From the NCBI RefSeq assembly GCF_009908295.1, contig NZ_JAAALO010000001.1, positions 248,001 to 312,000 of the forward strand: a stretch of DNA of 64,000 bases, given 5' to 3'. Shown here piece after piece: positions 1 to 64,000 of the stretch. How positions within the stretch are numbered: position 1 is the first letter of the stretch; the number at the start of each line of letters is the position of its first letter. A model generated the notes under the pieces. It saw only the letters and a program-made list of their open reading frames with translations. It was not told where the DNA came from and did not search any database. The position numbers were made by a program, and so were the translations under genes. This DNA is from Micromonospora rubida. GTDB lineage: Bacteria > Actinomycetota > Actinomycetes > Mycobacteriales > Micromonosporaceae.

Positions 1-550
1 CGCCGACCCGACCCGGGCTGCGCTGTGGACGACGTACCACCCGGGGCAGGTCACCCGGGAGCGGTTCCTGGCCCGCTGCGCGCGGCTGGCGGAGCTGGGG
101 GTCCGGTTCTCGGTGGGGGTAGTCGGCCTGCCGGAGCACCTCGACGAGGCGCGGGCCCTGCGCGCCGCGCTGCCGCCCGAGGTGTACCTGTGGGTGAACG
201 CCGCCGAGGGCCGCCGCTACGACGCCGACGAGGAGGCGACCTGGACGGCGCTGGACCCGCTGTTCGGCTACAGCGTGCGCCCGCACCTGTCGCTGGACCG
301 GCCGTGCCACGCCGGGGAGACGGCGATCTCCGTGCGCGGCGACGGCACGGTGCGCCGCTGCCACTTCGTCGACGAGCCGATCGGCAACCTGTACGACGGG
401 TCGTGGCGGGCCGCGCTACGGCCCCGCGCCTGCGTCAACGCGGTCTGCGACTGCCACATCGGGTACGTCCACCTCAAGCCCCTCGGGCTGCGCGACGTGT
501 TCGCCGGCGGCCTGCTGGAACGCATCCCCGCCGCCTGGCCGCGCGGCTGA
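1..550 (+). CDS. STM4011-like radical SAM protein, 3' part only
   Basis: The gene enters from outside the window; the last 182 codons are visible, in the frame that begins at base 2. The visible part has a GDGTVRRC segment followed by HF, and near the end a cluster C-x3-C-x-C (CVNAVCDC) before the motif HIGYVHL. These Cys residues look like ligands of an auxiliary Fe-S cluster in a SPASM/twitch-type C-terminal region. The CxxxCxxC radical-SAM core would lie upstream and cannot be seen. From memory the sequence resembles the STM4011 family, which occurs in a conserved cluster (STM4009-STM4014) of unknown product. The substrate is unknown. Family assignment is by recognition only; a generic SPASM-domain protein is the alternative. 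Confidence 0.6.
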   Translation, partial: ADPTRAALWTTYHPGQVTRERFLARCARLAELGVRFSVGVVGLPEHLDEARALRAALPPEVYLWVNAAEGRRYDADEEATWTALDPLFGYSVRPHLSLDRPCHAGETAISVRGDGTVRRCHFVDEPIGNLYDGSWRAALRPRACVNAVCDCHIGYVHLKPLGLRDVFAGGLLERIPAAWPRG

Positions 551-851
551 CCCGGGCCGCCCGGCGGTCAGACCCGCAGGCTGTGCGGCCCGGCGGCTGC
601 CGATAGGCGTCGGCGAAGCGGGCGTCGCGGTACGCGTCGGCGAAGCGGGCGCCGTGGGCCAGCCCTCCGCCGCACCACAGCCGGCTCGGGTCCCGGCGGC
701 CGTGTCGGAAATCGTGGGCCGACCGGGTCCTGATGTCGAGTTCCCGCGAGGTGGCGGGATCTGGCTGGCCCGGTGGCGTGGATTCGACGGATCGTGGGCG
801 TGCGGTGACCAACCGCGTCGTGCCGTGTCGTGCTGGAGAAAAGGGCGTCCT
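551..851. other. Intergenic region with an 18-bp direct repeat
   Basis: No convincing gene lies here. The 18-mer GCGTCGGCGAAGCGGGCG occurs twice, at 607-624 and 634-651. The minus-strand reading across 540-770 looks somewhat protein-like, with the duplicated peptide RFADAYR produced by this repeat. It has no stop before it runs antisense into the radical SAM gene, so it may be the decayed end of a gene. A purine-rich GGAGAAAAGGG at 835-845 is the probable ribosome-binding site of the following transporter gene. Confidence 0.4.
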
Positions 852-2516
852 TTGAACGTGTCGAGTGGGGGAATGACGGCTCGCGGGCGGGGGGCCACGA
901 TCGCGCTGGCGTGCGCGGGGGTCTTCGTCGCCTATCTGCCGGTGGTCACCGTCGCGGTGAGCCTGCCGGCGATCCAGCGGGCGTTGGGCGCCTCCACCGC
1001 GCAGCTGTCGTGGGTCTCCGACGCCTTCGTGCTGCCGGTGGCCGCGCTGATCCTCACCGCCGGGGTGTTCTCGGACGTCCACGGCCGCAAGAAGGTCTAC
1101 CAGGTGGGCCTGGCGTTGTGTGCCGCGGGCGCCCTGGTGGCGTTGTGCGCCCGTTCGGTCCAGATGCTCTGGGCCGGGCAGGCCCTGGCCGGTGCGGGAG
1201 CCGCCGCGCTGCTGCCGGTGACGTTGGCGTTGATCAGTCACGCGGTGCCCGATCACCGGGAGCGCGGCAAGTACATCGGGTTGTGGACGACCTGCATGAT
1301 GGCGGCCATGGCGGTGCCGCCGCTGATCGCCGGGGTGATCCTCAATCACGTGGGCTGGCGGTGGATCTTCCTGCTGCCGGTGCCGCTGGCGCTGTTGACC
1401 ATGGTGTTCGCCGCGCGGCTGCTCGACGAGTCCCGGGGGCACGGCGGGCGCAGGCTCGACTGGCCCGGACAGCTCACCGCCGCGCTCGCGATCACCTCGT
1501 TGATCTACGGGGTGATCGAGGGTGGGGCCGAGTCGTTCACGCATCCGCGGGCGCTCGCGGCCCTGGCCGTGTCCGTGGTGAGCGCCGCGGCCTTCGTGCG
1601 GGTGGAACTGCGCAGCAAGGCGCCGATGCTGAACCTGGCGTTGTTCCGCAGCCCGGCCTTCACCGCTTCCACGCTGGCGGCCATGATCAGCTTCCTGGGG
1701 CTGATCGGCTTCTTCTTCGTGCTCAGCCTGTACTTCGGCCTGGTACAGCAGTTGACCACCCTGGAGTCCGCCATCCGGATGGTGCTGGTCAACATCGTGT
1801 CCATGTTCCTGGGCCTGGTGATGGGGCGCGTGATGCGGCACGTGCCGGCCCGGGTGCTCATCACGGTCGGCCTGCTGGTCGCGGCGGTCGCGCTGTTCTG
1901 CCTGACCACGGTCGGCACCGACACGTCCTTCGGCTCGGTGGCCTGGCGCCTGGCCCTGCTGGGGCTGGGTCTCGGCCTCGCCTTTCCGTGCATCACGAAC
2001 ATCGCCGTCTCCTCGGTGCCCCCGCAGTGGGCCGGCATGGCGGCTGCGGGCAACAACGCCTTCCGGCAGGTCGGCGGCGCGCTCGGACCGGCCCTCATGG
2101 GAGCCCTGCTGACCGTGAAGGCGGTGGGCGCCCTGCCGGGCCATCTCGCCGACGCGGGGCTGACCGGTGAGCGGGCGCGGCAGATCACCGAGACGGCCGA
2201 CGCGAACGGGATCGGCGCCGTCGCCGGGATGGACCTGGGCGCCGACACCGAACGCGCCCTGGGCGCGATGTCCGAGGCGTTCCTCGACGGGCTGCGGCTG
2301 TGTCTGTTCGTCTCAGCGATCCTGCTGGTGCTCGCCGCGCTGGCTGCCGCCGTACTGCTGCGACGACGGCGGCCGGCCACGACGGCCCCCGCCGTGGCGG
2401 GCAACCCCTCCTCCGCTGGCTCGGTGCCGCAGCCGGCACTGAGCACGCCGCAGCCGGCGCGGTCTTCGCATCCGGGAGGCCGCGATCGTGCCTACAATGA
2501 GCCCGACCAGCCCTGA
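852..2516 (+). CDS. MFS drug exporter, DHA2 (EmrB/QacA-like) family
   Basis: A major facilitator of about 554 residues, the length expected for a 14-helix DHA2 proton-driven multidrug exporter in the inner membrane. The first helix runs through ALACAGVFVAYLPVVTVAVSLPAI, whose VSLPAIQRAL part is typical of the family's first periplasmic loop. It is followed by SDVHGRKKVY (motif A) and the GAGAAALLPVTLALI segment (motif C type). The C-terminal 50 residues are Ala/Pro/Arg-rich and probably cytoplasmic. The start is uncertain: TTG 852 sits six bases after AAGGG, GTG 858 and ATG 873 are in frame just downstream. The AsnC-type regulator gene begins 47 bp after the stop and probably controls this exporter or its substrate. 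The substrate cannot be read from the sequence. Confidence 0.85.
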   Translation: MNVSSGGMTARGRGATIALACAGVFVAYLPVVTVAVSLPAIQRALGASTAQLSWVSDAFVLPVAALILTAGVFSDVHGRKKVYQVGLALCAAGALVALCARSVQMLWAGQALAGAGAAALLPVTLALISHAVPDHRERGKYIGLWTTCMMAAMAVPPLIAGVILNHVGWRWIFLLPVPLALLTMVFAARLLDESRGHGGRRLDWPGQLTAALAITSLIYGVIEGGAESFTHPRALAALAVSVVSAAAFVRVELRSKAPMLNLALFRSPAFTASTLAAMISFLGLIGFFFVLSLYFGLVQQLTTLESAIRMVLVNIVSMFLGLVMGRVMRHVPARVLITVGLLVAAVALFCLTTVGTDTSFGSVAWRLALLGLGLGLAFPCITNIAVSSVPPQWAGMAAAGNNAFRQVGGALGPALMGALLTVKAVGALPGHLADAGLTGERARQITETADANGIGAVAGMDLGADTERALGAMSEAFLDGLRLCLFVSAILLVLAALAAAVLLRRRRPATTAPAVAGNPSSAGSVPQPALSTPQPARSSHPGGRDRAYNEPDQP

Positions 2517-2563
2517 ACGCCCGCCGCGCCGTGCCCCGTTGCCGCCCCGCGCAGGAGAAGCCT

Positions 2564-3535
2564 GTGGCGTCCCAGACGCTCGATCAGATCGACCTGAGGC
2601 TGCTGCAGGCGCTGGAACTCGACGGGCGGGCGTCGTTCAGCCGGATCGCCGAGGTGCTGGGGGTGTCCGACCAGACCGTGGCCCGCCGGTTCCGGCGGCT
2701 GCACGCCACGGTACGTCTGCGGGTGACCGGCATGACCGACGACAGCCGTCTGGGCCGCGACAGTTGGATCGTCCGGCTGGGCTGCACCCCCAACGTGGCC
2801 GAGCAACTTGCGCTCGCGCTCGCCAAGCGCCCCGACACCCAGTACGTCGACCTGGTCTCCGGCGGCACCGAGGTGTTGTGCGCGATGAGGCCGCGCACCC
2901 GCCAGGAACGCGACGACCTGCTCCTGGAACGTCTTCAACGCACCCCGCGCGTCACCTCGGTCAGCGCCCACTGCATCCTGCACTCCTTCTACGGCGGCCC
3001 CGTCGGCTGGTTACGCAAGATCAACGCCCTCGACCCCGACCAGGAGGCCGCGCTGCGCACCCCGGCCGGCGCCGCCTCCACCGCCCCGATCGTCCTGGAC
3101 CCCGTCGACGAGGCGCTGCTGGCCGCGCTGCACCGCGACGGCCGCGCCGCCCTCGCCGAGCTGCAGAAGGCCACCGGTCAGTCCGAGGCGGTGACCCGGC
3201 GACGCCTGGAGCGGCTGCGCGCCACGGGAGTGCTGTACTTCGCCGTCGAATACGACTACGAACCCCTCGGGCAGGGCGTCGGGGCGATGTGCTGGCTGAC
3301 CGTCGCTCCGCACGCCCTCGCCCAGACCGGACGGGCACTGGCAGGCCACCCGGAGGTGCGCTTCGCCGGGGCCGTCACCGGCCCGGCCAACATCGCACTC
3401 TTCATGGTCTGTCGCACCAGCGGCGACCTGTACGCGTACCTCAGCGACCGGATCGGCGCCCTGACCGGGGTCCAGAACGCGGAGACCGCCCTCATCCTCC
3501 GACGGGTCAAGACTCTCACCTACCTGCCCCGCTGA
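2564..3535 (+). CDS. Lrp/AsnC family regulator with two HTH-sensor units
   Basis: A DNA-binding regulator of 323 residues, about twice the length of a single Lrp. It contains two AsnC-type winged-helix units: the first near residues 5-60 (LDQIDLRLLQALELDGRASF, then SRIAEVLGVSDQTVARR), the second near 178-235 (LDPVDEALLAALHRDGRAAL, then AELQKATGQSEAVTRRRLERL). Each is followed by a ligand-binding RAM-like sensor segment. Such tandem AsnC proteins are common in actinomycetes, and many act as local amino-acid-responsive regulators. GTG 2564 is chosen because AGGAGA lies at 2553-2558; an upstream in-frame GTG at 2531 lacks such a site. The gene sits between an MFS exporter and kynureninase, so a role in sensing tryptophan or kynurenine compounds is possible but is only inferred from position. 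Confidence 0.85.
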   Translation: MASQTLDQIDLRLLQALELDGRASFSRIAEVLGVSDQTVARRFRRLHATVRLRVTGMTDDSRLGRDSWIVRLGCTPNVAEQLALALAKRPDTQYVDLVSGGTEVLCAMRPRTRQERDDLLLERLQRTPRVTSVSAHCILHSFYGGPVGWLRKINALDPDQEAALRTPAGAASTAPIVLDPVDEALLAALHRDGRAALAELQKATGQSEAVTRRRLERLRATGVLYFAVEYDYEPLGQGVGAMCWLTVAPHALAQTGRALAGHPEVRFAGAVTGPANIALFMVCRTSGDLYAYLSDRIGALTGVQNAETALILRRVKTLTYLPR

Positions 3536-3712
3536 CGCGCGCCGGCAGCCGGCGCAGGTGCCGGTGCCCGGCCGACGCGGTGCGCCCGGCCGGGCACCTC
3601 GCTACACCCCTGGCACGTGCGTCAACCGTGGGACCGGCGTACGCGGCCGTCGCCTCGACACCACCGATCAGCTAGGTTGGCCGTCGTTGCACGTCAGAGC
3701 AGGGAGCGGCAC

Positions 3713-4975
3713 ATGCGAGATGACTTCCCTCGGTACCTGGCCAAGGAGCTGGACGCCGCCGACCCGCTGGCCGACCTGCGGGACCGGTTCGTGATCGCCG
3801 ACGACGATTTGATCTACCTCGACGGCAACTCCCTCGGGCGGCTGCCGGCGGCCACCCCGGCGCACCTCGACCGGCTGGTCCGGCAGGGGTGGGGCGATCG
3901 GCTCGTCCGCTCCTGGCCCGACTGGATCGAGTGGGGCCGGCGGCTCGGCGACCGGCTGGCCGCCCACGCCCTCGGCGCGCGCGACGGCGAGGTGGTGATC
4001 TCCGACTCCACCTCGGTGAACCTGTACAAGCTGGCCGCCGCCGCACTGGACGCCGCCGGGGACCGCCGCACGGTCCTCGTCGACGCCGAGGACTTCCCCT
4101 CCGACCGGTACGTCATCGAGGGGCTGGCGCGCTCACGCGGGCTGACGCTGCGGATGCTGCCCTCCGACCTCGACGAAGGGCTCGGGCTCGACGAGCTGCG
4201 CGCCGCCCTCGACGGGGACGTGGCGCTGGTCGTGCTGTCGGCGGTGTCGTACCGGTCGGGGGCGCTGCTGGACATGGCGGCCGTCAACGCCGCCGCCCGC
4301 GAGGCCGGCACGGTCGTGCTGTGGGACCTGTCGCACGCCGTCGGGGCGGTGCCGATCGAGCTGGACGCCAGCGGCGCCGACCTGGCCGTCGGCTGCACCT
4401 ACAAGTACCTCAACGGCGGCCCCGGCGCCCCGGCCTTCCTCTACGTCCGACGGGAGTTGCAGTCCCGGCTGCGCCAGCCGATCCAGGGCTGGTTCGGCCA
4501 GCGCGACCAGTTCCTCATGGGCGCCGGGTACGACCCGGCCCCCGGCCTGGACCGGTTCCTGGTCGGCACCCCGTCGATCCTGGCGCTGGCCCCGCTCGAC
4601 CCGGCCCTGGACGTCCTCGCCGAGGCCGGCATCGACCGGGTACGCGAGAAGGGCCGCCGCCTCGGCGAGCTGATCGTGACGCTGACCGACGCGTGGCTCA
4701 CCCCGCACGGCTTCCGGGTGGCCTCCCCGCGCGAGGCCGGCCGGCGCGGCAGCCACGTCTCGCTGCACCACCCGGAGGCGTTGCGGATCTCCCGGGCCCT
4801 GACCGAGCAGGGCCGGGTGGTGGGCGACTACCGCACTCCGGACCGGCTCCGCCTCGGCCCCGCGCCGCTGTACACCCGGTTCGTCGACGTGTGGGACGCC
4901 ATGGACCGGCTCCGGGACATCGCCGAGCGGCACGCCTGGGAGCGGGTGCCGGGCGGGCCGTCCCGGGTCACCTGA
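3713..4975 (+). CDS. kynU: Kynureninase
   Basis: A PLP enzyme of 420 residues that cleaves kynurenine (or 3-hydroxykynurenine) to anthranilate (or 3-hydroxyanthranilate) and alanine in tryptophan breakdown. Landmarks are YLDGNSLGRLP near residues 35-45, the phosphate-loop segment VVISDSTSVNLYKL at 94-107, WDLSHAVGAVP at 204-214 holding the PLP-contacting Asp, and the internal-aldimine lysine K231 in GCTYKYLNGGPG. IQGWFGQRD and the FLVGTPSIL region are also typical. ATG 3713 has AGGGAG ten bases upstream; an earlier in-frame start at 3617 would add a low-complexity tail. No other tryptophan-degradation gene is visible nearby. In actinomycetes kynureninase also supplies anthranilate for antibiotics, but no such link is shown here. 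Confidence 0.95.
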   Translation: MRDDFPRYLAKELDAADPLADLRDRFVIADDDLIYLDGNSLGRLPAATPAHLDRLVRQGWGDRLVRSWPDWIEWGRRLGDRLAAHALGARDGEVVISDSTSVNLYKLAAAALDAAGDRRTVLVDAEDFPSDRYVIEGLARSRGLTLRMLPSDLDEGLGLDELRAALDGDVALVVLSAVSYRSGALLDMAAVNAAAREAGTVVLWDLSHAVGAVPIELDASGADLAVGCTYKYLNGGPGAPAFLYVRRELQSRLRQPIQGWFGQRDQFLMGAGYDPAPGLDRFLVGTPSILALAPLDPALDVLAEAGIDRVREKGRRLGELIVTLTDAWLTPHGFRVASPREAGRRGSHVSLHHPEALRISRALTEQGRVVGDYRTPDRLRLGPAPLYTRFVDVWDAMDRLRDIAERHAWERVPGGPSRVT

Positions 4976-4993
4976 CGCGTCACCCGGGGACGG
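4958..4993. terminator. Hairpin between convergent kynU and the GerMN gene
   Basis: The arms CCGTCCCGGGT (4958-4968) and ACCCGGGGACGG (4982-4993) pair with one bulged base. The hairpin overlaps the kynU stop codon and lies between convergent genes, so it can end transcription from kynU and perhaps from both sides. There is no U-tract, as is usual for GC-rich actinomycetes. Confidence 0.5.
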
Positions 4994-5049
4994 CGAGAGA
5001 ACTGTGAGATTTCCCGGCCGAGCAACCGGGGGCGCGGCAGCGGGCCGGG

Positions 5050-5622
5050 TCAGCGGACGGCGGTGAGGGCGGTGTAGTCGGCGGCCGTCAGCGGCTGGGC
5101 GGAGAGCGAGCCGTCCGCCCGGGGCACCCCGAGGGGGCGGCCGTCGCGCAGGAACGACACGGTGGTGACGTCGTCCCGGGCGTCGAGGGTGCAGACGATC
5201 TGCCCGAACGCCAGGACCTCGTCGCTGCGGCCGGTCTCGTCGCCGGTCTGGCCGACCGTCACCCGGGCGTGGCCGCCCGCGACGTCCGCGACGACGGCGC
5301 TCATCGCCCCCGGCAACGCGCTGGTCAGCCCGGCGTCCCGCTCGACGGCGGTGGGGCCGGCGAGCAGGTCGCTCAGCTGGGCGTCCGCGTCGGGCGCACG
5401 GTCGACGCGGCGCGGCACCGGCACCAGCCGGTCGTCCCGGACGAAGCACAGCGTCTCGGTGACCCGGCCGGTCGGCGCGGTGCTGCCGGCCGTCGCCGGG
5501 GACGGGAACGGCCCGGGCGGGACCTCGACCGCCCGGGGCCGGTCCTCGGCGGGCACCCCGCAGGCAGAGGCCAGGACCAGCAGGCCGGCCAGGACGGCCG
5601 GGACGGCACGGCGGCCGGTCAC
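5050..5622 (-). CDS. GerMN-domain lipoprotein
   Basis: A 190-residue predicted lipoprotein. The N-terminus has two Arg, a hydrophobic stretch and a lipobox LASAC with the lipidated Cys near residue 21. A low-complexity linker follows, then a GerMN-like domain: VTETLCFVRDDRLVPVPRRV, LSDLLAGPTAVERDAGLTSALP, ARVTVG, and LAFGQIVCTLDARDDVTTVSFLRDG. GerMN domains occur in spore germination protein GerM and in LpqB, the lipoprotein encoded after mtrAB. The start ATG overlaps the stop of the histidine kinase gene by four bases (ATGA), so it is the last gene of a three-gene operon. It is much shorter than LpqB (about 580 residues) and lacks the propeller-like part. A role as extracytoplasmic partner of the kinase is inferred. 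Confidence 0.8.
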   Translation of the reverse strand: MTGRRAVPAVLAGLLVLASACGVPAEDRPRAVEVPPGPFPSPATAGSTAPTGRVTETLCFVRDDRLVPVPRRVDRAPDADAQLSDLLAGPTAVERDAGLTSALPGAMSAVVADVAGGHARVTVGQTGDETGRSDEVLAFGQIVCTLDARDDVTTVSFLRDGRPLGVPRADGSLSAQPLTAADYTALTAVR

Positions 5623-6998
5623 GGCAGGCTCCTGGGCAGGGTGACGTGGAACCGGGCGCCCCCGCCGGGACGGTCGACCACGCCGGCCCGCCCGCCGTGC
5701 GCAGTGGCGTGCTGGGCGACCAGGGCCAGGCCGAGGCCGGTGCCGTCGCCGGTGCCCCGGGCGTGGGCGGCCCGGCCACGGACGAAGCGATCGAAGATGG
5801 CCTCCCGGTCCTCCACCGGCACCCCGGGGCCGTCGTCGTCGACCTCGATCACGCCGGCGTCGCCGTCGCGCGACAGCCGCACCGCGACCGGGCCGGCACC
5901 GTAGCGGGTCGCGTTGTCGAGCAGGTTCACCAGCACCTGCGCGACGCGCCGCTGCTCCACCCGCCAGGTATGCGGCGTGCCCGACGTCAGGCGCACCAGC
6001 GAGGCCGGCAGGTCCCGCTCGGCGCAGGCCCGCCGCGCCAGCTCCGCCACGTCGACCGGGGTGCGGTGGGCGGGCTGGTCGCTGCGGGCCAGGTCGATGA
6101 GGTCGTTGACCAGCCGCTGGAAGCGGTCGATCTCGTCGGCGACGAGACCGGCGGCGGTGGCGGTGCGCTCGTCGTGGTGCTCCCGCCGCCGTTGCAGGAC
6201 GCTGGCCGCCGCGGCGAGGGTCTGCAACGGCGAGCGCAGCTCGTGGCTGACGTCGGCGGCGAACCGGCGGTCCCGTTCGATCCGGCGGGCCAACTGGTCG
6301 ACCATGTGGTTGAACGAGGTGGACAGCCGGGTGAGGTCGGGGTCGGTGGCCGGGTCGAGGCGGGCGGTCAGCTCACCGGCGGCGATCTTCTCCGCGGCGT
6401 TGGCGACCGCGGTCAGCGGACGCAGGCCGTGCCGGGTGGCGTACCAGCCCAGCGCCGCGCCGGAGCCGGCCACCATGATGGCCACGGCGGTCAGCGTCAG
6501 GGCCAGCGCCTGGAACGTCCGCTCCAGCTCGCCCAGCGAGTTGACCTCGTAGTACGTCGCCGAACCGGACAGCGGCACCCCCACCAGCAGGGCGGCCTGC
6601 CCGTCGACGCGGACCCGCTGCACGGCCGGTTCCCCCGCGCCGACGAGCCGTTGCAGCTCCTCGGGCACGGCTGCGGTGAGCCCGACGTCGGCGGTGCGGG
6701 CGTGCCAGTCGCCGTCGAGGTTGAGCAGCGCCCGGCGGCTGCCGCCGGTGTCCAGCGACCGCAGCACCTCCACCACGTCCGGGTCGTCGGTGTCCAGGCC
6801 GTTGCGCACCACGGCGGCGTCGAAGTATGCGGCCCGCACGGCGGTGCGTTCCCGCTCGTCGATCAGCGACCGGCGGGTCAGCTCGTACGAGACCAGGGCC
6901 ATCGAGGCGGCCAGCAGCAGCGCCCCGGCGGCGAACGCCGCGGTGACCCGGGCGCGCAGGCCGAGGCGACGCCGCGCGGGCCGGCGGGGGCCGCTCAT
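5619..6998 (-). CDS. Sensor histidine kinase, MtrB/CseC-like
   Basis: A membrane-bound kinase of 459 residues. After a short basic N-terminus comes a helix (VTAAFAAGALLLAASMALVSYEL), an extracytoplasmic sensor of about 130 residues, and a second helix (ALALTLTAVAIMVAGSGAALGWY). A HAMP segment (RPLTAVANAAEKIAAGELTARL) follows. The phospho-acceptor His lies in FAADVSHELRSPLQTL and the ATP-binding N box in LVNLLDNATRYG, followed by DDGPGVP and GTGLGLALV. The GWYATRHGLRPL and SLGELERTFQAL segments resemble MtrB. ATG 6998 is chosen because it overlaps the regulator stop (ATGA); a longer reading from 7190 would overlap the regulator by about 200 bp. The signal sensed is unknown. Confidence 0.9.
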   Translation of the reverse strand: MSGPRRPARRRLGLRARVTAAFAAGALLLAASMALVSYELTRRSLIDERERTAVRAAYFDAAVVRNGLDTDDPDVVEVLRSLDTGGSRRALLNLDGDWHARTADVGLTAAVPEELQRLVGAGEPAVQRVRVDGQAALLVGVPLSGSATYYEVNSLGELERTFQALALTLTAVAIMVAGSGAALGWYATRHGLRPLTAVANAAEKIAAGELTARLDPATDPDLTRLSTSFNHMVDQLARRIERDRRFAADVSHELRSPLQTLAAAASVLQRRREHHDERTATAAGLVADEIDRFQRLVNDLIDLARSDQPAHRTPVDVAELARRACAERDLPASLVRLTSGTPHTWRVEQRRVAQVLVNLLDNATRYGAGPVAVRLSRDGDAGVIEVDDDGPGVPVEDREAIFDRFVRGRAAHARGTGDGTGLGLALVAQHATAHGGRAGVVDRPGGGARFHVTLPRSLP

Positions 6999-7681
6999 CG
7001 CTGCAGCTTGTAGCCGAGGCCGCGCAGGGTCACCAGGTGCTCGGGGTTGGCCGGGTCCGACTCGATCTTCTGCCGCAGCCGGCCGACGTGCACGTCGACG
7101 AGCCGCTCGTCGCCGGTGTCGTATCCCCAGACCCGTTGCAGCAGTTGCTGGCGGGACAGCACCCGGCCGGCGTGCTCGGCCAGCTCGCACAGCAGCCGGA
7201 ACTCGGTGCGGGTCACCGACACGCGGTGCCCGGCCCGGCGCACCTCCCCCGCTTCAGGGCTGACCTCCAGGTCACCGAAGGCCAGCACCGGCACGGGCTC
7301 GGCCACGGCCGGCACGACGGCGCGGGCGCGCCGGCGCAGGGCGCGCAGCCGGGCGGTCAGCTCCTTGATCGCCACGGGCTTGACGACGTAGTCGTCGGCG
7401 CCGGCCTCCAGGGCGGCCACGATGTCGTGGGTGTCGTCGCGGGCGCTGACCACCACGATCGGCACGTCGTCGTCGCGGCGTAGCTGGCGGATGCACTCGA
7501 AGCCGTCCAGTCCCGGCAGCATCAGGTCGACCAGGACGTAGTCGGTCGGGTTCCGGCGCTGGGCGCGCAGCCCCTCCTCGGCCGTGGCAGCGCCGTGGGC
7601 GTCGTAGCCCTCGTCCTCCAGCGCGAGCAGCAGCGCCAGGCGGATGCGGTCGTCGTCCTCGATCACCAGTACGGACGTCAT
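6995..7681 (-). CDS. OmpR-family response regulator
   Basis: A 228-residue regulator that pairs with the downstream kinase. The receiver domain has the acidic pocket (VIEDDDR), the phospho-acceptor Asp in DYVLVDLMLPGLDGF, the switch Ser/Thr in VVVSARD and the Lys in DYVVKPV. The C-terminal half is a winged helix with the OmpR-type ends TEFRLLCELAEHAGRVLSR and VDVHVGRLRQKIE followed by TLRGLGYKL. ATG 7681 has GGAG about eleven bases upstream, and the region above it to 7833 is the shared divergent control region with the STAS gene. The regulator, kinase and GerMN genes overlap by four bases each, so they are co-translated. Confidence 0.92.
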   Translation of the reverse strand: MTSVLVIEDDDRIRLALLLALEDEGYDAHGAATAEEGLRAQRRNPTDYVLVDLMLPGLDGFECIRQLRRDDDVPIVVVSARDDTHDIVAALEAGADDYVVKPVAIKELTARLRALRRRARAVVPAVAEPVPVLAFGDLEVSPEAGEVRRAGHRVSVTRTEFRLLCELAEHAGRVLSRQQLLQRVWGYDTGDERLVDVHVGRLRQKIESDPANPEHLVTLRGLGYKLQR

Positions 7682-7833
7682 GCCGGAATCATCTCCAAGG
7701 CCGTCCGCCGACGGCCAACCGTGTCCCACGGATGGCGGATTTGTCACGCAACTGTCACACGTCCGCGCGGTGCCCGCCAACCCCGACCGGCACGGTGGTG
7801 GGCGTCCGGGTCCGCGAGGGAAGGGGTACGGCC

Positions 7834-8271
7834 GTGACGACGCCACTGGCACACCGGGAGTGCACGATTCCCCTGGTAGAGGTGGCCGTGACCGAGTTCG
7901 ACCTGGCCTGCCTGTCGGCGACCGGCGCCGTGTTCGACCAGCTGCTCGCCCTGCACCCCGCCCAGGTCGTGGTCGACCTGTCCGGCTGCCGGCACATCGA
8001 CGCCGCCGCGATCGGGCTGCTGCTCGACGTGCACCGGCGGCTCACCCGCGCCGACGCGGTGCTCACCGTACGTGACCCGAACCCCCGGATCTGGCGCATC
8101 CTGCAGTCCGCCCGCCTGGACCAGGTCCTGCCGATCGTCTCCGGCCGGCCGCCGGAAGCCGACCGGCCCCTTCCGCCGGGGTCCCACCGGGCGGGGCGAA
8201 CGCCCGCCGGCCGGGCGGCCGTGCCGGTGCGGGGACTGCCCGACGGAACGCCGGCCGGCGGGCCGCGATGA
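7834..8271 (+). CDS. STAS-domain protein, anti-sigma antagonist-like
   Basis: A 145-residue protein with one STAS domain in residues about 8-105 (VVVDLSGCRHIDAAAIGLLLDVHRRL) and a disordered Pro/Arg/Gly-rich tail. STAS proteins of this size usually bind anti-sigma kinases of the RsbW type and are switched by phosphorylation of a Ser in a D-S-[ST]-G motif. Here the motif reads IDAAAIG, so the acceptor Ser is replaced by Ala and control by phosphorylation is unlikely. GTG 7834 follows AAGGGG at 7821-7826. Two further stress-type genes follow on the same strand, which fits a general-stress locus. The target is unknown. Confidence 0.8.
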   Translation: MTTPLAHRECTIPLVEVAVTEFDLACLSATGAVFDQLLALHPAQVVVDLSGCRHIDAAAIGLLLDVHRRLTRADAVLTVRDPNPRIWRILQSARLDQVLPIVSGRPPEADRPLPPGSHRAGRTPAGRAAVPVRGLPDGTPAGGPR

Positions 8272-8302
8272 GCCTCCGTACCCTCGTCGCCCGGGAGCGG
8301 CC

Positions 8303-8572
8303 GTGACCGTCGCCGGGCTCGTCAGCGCCCTTCTCGTGGGGCTCGTCGTCGGGGCTCTCGGCCGGCTCGTCGTCCCCGGCCGGCAGACCGCGCCGCTCTG
8401 GCTCACCCTGGTCGTCGGCGTGGTCGCCGCCCTGCTCGGCACCATCCTCGCCCGCCTCGTCGGCGTGGCCGGGGCCGGCTTCCGGTTCCAGGACGTGCTC
8501 GTGCAGGTCGGGCTGGCCGGCGTCGGCGTCGTCCTGGTGGCGGCCACCGCCGGCCGCTCCGACTCCGCCTAG
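8303..8572 (+). CDS. GlsB/YeaQ/YmgE-type small stress membrane protein
   Basis: An 89-residue protein that is almost entirely hydrophobic. It has three predicted helices (LVSALLVGLVVGALGRLVVP, LWLTLVVGVVAALLGTILARLVG, VGLAGVGVVLVAATAG) and the family pattern GLVVGALGRLVVPG followed by GVVAALLGTILA. This family (transglycosylase-associated protein) is induced by stress in many bacteria, but its biochemical role is not known. GTG 8303 has GGGAG at 8293-8297. It lies 31 bp after the STAS gene and 44 bp before the BON gene. Confidence 0.8.
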   Translation: MTVAGLVSALLVGLVVGALGRLVVPGRQTAPLWLTLVVGVVAALLGTILARLVGVAGAGFRFQDVLVQVGLAGVGVVLVAATAGRSDSA

Positions 8573-8616
8573 ACACACCGACACCGACACCGCACACCGA
8601 GAAGGGACCATCCCCC

Positions 8617-8916
8617 GTGGTCATCCCCTGGCCGTCGCCCGACGACCACTCCTGGCCCGCCGAGCCCGACAAGCCCGGGCCGGCGGACGAGGACGCCCGG
8701 CTCGCCGCCGTCGTCGCCCGGCGGCTCGGCGGCGACCCGACGGTCCGCCACGAGCCGGTCAGAGTCAGCGTGCAGAACCGGGTCGTCATCCTCACCGGGA
8801 TCGTCACCGACCCGCGGGCCCGACGGGCCGCCGGGGAGCTGGCCTGGGAGGTCACCGACGTCGCCGACGTCTGCAACGCCCTGCGGCTGGCCGATCCGGG
8901 GCGTCCGCACCGGTGA
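8617..8916 (+). CDS. BON-domain protein
   Basis: A 99-residue soluble protein with a single BON domain at residues about 24-92: LAAVVARRLGGDPTVRHEPVRVSVQNRVV, ILTGIV, then ARRAAGELAWEVTDVADVCNAL. BON domains (as in OsmY) are thought to contact phospholipid and are often linked to osmotic or envelope stress. There is no signal peptide, so it is probably cytoplasmic. GTG 8617 follows GAGAAGGGA. It is the third gene of the STAS-GlsB-BON group and probably shares its transcript. Confidence 0.8.
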   Translation: MVIPWPSPDDHSWPAEPDKPGPADEDARLAAVVARRLGGDPTVRHEPVRVSVQNRVVILTGIVTDPRARRAAGELAWEVTDVADVCNALRLADPGRPHR

Positions 8917-8968
8917 CCGCGAGCCCCCGCGCCGCCGCCCGGCCCCGCCGGTGCGACCCGGCCGGGGC

Positions 8969-9020
8969 GTGACCGCGGGGCCCGCAGCGCCCGCACCAGC
9001 GCTGCGGGTCTCGCGGTGAC
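8969..9020 (+). terminator. Long hairpin after the BON gene
   Basis: Two 20-base arms (8969-8988 and 9001-9020) pair at 17 of 20 positions around a 12-base loop. It lies 52 bp after the BON stop codon and is the likely end of the STAS-GlsB-BON transcript. Confidence 0.5.
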
Positions 9021-9065
9021 ATCACCCCGCCGGCAGGACGGCGGCGGTCCCCGGAACGCGGGGCC

Positions 9066-9121
9066 CGGTCGTCGGGGCCCGGTCGTCGGGGCCCGGTCGT
9101 CGGGGCCCGGTCGTCGGGGCC
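9066..9121. repeat. 14-bp tandem repeat, four units
   Basis: The unit CGGTCGTCGGGGCC is repeated four times without change, within the 273-bp gap between the BON gene and the next minus-strand gene. No coding reading is supported here. It looks like slippage in noncoding DNA. Confidence 0.8.
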
Positions 9122-9189
9122 CGGCTCACCTGCGGCCCGGGGACCGGATCCGGGCCCTGGCGGGCGACACGGGCGGGCACCCGTCAGGC

Positions 9190-9393
9190 TCAAGGTCCGG
9201 ATGGTTCCTCATGACGATGCAGCCATCGCACGAGAAGTTCGATGCGTCCTTGTTCCCGCATCCGCCGGATCAACAGGGCCATTGCGAGCGACAGGATCAG
9301 GGCCGCCCACACGGGTGCACCCACTTTCCAGGCAAGCCCCCCGATGAGCAGGGCGATCAGGAGCAGCAGCCACTCCACCCATCCCGTGGTCAC
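9190..9393 (-). CDS. Small membrane protein, unknown function
   Basis: A 67-residue protein with two predicted helices (WVEWLLLLIALLIGGLAWKVG and VWAALILSLAMALLIRRM) and a basic, charged C-terminus (RIELLVRWLHRHEEPSGP). No family is recognised. GTG 9393 is preferred over ATG 9438, because 9438 lies inside the mobile element inserted at 9424. The element separates this gene from DNA that formerly lay directly upstream, so its original promoter may be lost. Confidence 0.5.
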   Translation of the reverse strand: MTTGWVEWLLLLIALLIGGLAWKVGAPVWAALILSLAMALLIRRMREQGRIELLVRWLHRHEEPSGP

Positions 9394-9423
9394 ACCGCAT
9401 AACGTAGCGCCCGTGTCACCGGG

Positions 9424-9877
9424 CCAGGGCCCCGGCAAGGTCGTGGGTCTCCGGCTTGGCAGGCCCCAGGGATGCGCGCGCTACCGACGTCATCGGCCCC
9501 TGCCGGGTCGGTCTTCGCGGGGTCTGTCTTCGCCGGGATGGCCTACCCTTCGTTGGTCCCTATGGAGCTGCCCCGTTTGTGCTACCGGTGGAGCGGGCGC
9601 GTAGACGGGGCAGCTCCATAGGGGCCGAAGGACAGGTCCCCGACCGGGCACGGAGCGCATTCGTCAGGCCGCCCACCCGACTGCCCGACGTACGGGGCGG
9701 CGTGGGGCGGCCGACGTCCCCGGAACATTCGCGGGAGAGGGAACACACAGCGCAGGACCGGTCAGACCGAGGCCCTGCCCAAGATTTCGGGTCATCCTCA
9801 AGGAGCGGAACGGGATTCCCGGAGAGCGGATCAACGCCGAGCGGGATCGGACACCCGCGACTGTGCCGGGGCCCTGG
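9424..9877. mobile_element. Non-autonomous transposable element (MITE-like), copy 1
   Basis: A 454-bp element bounded by perfect 14-bp terminal inverted repeats: CCAGGGCCCCGGCA at 9424-9437 and its complement at 9864-9877. It is flanked by an exact 8-bp direct repeat TCACCGGG (9416-9423 and 9878-9885), the footprint of a transposition event. A second copy lies at 20716-21229. It has no transposase gene, so it must be moved in trans. A strong internal hairpin lies at 9561-9620. Several transposase families make 8-bp duplications (for example ISL3, IS66, IS256 in part), and the ends do not let me choose one. Confidence 0.85.
9561..9620. repeat. Internal inverted repeat of element copy 1
   Basis: Perfect 16-bp arms (TATGGAGCTGCCCCGT at 9561-9576 and its complement at 9605-9620) enclose 28 bases. 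In copy 2 the same stem is 26 bp, which suggests that copy 1 has lost pairing on its outer part by small changes around 9552-9560. Confidence 0.9.
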
Positions 9878-9985
9878 TCACCGGGCCGACCGGGAAGCGT
9901 GTGGCAGCGCGGCGACACTGGCGACGAGCAGGACCAGGTGGGCCGCGAAGGCGGGCCCTGTGGCGGGCAGGAAGGTCCGGCTCAC
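9878..9985 (-). CDS. Possible 35-residue hydrophobic peptide
   Basis: A GTG start at 9985 is preceded by AGAGGGG with suitable spacing. The peptide starts VSRTFLPATGPAFAAHLVLL and holds one hydrophobic stretch. Its TGA stop lies inside the target duplication of element copy 1 (TCACCGGG at 9878-9885). Before the insertion this stop would have been about 25 bp upstream of the GTG of the 67-residue membrane protein. The pair may therefore have been a two-gene unit now split by the element. No family is recognised, and chance is a real alternative. Confidence 0.3.
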   Translation of the reverse strand: MSRTFLPATGPAFAAHLVLLVASVAALPHASRSAR

Positions 9986-10008
9986 CAAATCGCCCCTCTC
10001 TGTCCACC

Positions 10009-10036
10009 TTGGACATACGCCAAGCGGGCCTATGTG
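10009..10036 (+). promoter_or_regulatory. Candidate promoter with very short leader
   Basis: TTGGAC (10009-10014) and TATGTG (10031-10036) are separated by 16 bp and lie 11 bp before GTG 10048. A start of transcription about seven bases after the -10 box would leave almost no leader, which is common in actinomycetes. Confidence 0.45.
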
Positions 10037-10047
10037 ACACTCTTCGA

Positions 10048-10773
10048 GTGACGTTGCCTCCACCGCCGAGCATGCCCGACCAACCGGGTGCACCTCCACC
10101 GAACCCCGGGGCGCGACCGCCGCAGCCACCACTGACGCCACCGAAACGCAATACGCCTCTCATCATCGGTGTGGTCGCCGCAGCGCTGGCGCTGTGCCTG
10201 CTCGGAGTCTGCGGGGCCGCAGTGGGCGGGGTGGTCATCTTCAAGGCCAGGAGCGGCCCGCAGGACCGGTCCGCAGTCAGCCCCGCGCCCGGGCCGATGG
10301 AGACGACGAGAACACCTCCGCAGGTTGAGCCGACGTACTACCCGCCGCAGATCGTCCCCACGACCGAGGCGGTTCCGCCACCGCCACCGGCGAAGATCGG
10401 GCAGTGCGTCGTAGTCAGCGAGAAGGGCAGCTTTCAGGGCATCGGCAACTGCAACGGCACCCGTGGCACCTACCGGGTGGTCTCGATGGACAATTCCCAG
10501 GGCACCTGCGCTGACCCCGATTCCGCGTACATCACCGAGGCGGGCTATCGGCTGTGCCTCGAGCTTCACCTGGTGCGCTTCTACTGTTACAAGTTTCCGA
10601 AGGGCAGTGGCTGGGTCGTCGGCGCGACGAAGTGCAAGGCGAAGGGCACTGTCCACATCATCGACATCGTCCCCGGCGCCTCCAACGGAAACAGGTGCAC
10701 GCGGGATCGCAAATGGAATCGTTGGTACCGGTTCCTGAACCCGACTGTCGTCTACTGCGTCATGAAATACTGA
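10048..10773 (+). CDS. LppU/SCO3897-like membrane-anchored protein
   Basis: A 241-residue protein with a Pro-rich cytoplasmic N-terminus, one helix (PLIIGVVAAALALCLLGVCGAAVGGVVIF, about residues 37-65), a Pro/Thr linker, and an outside domain. The outside domain has many Cys and the pattern IGQCVVV...IGNCNGTRGTYRVV...GTCADPDSAYI...LCLELHL. The C-x-n-C arrangement and the GQCVV start resemble the LppU/SCO3897 family of secreted or lipoprotein-like actinobacterial proteins of unknown role. A further Cys-rich tail follows that may be a half-repeat. GTG 10048 fits the short-leader promoter; ATG 10072 is an alternative. Confidence 0.6.
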   Translation: MTLPPPPSMPDQPGAPPPNPGARPPQPPLTPPKRNTPLIIGVVAAALALCLLGVCGAAVGGVVIFKARSGPQDRSAVSPAPGPMETTRTPPQVEPTYYPPQIVPTTEAVPPPPPAKIGQCVVVSEKGSFQGIGNCNGTRGTYRVVSMDNSQGTCADPDSAYITEAGYRLCLELHLVRFYCYKFPKGSGWVVGATKCKAKGTVHIIDIVPGASNGNRCTRDRKWNRWYRFLNPTVVYCVMKY

Positions 10774-10841
10774 CGGCGCCGCCGACCGAAGCTCCGGCGA
10801 TCTACATCGATCGCCGACGAGCGGCCTCCCGACGCCGTCAG
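10770..10841. terminator. Branched stem-loop between convergent genes
   Basis: The outer arms CTGACGGCG (10770-10778) and CGCCGTCAG (10833-10841) pair perfectly, and an inner hairpin GGCGAT/ATCGCC lies between. It is placed at the stop of the LppU-like gene and faces the end of the HEAT-repeat gene, so it may end both transcripts. Confidence 0.45.
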
Positions 10842-10930
10842 TCGCGCCGAGTGCATTCCAGGTGCGGCCCGCCACGCCTGCCGCCGGCACCCCACCGGCC
10901 CCGGTCCGCACCACCCCGGGGCGGGGCGGG

Positions 10931-13900
10931 TCACCCCGACATGGACAGGTCGAGGGCGGCGTCGCGGACGTCGGCGACGGGGTGCCCGCGCAGCGTCCGC
11001 AGCAGGTCCCGCCACGGCGTCGACCAGCCGTACGACTCCCCGGCCCGGGTCAGCGCCAGCGCGAGGAGCCCGGCCCCGTCGCCTCGGCCGGCCAGTTCCC
11101 GGGCCGCCGCCAGCAGCAGCCCGGCGTCCACGACAGCGGCGTCCCGGCGTACCCGGTCGGCGAGGGCGTCGGCCAGGCGGGCGGCCAGCGCCGGGCGGCC
11201 GGCGGCCAGCTCGAACAGCCCGGTCAGCTCGGCGACGAGCTGCTGCGGGGTGCGCCCGTCGAGGCGCACCAGAGCTGCCAGCAGCCCGGCCGCGCCGGGC
11301 ACGAACCCCGGGTGCCGGGCCAGGTTGCGGGCGGCGTCCCGGGCCGGGCCGCGGTCGGCGTCGACGCCGGCGCGCTGCGCCCACACCCGCACGGTCCGCA
11401 GGATCGCGTCGATCCGGCGGCGGGCCGGCCGGTCCCGCTCCGGCCCGCCCGGGTCGTCGTCGGCCGCGTCGAGGGCCACCAGCCGGCGCAGGGCGACGTC
11501 GAGCGCGGCCCGCTCGGGGCGGTGCGGCAGGTCCAGCAGCGCGCGGAGCAGCATCGACCGGGCCGGCCAGCCGGCGTGCGCGTCTAGGTCGGTGAGCGTC
11601 TCGACGGCCAGGTCGGTGATGTCGGGCGCCCACCGGGCCCACTGCGCCAGCCGGGTCAGCGCCGCCTGGGAGACCACCTCGTCACCGCTGCGGCAGGCGG
11701 TGACGACCAGGCCGGCGTACCGGGGTCGGTGCGGCTCCGGCACCTCGTGCGGCCCGGCGGCCAGCACGGCCAGGGTGTCCTCCCGGCCGCCGCCGACGGC
11801 CAGGTCCAGCACCGCCCAGCTCTGCGGCGTGTGCAGCCGCTGCCGGGCGGCGGAGGTGACCGCCGCCCGGACGTCGCGGTGCTGGTCGGGCTGCTGCCAC
11901 ACCTGCCGCAGCAGCGGCACCGCCTCCGGCGGACCGTGCCGGCCGAGCAGCCGGACGGCCTCCTTGCGGCTGGTCACCCTGCCCCGGCCGAGGGCGATTC
12001 CGCTGAGCCGGGCCAGCAGCGCGGACGGGGCGACGAACCGGGCGGCCCGGCCGGCGGCGTACATCGCCACCCGGGCCCGATCGTCGTCGGCGTGCGCGAG
12101 CAGCGTGGTCAGGGCCTCCTCGGGCCGGTCGGTCCAGGGCAGCGCACCGAGGGCCGCCTCGGCGAGGGTGACGTTCGACGAGTCGACGTACCGCAGCACC
12201 AGGTCGCGGCCGGCGTCGGGGACCCGCGCCGCGCGGGCGAGCGCGGCGGCCCGGGCGTGCATCGGCTGACCCGCGTCGCGGGCCACCCGGGCCTGGAGGT
12301 CGACGTACGCCCGGCGGTGCCGGGGCAGCCAACGGCCGACGTGCCACGGATGCCCGGGCACCCAGCGCGGCCCGGCGGGCAGGAACGCCCCGGCCGGCGG
12401 CGGGCCGAGCAGCACCCCGTCGAGCAGGTCGGTGCGCCGGCCGCAGACCGTCCGCCACACCGCCTCGAACGTGATCACCGACGGGTCGGCGGCGAGCAGG
12501 AGGGCAACCCGCTCGCCGCGCGGCGCCGGGTCCGCCAGCCACAGGTCGGCGGCGGTACGGACGACCGGGGAGACGTTGCCCGGGCCGGTGGCCCGGTGCA
12601 GCAGCTCCTGGAGCGCGGGCAGCCGCCACGCCCGGCGTCCCAGCGCGCGGGTGACGGCGAACAGGGCGGTGAACTCGCCGCGCGCCATCCCGGCGGTGAT
12701 CCGGGGCAGGAGCCGGTCGAGGACGACCCGCTCCTGCCCCCGCCGCAGGCCGTGGTCGAGCCGGCCCAGCGGGGGCAGGTGGTGCCCGCCGAGGAGGGCG
12801 TCGAGGGTGGCCAGCGCCCAGCCCAGCAGTTCCGGTTCGTCGACGTGGTGGCGCAGCACCCCGCACGCCAGGTCGCCCAGCGCGGACAGCGTGCGGATGG
12901 ACGCGTCCCGGGCGTGGGTGGCGTCGGTGACCAGCGCCGCCAGCACGGGCCGCGAGTCGGCGCGCAGCAGTCGGGGCATGGTCGCCAGGGTGGCCAGCGC
13001 CGCCGACCGGACCGGGTCCTGCTCGTTGCGCAGCCCGCCGAGCCGGGCCACGGCCTCGGCCACCGCCGCCGGGTCGTCGCTGCGCCGCGCGGCGGTGAGC
13101 AGCAGCTCGTACGCGCTCGCCCGGTCCTGGGCGTCGGCGGCGCGCAGGGCGGGCGTCAGCACCGCGGACGCCTCCGGCCAGGGCAGCTCGGCGCTCCACG
13201 CCCGCACGGCGGCCTCGTCGGCGCGGACCCGGTCGAGGGTGAGCACCCGGCGGGCCTCCCGCTCCCGCCAGCGCCGGGGCAGCACCGCCATGACCTCCCG
13301 GGACGGGATCGCGGCGGCCGTCTCGACGTCGGCGAGCGCGGCGTCGTACAGGGTGCCGCGCGCCGCCGGGGGCAGCGCGTCCAGCAGCGCCGCGAGGCTG
13401 GCGCTGTCGGCGCGCAGCCGCCGGGCGAGGGTGACCAGGTCCGCCGCCGGCAGCACGGCGAGGCGGCGCAGCAGCACCGGGGGCAGGGCGGCCCGGGTCA
13501 GCCAGCCGGCGCGGGCGGGGGCGGTCAGCAGCGCGAGCGCCCGGTGCGGGGACGCCGCGGCGAGCACGCCGTAGCGGGCGAGGCCGCCGGGGAGCCCGTC
13601 GGCCGGGGCGTGGCGTTCGAGCAGGGCGAGCACCCGCTCCGGGTGGTCGGCCGCCGTGCCGAGCAGCGCGCCCGCGCGGGCCGCCCACCAGCGGGAGCGT
13701 TCCGGGCCGTCGAGGCCGGGCAGCGTCGCCTCGGCGTGGTCGAGCAGGACCCCGGCGTGCCGGCGGGCCAGGGTCGTCCCGCCGCCGAGCGCGTGGTCGA
13801 GCAGGGGCAGCAGCCGGCGTACCGTGTCGGGGCCGCAGGCCGGCAGCAGCGCGACCGCCTCGGCGTCGCCGAACCGGTCGCGGACCGCGTCGACGAGCCG

Positions 13901-14281
13901 GTCGGCGGCCTCCGGGCGGCGCAGCGACCGCAGCGACCGGTACACCAGCCGGCGCAGGTCGGCCGGGGCGTCGGCGAGCAGGGGGCGCAGGTCGTCGGCG
14001 GTGAGCCAGCCGGCGCGCAGGCAGGCGCGGACCGCGACGGCCCGGATCGCCGCGTGCGGGTCGTCGAGGGCGGCGGCCACCCCGGCGCGGTCGCCGACGA
14101 CCTGGGCCGCGGTCACGGCGAGGAACCGGTGGTACGTCGACCCGGCGCGCAGGTCCGCGAGCACCCCGGCCAGCCGGCCGGCGGCGGCGAGGGCCCGGGA
14201 CCGGGCGGCGAGGGCTGTCATCCGCTCCCGGTACGGCAGTTCGTCGAGGTCGTCGAGCAGGGCGGCGGTTCGGGGCGACAT
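10931..14281 (-). CDS. Large HEAT-repeat protein, unknown function
   Basis: A 1,116-residue protein made almost entirely of short Ala/Leu/Arg-rich helical pairs, such as AIRAVAVRACLRAGWLTADDL followed by LRPLLADAPADLRRLVYRSL. Helix breaks at roughly 30-40 residue spacing are typical of HEAT or ARM solenoids. No catalytic motif, signal peptide or membrane helix is visible. Such proteins act as scaffolds, and some bacterial HEAT proteins act on phycobilin or DNA, but nothing here points to those. ATG 14281 is chosen; the in-frame extension to 14374 runs into sequence with no homologue-like character. The gene stands alone between terminators. Its partners are unknown. Confidence 0.75.
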   Translation of the reverse strand: MSPRTAALLDDLDELPYRERMTALAARSRALAAAGRLAGVLADLRAGSTYHRFLAVTAAQVVGDRAGVAAALDDPHAAIRAVAVRACLRAGWLTADDLRPLLADAPADLRRLVYRSLRSLRRPEAADRLVDAVRDRFGDAEAVALLPACGPDTVRRLLPLLDHALGGGTTLARRHAGVLLDHAEATLPGLDGPERSRWWAARAGALLGTAADHPERVLALLERHAPADGLPGGLARYGVLAAASPHRALALLTAPARAGWLTRAALPPVLLRRLAVLPAADLVTLARRLRADSASLAALLDALPPAARGTLYDAALADVETAAAIPSREVMAVLPRRWREREARRVLTLDRVRADEAAVRAWSAELPWPEASAVLTPALRAADAQDRASAYELLLTAARRSDDPAAVAEAVARLGGLRNEQDPVRSAALATLATMPRLLRADSRPVLAALVTDATHARDASIRTLSALGDLACGVLRHHVDEPELLGWALATLDALLGGHHLPPLGRLDHGLRRGQERVVLDRLLPRITAGMARGEFTALFAVTRALGRRAWRLPALQELLHRATGPGNVSPVVRTAADLWLADPAPRGERVALLLAADPSVITFEAVWRTVCGRRTDLLDGVLLGPPPAGAFLPAGPRWVPGHPWHVGRWLPRHRRAYVDLQARVARDAGQPMHARAAALARAARVPDAGRDLVLRYVDSSNVTLAEAALGALPWTDRPEEALTTLLAHADDDRARVAMYAAGRAARFVAPSALLARLSGIALGRGRVTSRKEAVRLLGRHGPPEAVPLLRQVWQQPDQHRDVRAAVTSAARQRLHTPQSWAVLDLAVGGGREDTLAVLAAGPHEVPEPHRPRYAGLVVTACRSGDEVVSQAALTRLAQWARWAPDITDLAVETLTDLDAHAGWPARSMLLRALLDLPHRPERAALDVALRRLVALDAADDDPGGPERDRPARRRIDAILRTVRVWAQRAGVDADRGPARDAARNLARHPGFVPGAAGLLAALVRLDGRTPQQLVAELTGLFELAAGRPALAARLADALADRVRRDAAVVDAGLLLAAARELAGRGDGAGLLALALTRAGESYGWSTPWRDLLRTLRGHPVADVRDAALDLSMSG

Positions 14282-14436
14282 CGCGCCATTGTGCCCGGCG
14301 ACGGGTTCGCGGCCGACTCGTTTATGCGGGGGCTGTGACGGTGTTCCCGCTCGCCTGACCTGACGTGGAGTCACCGGTCCCTCCCGGGTGGCCGGTGTCC
14401 CGGCCCGCAGTGTTGCTGCCCGTCGGGGACGCGGGA

Positions 14437-14465
14437 GCGCCCGGCCGGACGAACCGGCCGGGCGC
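14437..14465 (-). terminator. Hairpin after the rpf gene
   Basis: Perfect 12-bp arms (GCGCCCGGCCGG at 14437-14448, complement at 14454-14465) flank a five-base loop. It lies 60 bp after the stop of the minus-strand Rpf/LysM gene. The surrounding 14282-14524 holds no other gene. Confidence 0.65.
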
Positions 14466-14524
14466 CTGCGGTGCTGGGTGCCCCGCGACCGGGACGCCGG
14501 GTCGCGCCGACCCGGCCGGGCGGG

Positions 14525-15354
<830 letters not shown>

Positions 15355-15423
15355 CGACCGTGGTCGCCGCATTCGCGGACTCCATCGACGTTAGGCACCG
15401 TTCGTGACGAGTGCCCACCTCTT

Positions 15424-15437
15424 GTGAAGTTCTTCAC
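15424..15437. promoter_or_regulatory. CRP-like binding site upstream of rpf
   Basis: GTGAAGTTCTTCAC has the GTGA-N6-TCAC form of a CRP family site. It lies about 75 bp upstream of the riboswitch start and 240 bp upstream of the rpf start codon. In mycobacteria the CRP homologue is known to control rpfA, which supports this reading; binding itself is inferred. Confidence 0.55.
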
Positions 15438-15742
15438 CCGCTCGGGCGAAGGGCCGCATCGTCGACTTGCGAGACTTCACCAGCCATGCAGGGCGAACGC
15501 CGGGCCGAGTCTGATCAGGGCGAACCGCCATTGGACAACCTCACCCCATCACTAAGAGTAACTGGGGTCCGATTGCGCACATCGGATGCCGGAAACGCTC
15601 GGTGAGCGCCCACACAGCTCAGTGGGGCGATCGGCGGCCATGCCCGGCCGCGGCGCCAACCCGCGCGGCCGCCCCCGAAACATCGGGCCGTCATCCCGGT
15701 CGAACCGGCTGCCCGGGAACCCCGCTCGGGGTGGCAGACGGC
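15438..15742. other. Gene-free stretch between rpf control region and htpG terminator
   Basis: About 300 bp without a supported gene. Short plus-strand readings here have no ribosome-binding site or recognisable product. The part nearest 15438 probably carries further rpf promoter elements; I see no clear -10/-35 pair. Confidence 0.5.
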
Positions 15743-15792
15743 GCGCGCCGGGCGTCCACGGTCGATGGTGTCGACCGTGGAGCCCGGCGCGC
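15743..15792 (-). terminator. Strong hairpin after htpG
   Basis: The arms GCGCGCCGGGC (15743-15753) and GCCCGGCGCGC (15782-15792) pair perfectly. The stem then continues through CCACGGTCGA/TCGACCGTGG with small bulges, closing on a five-base loop. It begins 15 bp after the htpG stop. Confidence 0.75.
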
Positions 15793-15807
15793 GGCGCTTC
15801 TCGGCGG

Positions 15808-17721
15808 CTACAGGGTGCGGGCCAGCCGGTCGGCGAGGATGCGGGTGAACCGGGACGGGTCGGCCAGCTCGCCGCCCTCGGCCAGCAGCGCCATCCCGTA
15901 CAGCAGCTCGGCCGTGTCGCCGAGCGAGTCGGCCCCGGCCTCCTGCTCGTGGGCCTTGCGCAGCCCCTCGACCAGCGGGTGCCCCGGGTTCAGCTCCAGG
16001 ATCCGCTTGACCTGCGGCACCTCGTGCCCCATCGCCCGGTACATCTTCTCCAGCGTCGGGGTGATGTCCTGGGCGTCACCGACGACGCAGGCCGGCGAGG
16101 TGGTCAGCCGGGTGGAGAGCCGGACCTCCTTGACGCTGCCGGAGAGCTTCTCGCTCATCCAGGTCAGCAGGTCGGCGTACTCCTGGCGCTGCTGCTCGCG
16201 GGCCGACTCGGCCTCCTCCTTCTCCTCCTCGGTGTCCAGGTCGACCTGGCCCTTGGCGATGGACCGCAGCGGCTTGCCGTCGAACTGCCCGACCCGCTCG
16301 ACCCACACCTCGTCCACCGGGTCGGTGAGGATCAGCACCTCGTAGCCCTTGGCCCGGAACGCCTCCATGTGCGGCGAGTTCTCGATCATCGCCCGGGACT
16401 CGCCGGTCATGTAGTAGATGTCGCCCTGGCCGTCCTTCATCCGCTCGACGTAGTCGCGCAGGCCGGTCAGCTCCGCCGGGTCGTGGGTGGAGGCGACGGA
16501 GACGATGTCGAGGATGGCCTCGGCGTTGTCCGGGTCGTCGAGCAGGCCCTCCTTCAGCGCCGGGCCGAACTCCGACCAGAAGGTGCGGTACTTCTCGGCC
16601 TCGTTGGCCTTCAGCTCCTTGACGGTGGCGAGGATCTTCTTCACCAGCCGGCGGCGCACCGCCTGGATCTGGCGGTCCTGCTGGAGGATCTCCCGGGAGA
16701 TGTTCAGCGACAGGTCGTGCGCGTCGACGACGCCCTTGACGAAGCGCAGGTAGTTGGGCATCAGCGCGTCGCAGTCGTCCATGATGAACACGCGCTTGAC
16801 GTAGAGCTGCACGCCGCGACGGGCCTGCGGGGCGAACAGGTCGACCGGGGCGTGCGACGGCAGGAACAGCAGCGCTTCGTACTCGAAGGTGCCCTCGCCC
16901 CGCATGTGGATCGTTTCGAGGGGGTCGGCCCAGTCGTGGCTGACGTGCTTGTAGAACTCCTTGTACTCCGCCTCGTCGACCTCGCTGCGCGGGCGGGCCC
17001 ACAGCGCCTTCATCGAGTTGACGGTCTGCACCTCGCGGGTGACCGCGTCGTCCTCGCCGGGACGCTCCACGGTCATCCGGATCGGCCAGGCGATGAAGTC
17101 GGAGTACCGCTTGACGATCTCGCGGATCTTCCAGTCGGCGGTGTAGTCGTGCAGGTTGTCGTCGCTGTCCTCCGGCTTGAGGTGGACGGTGACGGCCGTG
17201 CCCTGCGGCGCGTCGTCGATGGTCTCCACGACGTACGTGCCCTCGCCGGTGGACTCCCAGCGGGTGCCCTCGGCCTCCCCGGCGCGGCGGGTGACCAGGG
17301 TGACCCTGTCGGCCACCATGAAGGTCGCGTAGAACCCGACCCCGAACTGGCCGATCAGGTCGGCGGACCCGGCCGAGTCCTTCGACTCGCGCAGCTTGGT
17401 CAGCAGCTCGGCGGTGCCGGACTTGGCGATGGTACCGATCAACCCGACGACGTCGTCGCGGGACATGCCGATGCCGTTGTCCCGGACGGTCAGGGTGCGC
17501 GCCTCGCGGTCGACCTCGATCTCGACGTGCAGGTCGGAGGTGTCGGCCGCGAGATCCTTGTCGACCAGGGACTCCAGGCGCAGCTTGTCCAGCGCGTCGG
17601 ACGCGTTGGAGATGAGTTCGCGCAGGAAGACGTCCTTGTTCGAATAGATCGAATGGACCATCAGCTGGAGCAGCTGGCGCGCCTCCGCCTGGAATTCCAG
17701 CGTCTCGATCCGGTTGCTCAC
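15808..17721 (-). CDS. htpG: Molecular chaperone HtpG (Hsp90)
   Basis: A 637-residue cytoplasmic ATP-dependent chaperone of usual bacterial Hsp90 length. The GHKL ATPase domain shows ELISNASDALDKLR (with the Mg-binding Asn), VRDNGIGM, GTIAKSGT and IGQFGVGFYA. The middle domain holds IMDDCDALMPNYLRFVKGVVD and DLSLNISREILQQ. The C-terminal dimer domain ends near LEKMYRAMGHEVPQVKRILELNP. The start is GTG 17721, with AAGGGGG upstream. It is a single-gene unit with its own terminator. Nothing is unusual apart from the GTG start. Confidence 0.97.
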   Translation of the reverse strand: MSNRIETLEFQAEARQLLQLMVHSIYSNKDVFLRELISNASDALDKLRLESLVDKDLAADTSDLHVEIEVDREARTLTVRDNGIGMSRDDVVGLIGTIAKSGTAELLTKLRESKDSAGSADLIGQFGVGFYATFMVADRVTLVTRRAGEAEGTRWESTGEGTYVVETIDDAPQGTAVTVHLKPEDSDDNLHDYTADWKIREIVKRYSDFIAWPIRMTVERPGEDDAVTREVQTVNSMKALWARPRSEVDEAEYKEFYKHVSHDWADPLETIHMRGEGTFEYEALLFLPSHAPVDLFAPQARRGVQLYVKRVFIMDDCDALMPNYLRFVKGVVDAHDLSLNISREILQQDRQIQAVRRRLVKKILATVKELKANEAEKYRTFWSEFGPALKEGLLDDPDNAEAILDIVSVASTHDPAELTGLRDYVERMKDGQGDIYYMTGESRAMIENSPHMEAFRAKGYEVLILTDPVDEVWVERVGQFDGKPLRSIAKGQVDLDTEEEKEEAESAREQQRQEYADLLTWMSEKLSGSVKEVRLSTRLTTSPACVVGDAQDITPTLEKMYRAMGHEVPQVKRILELNPGHPLVEGLRKAHEQEAGADSLGDTAELLYGMALLAEGGELADPSRFTRILADRLARTL

Positions 17722-17878
17722 ACCGACCCCCTTCAGTTACGTCCGACCTTCGCGCACAGGATACGAGCCGTCGCTACCGGTCGCGTCACCCGCCCGGCCC
17801 GGGACGCCCCTGTGATTCGGCTGCGCCCGGCGCAATTGGTTCGACCGAAGCTACGACAGCCTTCCCGGTCGTGGTCGG

Positions 17879-20479
17879 TCAAGACAGGATCTCGACGTAC
17901 CCGTCGGTTCCGTGCACGCGAATCCGTTGCCCGTCCCGAATCAGCGTGGTCGCCCGCTCCACACCGACGACGGCGGGCAGGCCGTACTCCCGGGCGACCA
18001 CCGCACCGTGGGTCATCAGGCCGCCGACCTCCGTCACCAGCCCCTCGATCGCGACGAACAGGGGTGACCAGCTCGGGTCGGTGAAGGCGGTAACCAGGAT
18101 GTCGCCCGGTTCGAGGTCGGCGTCGGCCAGGTCCAGGATGACGCGGGCCCGCCCCTCGACGATCCCGCCGGAGACCGGGAGGCCGACCAGCGCGCCGGTC
18201 GGCACGTCGTCGCGCCGGTACGCCCCGGAGATGCCCTCACCGTCCGACGTGAGCACCCGGGGCGGGGTGAGCGCCTGATACGACCTGAACGCCTCCTTCC
18301 TCCGGTGGATGAGCTGGTCATCCGCCCGATGCGTGCGTACGACGTCGTGCAGCTCCTGGAACGTGAGGTAGAAGACGTCCTCCTTCTCCCGAAGCACGTT
18401 GGCGTGCACGAGGCGCTCGGCCTCTTCCAGCAGGGCCTGCTTGTAGACGAAGTAGCGGCTGACGATGTCGTACTTCGGGTACTCCCGGTACCCGATGAAG
18501 GTGCGGACCCGGTCGATCATCCGCTTGGTCTCGTCGGCTTTCCGCTCCCCGTCCGGCAGGGCCCGCAGGCGCTCCAGGACGTCCTGTTCCTTCCCGGCCG
18601 CCGCCCGGAGGCCCTGTGCGAAGCGCCGTCCGCTGGCGCCCGACTCGAAGTTCCTGACGTTGTCGAGGATGAGGGGCACGAGCGTGGTGGGGCGTTCGCT
18701 CCAGCGCGGCCTCGTGATGTCGATCTCGCCGACGCAGCGCATGCCGTACGTGTCGAGGTAGGCCCGGATGGCGGCGCGCGCTTTCCGGCCGCCCGGGAGC
18801 GTGTGCAGCTCCTCCAGGAAGCCCTCGTCCTCGACCTCCCGCAGGTACGCCACCACCTCCGGATGCGGGCGGATGACGTCGGCGACGTCCAGGAGCGCCA
18901 GCCCCATCTCCGACGTGACGTTGCCGGGCGCGGAGAGCGTGAGGGTGTCGGCGGCGTTCTTCTCGCCCAGCCACTTGGCCAGGTGCTCGTTGAGCCACCG
19001 GGTGGCATCCATTCCCGCCATGATCACCTGCATGCTGCGGGGGTCGCCGAGGGACCGCTTGTGCTCCTCGAAGGCCGCCAGGAGAAGGTCGAAGAGCGCC
19101 GGCCCCGAGGCCGTCCGGATGGCGCCCCGCAGGGTGACGATGCGCGCCCGGCTGCCGTCGACCAGGTCGGTGACGATGGCCGGATCGGTCTCGATCGGGG
19201 CGGGCGGGCCCCCGGCGGGCGTCCACGCCTGCACCTGATCGGGCAGCGACGGGATGAAGTCGTCGCGGTCGATGACGGTCTCCAGCGCGTCCCTCATCAG
19301 CGGATCGGTATACGTGCCCAGGGCGTCGAGCAGGCCGGCGCGGCTCGTCGGCGACGCCAGGTGCCGGGTGACGTCGACGAAGAGCCGTCCCCCGGCGTGG
19401 TGCATCGGCGCGAGGGCCGTCAGCTGCCACACGGAGAACCCCAGGGGCTTCATGGCGTCGGTCATCATCTGCTGATGACCGACGGAGACGTACACGTGGT
19501 TCTCTGCGTCGTCGGTCTCGGGTACCGGAAAGAGCGTGGTGATCGGCCGGCTCTGGACGATCTGGAAGTCATCGTCGACCAGGCACCATTCAATGTCCTG
19601 GGGGTGGCCGAAGTGGGCTTCGATCCGCCGGCCCAGCCGCACCAGCCGCACGACCTGCGCATCCGTCAGCGCCGGCTGCTCCTGCCGCTCCGGGTCGATC
19701 GCCTGTTGCGTCGTCCCGCCACCCGGCAGGGCGTGGACGGCAAGCCGCTTGGCGGCGATCGCCCTGTCGATGATCTCACCGTCGCGCACCCGGTAGGCGT
19801 CCGCGTTCACCAGCCCGGAGACCAGGGCCTCGCCGAGGCCGAAGCTGGCCTCCACGGAGGCGACCTTCCGGTTGGACGTGACGGGGTCGGCCGTGAACAG
19901 GACGCCCGCCGCCTGCGGGAAGACCATCCTCTGCACCACAACCGCCATCTGGACCGTACGGTGGTCGATGCCGTTCCGCTGGCGGTAGGTCACGGCGCGC
20001 TCGCTGAAGAGCGAGGCCCAACACCGGCTGACGTGCGACAGGATCGCCGCCGGCCCCATGACGTTCAGGTACGTGTCCTGCTGGCCTGCGAAGGAGGCCG
20101 TCGGCAGGTCCTCGGCCGTCGCGCTGGATCGGACGGCGTAGGCAGCCCGCTCACCGAGCCGGGTGAGAGCCCCGGTGATCGCCGCAGCCACCTCGTCGGG
20201 AAGGACTATCCCTTCGATGATCCGGCGGATCTCCGCACTGCGCGTGCGGATCGCCTCCCGGTCGTCCGGGCTCAGACGCGACAACTGATCGAGCCGATCG
20301 TCAATCGACGGCGCCTCCGCCATGATCCGCCGGAAGGCGTCCGTCGTCACGCAGAAGCCGGCCGGCACCCGGATGCCGTCGATCCGCGACAGCGCCCCCA
20401 GGTGCGCGCCCTTGCCGCCAACAGTCGCGCCCTGCGTCTCGTCGACCTCTTGGAGACCTGACACGTAATGCTCGATCAT
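17879..20479 (-). CDS. rph: Rifamycin-inactivating phosphotransferase
   Basis: An 866-residue cytoplasmic enzyme that uses ATP to phosphorylate the ansa-chain hydroxyl of rifamycins. Order of domains: N-terminal ATP-grasp (GGKGAHLGAL, PAGFCVTTDAF, AYAVRSSATAEDLPTASFAG, IVQSRPITTLF at about residues 1-320), a rifamycin-binding middle domain, and a C-terminal swivel His domain. The phospho-carrier His824 is in TEVGGLMTHGAVVAREYG, close to the His825 known for this family. PEP synthase is the nearest relative, but total length and the RVPAG/His-domain layout fit Rph. ATG 20479 has GGAGG upstream. The promoter region carries the rifamycin-associated element, which strengthens the call. Confidence 0.93.
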   Translation of the reverse strand: MIEHYVSGLQEVDETQGATVGGKGAHLGALSRIDGIRVPAGFCVTTDAFRRIMAEAPSIDDRLDQLSRLSPDDREAIRTRSAEIRRIIEGIVLPDEVAAAITGALTRLGERAAYAVRSSATAEDLPTASFAGQQDTYLNVMGPAAILSHVSRCWASLFSERAVTYRQRNGIDHRTVQMAVVVQRMVFPQAAGVLFTADPVTSNRKVASVEASFGLGEALVSGLVNADAYRVRDGEIIDRAIAAKRLAVHALPGGGTTQQAIDPERQEQPALTDAQVVRLVRLGRRIEAHFGHPQDIEWCLVDDDFQIVQSRPITTLFPVPETDDAENHVYVSVGHQQMMTDAMKPLGFSVWQLTALAPMHHAGGRLFVDVTRHLASPTSRAGLLDALGTYTDPLMRDALETVIDRDDFIPSLPDQVQAWTPAGGPPAPIETDPAIVTDLVDGSRARIVTLRGAIRTASGPALFDLLLAAFEEHKRSLGDPRSMQVIMAGMDATRWLNEHLAKWLGEKNAADTLTLSAPGNVTSEMGLALLDVADVIRPHPEVVAYLREVEDEGFLEELHTLPGGRKARAAIRAYLDTYGMRCVGEIDITRPRWSERPTTLVPLILDNVRNFESGASGRRFAQGLRAAAGKEQDVLERLRALPDGERKADETKRMIDRVRTFIGYREYPKYDIVSRYFVYKQALLEEAERLVHANVLREKEDVFYLTFQELHDVVRTHRADDQLIHRRKEAFRSYQALTPPRVLTSDGEGISGAYRRDDVPTGALVGLPVSGGIVEGRARVILDLADADLEPGDILVTAFTDPSWSPLFVAIEGLVTEVGGLMTHGAVVAREYGLPAVVGVERATTLIRDGQRIRVHGTDGYVEILS

Positions 20480-20588
20480 CGCGATGCCTCCGAGGCGGCT
20501 GTCGTCCATTGCACTTCGCTGACCGGGTGAATCGCCATGCACGTCGTGCCCCAATTCGTCGTCCATTCCTGGGTCCGGCCGACGATTC

Positions 20589-20620
20589 TGCGGCAAGACC
20601 CGGGTCTTGCCGCAAGCCCC
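20589..20620 (-). promoter_or_regulatory. Rifamycin-associated element and 26-bp palindrome
   Basis: On the minus strand GGGGCTTGCGGCAAGACCC (20602-20620) matches the 19-bp rifamycin-associated element, as I recall it, at all but one position. This element is reported upstream of rifamycin-inactivation genes. It overlaps a perfect 26-bp palindrome at 20589-20614 centred on CCCGGG, so the RNA would form a 12-13 bp hairpin about 110-135 bp before the rph start. It is probably the rifamycin-responsive control site. An AT-richer stretch (TTATATC near 20630) may be the -10 region. Confidence 0.8.
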
Positions 20621-20782
20621 CCAGTGCGATATAAGTTGAAGTTGGCCGGCGCGCATTTTGTAGACACCACGCCGTCGCGGTAGGCCACCACCTCGCCCGA
20701 GAGGGCAGTTCGAGGGTAGGGCCCCGGCAGGTCGTGGATCTCCGATTTGGCAGGCCCCAGGGGGATGCGCGCTGCCGACACC

Positions 20783-20895
20783 ATCGGCCCCCGCCGGATC
20801 GACCCCCGCCGGATCGACCCCCGCCGGATCGGCCCCTACCGGATCGCCCCCGCCGGATCGGCCCCTGCCGGGTCGGCCGTCCGCCGGATCGGCCT
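20783..20895. repeat. 15-bp tandem repeat inside element copy 2
   Basis: About seven imperfect units of CGCCGGATCGACCCC, some with GG for GA. Copy 1 has only a short degenerate equivalent, so the array expanded in this copy and accounts for its greater length. Confidence 0.75.
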
Positions 20896-20901
20896 ACCCT
20901 T

Positions 20902-20981
20902 CTTCGGCCCCTATGGAGCTGCCCCGTTTGTGCTACCGATGGAGCGGGCGCGTAGACGGGGCAGCTCCATAGGGGCCGAAG
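20902..20981. repeat. Internal 26-bp inverted repeat of element copy 2
   Basis: The arms at 20902-20927 and 20956-20981 are perfect complements over 26 bp and enclose a 28-base loop. The central part equals the hairpin in copy 1. Such a stem could be a transcription stop, a processing site or a recognition structure for the trans-acting transposase. Confidence 0.9.
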
Positions 20982-21461
20982 GACAGGCTCCCGACCGGGC
21001 ACGGAGCGCATTCGTCAGGCCGCCCACCCGACTGCCCGACGTACGGGGCGGCGTGGGGCGGCCGACGTCCCCGGAACATTCGCGGGAGAGGGAACACACA
21101 GCGCAGGACCGGTCAGACCGAGGCCCTGGCCAAGATTTCGGGTCATCCTCAAGGAGCGGAACGGGATTCCCGGAGAGCGGATGAACACCGAGCGAGATCG
21201 GACACCCCGCGACTGTGCCAGGGCCCTGGGTTCGGGGGCCGGCCGTTCTTTGACGCGGTGGCCGTTGTACAGGTCGAGGCCGCGCGCGACGATCGCGCAG
21301 GTCGCTGACGGACCTTGGGGGTCAACCGGGACGTTGCGTAGCTGGGGCCGCGCCGACGAAGGTGGGTCAGCGGGATCGTTCAGCCACCCCTTCGGCCACG
21401 AGGGAGGTCCGACGCACTAGCATTGCCGCAGTCCGGGACGGCTCTGCTGAAACGAGGCGAA

Positions 21462-22175
21462 ATGCGTTGGCTTCAGCGGTTGCTGGGCGGCGGGCGGGTC
21501 CAGCTCGATGCGGGGCGGCAGCAGGTGCTGCTACGGGAAGTCCAGCACCAGTACGGCGCCCATGCGCGGATCCCGTTTCCCGCGCAGGTCGAGGCGGTCA
21601 CCGGGATGCTGAACGGCGACGACGGCCTGGTGGTGGCGGCCCGGATCGTGAGCCAGGTCGCCGACGAGGCCCACGCGGACCTACAGGCGCAGGCGCAGGA
21701 AGTGCACCGACGAACGGGGCGGCGGCTCCTGGTGCACCGCCGGAACTACCGGCCGCTGTGGATGGAGGCCGGCCGGTCCCTGCGCTGGCCACTGTTCACT
21801 CTGCCGTGCGGCTTCCACCCGTACGCGCAGGTGGCCGCCGCCGTCGCGGTGGTCGGCAGCCAGGCGTCCCGGCTCGACCGGGTGACCGACCCGAACGCGC
21901 TCGTGACCCACGTGTTCGAGGTGCTCGACCTCACCACCGCCGGCTGGGAGTACGGCCGGGTGCGCGTGGACACCGACGCCGCCGCCCTGGCCGATCGGCT
22001 GATCTCCACCGCAGGGCAGGTCCTCGCAGCCATGGACGACCCGCCCCGGCTGCCGCCGCCGGTCCGTGCGCTCATGCGTCGCAACAACACCCTCGGCGTG
22101 CTCGATCCGACCGGCCCTCGGATAGTAGGTGGGATCAATCCGGGCGCGAGGATGCGCGAGCACCTGCTGGCCTGA
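21462..22175 (+). CDS. Hypothetical protein
   Basis: A 237-residue soluble protein that I cannot place in a family. It begins MRWLQRLLGGGRVQLDAGRQ, has an alpha-helical, Ala/Gln-rich first half (QAQAQEVHRRTGRRLLVHRR), and a second half with HPYAQVAAAVAVVGSQASRL and PRIVGGINPGARMREHLLA. No signal peptide or membrane segment is clear. ATG 21462 has GAGGCGAA upstream; ATG 21423 would add 13 residues without a better site. A strong hairpin follows the stop, so it is a single-gene transcript. It lies directly beside element copy 2. Confidence 0.55.
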   Translation: MRWLQRLLGGGRVQLDAGRQQVLLREVQHQYGAHARIPFPAQVEAVTGMLNGDDGLVVAARIVSQVADEAHADLQAQAQEVHRRTGRRLLVHRRNYRPLWMEAGRSLRWPLFTLPCGFHPYAQVAAAVAVVGSQASRLDRVTDPNALVTHVFEVLDLTTAGWEYGRVRVDTDAAALADRLISTAGQVLAAMDDPPRLPPPVRALMRRNNTLGVLDPTGPRIVGGINPGARMREHLLA

Positions 22176-22213
22176 GGACAAGCCGAGGTCGACGGCCCGT
22201 CTTCCTCGTCCGG

Positions 22214-22251
22214 CCCTGCTGCTGTCACCGTCGCCGCTGACAGCAGCAGGG
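22214..22251 (+). terminator. Perfect 14-bp hairpin
   Basis: CCCTGCTGCTGTCA (22214-22227) pairs perfectly with 22238-22251 across a ten-base loop, 38 bp after the stop of the hypothetical gene. Confidence 0.75.
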
Positions 22252-22313
22252 GCGACAGGGGCGGGTGCCGTCGACCGCATCAGTTCGTTGCTGACCCTTT
22301 CTAGAGTCCGACC

Positions 22314-22760
22314 ATGATCCGTCGACGGATAAGCCGAACCTTCCTGCGGGTGTTCTCGACATTCGGTCTGGCCTTAGCGATCACGCTCACGGCGCTGGCC
22401 ACCTGGTCCATCGCAGACGAATGCCGGGGAGCAGACGCAGTGGCTGAGGTGGCCGGCGTCGAGCATCGCGGAGCAAGAACCTTTCTGACGGTTCAGTTCA
22501 CGACAGACCGTGGGGAGCTGTGTCAATCGACCCTGCGCGCTACGGTCGATACGAACCAAGCCGTGAGCATCGGAGAGCGCATCCCCGTCCACCACGCCAG
22601 GAGCGACCCTTGCCTGAGAGTGCGCGAGGTCGGCGATCAATTCGGATGGCTGATCATCCCCGGCGCAGTGGCACTTCTGATCACGTTCGCCATCCTGACC
22701 TACCTGGCGTGGCGCCGGCCCCGGCCTACGCTCCCCCTCCGATACGCGGACATGCCATGA
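22314..22760 (+). CDS. Two-helix membrane protein, DUF3592-like
   Basis: A 148-residue protein with an N-terminal helix (VFSTFGLALAITLTALATWSI), an outside domain of about 80 residues with a Cys in ADECRG and others (LCQSTLRATV, DPCLRVREVG), and a C-terminal helix (GWLIIPGAVALLITFAILTYLAW). The arrangement helix, small beta domain with 'GERIPVHH', helix resembles DUF3592 proteins, whose role is unknown. Base use is less GC-biased than its neighbours, which may hint at transfer, but I have not measured it. ATG 22314 is the only good start; a weak TAGAGT lies upstream. Confidence 0.55.
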   Translation: MIRRRISRTFLRVFSTFGLALAITLTALATWSIADECRGADAVAEVAGVEHRGARTFLTVQFTTDRGELCQSTLRATVDTNQAVSIGERIPVHHARSDPCLRVREVGDQFGWLIIPGAVALLITFAILTYLAWRRPRPTLPLRYADMP

Positions 22761-22911
22761 CGGCACGGACGAGGCCGGTCTGACCCGGACCATCGTCAGA
22801 CGTTGAAGCGGAACTGGAAGCCGCTATCTCCCCACCAGCCGGAACGGGATCGGGCCGGTGCCCGGCAGACCCTCATCACACCCCGCCCACCCGGACCGAC
22901 CGAGGCGCGGC

Positions 22912-23892
22912 TCAGCGGGCGGCGAACCGGGCCAGCGCGGCGCGCAGATGACCGCGCAGGGCGTCACTGCCTGTGTGGCCGGAGTCGTCGACCACGATCA
23001 GTTCCGCGTCGGGCCAGGCCCGGGCCAGCGACCACGGCGTCTCCAGCGGCGAGCCGAGGTCGAGGCGGCCGTGCACGAGCACCCCGGGAATGCCGGCCAG
23101 CCGCCCGGCGTCGCGCAGCAGGGGGTCGTCGTCGAGCCACGCGCCGTGCGAGAAGTAGTGCGCGCAGATCCGGGCGAAGGCGAGCCGGTCGTCCGGCGGT
23201 TGATCGGTGTACGCGTCCGGCTTGCCGTTGGGTTCCAGCGAGACGACGGCGTCCTCCCAGGTCAGCCAGGCGTTCGCCGCCCGGTGCCGCACCCGCGCGT
23301 CCGGGTGCTCCAGCAGGCGCGCGTACGCGGCGAGCAGGTCGACGGCCGGCCCCTGGCCCGGCTCGCCCGTCGGGCGGTCGGCGGCCGGCACGGCGTCGGC
23401 GAACCGCCGCCACTGCTCGGGGAAGAACCGGCCGACGCCCCGGTACAGCCAGTCGATCTCCGACCGGCGGGGCATGGTGACCCCGACGAGGACTATCGCG
23501 TTGACCCGCTCCGGGTGCCGCTGCGCGTACGCGAGCCCCAGGGTCGAGCCCCACGAGTCGCCGAACAGCAGCCAGCGGTCGATGCCCAGGTGCTCGCGCA
23601 GCCGCTCCATGTCGGCCAGCAGATGCGCCGTGGTGTTGTGCCGCAGGTCGGTTGCCGGGTCTACGGCGTGCGGGGTGCTGCGCCCGCAGCCACGCTGGTC
23701 GAACTGGACGATCCGGTACCGGGCCGGGTCGAACAGCCGGCGGACGCCCGCGCTGGAGCCGGCCCCGGGCCCGCCGTGCACAACGAGCGCCGGTGTGCCG
23801 CCCGGGTCGCCGGACACCTCCCAGTGCACGAGGTTCCCCTCACCCACGTCCAGCACGCCCTGCCCGTACGGCTCCCCGACCCCGTACCCCAC
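22912..23892 (-). CDS. pip: Proline iminopeptidase (alpha/beta hydrolase)
   Basis: A 326-residue cytoplasmic serine peptidase that removes N-terminal Pro and sometimes Ala or other residues from peptides. Landmarks: oxyanion HGGPGAGSS at 39-47, DQRGCGRSTPHA at 65-76, the nucleophile S113 in GDSWGSTLGLAYAQ, WLTWEDAVVSLEP in the cap, and the acid and His in VHGRLDLGSP and DDSGHTGSD. GTG 23892 follows AGAGG; a longer reading to 23940 lacks a site. It lies 120 bp after the PLP-enzyme gene on the same strand, just beyond the NRPS operon. There it might trim Ala from a peptide product, but an ordinary housekeeping role is equally possible. Confidence 0.9.
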   Translation of the reverse strand: MGYGVGEPYGQGVLDVGEGNLVHWEVSGDPGGTPALVVHGGPGAGSSAGVRRLFDPARYRIVQFDQRGCGRSTPHAVDPATDLRHNTTAHLLADMERLREHLGIDRWLLFGDSWGSTLGLAYAQRHPERVNAIVLVGVTMPRRSEIDWLYRGVGRFFPEQWRRFADAVPAADRPTGEPGQGPAVDLLAAYARLLEHPDARVRHRAANAWLTWEDAVVSLEPNGKPDAYTDQPPDDRLAFARICAHYFSHGAWLDDDPLLRDAGRLAGIPGVLVHGRLDLGSPLETPWSLARAWPDAELIVVDDSGHTGSDALRGHLRAALARFAAR

Positions 23893-24012
23893 GAACCTCT
23901 GGTGCGCGCAATTACACGGAATGTGTGGCCTTCGACGCACGCAATAGCCACGAATTCCGTGAATTTGCGGCGGTGGGTCGACGGGTGAGGCGGCGGGTGA
24001 GGCGGCGGTGGG

Positions 24013-25185
24013 TTAGTGGGTGACGGTGTTTAGGGCTTGGGTGAAGTCAGCGAGCAGGTCGGGTGTTTCCTCGATGCCGGTAGAGACGCGCACGAGGCCC
24101 TCGCCGATGCCCGTGGCGGCGAGTTGGTCGGCGTCGACGATGCCCGCCCACATCGAGCGCGGGTGCACCACCAGGGTGCTCACGCTGCCCAGGCTGGCGG
24201 CCCGCTTGGCCAGCCGCAGCTCTGATAGCAGGGTGGCCGCCGCCGGCCGGCCGCCGGCCAGGTCGAGGCTGAACACGCCCCCGTACCCGCTCATCTGTTT
24301 GGTGGCCAGGTCGTGCTGGGGGTGGCTGGCCAGCCCCGGGTAGCGCACCCGGGCGACGGCCGGGTGTTCCTCCAGCGCCCGGGCCAGCGCGAGGGCGTTG
24401 TCGTTGTGCCGGGCCATCCGCAGCGGCAGCGTCCGGATGCCGCGCAGCAGCAGCCAGGCGTCGATCGGGCCGAGCGTCGCCCCGGTGACGATCGAGGTCT
24501 GCCACACCCGGTCGATCAGCTCGGCGGGGCCGACCACGACGCCGGCGGAGACGTCGGAGTGGCCGCCGAGGAACTTCGTGGCGCTGTGCCAGATCAGGTC
24601 CGCGCCGAGGGCCGCCGGGCGCTGGTTGACCGGGGTGGCGAAGGTGTTGTCCACGACGGCGTACGCGCCGTGGGCGTGCGCCAGGTCGACCACGGCGGTC
24701 AGGTCGGTCAGCTCCAGCAGCGGGTTGCTGGGGGTCTCGACCAGCACCAGCTTCGTCTGTGGGGTGAGCGCCCGGGCGAACGCGTCGACATCGGTCTGGT
24801 CCACCTGGGTGCAGGTCACCCCGAAGCGGGTGAGCAGCCCGGTGGTCAGCGAGGTGGTGCCGCCGTACGTGCTGCGCTGCACGATCACGTGGTCGCCGGC
24901 GTTGAGCAGGGCCAGGGCGATCGTGGTGATCGCCCCCATCCCGGACGCGGTGACCAGGCCCGCCTCGACGCCCTCCAGCTCGGCCACCACGGCGGCGACC
25001 TGGGCGTGGTTGGGGTTGCCGTAGCGGGTGTAGAAGGCGTCGCCGCGCGTCTGCGTGGCGATCTCGGTGAACTGCTCGTCGGTCTCGGCGCTGAAGGTGG
25101 CGCTCTGCACGATCGGGGGCGACACCGCACCCGTGGGGCTCAGCCCGTCGTCGCCGTGGATCGCGGTCGTGCCGATGCCGGTCAC
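24013..25185 (-). CDS. Cystathionine gamma-lyase/synthase family PLP enzyme
   Basis: A 390-residue Cys/Met-metabolism PLP enzyme. It shows YTRYGNPNHAQ near 52-62, the phosphate-binding ASGMGAI, the STYGGTT segment with the stacking Tyr at 107, VETPSNPLLELTDL, DNTFATPVNQRP and the aldimine lysine K204 in SATKFLGGHSD. The Cys typical of true methionine gamma-lyase (YGCT) is Gly here, so a cystathionine gamma-lyase or synthase activity is more likely. The start is GTG 25185 with GAAGGAGC upstream, 34 bp after the amidohydrolase gene, so it may be part of the NRPS operon. Vinylglycine toxins inactivate enzymes of this family, so a spare or resistant copy next to an AMB-like cluster would make sense. 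That is inference. Confidence 0.88.
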   Translation of the reverse strand: MTGIGTTAIHGDDGLSPTGAVSPPIVQSATFSAETDEQFTEIATQTRGDAFYTRYGNPNHAQVAAVVAELEGVEAGLVTASGMGAITTIALALLNAGDHVIVQRSTYGGTTSLTTGLLTRFGVTCTQVDQTDVDAFARALTPQTKLVLVETPSNPLLELTDLTAVVDLAHAHGAYAVVDNTFATPVNQRPAALGADLIWHSATKFLGGHSDVSAGVVVGPAELIDRVWQTSIVTGATLGPIDAWLLLRGIRTLPLRMARHNDNALALARALEEHPAVARVRYPGLASHPQHDLATKQMSGYGGVFSLDLAGGRPAAATLLSELRLAKRAASLGSVSTLVVHPRSMWAGIVDADQLAATGIGEGLVRVSTGIEETPDLLADFTQALNTVTH

Positions 25186-25219
25186 GGGTGCTCCTTCGGT
25201 TGTCAGTGCGAGAGGGAGG

Positions 25220-26065
25220 TCAGGGTACGACGACGACGGGCGCCGGGGCGGGCGCGGGGGCGACCCGGTCGGCGAGCATCCGCTGGCTGTCGCGCTGGTG
25301 CCGCAGCCGGGCGTCGTCGAGGTCGGCGACGGCCACGCCGGCGGTGGCCCCGGCGTCGGCGAGGGGACGGCCGTCGGGGGCGTACACGGCGCTGTGGCCG
25401 GCGAACCGCCACCCGCCGTGCGTCCCGGCGAAGTTGGCGAACACCACGTAGCTGGTGTTCTCCAGGGCGCGGGCCGGGAAGTAGACGCTTCTGCGGTGGT
25501 CGGAGTCGCCGACGGTGAACGCGCCGGACACCAGGTAGGCGTCCGCGCCGGCCAGCGCGAGGCCCCGGGCGTGCTCGGGGAAGCTGGCGTCGTAGCAGAC
25601 GCCGAGGCCGAGCCGCCAGCCGCGCACCCGCACGAGGGTGTCGGTGGTGCCGGGGACGAAGACCTTCCGCTCGTCGGCGTCGAGGTGCCGCTTGTGGTAG
25701 GTCGCGGCGACCGCGCCGTCCGGACCGACCACGTGGGCGGCGATGGCCCAGCCGTCGGCCCGCCGGGCGCAGCCGCCGACCACGGCGGTCACCCCACGGT
25801 CCCGGCAGGCCTGGCCCACCGTACGCAGGGCCGGGTCGCCGGGGGCGACCTCGCACCGGGCGACGTCGGCGGTGAGCAGCGGGTAGTCGTACCCGCACAG
25901 CGACAGCTCGGGGAAGACGACCAGGCTCGCGCCCAGGTCGGCGGCCCCGGCGATCGCGTCGGCGTGCGCGGCGGCGTTGCCGGTCAGGTCGCCGCCGACC
26001 GCCTCGATCTGCGCCGCCGCCACCCGCAGCGGCTGCCGCAGCGGGGTGTCGCCCGTCGTCGTCAC
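25220..26065 (-). CDS. Carbon-nitrogen hydrolase (nitrilase superfamily amidase)
   Basis: A 281-residue hydrolase of C-N bonds with the complete Glu-Lys-Cys triad: E53 in VVFPELSLCGYD, K125 in TYHKRHLD, and C157 in LGLGVCYDASFPEHAR. It also has DSDHRRSVYFPARALENTSYVVFAN and SAVYAPDGRPL. Members cut amides, ureas or nitriles in the cytoplasm. GTG 26065 overlaps the AzlD stop by four bases (GTGA), so it is translated with the transporter and the NRPS genes. In the cluster it could free the active amino acid from an amide precursor or detoxify it; the substrate is unknown. Confidence 0.88.
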   Translation of the reverse strand: MTTTGDTPLRQPLRVAAAQIEAVGGDLTGNAAAHADAIAGAADLGASLVVFPELSLCGYDYPLLTADVARCEVAPGDPALRTVGQACRDRGVTAVVGGCARRADGWAIAAHVVGPDGAVAATYHKRHLDADERKVFVPGTTDTLVRVRGWRLGLGVCYDASFPEHARGLALAGADAYLVSGAFTVGDSDHRRSVYFPARALENTSYVVFANFAGTHGGWRFAGHSAVYAPDGRPLADAGATAGVAVADLDDARLRHQRDSQRMLADRVAPAPAPAPVVVVP

Positions 26066-26400
26066 ATCGCCCCCAGCCACCAGCGCAGCCCGAAGAAGAC
26101 CGCCAGCCCGACGGTCCACACGATCATGAACCGTTCGACGAAGAGGCCGGTCACCAGGGTCACCACCCCGGCCACCAGGTACGGGATCGTGACCACGGTG
26201 ATCTCCACCCGGTTGTCGACGGGGGCGAGCACCGACGGCACCGCGATCGCGGCGAGCAGCGCGGGCGGCAGGTAGCCGAGGAACGTCTTCACGTCGGCGG
26301 GCAGCTCCCGGTCGCGGAAGACCAGCAGCGGCACGTACCGGGGGGCGAAGGTGGCCAGCCCCATCCCGAGGATGAGCAGCAGCATCGACATCGCGGTCAC
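26062..26400 (-). CDS. azlD: AzlD-type small subunit of an amino-acid exporter
   Basis: A 112-residue membrane protein with four predicted helices, of usual AzlD length. It shows LLLILGMGLATFAPRYVPLLVF, the Pro-rich FLGYLPPALLAAIAVPSVL, and YLVAGVVTLVTGLFVERFMIVWTVGLAVF. AzlD works with AzlC to export branched-chain or related small amino acids. The start GTG 26400 overlaps the AzlC stop by four bases. Confidence 0.9.
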   Translation of the reverse strand: MTAMSMLLLILGMGLATFAPRYVPLLVFRDRELPADVKTFLGYLPPALLAAIAVPSVLAPVDNRVEITVVTIPYLVAGVVTLVTGLFVERFMIVWTVGLAVFFGLRWWLGAM

Positions 26401-27338
26401 CTTCCGTCCACGTCAGCGGCGGCGTCGGCCGCCCGGTCCCCGGCCCGTACCGGCTCACCGGGGCGCCCGCGCGGCACGGCCCCCGGCGGCGGCCCGTCCG
26501 GCGGCGACCCGGCACCTGCCGCGCCCGCCGCGACCTCCGGTTCCACCGGGCGGGCCGGGTCGGACGGGTCCGGCGGGGCGGCCGGGTCGGCGGGCTTCGG
26601 CGGGAACCAGCGGCGTTCGATCCGCTCGCAGGCCATGCCGACGCAGGCACCGCCGAGCGCGGCCAGGATCAACCCCAGGTTGTACGGCAGGCCGAGGGTC
26701 AGCATGGCCAGCGCGCCGGCCGAGACGGCGCTGGTCCAGATCTTCCAGCCGGCGAGGGCCCCGGCGAGCACGACCAGGAAGACCGCGGTCATCGGGAAGT
26801 CCAGGCCGTCGCGCAGCCGCTCCGGCAGCAGGTGCCCCGCGACCATGCCGACGACCGTGGCGATCGCCCAGTTGACGTACATGATGGCGGACGCGCCGAA
26901 GTAGAACATGCTCTTGCGGCGGGCCGGCTCGTCGCCCTTGATCCGGTCGAACGCGACGAAGAACACCGCGTCGATCAGCCCGAAGCCGAGCAGCAGCCGC
27001 CACCGCTGCGGCAGCTCCCGCACGTGCGGGGCGAGCAGCGTCGAGTAGATCAGCATGCGCAGGCTCAGGATGAGGGTGGTAAAGATGATCACCGGCCACG
27101 CCGCGCCCTCGGCGATCAGCTTGAAGCCGATGAACTGGGCGGTGCCGGAGTTGACCACCATGGCCAGCCCGAAGGTCTCCAGGTAGGACAATCCGCTGGC
27201 CAGGCCGAGCGTCCCGCCGATCACCCCGAGGGGGAACGCGGAGATCAGGAACGGCACCATCGTGCGGGCCCCGGCGACGAACTCGCCGCGCGGCGTCGCG
27301 GGCCGCTCGGCGGCGCTGGTGGGCGTGCGGTCAGACAT
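26397..27338 (-). CDS. azlC: AzlC-type large subunit of an amino-acid exporter
   Basis: A 313-residue inner-membrane protein. The family signature FPLGVIGGTLGLASGLSYLET with GLAMVVNSGTAQFIGFKL is followed by LSLRMLIYSTLLAPHVRELP, GFGLIDAVFFVAFDRI and YFGASAIMYVNWAIATVVG. The last 60 residues are a Pro/Gly/Ala-rich cytoplasmic tail, unusual for the family. ATG 27338 overlaps the end of the Ser NRPS gene by eight bases. AzlCD exports small amino acids and their analogues. Fused to the biosynthetic operon it is a good candidate for export and self-protection, comparable to AmbA, the LysE-type exporter of the Pseudomonas amb cluster. Confidence 0.9.
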   Translation of the reverse strand: MSDRTPTSAAERPATPRGEFVAGARTMVPFLISAFPLGVIGGTLGLASGLSYLETFGLAMVVNSGTAQFIGFKLIAEGAAWPVIIFTTLILSLRMLIYSTLLAPHVRELPQRWRLLLGFGLIDAVFFVAFDRIKGDEPARRKSMFYFGASAIMYVNWAIATVVGMVAGHLLPERLRDGLDFPMTAVFLVVLAGALAGWKIWTSAVSAGALAMLTLGLPYNLGLILAALGGACVGMACERIERRWFPPKPADPAAPPDPSDPARPVEPEVAAGAAGAGSPPDGPPPGAVPRGRPGEPVRAGDRAADAAADVDGR

Positions 27339-30300
27339 GGTCCTCCCCGGGGCGGCGGGCACGCGGAGCGGCCGGGCCGGCGGCGCCGACGAGGGCGGCC
27401 ACCTCCCCGGCGCGGGTACGGCAGAAGTAGTGTCCCCCACCGTCGATCTCTTCGAGGGTCACGTCGGCGGCGATTCGCCGCCACGCGGCGTGCTCGTCGG
27501 CCGAGCCGGCGGTGAGCGGGTCGTCGCCGGCGAGCACCACCGTCACCGGCACCGTCAGCGGCCGGTCGGCCAGCGCGTCGAGCCGGTCCCGCAGGTACGC
27601 GTGCGAGCCGAGCGCGTCGTGCCGGAACGCGGCGACCAGCGCCGAGGTGTGGTCGGCGTCGAGACCGTCGAGGTCGGTGAAGCCGGTCTGCCCGACCAGC
27701 CAGTCCACCACCCCCGCCTCGTCGAGGGCCCGCACCTCGGCGATGCTGGCGTCGATGTCGGCCGCGTCCCGCAGCAGCTTGCCGCCGAGGAAGAGCCGCA
27801 CCGGCGGGGCCCCGGCGGCGGCGAGCAGCCGGGTCACCTCGACGGCCAGGGCCGCGCCGACGCAGTGCCCCCAGAGCAGCACCTCGCCCCGGGCGTCGGC
27901 GCGGATCTCGTCGGCCACCCGCCGGGCCACCTCGTCGAGGTCGACCAGCGGCTCGGGGTTGCCGGGGTCGTGACCGGGCAGGGCCACCGCCTGCACGGCC
28001 ACGCCGTGCCCGGCGAGCGCCCCGGCGAGGGGACGGAAGGCCAGCGGGTTGCCGGCGGCGTACGGGAAGCAGACCAGGACCCGGTCGGAGGCGACGCCCG
28101 ACGGCGACAGCGGCTGGAGCAGCGGGTCGTCGCCGGCCCGGGCGACCCTGGCCCCGACCGCCGCGCCGGACCCGGAGGCGACCGCCGCGCCGGACCCGGA
28201 GGCGACCGCCGCGCCGGACCCGGACCCCGTGCCGGAGCCGGCGGGGGCCTCGGCGGACTGGGCGGGCTTGGCGGGCTTGGCGGGCTGGGTGGCCTCGGCG
28301 GCCCGGGCCAGCGGGCCGAGGTCGGAGTGGGTCATCAGCTGCCGCAGGGTGACCAGCGGGCGCAGCGCGGCGACGACCCGCATCGCGGCGAGGGAGTTCC
28401 CGCCGAGGTCGAAAAAGTTGTCCTCCTCGGCGATGTCGTCGACCGGCACGTCCAGGGTCGCGGCCCAGACCTCGGCGATGCGCCGGGCCACGTCGGTGGC
28501 GGGCGGGGTGCGCCCGGCGGGGCCGGCGGCCGGGGCGGGCGCGGTCCGGCTGAAGGTCCGCCGCGCGGGGGTGACCCGGGCCGGCGGCAGGCCGGCGGCG
28601 TACCCGCCGTGCGGGGCGTCCGGGGTGTCGGCCAGCGCGGCGAGGGCCCGCCGGTACGCCTCACCGATCCCGGCCGCCTGCTCCGGGCTGAACTCCGCCG
28701 AGTGGTAGTGCAGGCTCAGCCGGACCTCGTCGGTGAAGAAGTCGCGCATGAACTCGGCGCGCAGGGCGAACTCGGTCTCGGTGCTGACCCGCACGTCGAG
28801 CAGGTCGAAGCCCGGCCGCTCCCGCAGCCGCTTGAGCAGGTAGAAGTGGGTGTAGTTGAACACCGTCTCGAACAGCGGGTCGGTGGTGGCGGCGTCGGCC
28901 TTCATCTGGGCCATCGGGTAGCGCCGGTGCGGCAGCAGGTCCGCCTCGGCCCGGTAGACCCGGCCGACGAGGTCGGCCCAGCTTCCGCCGCCGAGGTCCA
29001 CGCGCAGCGGCACGGTGTTGAGGAACAGCCCCATCGCGGTCGTGGCGCCCTCGGACTCGGGCCGGCCGCTCTGCTCGTACCCGGTGACGACGGCCGCCTC
29101 GGCGGCGAGCGCGCCGATGACCTTGACGTGCGCGGCGAGCAGCAGGGTCTTCAGCGGCACGGCGAGCCGGTCGGCCAGCCACAACAGCCGCTCGGACAGC
29201 CCGGCGGACACGTCCACCTCGTGGAAGGCCACCGGGCGTTGCGCCTCGGCGGTCGGCGGCTCCCAGCGGGGCAGCTCGGTCACCCCGCCGTCGGCCAGCA
29301 CGTCCCGCCAGAAGTCCCGGTCGGCGGCCGAGGCGACGGCCCGGCGTTCCAGGCCGATGTAGTCGCGGAAGTGGTTCCCGGCCGGCGGCTCGGGCAGCGG
29401 CCGGCCGTCGCGCAGCCGGTGGTACGTGTCGAACAGCCGGGTGTGCAGCAGGGTGATGCTCCACCCGTCCAGGGCCGAGTTGTGCTGGCTGAGGCTGTAC
29501 CGGTACAGGTCGTCGGCGAACAGGTGCACGTGGACGCGGACCAGCCCCGGCTCCCGCCAGACGAACCGGTACGCCTGCTCCCGGTCGTGCCAGTCGGCGT
29601 ACCGGCGCTCCTGCTCGGCCGGGTCGAGGCCGCGCAGGTCGGTCACCCACAGCGGGGTCGGCGCGTCGGCGTGCACGAGCTGGAGGTACTCGTTGTACCC
29701 GGTGAGGTGATAGCTGGTGCGGAAGATCGGATTGTCGGCGACCAGCCGCCGCACCGCCCCGGTGAACGCGGCCTCGTCGAACGGCGCGCTGATCAGGAAG
29801 CTGATGATGTCGTGGTACTGGGCCGCGCCCCGGGCCAGCTCGTTCTGGAAGATCAGCCCGGCCTGGAGCTGCCCCAGCGGGTACGCGTCGACCACCCCGT
29901 CGGGCAGCAGCGCCCGGTCGGCCGGGGACACCAGGTCGAACGGCGCGTACGTGGGGGGCCGCTCGCCGGTCGCCGGGGCCGCCGCGAGGGCGGCGATGGT
30001 GGGGTGGCGGAACATCTGCTGGAAGGTGAGGTCCAGCCCGGCGGCGTGCGCCCGGGCGAGCACGGTGACGAAGTGGATGGAGTTGCCGCCGAGGGCGAAC
30101 AGGTTGTCCTCCACCCCCACCCGGTCCACCCCGAGCACGTCGGCCCACACCTCGGCGAGAATCCGCTCGGCGTCGGTGCGCGGCGGCACGTACGGGCGGT
30201 CGTCGGCGGGCGGGTCGGGCAGCGCCCGCCGGTCGAGCTTGCCGCTGCCGGACAGCGGGAACTCGGCCAGCTCCACCACCCGGGCCGGGACGAGGTGCCG

Positions 30301-32481
30301 GGGCAGCAGGCCGGACAGGTGTTCGGTGAGCGCCCGCTCGGCCACCGGGGAGTGGGTCAGCACGTACCCGAGGAGGTTGCCGTCTCGGGCCACCACCACG
30401 GCGTCCTTCACCGCCGGGTGGCCGCGCAGCGCCTCCTCCACCTCGCCCAGCTCGACCCGGTGGCCGCGCACCTTGACCTGGTGGTCGAGGCGGCCCAGGT
30501 AGTCGATCGTGCCGTCGGGCAGCACCCGGGCCAGGTCGCCGGTGCGGTAGACCCGCTCCTCCCCCGCGTCCGGGGCGGCCACGAACCGGTCCCGGGTCAG
30601 CTCGGGGCGGTTGAGGTAGCCCCGGGCGAGCTGCACGCCGGCGATGCACAGCTCGCCGGGCACCCCGACCGGCTGGACCCGCAGCCGCTCGTCGAGGACG
30701 TGCAGCCGGGTGTTGTCCACCGGCCGGCCGATCGGCACCCGGTCGGCGCCGGGCACGCAGCGGTGGTGGGTGACGTCGACGGTGGCCTCGGTCGGGCCGT
30801 ACAGGTTGACGAGGGTGACGTGCGGCAGCAGCGCGGCGAGCCGGTCGACGTGGTGTGGGCCGAGCGCCTCGCCGCTCGCGAAGACCCGGCGCAGCCCGGC
30901 CAGCGGCGCGGTGTCGGCGGTGGCCAGCCAGTCGAGGAACGCCCCCAGCATGGACGGGACGAAGTGCAGGGTGGTCACCCCGTGCGCGGCGACCGCCGCG
31001 ACGATGGCCTGCGGATCGCGTTCCGCGCCGGGCGGCAACAGGCACACCGACGCGCCCTCGCGGGCCCACCAGAACAGCTCCCACACCGACACGTCGAAGG
31101 TGGTGGGGGTCTTGTGCAGGACGACGTCGTCCGGGCCGATCGGGTGCAGCCGTTGCATCCAGGCGAGCCGGTTGGCCAGCGACCCGTGCTCGATCATCGC
31201 CCCCTTCGGGGCGCCGGTGGAGCCGGAGGTGTAGATGACGTACGCCAGGTCCCGCCCGTCGGCCTCCGCCGGCGGCCCGGCCTCCACCGCGTCGGCCTCC
31301 GGCGCGGTCACCGCCGCGTCGGGCGGCGGCAGCGGGAGCGCCGGGACGCCCTCGGGGACGGCCGCCGGGTCGGCGGCCAGCACGAGCGCCGCGCCGCTGT
31401 CGGCCAGCAGGTAGCCGATCCGGGCCGACGGGTAGCCGGGGTCGACCGGCAGGTAGGCCGCGCCGGCGCGGTGCACGGCGAGGATCGCCGCGAGCTGGGC
31501 GGGCGACCGCTCGGCGAGCACGCCGACGACGGTCTCCGGGCCCGCGCCGGCCGCCCGCACGGTCGCGGCGAGGGCGGCCACCCGCCGGTCCAGCTCCGCC
31601 CAGGTCCAGGTGACCTCGTCGGTACGCACGGCGACGGCGTCGGGCGTCTCGGCGGCCCGGCGGGCCACCCAGGCGTCGGGGCGCAGGGCGAGGTCCGTGG
31701 CGGTGTTGGGGTCCGTGGCGGTGTTGGGGACCACGGCGGTGTCGTTCATCGCGTCGAGCACCGCCCGGTCGGCGGGGGTGACCAGGGCGACGTCGTCGAC
31801 CGGGGCGTCCGGGGCGGCGAGCGCGGCGGTCAGCAGGAGCAGCAGGTGCCCGGCGATCCGGTCGGCGGTGGCCCGGTCGTGGCGGGCCGCGTCGTGGTGC
31901 ACGGTCAGCTCGGCGACGGAGACCGCCACGGTGACGCCGACGCGGGGGTCGGGGGCGGCGTCGGTGGTGTGCACGGCGACGTCGAGAAACGGGTGCCGGT
32001 CGGCCTCGGCGTGCGGGGCGAGGTCCTCGGCGAGCAACTCGACGGGGTAGTCGGCGTACCGCTGCGCCTCGGGCAGCGCCGCGCGGAGCTGCCCAACCAG
32101 GTCCCGGTAGCTGACGTCGGGGCCGCCGGTCACCGGCAGGGGCAACAGGCCGGCCAGCGCGTCGCCGTCGGCCGGGCGGCCGACCAGCAGCGCCGACGCG
32201 CCGGTCCAGCGACGCAGCAGCGCCGCCACGGCGGCGGCCACCAGCACGTACCGGGCGGGCTCGGCGCCCCGGCTGGCGACGGCGAGCCGGTCGGCCAGCG
32301 CGGCGCCGAGGGGCACGGTGACGGCCTGCGGGCGGGCCGGGGCGCCGGGGGCGGGGGTGCGGTCGGCGGGGAAGCCGACCCGGTCCGCGCCGGCGGTGAG
32401 CACGTCGCGCCAGTGCCGGGCGTGGTCGGGCCGCCGCGCCGCGGCGATCCTGAGCTGGCCCCGGGTCATCAGAGACTGCAT
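27331..32481 (-). CDS. NRPS, C*-A(Ser)-PCP-C-PCP-TE
   Basis: A 1,716-residue NRPS. Domains: a truncated condensation-like part without HHxxxDG (C*, 1-250); an adenylation domain (265-765) with YTSGSTGAPKG and pocket residues read as DVWHFSLVDK, the serine code; PCP with S801 (LGGNS); a C domain (865-1290) whose active motif reads HNSALDG, so the second, catalytic His is Asn1001; PCP with S1363; a repetitive linker; and a thioesterase (1460-1710) whose nucleophile is C1540 in GHCVGA instead of Ser. The second PCP has no A domain of its own. The architecture equals AmbE without the methyltransferase. Cys-type TEs are known from ring-forming NRPSs (beta-lactone, beta-lactam). ATG 32481 lies 16 bp after the PCP-C gene, with GGAGAG upstream. 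The final product of this module is not known. Confidence 0.92.
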   Translation of the reverse strand: MQSLMTRGQLRIAAARRPDHARHWRDVLTAGADRVGFPADRTPAPGAPARPQAVTVPLGAALADRLAVASRGAEPARYVLVAAAVAALLRRWTGASALLVGRPADGDALAGLLPLPVTGGPDVSYRDLVGQLRAALPEAQRYADYPVELLAEDLAPHAEADRHPFLDVAVHTTDAAPDPRVGVTVAVSVAELTVHHDAARHDRATADRIAGHLLLLLTAALAAPDAPVDDVALVTPADRAVLDAMNDTAVVPNTATDPNTATDLALRPDAWVARRAAETPDAVAVRTDEVTWTWAELDRRVAALAATVRAAGAGPETVVGVLAERSPAQLAAILAVHRAGAAYLPVDPGYPSARIGYLLADSGAALVLAADPAAVPEGVPALPLPPPDAAVTAPEADAVEAGPPAEADGRDLAYVIYTSGSTGAPKGAMIEHGSLANRLAWMQRLHPIGPDDVVLHKTPTTFDVSVWELFWWAREGASVCLLPPGAERDPQAIVAAVAAHGVTTLHFVPSMLGAFLDWLATADTAPLAGLRRVFASGEALGPHHVDRLAALLPHVTLVNLYGPTEATVDVTHHRCVPGADRVPIGRPVDNTRLHVLDERLRVQPVGVPGELCIAGVQLARGYLNRPELTRDRFVAAPDAGEERVYRTGDLARVLPDGTIDYLGRLDHQVKVRGHRVELGEVEEALRGHPAVKDAVVVARDGNLLGYVLTHSPVAERALTEHLSGLLPRHLVPARVVELAEFPLSGSGKLDRRALPDPPADDRPYVPPRTDAERILAEVWADVLGVDRVGVEDNLFALGGNSIHFVTVLARAHAAGLDLTFQQMFRHPTIAALAAAPATGERPPTYAPFDLVSPADRALLPDGVVDAYPLGQLQAGLIFQNELARGAAQYHDIISFLISAPFDEAAFTGAVRRLVADNPIFRTSYHLTGYNEYLQLVHADAPTPLWVTDLRGLDPAEQERRYADWHDREQAYRFVWREPGLVRVHVHLFADDLYRYSLSQHNSALDGWSITLLHTRLFDTYHRLRDGRPLPEPPAGNHFRDYIGLERRAVASAADRDFWRDVLADGGVTELPRWEPPTAEAQRPVAFHEVDVSAGLSERLLWLADRLAVPLKTLLLAAHVKVIGALAAEAAVVTGYEQSGRPESEGATTAMGLFLNTVPLRVDLGGGSWADLVGRVYRAEADLLPHRRYPMAQMKADAATTDPLFETVFNYTHFYLLKRLRERPGFDLLDVRVSTETEFALRAEFMRDFFTDEVRLSLHYHSAEFSPEQAAGIGEAYRRALAALADTPDAPHGGYAAGLPPARVTPARRTFSRTAPAPAAGPAGRTPPATDVARRIAEVWAATLDVPVDDIAEEDNFFDLGGNSLAAMRVVAALRPLVTLRQLMTHSDLGPLARAAEATQPAKPAKPAQSAEAPAGSGTGSGSGAAVASGSGAAVASGSGAAVGARVARAGDDPLLQPLSPSGVASDRVLVCFPYAAGNPLAFRPLAGALAGHGVAVQAVALPGHDPGNPEPLVDLDEVARRVADEIRADARGEVLLWGHCVGAALAVEVTRLLAAAGAPPVRLFLGGKLLRDAADIDASIAEVRALDEAGVVDWLVGQTGFTDLDGLDADHTSALVAAFRHDALGSHAYLRDRLDALADRPLTVPVTVVLAGDDPLTAGSADEHAAWRRIAADVTLEEIDGGGHYFCRTRAGEVAALVGAAGPAAPRARRPGEDHV
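28160..28225. repeat. 24-bp coding tandem repeat in the PCP-TE linker
   Basis: Two full units and one partial unit of a 24-bp repeat that encodes GSGAAVAS in the Ser NRPS. It forms a flexible tether between the last PCP and the thioesterase and has no other apparent role. Confidence 0.8.
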
Positions 32482-32497
32482 GATCTCGCTCTCCGGC

Positions 32498-34336
32498 TCA
32501 CAGGTCGATGTCGATGTCGATGGTGGCCGCCGGGTCGGCGGCGGGCCGCGCGCCGGTCAGCGCGCCGACCGGTCGACCCGGGTCGGCCAGCACGGCGTCG
32601 AGGAGTTCCAGGTACAGGTCGGCGAACGCGCGCACCGTCGCCGGCAGGAACAGCCCGGCGTGGTACGCCCAGTGCACGCGCAGCGAGTCGGCCCGCTCGT
32701 AGACCTGCATGTCCAGGTCGAACATGGCCTGCCCGGTGGGGGCGATGGCCAGTTCCACCGGCCGGCCGAGGAAGTCGACCCGGGCCACCTCGTCGTGCTG
32801 CATCGCGAAGAGGGTGTCGAACAGCGGGTGCCGGTGCGGGTCGCGGACCGGCAGCACGGCCTCGACCAGGCTGTCGAACGGGAAGTCCTGATGGGCGAAG
32901 GCGTCCACCACGTCCCGGGCCACCTCGTCGAGCAGCGCCCGGAACGGCGCGTCGGGGCGGACCCGGTGGCGCAGGCACACGGTGTTGACGAACATGCCCA
33001 TCGCGGCGTCCAGGCCCGGCGCGCCCCGCCCGGCGACCGGGGTGCCGACGGTGACGTCCGCGCCGACGGTGGTCCCGCCGCCGGAGCCCGCGCCGCCGGT
33101 GGTCCCGCCGCCCGTGGTCGTCGCGAGGAAGGCCGCGTAGACGGCGAGCAGGAGTTGGAACAGGGTCACCCCCTCGCGGCGGGCCAGGGCGCGCAGCGCG
33201 GCGGTGCGGGCGGCGTCCACGGCGAACTCGACGACCCCGCTGCCGGCGGTCGGCGTCGGCCCGTCGCCCGCCGGCCGGTCGGCGTCGGTGGGCAGCCGGG
33301 GCGGGGCGGGCGGGTCGGCGAACCGGGCCAGCCACCAGTCGCGCCCCGACGGCTCCCGCCCGTCGACCCAGGCCGCGTAGTCGGCGTACTGGGCGGGGAC
33401 GGGTGGCAGCTCCCGGCCGGCGTAGCGGGCGTCGACCTCCCGCAGCAGCAGGGCCAGGGAAAGCCCGTCGGTGACGATGTGGTGCAGCTCCAGGGCCAGC
33501 TCCGGCCCGGCCGGGGTGCGCCGCAGCTCGGCGCGCAGCAGCGGCGGGGCGGCCAGGTCGAACGGGCTGACCGGCACCGGGGCGTCGGCGGGGGCGGCCG
33601 CCTCGGGCAGCTCGAACGTCACCCCCGCCAGCACCCGCTGCACCGGCCGGCCCGCCTCGGTGCCGAACGCGGTGCGCAGGACGTCGTGCCGGGCGATGAC
33701 GTGCCGGAACGCCCCGGCCAGCCGGCCGGCGTCCACGTCCGCCGGCAGCGGCAGCACCAGCGGCAGGTGGTAGGCCACCGACGCCGGATCGCGGGACTGT
33801 GCCAGGTACACCCGCCGCTGCTGCGGCGACAGCGGGTGCGCCGCGCCGGCGGCGGCCGGCGGCAGCGGCGCGGCGGCCCGGGACCGGCGGATCTCGTCGG
33901 CGAGGGCGGCCACGGTCGGGTGACGCAGCACGGCGGCCAGCGACACCGCCACCCCGAACACCCGCTGGGCGTCCACCGCCAGCCCGGCGGCGGCCAGGGA
34001 GTCCCCGCCTGCGGCGTAGAAGTCGTCGAGGACGCCGAGCTTCGGCACCCCGAGCGCCCGCTCCCAGACGCGCACCAGCGCCCGCTCGACGTCGTCGCGG
34101 GGCGGCAGGTACGCCCCGTACCGGTCGTCGGGGGCGACCAGGTCGGCCGGGTCGAGCGAGTCGACCTGGACGACGTGCCGGGGCAGCTCCGCGTCGGTCA
34201 GCTCGGCGGCCAACTGGCCGCGCAGCACCAGCGGGTCGAGGAAGTCCTCGGCGACGACGTACACGCAGCCGTCCTTGACGGCCACCCGGTCTACCTGCGG
34301 CCAGAGCCGGGCGAGGGTTTCCACGTCGGGGGTCAT
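32498..34336 (-). CDS. Stand-alone PCP-C protein with A-domain remnant
   Basis: A 612-residue NRPS fragment. The first 80 residues (RVAVKDGCVYVVAEDFLDPL ... ELPRHVVQVDSLDPADLV) look like a decayed C-terminal subdomain of an A domain without the A10 lysine. They are followed by a PCP with S113 in AAGGDSL and a complete C domain (165-600) with H285 and H286 in HHIVTDG, plus AMGMFVNTVCLR and DFPFDSLVE. It has no A domain, so its PCP must be loaded in trans or take a residue from the Thr protein. ATG 34336 overlaps the stop of the Thr NRPS by four bases. The pair together recreates the A-PCP / PCP-C division seen within the Glu and Ser proteins. Confidence 0.88.
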   Translation of the reverse strand: MTPDVETLARLWPQVDRVAVKDGCVYVVAEDFLDPLVLRGQLAAELTDAELPRHVVQVDSLDPADLVAPDDRYGAYLPPRDDVERALVRVWERALGVPKLGVLDDFYAAGGDSLAAAGLAVDAQRVFGVAVSLAAVLRHPTVAALADEIRRSRAAAPLPPAAAGAAHPLSPQQRRVYLAQSRDPASVAYHLPLVLPLPADVDAGRLAGAFRHVIARHDVLRTAFGTEAGRPVQRVLAGVTFELPEAAAPADAPVPVSPFDLAAPPLLRAELRRTPAGPELALELHHIVTDGLSLALLLREVDARYAGRELPPVPAQYADYAAWVDGREPSGRDWWLARFADPPAPPRLPTDADRPAGDGPTPTAGSGVVEFAVDAARTAALRALARREGVTLFQLLLAVYAAFLATTTGGGTTGGAGSGGGTTVGADVTVGTPVAGRGAPGLDAAMGMFVNTVCLRHRVRPDAPFRALLDEVARDVVDAFAHQDFPFDSLVEAVLPVRDPHRHPLFDTLFAMQHDEVARVDFLGRPVELAIAPTGQAMFDLDMQVYERADSLRVHWAYHAGLFLPATVRAFADLYLELLDAVLADPGRPVGALTGARPAADPAATIDIDIDL

Positions 34337-37137
34337 CGGGCCGCTCCGATCGCCTCGGCCAGCCCGCGCACGGTCTGGTGCAGGTAGAGGTGGCGGGGGG
34401 TGAGGTCGGCCAGGCCCTGCTCGCGCAGCTCCCTGAGCAGCCGCAGGGCCAGCAGCGAGTTGCCGCCGAGGTCGAAGAAGTTGTCCTCCGGCCCCACCTC
34501 CGCGCCGAGGACCCGCTGCCAGATCGCCCGGATCCGCTCGTCCAGCCCCGCGTCGTCGGCCGGCGCGAGGGCCGGCTCGGCGGCGGGGACGGGAGCGGGC
34601 AGCCGGGCGGCGTCGAGCTTGCCGTTGGCGGTCAGCGGCAGCGCCGGCAGCGCGGTGATCGTCGCCGGGACCATGTAGTCGGGCAGCAGCCGGGCCGCCC
34701 GGCGGCGCAGCTCGGCCACCGAGCCGGCGGCGTCGGCGAGCACCACGTACGCGTGCAGCCGGGTGTCGGCGGCCTCCGCGCCGGTCTCGACCACCACCGC
34801 CACGGCGAGCGCGGCCGGGTCGTCCAGCAGCACCTGGCGGATCTCGTCCAGCTCGATCCGGTAGCCGCGCACCTTCACCTGGTTGTCGAGGCGGCCGAGG
34901 TGCTCCAGCCGGCCGTCGGGCAGCAGCCGGCCCCGGTCGCCGCTGCGGTACATCCGGCCGCCGGAGAACGGGTCGGGCCGGAACCGCTCGGCGGTCAGCT
35001 CCGGGCGGTGCAGGTAGCCGTCGGCCACCCCCGCCCCGCCGACGTGGATCTCCCCCGCCGCGCCCGGGGGCAACAGCCGACCGGCCGGGTCGAGCACGTA
35101 CACCCGCCAGCCGGGCAGGGCCCGGCCCACCGACCGGCTGCCGGCCAGGGCGAGCCCCCGGTCGAGGGTCTGCGCGGTGACGTGCACGGTGGTCTCGGTG
35201 ATGCCGAACATGTTCACCACCCGGCAGTCGGGCTCCGGGTGGCGGTCGTACCAGCCGGTGAGCATCCGGGCGTCGAGCGGCTCGCCGCCGAAGACGACCA
35301 GCCGTACGGCAAGCGGGTCGGCGGCCCGCCGGTCGACGTCGAGCAGCTGCGCGAACGCCGACGGGGTCTGGTTGAGCACGGTCACCCGCTCGGCGGCGAG
35401 CAGGGCGTGGAACTCGGCCGGGGAGCGCACCACCAGGTGCGGGACGACGACCAGGTGCCCGCCGGTGAGCAGGCAGCCCCAGATCTCCCAGACGGAGAAG
35501 TCGAAGGCGCTGGAGTGGAACATCGTCCAGGTGTCGTGCGGGCCGAGCCCGAAGTCGGCGGCGGTGGCGTCGACCAGGGCCAGGACGTTGCGGTGCGGCA
35601 CCCGCACGCCCTTGGGCCGGCCGGTCGAGCCGGAGGTGTAGATGACGTACGCCGGGTCGTCCGGCCCGCCGACGTGCGGCTCCACCGGGCTGGGCCGATC
35701 GGCGGGTGGCCCGGCGGCGGTCAGGTCGGCGGCGTCGACGCCGCCGGCGCCGACCAGCAGGGTGACGCCGGAGTCCTCGACGGTGTAGCGGATCCGGTCG
35801 ACCGGGTAGGCCGGGTCGACCGGCACGTATGCGGCCCCGGCGCGGAGCACGCCGAGCAGCACCGCGACCAGGTCCACGGAGCGGTCCAGGCAGACCCCGA
35901 CCCGGTCGCCGGGGGCGACCCCGCGCGCCGCGAGGGCGCGGGCCACCCGCCGGGCGCGGGCGTCCAGCTCGCCGTACGTCAGTCGGGTGCCCGCGCAGGA
36001 GACGGCCGGCGCGTCCGGGTGGGTCGCGGCGTGCCGGGCGATCCGATCGTGGATGGTGTCCTTCGGGGCGGGCAGCTCGCCGGGCCCCCGGCCCAGGGCG
36101 ACGATCGCGGCCCGGTCGGCGTCGCCCAGCGGTTCGCAGTCGTTCAGCGGGCGGTCCGGGTCGGCGAGGACCCGCCCGAGGACCCGGACGACCTGGCGGG
36201 CGAACGCCTCGACCAGGTCGACGGCCCACGTCGCCGTGTGGTGGTGGCAGGTGAGGGTGTCACCGGCCAGCGCCAGGGTGAGCGGCCACAGTGGGGAGAG
36301 ACACGGCCGGTACGCGTCGGCGGTGCTGTCCGCTTCGAGCGCGCCCACCTCGAGGTCGAGCAGTCCGGCCGGCGCCGGGGTCCCGGGGGCCGGCCAGGGC
36401 GATCCGGGCCCCGCCGTGGCGAGCAGGTCGCGGGCGCCGCCGTCCACCGGCACCGCGACGACGGTCAGCCGCTCGCCGACGACCGCGCCGACCCGGGGCC
36501 GGCGCACCCCCCGGTACCGGGCCAGCACCGCGCCGGCTGCGGCGACGAGGGCGGTGAGGTCGGTGCCGGCCGGCACGGCGACGGTGTGTACGGCGGTCCG
36601 GTCGACCCCGGGGTCGCCGCGCAGCCACCCGACGTCGCCCGCGTCACCGGCGTTGCCCGCGTCGTCGCCGCCCGACAGCTCACCGGCCGACGCGTCAACG
36701 GCGAGGGCGGGGTCGGAGTCGGTCGGGGCGGAGTCGGTGAGGGCGGGGGCGGAGTCGGTCAGGGCGGAGTCGGTCAGGGTGGGGTCGGTGGGCTGGGTGA
36801 GTTCGGTGAGCAGGGTGCCGAGGCGGTGCCGGCCGACGGCGTGCCGACGGGCGACCAGCACCAGGTCGGCGCCGTCGTCGTGACGCAGCAGCACCGCCCG
36901 CAGGTCGGGCCCGCCGGCCGGCAGGGGCCGGGCCAGCTCGGCGTCCCGGCGGGTCGACGCGAGCCCCGCCGGGACCCGCTCGACCCACAGCCGCCCCGCG
37001 GCCAGCCGGTGCCGCCGGCTAACGGTGGCGTACCGGTCGGCCAGCCGGTCCGGGTCGGCGTCGGCGGCCAGCCGGACGGCCGCCGCGTGGCACAGCCGCG
37101 CCGGGTCCGGGTGTTGTGCACTGTGCTGGGCGCTCAT
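34333..37137 (-). CDS. NRPS, C*-A(Thr)-PCP
   Basis: A 934-residue NRPS. Residues 1-280 are a shortened condensation-like domain in which the HHxxxDG site reads RHAVGRH, so it is presumed inactive. It is broken by a low-complexity Thr/Asp/Ser/Pro stretch (encoded near 36700-36800). The A domain (290-795) has IYTSGSTGRPKG, FGITETT and pocket residues read as DFWNVGMVHK, essentially the threonine code. A PCP with S894 (LGGNS) ends the protein. ATG 37137 overlaps the SDR stop (ATGA). The SDR next door may oxidise the bound Thr, and the following PCP-C protein is its likely partner. Confidence 0.92.
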   Translation of the reverse strand: MSAQHSAQHPDPARLCHAAAVRLAADADPDRLADRYATVSRRHRLAAGRLWVERVPAGLASTRRDAELARPLPAGGPDLRAVLLRHDDGADLVLVARRHAVGRHRLGTLLTELTQPTDPTLTDSALTDSAPALTDSAPTDSDPALAVDASAGELSGGDDAGNAGDAGDVGWLRGDPGVDRTAVHTVAVPAGTDLTALVAAAGAVLARYRGVRRPRVGAVVGERLTVVAVPVDGGARDLLATAGPGSPWPAPGTPAPAGLLDLEVGALEADSTADAYRPCLSPLWPLTLALAGDTLTCHHHTATWAVDLVEAFARQVVRVLGRVLADPDRPLNDCEPLGDADRAAIVALGRGPGELPAPKDTIHDRIARHAATHPDAPAVSCAGTRLTYGELDARARRVARALAARGVAPGDRVGVCLDRSVDLVAVLLGVLRAGAAYVPVDPAYPVDRIRYTVEDSGVTLLVGAGGVDAADLTAAGPPADRPSPVEPHVGGPDDPAYVIYTSGSTGRPKGVRVPHRNVLALVDATAADFGLGPHDTWTMFHSSAFDFSVWEIWGCLLTGGHLVVVPHLVVRSPAEFHALLAAERVTVLNQTPSAFAQLLDVDRRAADPLAVRLVVFGGEPLDARMLTGWYDRHPEPDCRVVNMFGITETTVHVTAQTLDRGLALAGSRSVGRALPGWRVYVLDPAGRLLPPGAAGEIHVGGAGVADGYLHRPELTAERFRPDPFSGGRMYRSGDRGRLLPDGRLEHLGRLDNQVKVRGYRIELDEIRQVLLDDPAALAVAVVVETGAEAADTRLHAYVVLADAAGSVAELRRRAARLLPDYMVPATITALPALPLTANGKLDAARLPAPVPAAEPALAPADDAGLDERIRAIWQRVLGAEVGPEDNFFDLGGNSLLALRLLRELREQGLADLTPRHLYLHQTVRGLAEAIGAAR

Positions 37138-38000
37138 CGGGTGGTGAACCCCCCGTCGACGGTGATGACGGCGCCGGTGACCTGCGCCGACTCGTCGGAG
37201 GCGAGCCAGAGGGCGGCCTGCGCCACGGACCCGGGCTCGATCAGCGCGTTCATCGGCTGGGCCTGCACGAAGGTCTCCTCGTGCTCGGCGACCGGGACGT
37301 CCAGCGAGCGGGCGATCTCGGCGAGCATCCGGCCCTCCACGTGCGGGTCGTCGCGGACCGAGCCGGGGCACAGCGCGTTGACCCGCACCTTCAGCGGGGC
37401 GTAGTCGAGCGCGGCGGCCCGGGTCAGCCCGACCAGGCCGTGCTTGGCGGCGACGTAGCCGGCGAAGTGCCGGTAGCCGACCAGGCCGGCGGTGGAGGCG
37501 ACGTTGACGATGCTGCCGGCGCGCTGCCGGCACATCACCTCGCCGACCGCGCTGATCATCCGCCACGGCCCGGACAGGTCGACGTCCAGCATGAGCTGCC
37601 ACTCGGCCTCGGTGATCTCGTGCGTCGGCTTGCCCGACGGCGCGGCGATGCCGGCGTTGTTGACCAGCACGTCCACCCGGCCGAACCGGTCCAGGCACAG
37701 CGCGACGGCGGCCCGGACGGCGGCGGAGTCCCGCACGTCGGTCCGCACCGGGTACGCGGCCACCCCGTACCCGGCGCACAGGTCGGCGGTGTGCCCGAGC
37801 TGGCTGGCCGAGCCGAGCGGGTACGGCACCCCGGGCAGGTCGGCGGCCAGGTCGACGAGGACCACGTCCGCGCCCTGGGCGGCGAACGCGACCGCGCAGG
37901 CCCGGCCCAGCCCTCGGGCGGCGCCGGTGACGATGGCGGTCTTGCCGGCCAGCCGGTCGCCGGTGACCACCGGCGCGGGCCGGGTCGGCGCGTCGGTCAT
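37134..38000 (-). CDS. Short-chain dehydrogenase, mycofactocin-coupled-like
   Basis: A 288-residue oxidoreductase. The Rossmann motif TGAARGLG lies at 25-32, NNAGI in the middle, and the catalytic Ser and Tyr/Lys in NVASTAG and YVAAKHG. The insertion LPGVPYPLGSASQLGHTADL, followed by VAAYPVRTDVRD, resembles SDRs coupled to mycofactocin, whose NAD stays bound; a standard SDR is the alternative. ATG 38000 overlaps the preceding thioesterase by four bases. Placed between two thioesterases and the Thr NRPS, it probably oxidises a hydroxyl on a carrier-bound residue, for example the Thr or a hydroxylated Glu. Confidence 0.88.
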   Translation of the reverse strand: MTDAPTRPAPVVTGDRLAGKTAIVTGAARGLGRACAVAFAAQGADVVLVDLAADLPGVPYPLGSASQLGHTADLCAGYGVAAYPVRTDVRDSAAVRAAVALCLDRFGRVDVLVNNAGIAAPSGKPTHEITEAEWQLMLDVDLSGPWRMISAVGEVMCRQRAGSIVNVASTAGLVGYRHFAGYVAAKHGLVGLTRAAALDYAPLKVRVNALCPGSVRDDPHVEGRMLAEIARSLDVPVAEHEETFVQAQPMNALIEPGSVAQAALWLASDESAQVTGAVITVDGGFTTR

Positions 38001-38698
38001 CCCGCCAGCTCCCGCCGGACCAGGTCGAGCAGGACCGCCGGGGAGTCGGCCAGGTACATGTGGCCGCCGGGCAGCCGCCGCGCGGCGAAGCCGGCCGAGG
38101 TGACCCGCTCCCAGCCGACCAGCGCCGCGTCCGCGACGAGGGCGTCCTCCTCGCCGCGCAGCGCGGTGACCGGCACCTCGATCCGCTTGTCGGACGCCGG
38201 CCGGTACGTCTCGTGCAGTTCCACGTCGGCGCGCAGCCCGGGCAGCAGCAGCTCCCGCATGTCCGGGTCCTCCAGGGCCGGGTGGGTGTAGCCGGCGAAC
38301 TCCTCCACCCGGGCGACGAACTCGTCGTCGGGCAGGTCGGCGGCCGTGCGGTCCCGGCCCGACCAGGGATCGGGCGAGCCGCTGACGAACAGGTGCGCCA
38401 CGGTCACCCCGGCCGTCCCGGTCAGCCGGCGGGTCATCTCGTACGCCAGGACCGCGCCCATGCTGTGCCCGAACAGGGCCACCCGGTCCGCCCCGGCGAC
38501 CAGTTCCAGCACCTCGTCGAGCAGCCCGTCGACGGCCTGCTCCATCCGGCGGTAGGGCTCCTCGACGAACCGCTTCTCCCGCCCGGGCAGCGACACCGGG
38601 GCGACCTCCAGCTCGGGCGGGGCGAGGCGACGCCACGGTTGGTACACCGACGGGCCCGCGCCGGCGTACGGGAAGCAGAGCAGTGTCGTGCGGGTCAA
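37997..38698 (-). CDS. Type II thioesterase (Ser nucleophile)
   Basis: A 233-residue alpha/beta hydrolase of the NRPS-editing type. It shows LCFPYAGAGPSVYQPWRRL, PGREKRF, S79 in FGHSMGAVLAYEM, and the His in LPGGHMYL. Such enzymes remove wrong or blocked groups from carrier proteins. The start is a TTG at 38698 that overlaps the stop of the other thioesterase gene (TTGA); no ATG or GTG is available at this end. Confidence 0.92.
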   Translation of the reverse strand: MTRTTLLCFPYAGAGPSVYQPWRRLAPPELEVAPVSLPGREKRFVEEPYRRMEQAVDGLLDEVLELVAGADRVALFGHSMGAVLAYEMTRRLTGTAGVTVAHLFVSGSPDPWSGRDRTAADLPDDEFVARVEEFAGYTHPALEDPDMRELLLPGLRADVELHETYRPASDKRIEVPVTALRGEEDALVADAALVGWERVTSAGFAARRLPGGHMYLADSPAVLLDLVRRELAG

Positions 38699-39450
38699 GA
38701 CGACTCCTTGCCGACGAGGGCGGACCGGACGGCGCGCAGCAGCCCGGCATCGGCCCGGGCGAGCAGGTCGTGCCCGCCGGGGACGGTCAACGTGGTGCAG
38801 CCGGCGGTGGTCAGGTCGGCCCAGGCCGCCGCCTGCGTCGCCGGCACGTGCGGGTCGGCGTCGCCGACGATCGCGGTGACCGGGACGCCCACCGGGTCCG
38901 GGTCGCGCAGCCGGTAGCTGCGGCCCAGCTCGAAGTCGGCGCGGGCCGCCGGCAGCGCCGCCGCCGCCAGGTCCGGGTGCCCGGCGACCGCCGGTGGCAT
39001 GGTGCCCAGCGCCACCAGTTCGGCGAGGAACGCGGCGTCGTCCACGGCGGACCAGTCCGGCTCGACGCCGGCCCGGTGCGGGGGCACCGCCGAGGAGACC
39101 ACCAGCAGGTCGGCGGGGCGGTGGCCGCGCCGGGCCAACCGCCGGACCAGCTCGAACGCCACGTACGCGCCGAGGCAGTCGCCGTAGACGGCGTACGGGC
39201 GGTCCAGGTGGGGGGCGAGGGCCGCCTCCAGGGCCTGCACCAGCGGGGTCATCCGGCGGGGCGCCTGCTCGTCGGCCCGTTCCCGCCGGCCCGGGTACTG
39301 CACGGCGTTGACCTCGACGGACCGGGGCAGCCCGGCCCGCCAGGTCTCGAACGCCCCCGCGTTGCCGCCCGCGTACGGCAGGCAGAACAGCCGCAGCGCG
39401 GGGCGGGGCACCGGCGCGCGGACCACCAGCCAGGGCGTGTGCTCAGCCAT
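38695..39450 (-). CDS. Thioesterase with Cys nucleophile
   Basis: A 251-residue alpha/beta hydrolase related to type II thioesterases: LFCLPYAGGNAGAFETWRAG, YPGRRERADEQ, then the nucleophile elbow YGDCLGAYVAFEL with C92 in place of the usual Ser. VGDADPHVP and VPGGHDLL supply acid and His. ATG 39450 overlaps the end of the Glu NRPS by eight bases. The Glu NRPS lacks the terminal TE that AmbE has, so this free enzyme may be its displaced TE, while the next gene keeps the editing role. Confidence 0.9.
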   Translation of the reverse strand: MAEHTPWLVVRAPVPRPALRLFCLPYAGGNAGAFETWRAGLPRSVEVNAVQYPGRRERADEQAPRRMTPLVQALEAALAPHLDRPYAVYGDCLGAYVAFELVRRLARRGHRPADLLVVSSAVPPHRAGVEPDWSAVDDAAFLAELVALGTMPPAVAGHPDLAAAALPAARADFELGRSYRLRDPDPVGVPVTAIVGDADPHVPATQAAAWADLTTAGCTTLTVPGGHDLLARADAGLLRAVRSALVGKESS

Positions 39451-42400
39451 GCCGGGCCATCCGGTCTACGAGCGCCCCGAAGTCGTCCAGGGCGACGAAC
39501 TCGGCCAGGGTCAGGTCGCTGCCGTAGCGCTGCCGCAGCCCGGCGACCAGCCGCAGGGCGCGCAGCGAGTCCCCGCCGGCGGCGACGAACCCGGTGTCGT
39601 CGGAGCGCGGCGCCACCCCGACGACCTCCCGCCACAGCCCGGCGACGCGGGCGGACCAGCGGGACCGGGCGTCGGTGGGCACCGCTTCGGCCGACCCGAC
39701 CGGCGGCAGCGGCGCGGTCGGGTCCGCGGCCAGCAGCCGGGTGAACGTCCCGGCGAGCCGGTCGGCCCAGTCGTCGTCGAAGCGCCGGCCGTCGTACTGG
39801 AGGGTGAGGGCGAGCCGGCCGGTGTCCGGGGCCACCTCGACGTCGACGGCGAGGCTGAACGCGACGTCGACGGTGATCCCCCGGCTGGCCACGATCCGGG
39901 GGCCGGCGGCGTCGGGGGCGGCGTGGAAGTGGGTGTAGTTGAAGAAGCTGTCGAAGCGGGGGCCGGTGCCGCCGGCCCGGACGATCTCGGCGAGCGGGAA
40001 CCGGTGGTGGCCCATCAGGGACCGCTCGACGTGCCACGCGTCGCCGGCCAGCTCGGCCAGCGGCCGGTCGCGCAGGGTCGCGGTGACCGGCAGGGTGTTG
40101 AGGAACAGCCCGAGGGTGGCGTCGCTGCCCTCGCCCTCGGGCCGGCCGCCGACCACCAGGCCGGAGACCACCTCGTCCCGGCCGGTCGTCTCGCCGAGCG
40201 CCCGCAGGTGCACCGCCAGCAGGTACGCCTTCACCGGCACCCCGGCCGCGCGGGCGGCCCCGGTGACCCGGTCGGTGACGGCCGGCTCCAGCGGCACCCG
40301 CCGGGTGACGGTGATCCGGGGGGCCGGGCCGCCGAGCAGCAGCGGCGCCGCCGCCCCGGCGCCGTCCAGCCAGAACCGGCGGGCGGCCGGGTCGGCGAGG
40401 GCGGCCCGCTCGGCGGCGACGTAGGCGCGGAACGGCAACGTCGCCGGGGCCGGCGCGGACCGGCCGGCGCGGCGTCGGTCGTGGTCGGCCAGCAGGGCCC
40501 GGACGAACGCCTCCAGGCTCCAGCCGTCGAGGACGGCGTGGTGCTCGGCGACGACCAGGGTGAACCCGTCGGCGCCCTCGTCGAGGGCGTACAGCCGGAC
40601 CAGCGGGGGGCGGGCCATGTCGAACGGCCGGGTCCGCTCGGCCTCGATGAGGGCGTCGACCCGGGCCCGCCGGGTCTCCTCGTCGGCCCCGGTCAGGTCC
40701 CGCACCGGCACCTCGACCGGCACGTCGGCGTGCACCAGTTGCAGCGGCTCGGCGTACCCGCCGGGGGCGAAGCCGGTGCGCAGCACCGGGTGCGCGGCCA
40801 CCAGGGCGGCGAACGCGGCCCGCAGCGCGTCGGCGTCGAGCGGCGCGTCGATCCGGTGCGCGGTGACGTTGTGGTACGTCGCCGGGTCGCCGGTCAGCTC
40901 GCAGTGGTAGAGCATGCCCTGTTGCAGCGCCGTCATCGGGTACGCGTCGACCACCCCGGCCGGCAGCCGGTACCGGTCGGCGGCGGCCAGCAGCACGAAC
41001 GCCTCGGCGTCGGGGGTTTCGGCGGCCGGCTGGCCGGCGGCGTCGGCCGACCCGGCGTCCGGGTCGGCGAGGCTGATCTCGCCGTGCTCGACCAGCTCCC
41101 GGATCGACTGGTGGACGAAGATGTCCCGCAGCCGGAACGACAGGCCCCGCCGGTTGGCCGCGACCTGCATCTGGATGCTGCGGATCGAGTCGCCGCCGAG
41201 GGCGAAGAAGCTCTCGGTCACCCCGACCGTCGGCACGCCGAGCACCTCCCGCCACGCCTCGACGAGGATCTCCTCGGCGCGGTTCGCGGGGGCCACCTGC
41301 GGGCCGGCGGACCGGCGGCCCAGCTCGGGGGCGGGCAGGGCGGCCCGGTCGAGCTTGCCGTTGCGGGTCAGCGGCAGCGCGTCGAGGACCACCACGGCGG
41401 CCGGGACCAGGTGCGCCGGCAGCCGATCGGCCAGCCACCCGGCGAGCCGGTCCGCGAGCGGCTCGCCGCCGGCCGGTTCGGGGGCGGTGACCACCGGGCG
41501 GGGGTCGTCGGCGTACTCGGGGCGCACGGCGTGCAGGGTGTACCGGTCGGTGCCGACGAGCAGGTCGTCCTGGCGGGTGACCACGTCGAAGCCGCGCTCC
41601 TCGAAGAAGGCGATCAGCTCGTCGAGGCGGCCCTCGGTGGGGGTGCCGACGCCGTCGTGCACCTCCATCGCGACCTGGGCGACCAGCGGCCAGTGCCGCT
41701 CGTGCAGGCCGGCGAGCACGTCCGCCTCGGCCCGCTGCACGTCGATCTTCAGCAGGTCGATGCGCTCCGGGGCCACCTCGTCGATCACGTCGGACAGCGG
41801 CCGGACGTCCACGGTCAACGTGTCACCGGCGAACCGCTCCTGGAGCAGCTCGTCGACCCGGTCGAGCAGGGTGTCCCGGTCGGCCTCGCCCCGGTCCCGC
41901 TCGTTGGCCAGGAACCGCTTGATGACGGCCCGCTCGGCGTCCGGGTCGGCGTACTCGGCGTGGCCGGACATCATGGCGTAGCCGGGGTAGTAGGTGAAGC
42001 TCACCTGCCCGGGTTCGGCGGCGAGCCCGTACGGGTGGACGGTGGCCGGGACCCCGAAGGCGGCCACGTTGCGGCGCAACGCGTCGGCCACCGACGGCAC
42101 CGGCTCGAACGCGTGGATGGTGGCGTCCGGACAGACGGCGTGCGCGAACAGGGAGAACATGCCGATGTTCGCGCCGACGTCGAAGATCGTGGCGCCCTGG
42201 CGCAGCACCACCCCGTCGCGCAGGTAGACCTGCTGGACGAAGATCTCGTCGTACAGGTAGCGGGTCTCGTGCGGGTTGATCCCGACGACGCGGTCCACGT
42301 CGACCGTCGCGCCCGCGTCGGCCGGGGTGACGTAGCCGACCAGCCGGGCGCCGTGCCCGTCGTCGTCGCGGGCCACCACGGCGGCGTCGGCGACCCCGGG

Positions 42401-44785
42401 GTGCTGGCGCAGGGCGGCGGCGACCTCCCCCGGTTCGATCCGGAAGCCGTTGACCTTCACCTGGTCGTCGAGCCGGCCCAGGTACGCCAGCCGCCCGTCG
42501 GCGTCGAAGCGCACCCGGTCGCCGGTGCGGTAGACCCGCTCTGCGCGCCCCGACGGCAGGGTCACCGTGACGAACCGGCGGGTGGTGGTCTCCGGGTCGC
42601 CGAGGTAGCCGTCGGCGAGCTGGGGGCCGCTGAGACACAGCTCGCCGGCCACCCCGGGCGGCAGCGGGCGGAGCTGCCCGTCGAGCACCCACGCCCCCAC
42701 CCCGGGCAGCGGCCGGCCGATGGTCGGCGCGGCCCCGGCGGTGATCTCGGCGGCGGTGGCGTCCACGGTGCACTCCGTCGGGCCGTACAGGTTGACCGCC
42801 CGCACCCCGGGCAGCCCGGCGAGGGCGTCCCACAGGTCGGGGGCGACCGCCTCGCCGCCGAGCAGCAGCAGCCCCGGCAGCCGGGTCCGGCCCGTGGCCA
42901 CCCCGTCGGCGGCGAGCAGGATGCGGAGCTGCGACGGGGTCAGGTCGAGCACGTCGACCCGGTTCTCCGCGAGCACGGCGGCCAGCTCGGCGCCGTCGCG
43001 GCGGGCCTCCTCCGGCACCAGGTACAGGGTTCGGCCGTGGCCGAGCTGGACGAGCTGTTTGATCGAGGCGTCGAAGGTCAGCGGGGCGTTCACCGCGACC
43101 CGAGCCCCGGCCGTGGTGCCGGCGTGCACGGTGCGTTCCAGGGCGTGCGCCAGGTGGGCGGCGGCACCGTGCGAGACCTGCACCGGGCGCGGGGCCCCGG
43201 TGGAGCCGGAGGTGAAGATGACGTACGCCGGGTCGGCCGGCCGGGAGGCGGGCACGGCGGCGGTGGCGGCGGTGGCCGCCAGCTCGGCGACGCCCACGGC
43301 CGGCACGTCCCCGACGGCCCGGTCGCCGAGCACCAGGCCGGCTTCGACCGCGCGGACCAGGGCGGCGAGCCGCTGCGCCGGGGCGGCCGGGTCCAGCGGC
43401 ACGTACACCGCGCCGGCCCGCAGCACGCCGAGGAACCCGACGACGGTGTCCCGGGACCGGGTGGCCAGCACGCCGACCCGCCGGCCGCCGTGCAGGCCGA
43501 GCTCGACCAGGCCGGCGGCGACCCTGGCGGACAGCTCGCGCAGCTCCCCGAAGGTGTACGCCCCGTCGGCGGCGACCACCGCCTCGGCGTCCGGGTCGGC
43601 GGCGGCGAGCCCGTCGTCGAGCAGCTCGGCGAGGGTGCGGGTGGGCGCGTCGGACGCGCTGCCGGCGGCCTCGACCAGCCAGCCCGCCTCGGCCGCGCCG
43701 AGCAGGGCCAGCGGGGTGCCGTCGGTCAGCGCTCCGGGCAGCGTGCCGAGGACGGCGAGCAGCCCGTCGCGCAGCGCCCGGCCGCCGGTCACCCGCAGGG
43801 TCACCGCGTCCGGGCCGCACACGGCGGTCAGGTGCGGGCCGGCGGGCGGCGCCGGGACGTCGACGTCCACGGCGGTGGCGCCGAGGCCGGCCAGGGTCGA
43901 CGGGTCGACGGCCGGCACGGCGGCGAAGCCGGCCACCACGTCGGAGTCGACGCCGACCGGCTCCAGCAGATGGAACGCCTCCTCGGCCGGGCGCTCCGCG
44001 ACGCGTACCTCGTCGAGGAGCTGCTTGGGCGCGGCCGGCAGGGGCAGGCCGAGCCGGACCGGCGCGTAGCCGCCCAGCGGCCCGACCACGGCGGCGGTCC
44101 CGTCGGCGTGCCGGCCGTCGGTCCACCGGGCAAGCACCAGATCGGCGTCGTCGGCCCCGGCGGGCGGCTCGGCGCGGCGGGACAGGGTCAGCGCCCACGC
44201 GGCGAGCAGCAGGCTGGGCACGCCCACCCCGGCGGCCTCGGCGGCGGCGGCCAGCGGGCCGAGCGGCACGTCCGCCTCCGCCGGCCCGTCGGCGTCGGCG
44301 TCGCCGTGCGGGGCGACCAGCCGGGCGGCCGGCGCGGCGGGGGCCGCCGACGGCTGCGCCTCCTGGCGCTCGCCGAGCTGCCACTCGGAGACGTCGAGGA
44401 ACTGCAACCCGTCCGGGTCGTCGGCGAGGCCCTGCCCGGCGTACGCGGCGGCCAGGTCGGCCAGCACCAGCCGCAGGCTCGCGGGGTCGGCGAGCAGCGG
44501 GGTGGCGGCCAGCTCCAGGGTGTCGTCGGTGAGGGTCACCGACAGCTCGCCGGCCGCGCCGACGGTGACCGAGCGGGCGTCGTCGACGTCCTGCAACGGC
44601 ACCCGCAGGCCGGGGTGGTGCACCAGGGTCAGCCGCAGCGCCTCGTGCCGGGCGACCACCGCGTCCACGGCGGCCTGCAGGCGCGCGGCGTCCAGGGGCC
44701 GGTCCAGGCGGACCTGGGCCCGGACCAGCTCCCGCGCGCCGGTGTAGGCGAGCCGCTGGACCGGGGAGAGTCGGTAACCGTTCAC
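39443..44785 (-). CDS. NRPS, C*-A(Glu)[FkbM methyltransferase]-PCP-C-PCP; AmbE-like
   Basis: A 1,780-residue NRPS. Domains: a condensation-like part (1-390) whose HHxxxDG site reads TPLLADP, hence presumed inactive; an A domain (about 400-1155) with FTSGSTGAP and pocket residues read as DAKDLGLVDK, close to the glutamate code; between motifs A8 and A10 an FkbM-type SAM methyltransferase (about 830-1090: IFDVGANIGMFSLFA, HAFEPVPSV, LLKIDVQRAEADVL); PCP with S1200; a C domain with intact H1415-H1416 (HHAVLDG); and a second PCP with S1740 lacking its own A domain. This layout and the Glu code match AmbE of Pseudomonas aeruginosa, apart from the missing TE. GTG 44785 overlaps the oxygenase stop by four bases. 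Inferred role: hold Glu while two oxygenases and the methyltransferase turn it into a methoxyvinylglycine-type residue. Confidence 0.93.
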   Translation of the reverse strand: MNGYRLSPVQRLAYTGARELVRAQVRLDRPLDAARLQAAVDAVVARHEALRLTLVHHPGLRVPLQDVDDARSVTVGAAGELSVTLTDDTLELAATPLLADPASLRLVLADLAAAYAGQGLADDPDGLQFLDVSEWQLGERQEAQPSAAPAAPAARLVAPHGDADADGPAEADVPLGPLAAAAEAAGVGVPSLLLAAWALTLSRRAEPPAGADDADLVLARWTDGRHADGTAAVVGPLGGYAPVRLGLPLPAAPKQLLDEVRVAERPAEEAFHLLEPVGVDSDVVAGFAAVPAVDPSTLAGLGATAVDVDVPAPPAGPHLTAVCGPDAVTLRVTGGRALRDGLLAVLGTLPGALTDGTPLALLGAAEAGWLVEAAGSASDAPTRTLAELLDDGLAAADPDAEAVVAADGAYTFGELRELSARVAAGLVELGLHGGRRVGVLATRSRDTVVGFLGVLRAGAVYVPLDPAAPAQRLAALVRAVEAGLVLGDRAVGDVPAVGVAELAATAATAAVPASRPADPAYVIFTSGSTGAPRPVQVSHGAAAHLAHALERTVHAGTTAGARVAVNAPLTFDASIKQLVQLGHGRTLYLVPEEARRDGAELAAVLAENRVDVLDLTPSQLRILLAADGVATGRTRLPGLLLLGGEAVAPDLWDALAGLPGVRAVNLYGPTECTVDATAAEITAGAAPTIGRPLPGVGAWVLDGQLRPLPPGVAGELCLSGPQLADGYLGDPETTTRRFVTVTLPSGRAERVYRTGDRVRFDADGRLAYLGRLDDQVKVNGFRIEPGEVAAALRQHPGVADAAVVARDDDGHGARLVGYVTPADAGATVDVDRVVGINPHETRYLYDEIFVQQVYLRDGVVLRQGATIFDVGANIGMFSLFAHAVCPDATIHAFEPVPSVADALRRNVAAFGVPATVHPYGLAAEPGQVSFTYYPGYAMMSGHAEYADPDAERAVIKRFLANERDRGEADRDTLLDRVDELLQERFAGDTLTVDVRPLSDVIDEVAPERIDLLKIDVQRAEADVLAGLHERHWPLVAQVAMEVHDGVGTPTEGRLDELIAFFEERGFDVVTRQDDLLVGTDRYTLHAVRPEYADDPRPVVTAPEPAGGEPLADRLAGWLADRLPAHLVPAAVVVLDALPLTRNGKLDRAALPAPELGRRSAGPQVAPANRAEEILVEAWREVLGVPTVGVTESFFALGGDSIRSIQMQVAANRRGLSFRLRDIFVHQSIRELVEHGEISLADPDAGSADAAGQPAAETPDAEAFVLLAAADRYRLPAGVVDAYPMTALQQGMLYHCELTGDPATYHNVTAHRIDAPLDADALRAAFAALVAAHPVLRTGFAPGGYAEPLQLVHADVPVEVPVRDLTGADEETRRARVDALIEAERTRPFDMARPPLVRLYALDEGADGFTLVVAEHHAVLDGWSLEAFVRALLADHDRRRAGRSAPAPATLPFRAYVAAERAALADPAARRFWLDGAGAAAPLLLGGPAPRITVTRRVPLEPAVTDRVTGAARAAGVPVKAYLLAVHLRALGETTGRDEVVSGLVVGGRPEGEGSDATLGLFLNTLPVTATLRDRPLAELAGDAWHVERSLMGHHRFPLAEIVRAGGTGPRFDSFFNYTHFHAAPDAAGPRIVASRGITVDVAFSLAVDVEVAPDTGRLALTLQYDGRRFDDDWADRLAGTFTRLLAADPTAPLPPVGSAEAVPTDARSRWSARVAGLWREVVGVAPRSDDTGFVAAGGDSLRALRLVAGLRQRYGSDLTLAEFVALDDFGALVDRMARHG

Positions 44786-45801
44786 ACCACGCTCCGGTTG
44801 ACGTAGAGGTCGGACATGGCGACCAGGATCTGCCGGTCGCCGGAGAAGGGCTCCCGGCCGTGGGTGGCGAGGAAGTTGTCCACCACCAGCACGTCGCCGC
44901 GCTGCCACGGGACGGAGACGGCGTGCTCGCGGTACAGGTCGCGGATGCCGGCGACCACCTCGTCGTCGATCGGGCTGCCGTCGCCGTGGTACGCGTTGCG
45001 GGGCAACCCCTCCGGCCCGTACTCGCGCAGCAGGGCGGCGGCCACCTCGGCCGGCAGGTTCGAGGAGTGGAACAGGTGGGCGTGGTTGAACCACACGGTC
45101 TCGCCGGTGCGCGGGTGGGTGGCGGTGGCCTGCCGGCGGGCGCGGGTGCGCAGCCCGTCGTCGCCGAGCCAGGTGAACTCGGTTGCCGACGCGGCGCAGT
45201 ACGCCTGCACCTCGGCCCGGTCGGTGGTCTGGAACGCCTCCTGCCAGGGCAGGTCCAGGTGCGGGCCGTAGTTGCGCACGTAGCACAGGCCGTCGCGGGT
45301 GAACCGCTCGCGCACCTGCGCCGGGATCCGTGGGGTCACCACCCGCTCGCTGGCCAGCGGGGTGGCCCCGCCGTCGCCGGTGGCCGGCTGGGCGCACCAG
45401 AAGTACAGGTGGGTGGGCCAGTTGTGCGAGTACGACATCTCGTGGTGCAGCGGGATCCACTGTTCGGCGTTGAACTCGGTGGAGGTGAACACCCGGTCGG
45501 CGACCTCGTTGCGGGGGGCGGCCCGCTCCAGGTAGCCGAGCAGGTCCGGGGTGACGGCGCGGGCGGCGCGGCTGAAGTCGTCGGGGCTGCCCACCTCGAA
45601 GCCGCGGAAGAAGACCGCGCCGTACGAGTCGAGGTCGCGCAGCAGCTCGTCGTGGCGCCCGGCGAGCCAGCCGGCGAGGTCGAGGTCCGGCACGGTGGCC
45701 TCGACCAGCAGCACGAACGTGTCGTCGACCAGCACCCGGCGGGTGACCGGCGCGGTGGCGGCGGAGGTCGTGCCGCGGCGGCGCGGTCCCGGCCCACTCA
45801 C
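44782..45801 (-). CDS. TauD/SyrP-like Fe(II)/2-oxoglutarate oxygenase, AmbD-like
   Basis: A 339-residue oxygenase. The iron ligands are H119-x-E121 in PLHHEMSYSHNW and H314 in NFLATHGREPF, with the 2-oxoglutarate Arg near R323. The facial triad uses Glu, as in SyrP, which hydroxylates carrier-bound Asp, and in AmbC/AmbD as far as I recall. GTG 45801 overlaps the upstream oxygenase stop by four bases. It is the second of two paralogous oxygenases directly upstream of the Glu NRPS, as ambC-ambD are before ambE. It probably hydroxylates the PCP-bound Glu at one of its side-chain carbons. Confidence 0.9.
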   Translation of the reverse strand: MSGPGPRRRGTTSAATAPVTRRVLVDDTFVLLVEATVPDLDLAGWLAGRHDELLRDLDSYGAVFFRGFEVGSPDDFSRAARAVTPDLLGYLERAAPRNEVADRVFTSTEFNAEQWIPLHHEMSYSHNWPTHLYFWCAQPATGDGGATPLASERVVTPRIPAQVRERFTRDGLCYVRNYGPHLDLPWQEAFQTTDRAEVQAYCAASATEFTWLGDDGLRTRARRQATATHPRTGETVWFNHAHLFHSSNLPAEVAAALLREYGPEGLPRNAYHGDGSPIDDEVVAGIRDLYREHAVSVPWQRGDVLVVDNFLATHGREPFSGDRQILVAMSDLYVNRSVV

Positions 45802-46895
45802 GACCGGTCCCCCGTTGTCGCCGTGCCTGCCGGGGCGGACGCGGCCCCGGGGACGGGCGTGGACACGGATGCCGCCTCGGGGGCGGCGAACGGGTCGGAC
45901 ATCGCGGTGAGAATCCGCCGGGGCGGCGTGAACGGCTCCCGGGCGTGCGCGGCGAGCATGTTCTCCACCAGCAGCACGTCCCCGCGCCGCCAGGGGAACG
46001 ACCGGGTCTCCGCCGCGTACGCGGCGCGCAGCTCGGCGAGCACGTCGTCGCCGATCGGCGTGCCGTCGCCGTACGCGGTCTGGTAGGGCAGGTCCTCCTC
46101 GGCCAACGCCCGGCGCAGCCCGGCGCTGACCTCCTCGGGCAGCGAGGTGACGTGGAAGAACAACGCGTGGTTGAACCAGGTGCGCTCCCCGGTGACCGGG
46201 TGCTCGCGTACCGCCGGGCGGACCTGCCGGGTGCGTAGCTGCTCGTCGCCGACCCACTGCGCCTCGATCGCCGACCGGGCGCAGTACGCCTCCACCTCGG
46301 CGCGGCTGTCGGTCTGGAACGCGGTCTGCCAGGACAGGCTGATCCCGGGCAGGTAGTTGCGCTGGTAGCGGACCCCGCCCCGGCGCTCGAACTCCGCGAC
46401 GGTGGCCGGGCTCAGCCGGGCCAGCACCCGCCGGCTGTCCGCCAGCGGGGTACGCCCGCCCGCAGCCGGCTCGGTCTCGCAGAAGAACACGATCCGCAGC
46501 GGCCAGTTCAGCGTGTACGACTGCTCGTTGTGCAGCACGATCGGCTGGTCAGCGGGGTGCTCGGTGGAGGTGTAGACGCCCTCGGTCACCTCGCTGCGCG
46601 GCGAGGAGCGCTCGCCGTAGCTGAGCACGTCCCCGGAGAGGGCGGCCATCGCGGTGCGGAAGTCGGCGGCATCGGCCACGGCGAAGCCCCGGAACAGGAC
46701 GGCGGCGTGCCGCCGGGCCAACTCGTCGACGGTGGCCCGGTTGCCGGCCAGCCAGGTCGCCAGGTCAAGGTCGGGCAGGTTGGCCTGGACGAGGACCGGC
46801 AGCGGCCCGCCCGGCCAGTCGGGACGTACGTCGACCAGGGCTCGTTCCCGGTTGCGGCGCGGGATCACCGGCGCCACCCGGATCTGCTCAGTCAT
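45798..46895 (-). CDS. TauD/SyrP-like Fe(II)/2-oxoglutarate oxygenase, AmbC-like
   Basis: A 365-residue oxygenase. The iron ligands are H122-x-E124 in VLHNEQSYTLNW and H317 in MLAAHAREPF, with R326/R327 as the 2-oxoglutarate anchor. About 30 extra Ala/Thr/Pro residues close the protein. It is a clear paralogue of the next gene (shared GYGAVFFRGF-, WQ-AFQT- and WFNHA-type segments), but the two differ enough to act on different positions. ATG 46895 overlaps the Ala NRPS stop (ATGA). Confidence 0.9.
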   Translation of the reverse strand: MTEQIRVAPVIPRRNRERALVDVRPDWPGGPLPVLVQANLPDLDLATWLAGNRATVDELARRHAAVLFRGFAVADAADFRTAMAALSGDVLSYGERSSPRSEVTEGVYTSTEHPADQPIVLHNEQSYTLNWPLRIVFFCETEPAAGGRTPLADSRRVLARLSPATVAEFERRGGVRYQRNYLPGISLSWQTAFQTDSRAEVEAYCARSAIEAQWVGDEQLRTRQVRPAVREHPVTGERTWFNHALFFHVTSLPEEVSAGLRRALAEEDLPYQTAYGDGTPIGDDVLAELRAAYAAETRSFPWRRGDVLLVENMLAAHAREPFTPPRRILTAMSDPFAAPEAASVSTPVPGAASAPAGTATTGDRS

Positions 46896-49800
46896 CTCTC
46901 GTTCCCCCAAGGGCCATCGACACACTCGGCGAGGCTGCGCTGCGGGTCGATGGCCGCCCGGCGCAGCACCTCGGTGAAGCGGCGGTGCCACGCGGTGACG
47001 CGCCCGCCGTCGAACAGGTCGGTGCGGTAGGTCCAGAGCGCTTCCAGGTCGCCCCGGCGCTCGTCCAGCCAGAGGGTCAGGTCCAGCCGGGCGGCGTCCG
47101 GCGCGAGTTCCACGCCGGCGAAGTCCAGCCCCCAGGAGCCGTTCCAGGCCGCCGCCGGGGCGTTCTGCACGCCGAAGGCGACCTGGACGAGAGGGCTGCG
47201 GTGCGGGTGGCGGGCCGGGCGCAGCCGCTCCACCACGGCGTCGAACGGCACATCCTGGCGGGCGGCGGCGGACAGGGCGGCGGCGCGGGCCTCGGCGAGC
47301 AGGTCGGCGAAGGACCGGCCCGGCGCGGGGCGCAGCCGCAGCGGCATGGTGTTGACGAAGCAGCCGAGGCTCTCCTCGGCCGGCACGCTGGTCCGGCCGG
47401 CGAAGGCGGTGCCGACGAGCAGGTCCGTGCGCCCGGTTCCCGAGCCGAGCAGGGTGGCGAAGGCCGCCAGGCCGACCATGTAGAGGCTGGCCCGGTGCGC
47501 CCGGGCGAGCCGCCGGACGGCGTCGGCGGTGTCGGGGTCTACCGGGACGCGCAGGCTGGCCCCGTCGGGCCGGTCCGTGGCCCCGGTTCCCCGCCCTGCG
47601 GTCGGCCGAGCGGTCGGGCCCCCGGTCGGTCGCACGGTCGGCTCCCCGGTCGGCCGAGCGGTCGGGCCCTCGGTCGGTCGGGTGGCGTCGGGGGTGGCCG
47701 GCGCGGCGGCGAGGTCGAGCAGGGTGGGCGCGCCACGCAGCCCGGCGACGACCTCGTCGAGGGCCCGGCGGCCAGCCGGGCCGGCCAGCCAGTCCCGCTG
47801 CGCCACCGCGAACCCCGCCGGGCCGGGCGCGGGGTGGGCGGGCCAGGGCGGCCGGGGCCGGGCGACCCGCACGGCAGCCTCACGCTCGCTGTCGTAGCAG
47901 CGGCCGAGATCGCGGACGAGGACGCTGAACGACCAGTCGTCGCAGACGATGTGGTGGGCGACCAGCAGCAGCGCGAAGCGCCGCCGACCGTCGCCGACCA
48001 GGTGGGCGCGCAGCAGCGGCCCGGCGGCCAGGTCCATCGGGGTGCGGGCGCTGGTCGCGGCGATCCGGGCGACCCGCTCGGCCAACGGCACCCCGGGCAG
48101 AGGCGCCTCGATGACCAACTCCACCTGCGGGTCGTCGTGCACCCGCTGGACCGGGCCGGCCGCGGAGCCGGGGAAGACGGTGCGCAGCGCGGGATGCCGG
48201 GCGACCACCCGGCGCAGGGCCCGGGCCAGCGCCGCCCGGTCCACGGGCCCGCGCAGCTCGACCACGTAGGACACCAGGTACGAGGGGTCGGCGGGGTCGA
48301 GCTGGTGCAGGAACCACAGCCGACGTTGCGCCGCCGACAGCGGCGCGTCCCCGTCCCCCGTCGTCCCGGCGACCGGCCCGTCCCCGGTGGCGGCTGACCG
48401 TCCGGCGGTGGCCGAACCGGTGGCCGTGGCGGGGCCGGTCGCCGTCCCGTCCCGCGTCGGCCGGTTTCCCGTGGCCATCGGCGCGTCCCCGGCGGTCGCC
48501 GGCCCGTCCCCCGGGCCACCGGGACGGCCGGGGGCGGCGAGGTGGGCGGCGAGGGCGGCCACCGTGGGGTGGTCGAAGAGCGCGGCCGGCGGCACCGGCA
48601 CGCCGGTCGCGGCGGTGAGCCGGGCCGCGCACCGCACCGCCAGCAGGGAATCGCCGCCGAGGTCGAAGAAGTCGGCGTCCGGCCCGGTGACCGGCACCCC
48701 GAGCACGTCGCGCCACACGGCGGCCACCTCGCCGGCCGGGCCGGCGTCGCCCCCGTCGAAATCGGCCAAGGCGGGAGCGGCGTCGGGATCGTCCCAGGTC
48801 GGCGCCGGTAGGGCCGCCCGGTCGGTCTTGCCGCTCGGCGTGGTGGGCATCCGGTCCAACCAGACCACCACGGCCGGCACCATGGGTGCGGGCAGCCGCT
48901 CGCGCAGCCGGGCCGGCACGTCGTCGCGGCGCTGGCCGACCAGGTAGCCGACCAGCACCGGGTCGCCGCTCGGCCCGGTCCGCACCGCCGCGGCGGCCTC
49001 GCGTACGCCGGGCAGTGCGGCGAGGGCGGCACCGACCTCGCCCAGCTCGATCCGGTGTCCGCGCAGCTTCACCTGGTCGTCGAGGCGGCCGAGGAACTCC
49101 AGTTGCCCGTCGGGGCGCAGCCGCACCCGGTCCCCGGTGCGGTACATCCGGTCGCCGGGGCGGAACGGGTCGTCGAGGAAACGGGCCGCCGTCTCCTCGG
49201 GGCGGCCGAGGTAGCCCCGGGCCAGGCCGGCGCCGGCCAGGTACAACTCGCCGGGGGCCCCGGACGGAACGGGCAGGCCGTCGGTGTCGAGCACGTACGT
49301 CCGGGTGTGCGGCAGCGGCCGGCCGATCGGCGGCACTGTCCCGTCGGCGGTGACCTCCGCCCAGGTCGAGTAGGTGGTGTCCTCGGACGGGCCGTACAGG
49401 TTGAGCAGCCGGCGCACCCCCGGGCGGGCCCGGACCCGGGCGGCGAGGGCGGCGGTCAGCGGCTCGCCGGCCAGGCAGACGGTGCGCACGCCGGCCGGCA
49501 GGGCGTCGGCGGCGAGCAGCTCGCTCATCGCCGAGGGGACGGTGTTGACCAGGGTGACCGGCAGCCGGGCGGCGTCCGGCGCGGCGAGCGCGAGGACGGT
49601 GTCGACCAGCACGACCCTCCCGCCCCAGCAGAGCGGCCCGAATATCTCGAAGATCGACAGGTCGAAGCAGACGCTGGTGGCGGCGAGCATGCCGCCGAGT
49701 TCCTCGTCGGCGAAGGCGGACCGGGTCCAGTGCATCAGCACCGACGCGGAGCGGTGCTCGACGGCCACGCCCTTGGGGCGGCCGGTGGAGCCGGACGTGT

Positions 49801-50314
49801 AGATCACGTAGGCCAGGTCGGACGGTGCGCCGCCGACGTCCGGACGGCCGGCCGGCTGGTCGGCGAGGTCGAGGGCGTCCAGCGGCAGCGCCGCCTCGCC
49901 GAACCGGTCGGCGAGGCCGGAGCGGGTGAGCACCACCCGGGCACCGGAGTCCTCGGTCATGAACGCCACCCGGGCCGGCGGGTACGCCGGGTCGAGCGGC
50001 ACGTACGCCGCGCCGGCCTTGAGCACGGCGAGCAGCGCGACGACCAAATCCACGTCGCGGGTGAGGCAGACGCCGACCCGGTCCTGCCCGGTGACGCCCC
50101 GGGCGAGCAGGGCCCGGGCGAGCCGGTTGGCGGACTCGTCGAGTTGGCGATAGGTCAGCGAGCGGTCGCCGTGGCGCACCGCCTCAGCGTCGGGGGTCCG
50201 TTCCACCTGGGACTCGACCATCCGGTGCAGACAGTCGACGATGACCGGGATGCCGGAGGCGCGGGGAGTGATGGACCGGCGGACCGGGCCGGTGGGCCGG
50301 ACGGAGGTGGTCAC
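46892..50314 (-). CDS. NRPS, A(Ala)-PCP-C; AmbB-like
   Basis: A 1,140-residue NRPS that starts directly with an A domain (25-520), having IYTSGSTGRPKG and LYGPSEDTTY and pocket residues read as DLFNCALTYK, one change from a known alanine code. A PCP with S556 (LGGDS) and a C domain (660-1120) with HHIVCDD at H787-H788 follow. The C domain carries a Pro/Thr/Arg repeat insertion (near 47575-47690). A-PCP-C with Ala is the layout of AmbB, which in Pseudomonas loads Ala on its own carrier and on the last carrier of AmbE. GTG 50314 has GGGCGGGA upstream. It is the first gene of the operon, next to a 524-bp control region. Confidence 0.92.
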   Translation of the reverse strand: MTTSVRPTGPVRRSITPRASGIPVIVDCLHRMVESQVERTPDAEAVRHGDRSLTYRQLDESANRLARALLARGVTGQDRVGVCLTRDVDLVVALLAVLKAGAAYVPLDPAYPPARVAFMTEDSGARVVLTRSGLADRFGEAALPLDALDLADQPAGRPDVGGAPSDLAYVIYTSGSTGRPKGVAVEHRSASVLMHWTRSAFADEELGGMLAATSVCFDLSIFEIFGPLCWGGRVVLVDTVLALAAPDAARLPVTLVNTVPSAMSELLAADALPAGVRTVCLAGEPLTAALAARVRARPGVRRLLNLYGPSEDTTYSTWAEVTADGTVPPIGRPLPHTRTYVLDTDGLPVPSGAPGELYLAGAGLARGYLGRPEETAARFLDDPFRPGDRMYRTGDRVRLRPDGQLEFLGRLDDQVKLRGHRIELGEVGAALAALPGVREAAAAVRTGPSGDPVLVGYLVGQRRDDVPARLRERLPAPMVPAVVVWLDRMPTTPSGKTDRAALPAPTWDDPDAAPALADFDGGDAGPAGEVAAVWRDVLGVPVTGPDADFFDLGGDSLLAVRCAARLTAATGVPVPPAALFDHPTVAALAAHLAAPGRPGGPGDGPATAGDAPMATGNRPTRDGTATGPATATGSATAGRSAATGDGPVAGTTGDGDAPLSAAQRRLWFLHQLDPADPSYLVSYVVELRGPVDRAALARALRRVVARHPALRTVFPGSAAGPVQRVHDDPQVELVIEAPLPGVPLAERVARIAATSARTPMDLAAGPLLRAHLVGDGRRRFALLLVAHHIVCDDWSFSVLVRDLGRCYDSEREAAVRVARPRPPWPAHPAPGPAGFAVAQRDWLAGPAGRRALDEVVAGLRGAPTLLDLAAAPATPDATRPTEGPTARPTGEPTVRPTGGPTARPTAGRGTGATDRPDGASLRVPVDPDTADAVRRLARAHRASLYMVGLAAFATLLGSGTGRTDLLVGTAFAGRTSVPAEESLGCFVNTMPLRLRPAPGRSFADLLAEARAAALSAAARQDVPFDAVVERLRPARHPHRSPLVQVAFGVQNAPAAAWNGSWGLDFAGVELAPDAARLDLTLWLDERRGDLEALWTYRTDLFDGGRVTAWHRRFTEVLRRAAIDPQRSLAECVDGPWGNER

Positions 50315-50390
50315 TCCCGCCCGCGATTCGTCGTACGCATGCAGCCAGACACCGAACGCCCCCCAAGGATCGTGACGGTACGTGTGCTCC

Positions 50391-50420
50391 GGATTACCCC
50401 TCGGCAGGTCAGCGCCTCAA
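50391..50420 (-). promoter_or_regulatory. Candidate promoter of the NRPS operon
   Basis: On the minus strand TTGAGG (50420-50415) and TAATCC (50396-50391) are 18 bp apart and point toward GTG 50314, leaving a leader of about 70 bases. It is the best sigma-70-like pair in this gap, but the match is moderate. Confidence 0.4.
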
Positions 50421-50443
50421 GGCCTTCACGCTGTGCTACTTAA

Positions 50444-50461
50444 AGCGATCAATTGATCGCT
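50444..50461. promoter_or_regulatory. Perfect 18-bp palindrome, likely operator
   Basis: AGCGATCAATTGATCGCT is a perfect palindrome in locally AT-rich DNA. It lies 24 bp upstream of the candidate -35 box and 130 bp upstream of the first NRPS gene. Its size and symmetry suit a dimeric regulator acting on the operon. The regulator is not in the window. Confidence 0.6.
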
Positions 50462-50838
50462 CTCCGGTGAGAGGTTCCACGAGCATCGACAGCACTGCCA
50501 AGAGCCCTCCCGAAATACGGGACGGCGGTGACGAAACCCGGAACGGGGGTGCCCAGCCACGCACTCGGGCCGACGGCCACCCCCGACGCGCCCACCAGCA
50601 CCGATGCCCGCCCAGGCGAGCCTTCGCCCGCCTCCGCCGGGGCCGCTCCTGTCAGGAAGACGCCATCGGCCGTGGGACCGCGATCACCCGGGTCGGCGGC
50701 GCCCCCGGGGCCGCGACCTGCGGGGATGGATACGACATGCCGGATACGCCGCCGGGCGCCACGCGCCGCCGACCGTCCTCAGGGGATGGCGGGGACCGGC
50801 GGCGCGGCGGTCGGAAACCTGTCCGGGTCCGATGCCCG
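50462..50838. other. Gene-free stretch upstream of the NRPS operon
   Basis: About 380 bp between the palindrome and the GNAT stop. Plus-strand open frames exist, but they have no ribosome-binding site or protein-like composition and I treat them as chance. I see no terminator with long perfect arms. Confidence 0.5.
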
Positions 50839-51414
50839 TCAGGGCGCCGCCGGGGGCGGCACGGTGGTGGACGGATTGCGCCACTCGTCGGCCAGCACCG
50901 ACCAGATCTCGATGTCGATGCGCCGGGTGGCCCCCGGGTACACCTGCCGCAGGGTGCCGTCGTGGCGCATGCCGAGGCGCCGGGCCACGGCCAGGCTACG
51001 GACGTTGTCGGCGTTGGTGCGCCACTCCACCCGGTGCATCCCCCGCTGCCCCACCGCCCAGTCGAGGACGACGCCGACCGCCCGGGTGACCAGGCCGCGC
51101 CCCTCCGCGGCCGGCTCCAGCCAACAGCCCACCTCGCACACCCCGACCGCGGTGTCGAACGCCACGAACATCACCCCGCCGACCAGCACCCCGTCGAGCC
51201 AGATCCCCCAGATTCCCCCGGCGTCGCGGGCCCACCGGTCGGCGTAGCGTTGCAGCACCTCGCGGGCCGACGGCAGGTCGGTGGCCACGAAGGACGCGCC
51301 CACCCACGGCGTGATGTGCTCCCGGGCCCGGTCCAGGTTGCGCAGGAACTCCTCGGCCCGCCACGGCTCCAGCGGGCGCAGCTCGGCGTCGGCGGTCAGG
51401 GCGCGAGCGAACAC
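50839..51414 (-). CDS. GNAT N-acetyltransferase, RimJ/RimL-like
   Basis: A 191-residue acetyl-CoA-dependent acetyltransferase. It shows LRPLEPWRAEEFLRNLDRAR at the start, GIWLDGVLVGGVMFVAFD, the acetyl-CoA loop WLEPAAEGRGLVTRAV, HRVEWRTNADNVRSLAVARRLGM and IEIWSVLADEW. This layout is typical of RimJ/RimL enzymes, which acetylate protein N-termini or small amines. GTG 51414 begins the gene. Positioned between two natural-product regions, it could acetylate a product or serve resistance, but no evidence favours that over a general role. Confidence 0.88.
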   Translation of the reverse strand: MFARALTADAELRPLEPWRAEEFLRNLDRAREHITPWVGASFVATDLPSAREVLQRYADRWARDAGGIWGIWLDGVLVGGVMFVAFDTAVGVCEVGCWLEPAAEGRGLVTRAVGVVLDWAVGQRGMHRVEWRTNADNVRSLAVARRLGMRHDGTLRQVYPGATRRIDIEIWSVLADEWRNPSTTVPPPAAP

Positions 51415-51552
51415 CGGGCCTCCCGGGGCCTGCGGACGTCAGGGACCCGGCTAGCAGACCACAGACTGATCGCAATCGGCCACCCCGGGACGCGGGCTCG
51501 ACCCCCAACCAGCCAGCTCGAAGCCGAGGTGCAGGCTCCCCGGCCGGGCGGG

Positions 51553-51966
51553 TCAGTCTCTCAGCAGGTCGGCGTGGGCGGCGCGGAGCCGGGCCAGAGC
51601 CGGGTCGCTGCCGGGGACGATCCGGTGGTCGAGCTCGGCCCAGACCTCGGCGAGCGCCGCCGTGAGGACCCGCAGCTCGGCGGCGTGTCGCCGGCTGCTC
51701 TGCCGGTGCAGCTCGTCGAGGCGGCGGGCCCAACCGGCGGTCACCGTGGCGAGCCGGTCGGCGTCGGCCCGGGCCTGCGCCGCCGAGCGGGCGGCGGAGG
51801 CGGGCACGATCGCGGCGATCGGGCGGGGGTCGCCGTCGCGGGTGACCAGCGTGACCGCGTCGGTCAGCTCGGCCATCGCGATGAGCTGGGTCAGCCGGGT
51901 GCGGGCCTCGCGCAACGGCAGGGCACGCGGCGGGGTGGGCTCGTGGGCCAGGGCGGGGGCAGCCAT
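51553..51966 (-). CDS. Phd/YefM antitoxin-like protein
   Basis: A 137-residue protein. Residues 14-55 (LPLREARTRLTQLIAMAELT, then DAVTLVTRDGDPRPIAAIVPA) match the DNA-binding Phd/YefM fold, in which the antitoxin represses its own operon. The rest is helical and Arg/Ala-rich, longer than the usual toxin-binding tail. No toxin gene is adjacent: downstream is the GNAT, upstream an MFS remnant. It may be an orphan or a repressor of another kind. Confidence 0.65.
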   Translation of the reverse strand: MAAPALAHEPTPPRALPLREARTRLTQLIAMAELTDAVTLVTRDGDPRPIAAIVPASAARSAAQARADADRLATVTAGWARRLDELHRQSSRRHAAELRVLTAALAEVWAELDHRIVPGSDPALARLRAAHADLLRD

Positions 51967-52034
51967 GCGTCCATGCTGACGACTGGGTACGACAATAAAT
52001 GTCCCCGACCGTCCACGATGGCCGTCGCCACAGG

Positions 52035-52270
52035 TCAGGGCTCTACACGCATCGCCCTGATCCCGGTGCTGAACGTCGCGGTGACGGCGGGGACGGCGAC
52101 CAGCGCCGGGAAGATCAGCATCGCTGTCCCGCTGGAGAACCGGGCCAGCAGCAGCCCGGCCAGCCCTGGGGCGAGGGCCGCCGCCGAGGTGGCCGCCAGG
52201 GACATGACGCTGACCACCCGGCCCTGACGCCGGTCCGGGGTGATCGCCGCCTGGTAGCTGCGGGCGCCGC

Positions 52271-52274
<4 letters not shown>
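52035..52274 (-). pseudogene. 3' remnant of an MFS transporter gene
   Basis: Seventy-nine codons that match only the last part of an MFS exporter: the cytoplasmic loop ARSYQAAITPDRRQGRVVSV, followed by two helices (AATSAAALAPGLAGLLLA and AMLIFPALVAVPAVTATFS). A GTG at 52274 overlaps the megasynthase stop by four bases, so a short peptide could still be made, but it lacks about ten helices. The homology starts right at the megasynthase stop codon, which suggests recombination placed the megasynthase next to a broken MFS gene. Confidence 0.65.
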
Positions 52275-63540
<11,266 letters not shown>

Positions 63541-63544
<4 letters not shown>

Positions 63545-64000
63545 GGCGTCACCTCGACGGGTCGGGGGCTCGGTGGACCGTGCCGGTCGGCCGGTCGGAA
63601 CGTCTGGACGAGGAGGAACGCCAGGGCCGTGGCGAAGGCCGCCCCGTGGGCCACGGCGACAACCGTGAGCGGGGCCGCCCGGTCCAGCGCGGCGGCGCAG
63701 CCGACCATGCCGAGGCCGAAGCCGGCGTTCTGCGCCGCGCTGGCGAACCCGAACAGCCGGGCGCGCCAGGGCTCGTCGACCGCCTGGAGCCGGGTGGTGT
63801 AGCTGATCTCGGCGTAGCCGTCGGCGGCGCCAGCCGCCACGGTCAGCGGGACCAGCAGCCACAGGGGAGGATCGGTGAAGGCGAGCACGAAGAAGACCGA
63901 CATCAGGCAGGTGGCGACGCCGAAGGAGCGCGGGGAGCCCACCCCGCCGGTGCGGGCGGCCAGCCGGGCGCACCACCGGCCGGCGACGAGGCTGCCCACC
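63541..64000 (-). CDS. MFS transporter, C-terminal part
   Basis: The gene runs off the right edge; about 152 codons are visible. They contain at least four hydrophobic helices (FGVATCLMSVFFVLAF, LWLLVPLTVAAGAADGYAEI, LFGFASAAQNAGFGLGMVGCAAALDRAA, LTVVAVAHGAAFATALAFLLV) and end with a Pro-rich tail. The loop SYTTRLQAVDEPWRARLFGFAS is the position usually read as 'R.Q...P...RGR..S' in EntS-like exporters. Its stop overlaps the megasynthase GTG, so it probably exports the product of that enzyme. Confidence 0.8.

Follow-up and report, generated by a model that had tools for sequence, protein, structure and literature searches.

Introduction

AMB is a small amino acid that blocks vitamin B6 (PLP) enzymes. 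According to the accessible part of PMC4357302, the Pseudomonas genes ambBCDE encode A(Ala)-T-C, two Fe/2OG oxygenases and C*-A(Glu)-MT-T-C-T, in this order. Roles for AmbC, AmbD, the methyltransferase (MT) and the C domain are given in the available parts of PMC8968710 and PMC10880069, where Ala-AMB is the released peptide; this newer work replaces the Ala-X-Ala peptide that a sequence-only reading of the present locus had assumed for the AMB pathway. In AmbE, residue H1497 is required (PMC10880069, same part), and H1632 and R1605 are reported to be important. Another likeness to the locus is offered by legonmycin. As described in the same part of PMC10880069, its pathway has a free-standing A(Thr)-T, a thioesterase of type II and a further, separate T with C behind it (LgnB/LgnA/LgnD), together with a dehydrating domain; the analogy is drawn from these descriptions.

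A literature search, with most subscription journals outside its scope, returned no actinomycete AMB pathway; the database name 'Protein AmbC' already stands on two actinomycete entries. Here, a locus from Micromonospora rubida is compared with these systems. In the reading that we hold to be rather probable, an amb-type core (B-C-D-E) would make Ala-AMB from Glu, a Thr/Ser line and AzlCD would be added in a few strains, and a neighbouring PLP enzyme would likely serve in self-protection.

Materials and methods

The window is a stretch of 64,000 nt of M. rubida DNA (GCF_009908295.1, NZ_JAAALO010000001.1, positions 248,001-312,000); coordinates refer to the window and all features described lie on its minus strand. 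Domain calls were based on Pfam; degenerate C* domains and C remnants were read by eye. A-domain codes were extracted by a script at the PheA positions. Gene order, domains, codes, oxygenase clades, dehydrating-domain residues and spread across genomes were taken from sequence, and from these we infer the pathway steps.

Results and discussion

Gene string

All genes named in the sequence-only reading were found where it had placed them. From 50314 to 39443 the string A(Ala)-T-C, two TauD oxygenases, C*-A(Glu)-MT-T-C-T reproduces the ambBCDE order, and its description there as a set of overlapping genes is borne out by Pfam, codes and gene junctions. The start overlaps the preceding stop at every junction from B to the nitrilase gene, with one exception, a gap of 16 bp in front of the Ser synthetase gene. 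The interval proposed for the operon (25220..50314) proved to be too short, as the genes for a PLP enzyme and a prolyl aminopeptidase adjoin it. That reading had overlooked the PLP enzyme and the second C domain of dehydrating type, and also the contrast between a widespread core and a Thr/Ser half that is rare.

The amb-type core

B (AmbB-like, 46892-50314) gave Pfam matches to AMP-binding, PP-binding and Condensation, and E (AmbE-like, 39443-44785) to Condensation, AMP-binding, FkbM methyltransferase and two PP-binding domains. The putative O-methyltransferase lies within the A domain of E (PF05050, residues 869-1067; 41585-42181). Between B and E are C (AmbC-like, 45798-46895; TauD, 7e-47), predicted to be the 3-hydroxylase of carrier-bound Glu, and D (AmbD-like, 44782-45801; TauD, 1e-43), the predicted 4-hydroxylase. 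The A-domain codes are DLFNCALTYK (B), DAKDLGLVDK (E), DFWNVGMVHK (Thr synthetase) and DVWHFSLVDK (Ser synthetase), which, by code tables, we take to denote Ala, Glu, Thr and Ser, respectively; on this meaning the substrates proposed earlier for B and E stand, with no other being preferred. Across the block loci an Ala-type code was found in all 13 B genes read and a Glu-type code in 16 of the 18 E genes scanned (one deviates and one is unreadable).

The motifs HNE (C) and HHE (D) are present, each with the distal His. In the oxygenase tree, where Pseudomonas is represented by P. mangiferae and P. sp. RIT-PI-AD (G300/G301) and which lacks P. aeruginosa AmbC/AmbD and SyrP, the C genes of Pseudomonas share a supported clade with C (99/97), and their D genes a separate one with D (99/99). 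The grouping with unrelated TauD enzymes that would have refuted the sequence-only reading was not observed. Further TauD proteins at 47-50% are carried by 24 other genomes of 398, five of these 24 being represented in the tree. Searches of Pseudomonas genomes (2, 398 and 328 genomes) that were able to include P. aeruginosa led nowhere.

The second C domain of E (39680-40948, motif HHAVLDGW) has as its best PDB match the dehydrating domain of AmbE (7r9x, 4.9e-83). Together with the codes and the oxygenase tree, this domain supports the earlier prediction of an amb-type core making a Glu-derived vinylglycine. An ordinary NRPS with TauD genes was rejected on the tree and the residue signature of the dehydrating domain. 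The C domain of B is not specially AmbB-like (AmbB 7x0e, 7.8e-29; best other match, 4.6e-55).

E ends at 39443 and carries no fused thioesterase; this is a separate gene (38695-39450; Pfam) with a Cys nucleophile (GDCLGA), in contrast to Ser in the Pseudomonas relatives L064/L065. It matches the thioesterase region of these two loci, where that region is fused to E, at 36-39%, and on this comparison is the counterpart of the fused domain. L065 itself is a true amb relative, as judged from the C domain of its B (AmbB 7x0e, 8.7e-101; next match, 1e-21), a dehydrating domain 62% identical to 7r9x and an E frame of 2140 codons that continues through the thioesterase.

The order B-C-D-E-thioesterase was found in Pseudomonas (L064/L065), Bradyrhizobium (L037/L038), Roseitalea (L059) and Saccharothrix (L039), and B-C-D-E also in many Micromonospora; such recurrence across phyla is beyond chance. 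The search for the block in other actinomycetes, suggested earlier, was thus successful in Saccharothrix and Micromonospora. Among plasmids, two Streptomyces records matched at 67%, and a further 73 records at less than 60%.

In the proposed pathway B would load Ala and E would load Glu on T1, where C would hydroxylate C3, D would hydroxylate C4 and the MT would methylate O4. Ala would be added by the C domain of B; the dehydrating C domain of E would then remove the 3-OH, decarboxylation would shift the double bond and Ala-AMB would pass to T2. The Cys thioesterase (38695-39450) would stand in for the fused thioesterase domain of the Pseudomonas E protein.

The Thr/Ser line and the product

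Compared with Pseudomonas amb, the locus has in addition a Thr/Ser line, an SDR, a nitrilase and the PLP enzyme. Two of the three thioesterases have a Cys nucleophile, the second being the release domain of the Ser synthetase (GHCVGA); the remaining one (37997-38698, PF00975) is of type II with a Ser nucleophile (GHSMGA) and is a possible LgnA-like aminoacyl shuttle. The SDR (37134-38000; Pfam), a candidate for the oxidation of carrier-bound Thr, scores 270.8 bits against TIGR03971, below the cut-off of 300, and the genome holds no mycofactocin maturase over cut-off; a mycofactocin-dependent SDR was rejected on both counts. The Thr synthetase (34333-37137) is A-T by Pfam, preceded by about 350 residues that resemble a degenerate C domain by eye and give no Pfam Condensation match. 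It is followed by T-C (32498-34336), which has no A domain and whose C domain best matches tyrocidine C (2jgp), and by the Ser synthetase (27331-32481), a C-lobe remnant (by eye)-A-T-C-T-TE.

The C domain of the Ser module (28609-29889) is closest to characterised dehydrating domains. Its PDB matches are headed by McyA of microcystin (8jbr, 2.2e-83), the closest solved relative and a dehydrating domain acting on Ser, followed by AmbE (1.1e-52) and then a match at 7e-26. The motif is HNSALDG, against HHSILDG in McyA, so that the second His of HHxxxDG is Asn; HN was found in three of three copies read. The second His is changed in 3 of 50 dehydrating (CmodAA) C domains in the accessible part of PMC11342130. 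Since this His is needed as H1497 in AmbE (PMC10880069, available part), activity of the Ser-module domain appears doubtful.

With less certainty than for the core, A-T would load Thr, the SDR might oxidize it and the Ser thioesterase would transfer it to T-C, in the manner of LgnB/LgnA/LgnD. After condensation with Ser, the second domain of dehydrating type would dehydrate the Ser residue, and the Cys release domain would terminate the chain. As far as legonmycin is described in the part of PMC10880069 available, Pro follows Thr there; here Ser follows, the dehydrating-type domain comes after Ser without the second His, and no starter C is present.

The product of the operon is predicted to be a new and longer compound of AMB type; what the Thr/Ser half would yield was not met in the literature searches, most subscription journals lying outside their scope. 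We would guess that AMB and a dehydroalanine-type residue are combined in a single peptide, but a pair of separate small peptides is almost as likely. The most elaborate form of this guess is offered tentatively: a hybrid with two masked electrophiles (methoxyvinylglycine from Glu, dehydroalanine-type from Ser), made via two dehydrating-type C domains and two Cys thioesterases, with a gamma-lyase-like PLP enzyme guarding the cell.

That there are two products, the core and its Cys thioesterase releasing Ala-AMB and the Thr/Ser line making a separate dehydropeptide exported by the same AzlCD, is a serious competitor at somewhat under even odds. The stand-alone thioesterase stands directly behind E, where that of Pseudomonas is fused; the Thr/Ser line carries a release domain of its own; by domain order, no C domain plainly accepts from T2 of E. 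Orthologs of the T-C gene are rare (3 of 300 family genomes), and the close C-D pair occurs without this gene in 21 of 24 genomes. Against two products are the single string of overlapping genes and the confinement of the T-C gene, among the 300 genomes, to those with the close C-D pair (three of three).

The PLP enzyme

A PLP enzyme of the Cys/Met family (24013-25185, PF01053; methionine gamma-lyase/cystathionine gamma-synthase-like) is encoded 34 bp behind the nitrilase gene, its PLP Lys and Tyr being conserved as judged by eye in an alignment. Three further members of the family are encoded in the genome. It is present in all 24 genomes (of 300) with a close core (AmbC at least 80%), which belong to one genus and mostly reflect common descent. 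At an E value of 1e-120 it is missing from 3 of the 27 family genomes with AmbC of at least 62%, these three having AmbC at 62-64%; in G249 it is present without the core.

We regard self-resistance as its likely role and tailoring as a possible one. Tailoring would be a gamma-replacement on the vinylglycine or its PLP adduct that converts AMB to another amino acid, and is rather unlikely. It would suit a member of the gamma-elimination/gamma-replacement family with both PLP residues kept and a gene that immediately follows E in 21 of 24 genomes, and rhizobitoxine synthase RtxA contains a domain of the same family. It would, however, need prior release of free AMB, and no such enzyme was found within the examined sequence of the Pseudomonas and Bradyrhizobium loci. 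Moreover, oxyvinylglycines inhibit eliminase-type PLP enzymes (PMC10880069, available part), so that a resistant copy fits better than tailoring. A Cys/Met-family PLP enzyme also occurs inside the calicheamicin cluster of Micromonospora echinospora, where the methionine gamma-lyase CalE6 is, in the accessible part of PMC4851618, a candidate for sulfur chemistry and no oxyvinylglycine is involved.

Residues of the dehydrating domain of E

The dehydrating domain of E shares H1497, D1726, D1734 and Q1747 with AmbE, the last three being present in 29, 26 and 29 of 29 block loci, respectively, and occurring as a trio in none of 86 other C domains. Together with the gene order and the oxygenase clades, the AmbE-like second C domain and this trio make synthesis of Ala-AMB from Glu by the core very likely. 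R1605, H1632 and R1679 are replaced by Lys, Gly and His. The loss of H1632 and R1605 would suit a core that stops before AMB, giving another Glu-derived residue such as 3-hydroxy-4-methoxy-Glu or a carboxylate-retaining dehydro-Glu. We consider this improbable: the four retained residues are intact as in the Pseudomonas loci, and Lys is usual at 1605 in the dehydrating-domain class (78% in the accessible part of PMC11342130). Formation of Ala-AMB by the core remains the preferred reading.

Export and flanking genes

No LysE-type exporter (AmbA) was found among the window genes scanned, small frames being covered in part; in its place stand the exporter subunits AzlC (26397-27338, PF03591) and AzlD (26062-26400, PF05437; 97% and 100% identical in two relatives), which would export the product. 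The carbon-nitrogen hydrolase of the nitrilase/amidase family (25220-26065, PF00795) may be dispensable, since it is internally deleted in the relative G265; it was rejected as a sure pathway member. The prolyl aminopeptidase (family S33, 22912-23892; TIGR01249, 309.6 bits, cut-off 259.75) may trim the product, and its gene adjoins that of the PLP enzyme also in G265, G276 and G249. It may be a mere neighbour rather than a cluster gene, because relatives occur in eight of ten genomes searched, including G003 and G123, which lack a close core.

The least probable alternative has the terminal C domain of the upstream PKS-NRPS (52271-63976) delivering to B, in which case Ala would not be the first residue. 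The PKS-NRPS gene shares the strand of B and has a C domain at its end, but it is separated from B by about 2 kb with a small conserved gene, no match to it was found between smpB and B in the block-bearing G265 and G276, and it persists in G249 despite deletion of most of the block. On the evidence of these three genomes it was rejected as part of the conserved block.

Implications

New with respect to amb are the separate Cys thioesterase, the rare Thr/Ser line, AzlCD and the PLP enzyme. The last is a named candidate for how an AMB producer tolerates an inhibitor of PLP enzymes and, if this is true, would be a way of resisting oxyvinylglycines for which the literature consulted gives no precedent in amb. 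A pathway whose details come from a single pseudomonad would be extended to a large actinomycete genus, with many natural orthologs on which the importance of individual dehydrating-domain residues could be tested.

Organization of the operon

Pfam matches and a reading of the frames place a run of minus-strand genes between 50314 and 22912 of the window (G000:C1:248001-312000), in a genome of 7.47 Mb; the AmbC-like protein encoded there has its nearest database match (97%) in an entry named M. rubida. The first gene, B (46892-50314), encodes A-T-C and is followed by the TauD oxygenases C (45798-46895) and D (44782-45801) and by E (39443-44785), which comprises a C domain that is degenerate by eye, an A domain with an embedded FkbM methyltransferase, T1, C and T2. 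Behind E lie, in order, a thioesterase, a second thioesterase, an SDR, an A-T protein (34333-37137), a T-C protein (32498-34336), a synthetase A-T-C-T-TE (27331-32481), AzlC, AzlD and a carbon–nitrogen hydrolase (25220-26065). Next come a Cys/Met-family PLP enzyme (24013-25185) and a prolyl aminopeptidase (22912-23892). Start/stop overlaps join all genes from B to the hydrolase, a single gap of 16 bp excepted. The PLP gene begins 34 bp behind the hydrolase and is preceded by a ribosome-binding-like GAAGGAG. The A-domain codes of the synthetases, read at what we take to be the PheA positions, correspond to Ala, Glu, Thr and Ser.

Likeness to the amb genes

The sequence-only reading had likened the first four genes to ambBCDE of Pseudomonas, and this order recurs, often with a thioesterase behind, in named Pseudomonas, Bradyrhizobium, Roseitalea and Saccharothrix and in many Micromonospora genomes; parts of the block also occur in some loci of Streptomyces and Myxococcota, and a Burkholderia contig has the order with B cut. 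The survey covered 80 of 96 confirmed loci, some of the 80 matching solely around the methyltransferase. P. mangiferae (L065) and P. sp. RIT-PI-AD (L064) were used as stand-ins for P. aeruginosa: the C domain of B in L065 matches solved AmbB at 8.7e-101 (next match 1e-21), and both dehydrating domains are 62% identical to solved AmbE. AmbC-like oxygenases (67% identity) were also seen on two Streptomyces plasmid records (H1 and H2), at two places each, and the core may thus travel on plasmids.

For the oxygenase tree, merging of identical cores reduced 177 segments to 116 distinct sequences, of which 71 entered the tree and 45 near relatives were omitted. Window C belongs to a clade of 20 sequences (support 99/97) and window D to one of 24 (99/99); both clades include the corresponding Pseudomonas gene from L064/L065. 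The third TauD of the window genome and cyanobacterial and Streptomyces TauD genes near other synthetases fall outside both clades; some long branches flagged by the tree program lie outside the placements of C and D.

The strongest test of amb likeness comes from the second C domain of E. Excerpts of PMC10880069 describe H1497, R1605, D1726, D1734 and Q1747 as needed in AmbE and not conserved in other dehydrating domains. Where both oxygenases are present and the C domain is at least 36% identical to the query domain (29 loci, several of them from near relatives of one another), D1726 and Q1747 are kept in 29/29 and D1734 in 26/29 (three Streptomyces have His or Asn), and the R1605 position is Lys or Arg throughout. 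The D1726/D1734/Q1747 trio is also kept in two further loci with both oxygenases, whose domain is at 31–33%, and occurs in none of the 86 remaining C domains, 24 of which are gapped at all three columns. Two observations count against amb likeness: H1632 and R1679 are Gly and His in window E, and the C domain of window B resembles other C domains more closely than it does AmbB. Overall, the core chemistry very likely leads to an AMB-type (oxyvinylglycine) residue.

In amb-type Pseudomonas loci the thioesterase is fused and has a Ser nucleophile, whereas that behind E in the window is a separate gene with Cys; the nucleophile is likewise Cys in Bradyrhizobium, Burkholderia and Roseitalea, and Ser in Saccharothrix. 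Export, predicted to be by AzlCD, is a further departure from amb.

Thr/Ser half

The Thr/Ser half is rare. Its T-C protein was found in three of 300 Micromonosporaceae genomes, all with the core; the named strain Micromonospora sp. C31 has it too, in a locus that stops inside the Ser gene. The Ser synthetase contains a second dehydrating-type C domain (best PDB matches McyA 2.2e-83 and AmbE 1.1e-52, then 7e-26), and each of the three copies read has the motif HNSALDG. According to section 8 of PMC11342130, the second His is changed in 3/50 such domains, and its absence is tied to altered function. Given these matches and a motif lacking the second His, dehydration of Ser by this domain is plausible. 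The Thr A-T, Ser thioesterase and T-C of the window resemble LgnB, LgnA and LgnD of legonmycin, for which excerpts of PMC10880069 describe a type II thioesterase shuttling Thr from carrier to carrier. The full model, in which the Thr/Ser half is joined to the core, is tentative, its chances falling slightly short of even.

PLP enzyme

AmbC at 80% identity or more, always with a D-like match adjoining, was found in 24 of 300 family genomes, B and E being read solely in the fetched genomes among them. The PLP enzyme at the same level occurs in 25, including all 24 (Fisher p 1.4e-34, shared descent ignored). Its gene lies 7.3–7.5 kb from the start of C in 21/24, directly behind E where read, and ∼21 kb from C, behind the Thr/Ser half, in the other three (window type); the 25th genome, G249, has a relic locus without intact core. 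In Saccharothrix (L039) the core is followed by a copy of 58% identity. At the cut-off applied, no PLP enzyme was detected in three genomes whose AmbC is at 62–64%, nor was one seen in the stretches covered of the Pseudomonas and Bradyrhizobium loci. The PLP lysine and stacking tyrosine are retained (alignment, by eye), and the enzyme shares 41–44% identity with three further members of its family in the window genome. According to parts of PMC10880069 and PMC4357302, oxyvinylglycines inhibit eliminase-type PLP enzymes, which makes a resistant copy the simplest reading; we therefore lean towards self-resistance, the rival being that the enzyme tailors the product by γ-replacement.

Borders of the conserved block

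An SmpB gene (Pfam) upstream and an Hsp90 gene downstream are shared by the window genome and its relatives G265, G276 and G249, as is a small gene upstream of B (51553 to ∼52026, minus strand), which has no Pfam match and, by eye, a Phd-antitoxin-like stretch. In G249 (L167, G249:C1:3066000-3084000) a deletion reaching from within B to within AzlD has spared just a short remnant; the locus is a natural deletion relic that retains the PLP gene, the aminopeptidase and the upstream PKS-NRPS. In G265 the hydrolase lacks its middle (about 11820-11990 of L172, G265:C32:20000-36000), the operon being otherwise present. In G265, G276 and G249 the aminopeptidase adjoins the PLP gene; relatives occur in 8/10 genomes searched, including G003 (67%) and G123 (58%), neither of which has the close core, so this may be an ordinary chromosomal gene.

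The PKS-NRPS (52271-63976, minus strand; two AMP-binding domains, KS, AT, three carriers, a luciferase-like monooxygenase and two C domains) lies between smpB and the operon in the window strain and is common to G249. No match to it was found upstream of B in either G265 or G276, and it was therefore ruled out as a member of the conserved block. Four Micromonospora genomes of other type (L153–L156) have a different PKS-NRPS upstream of B, ending in a Cys thioesterase-like domain; the same core thus seems to serve other products.
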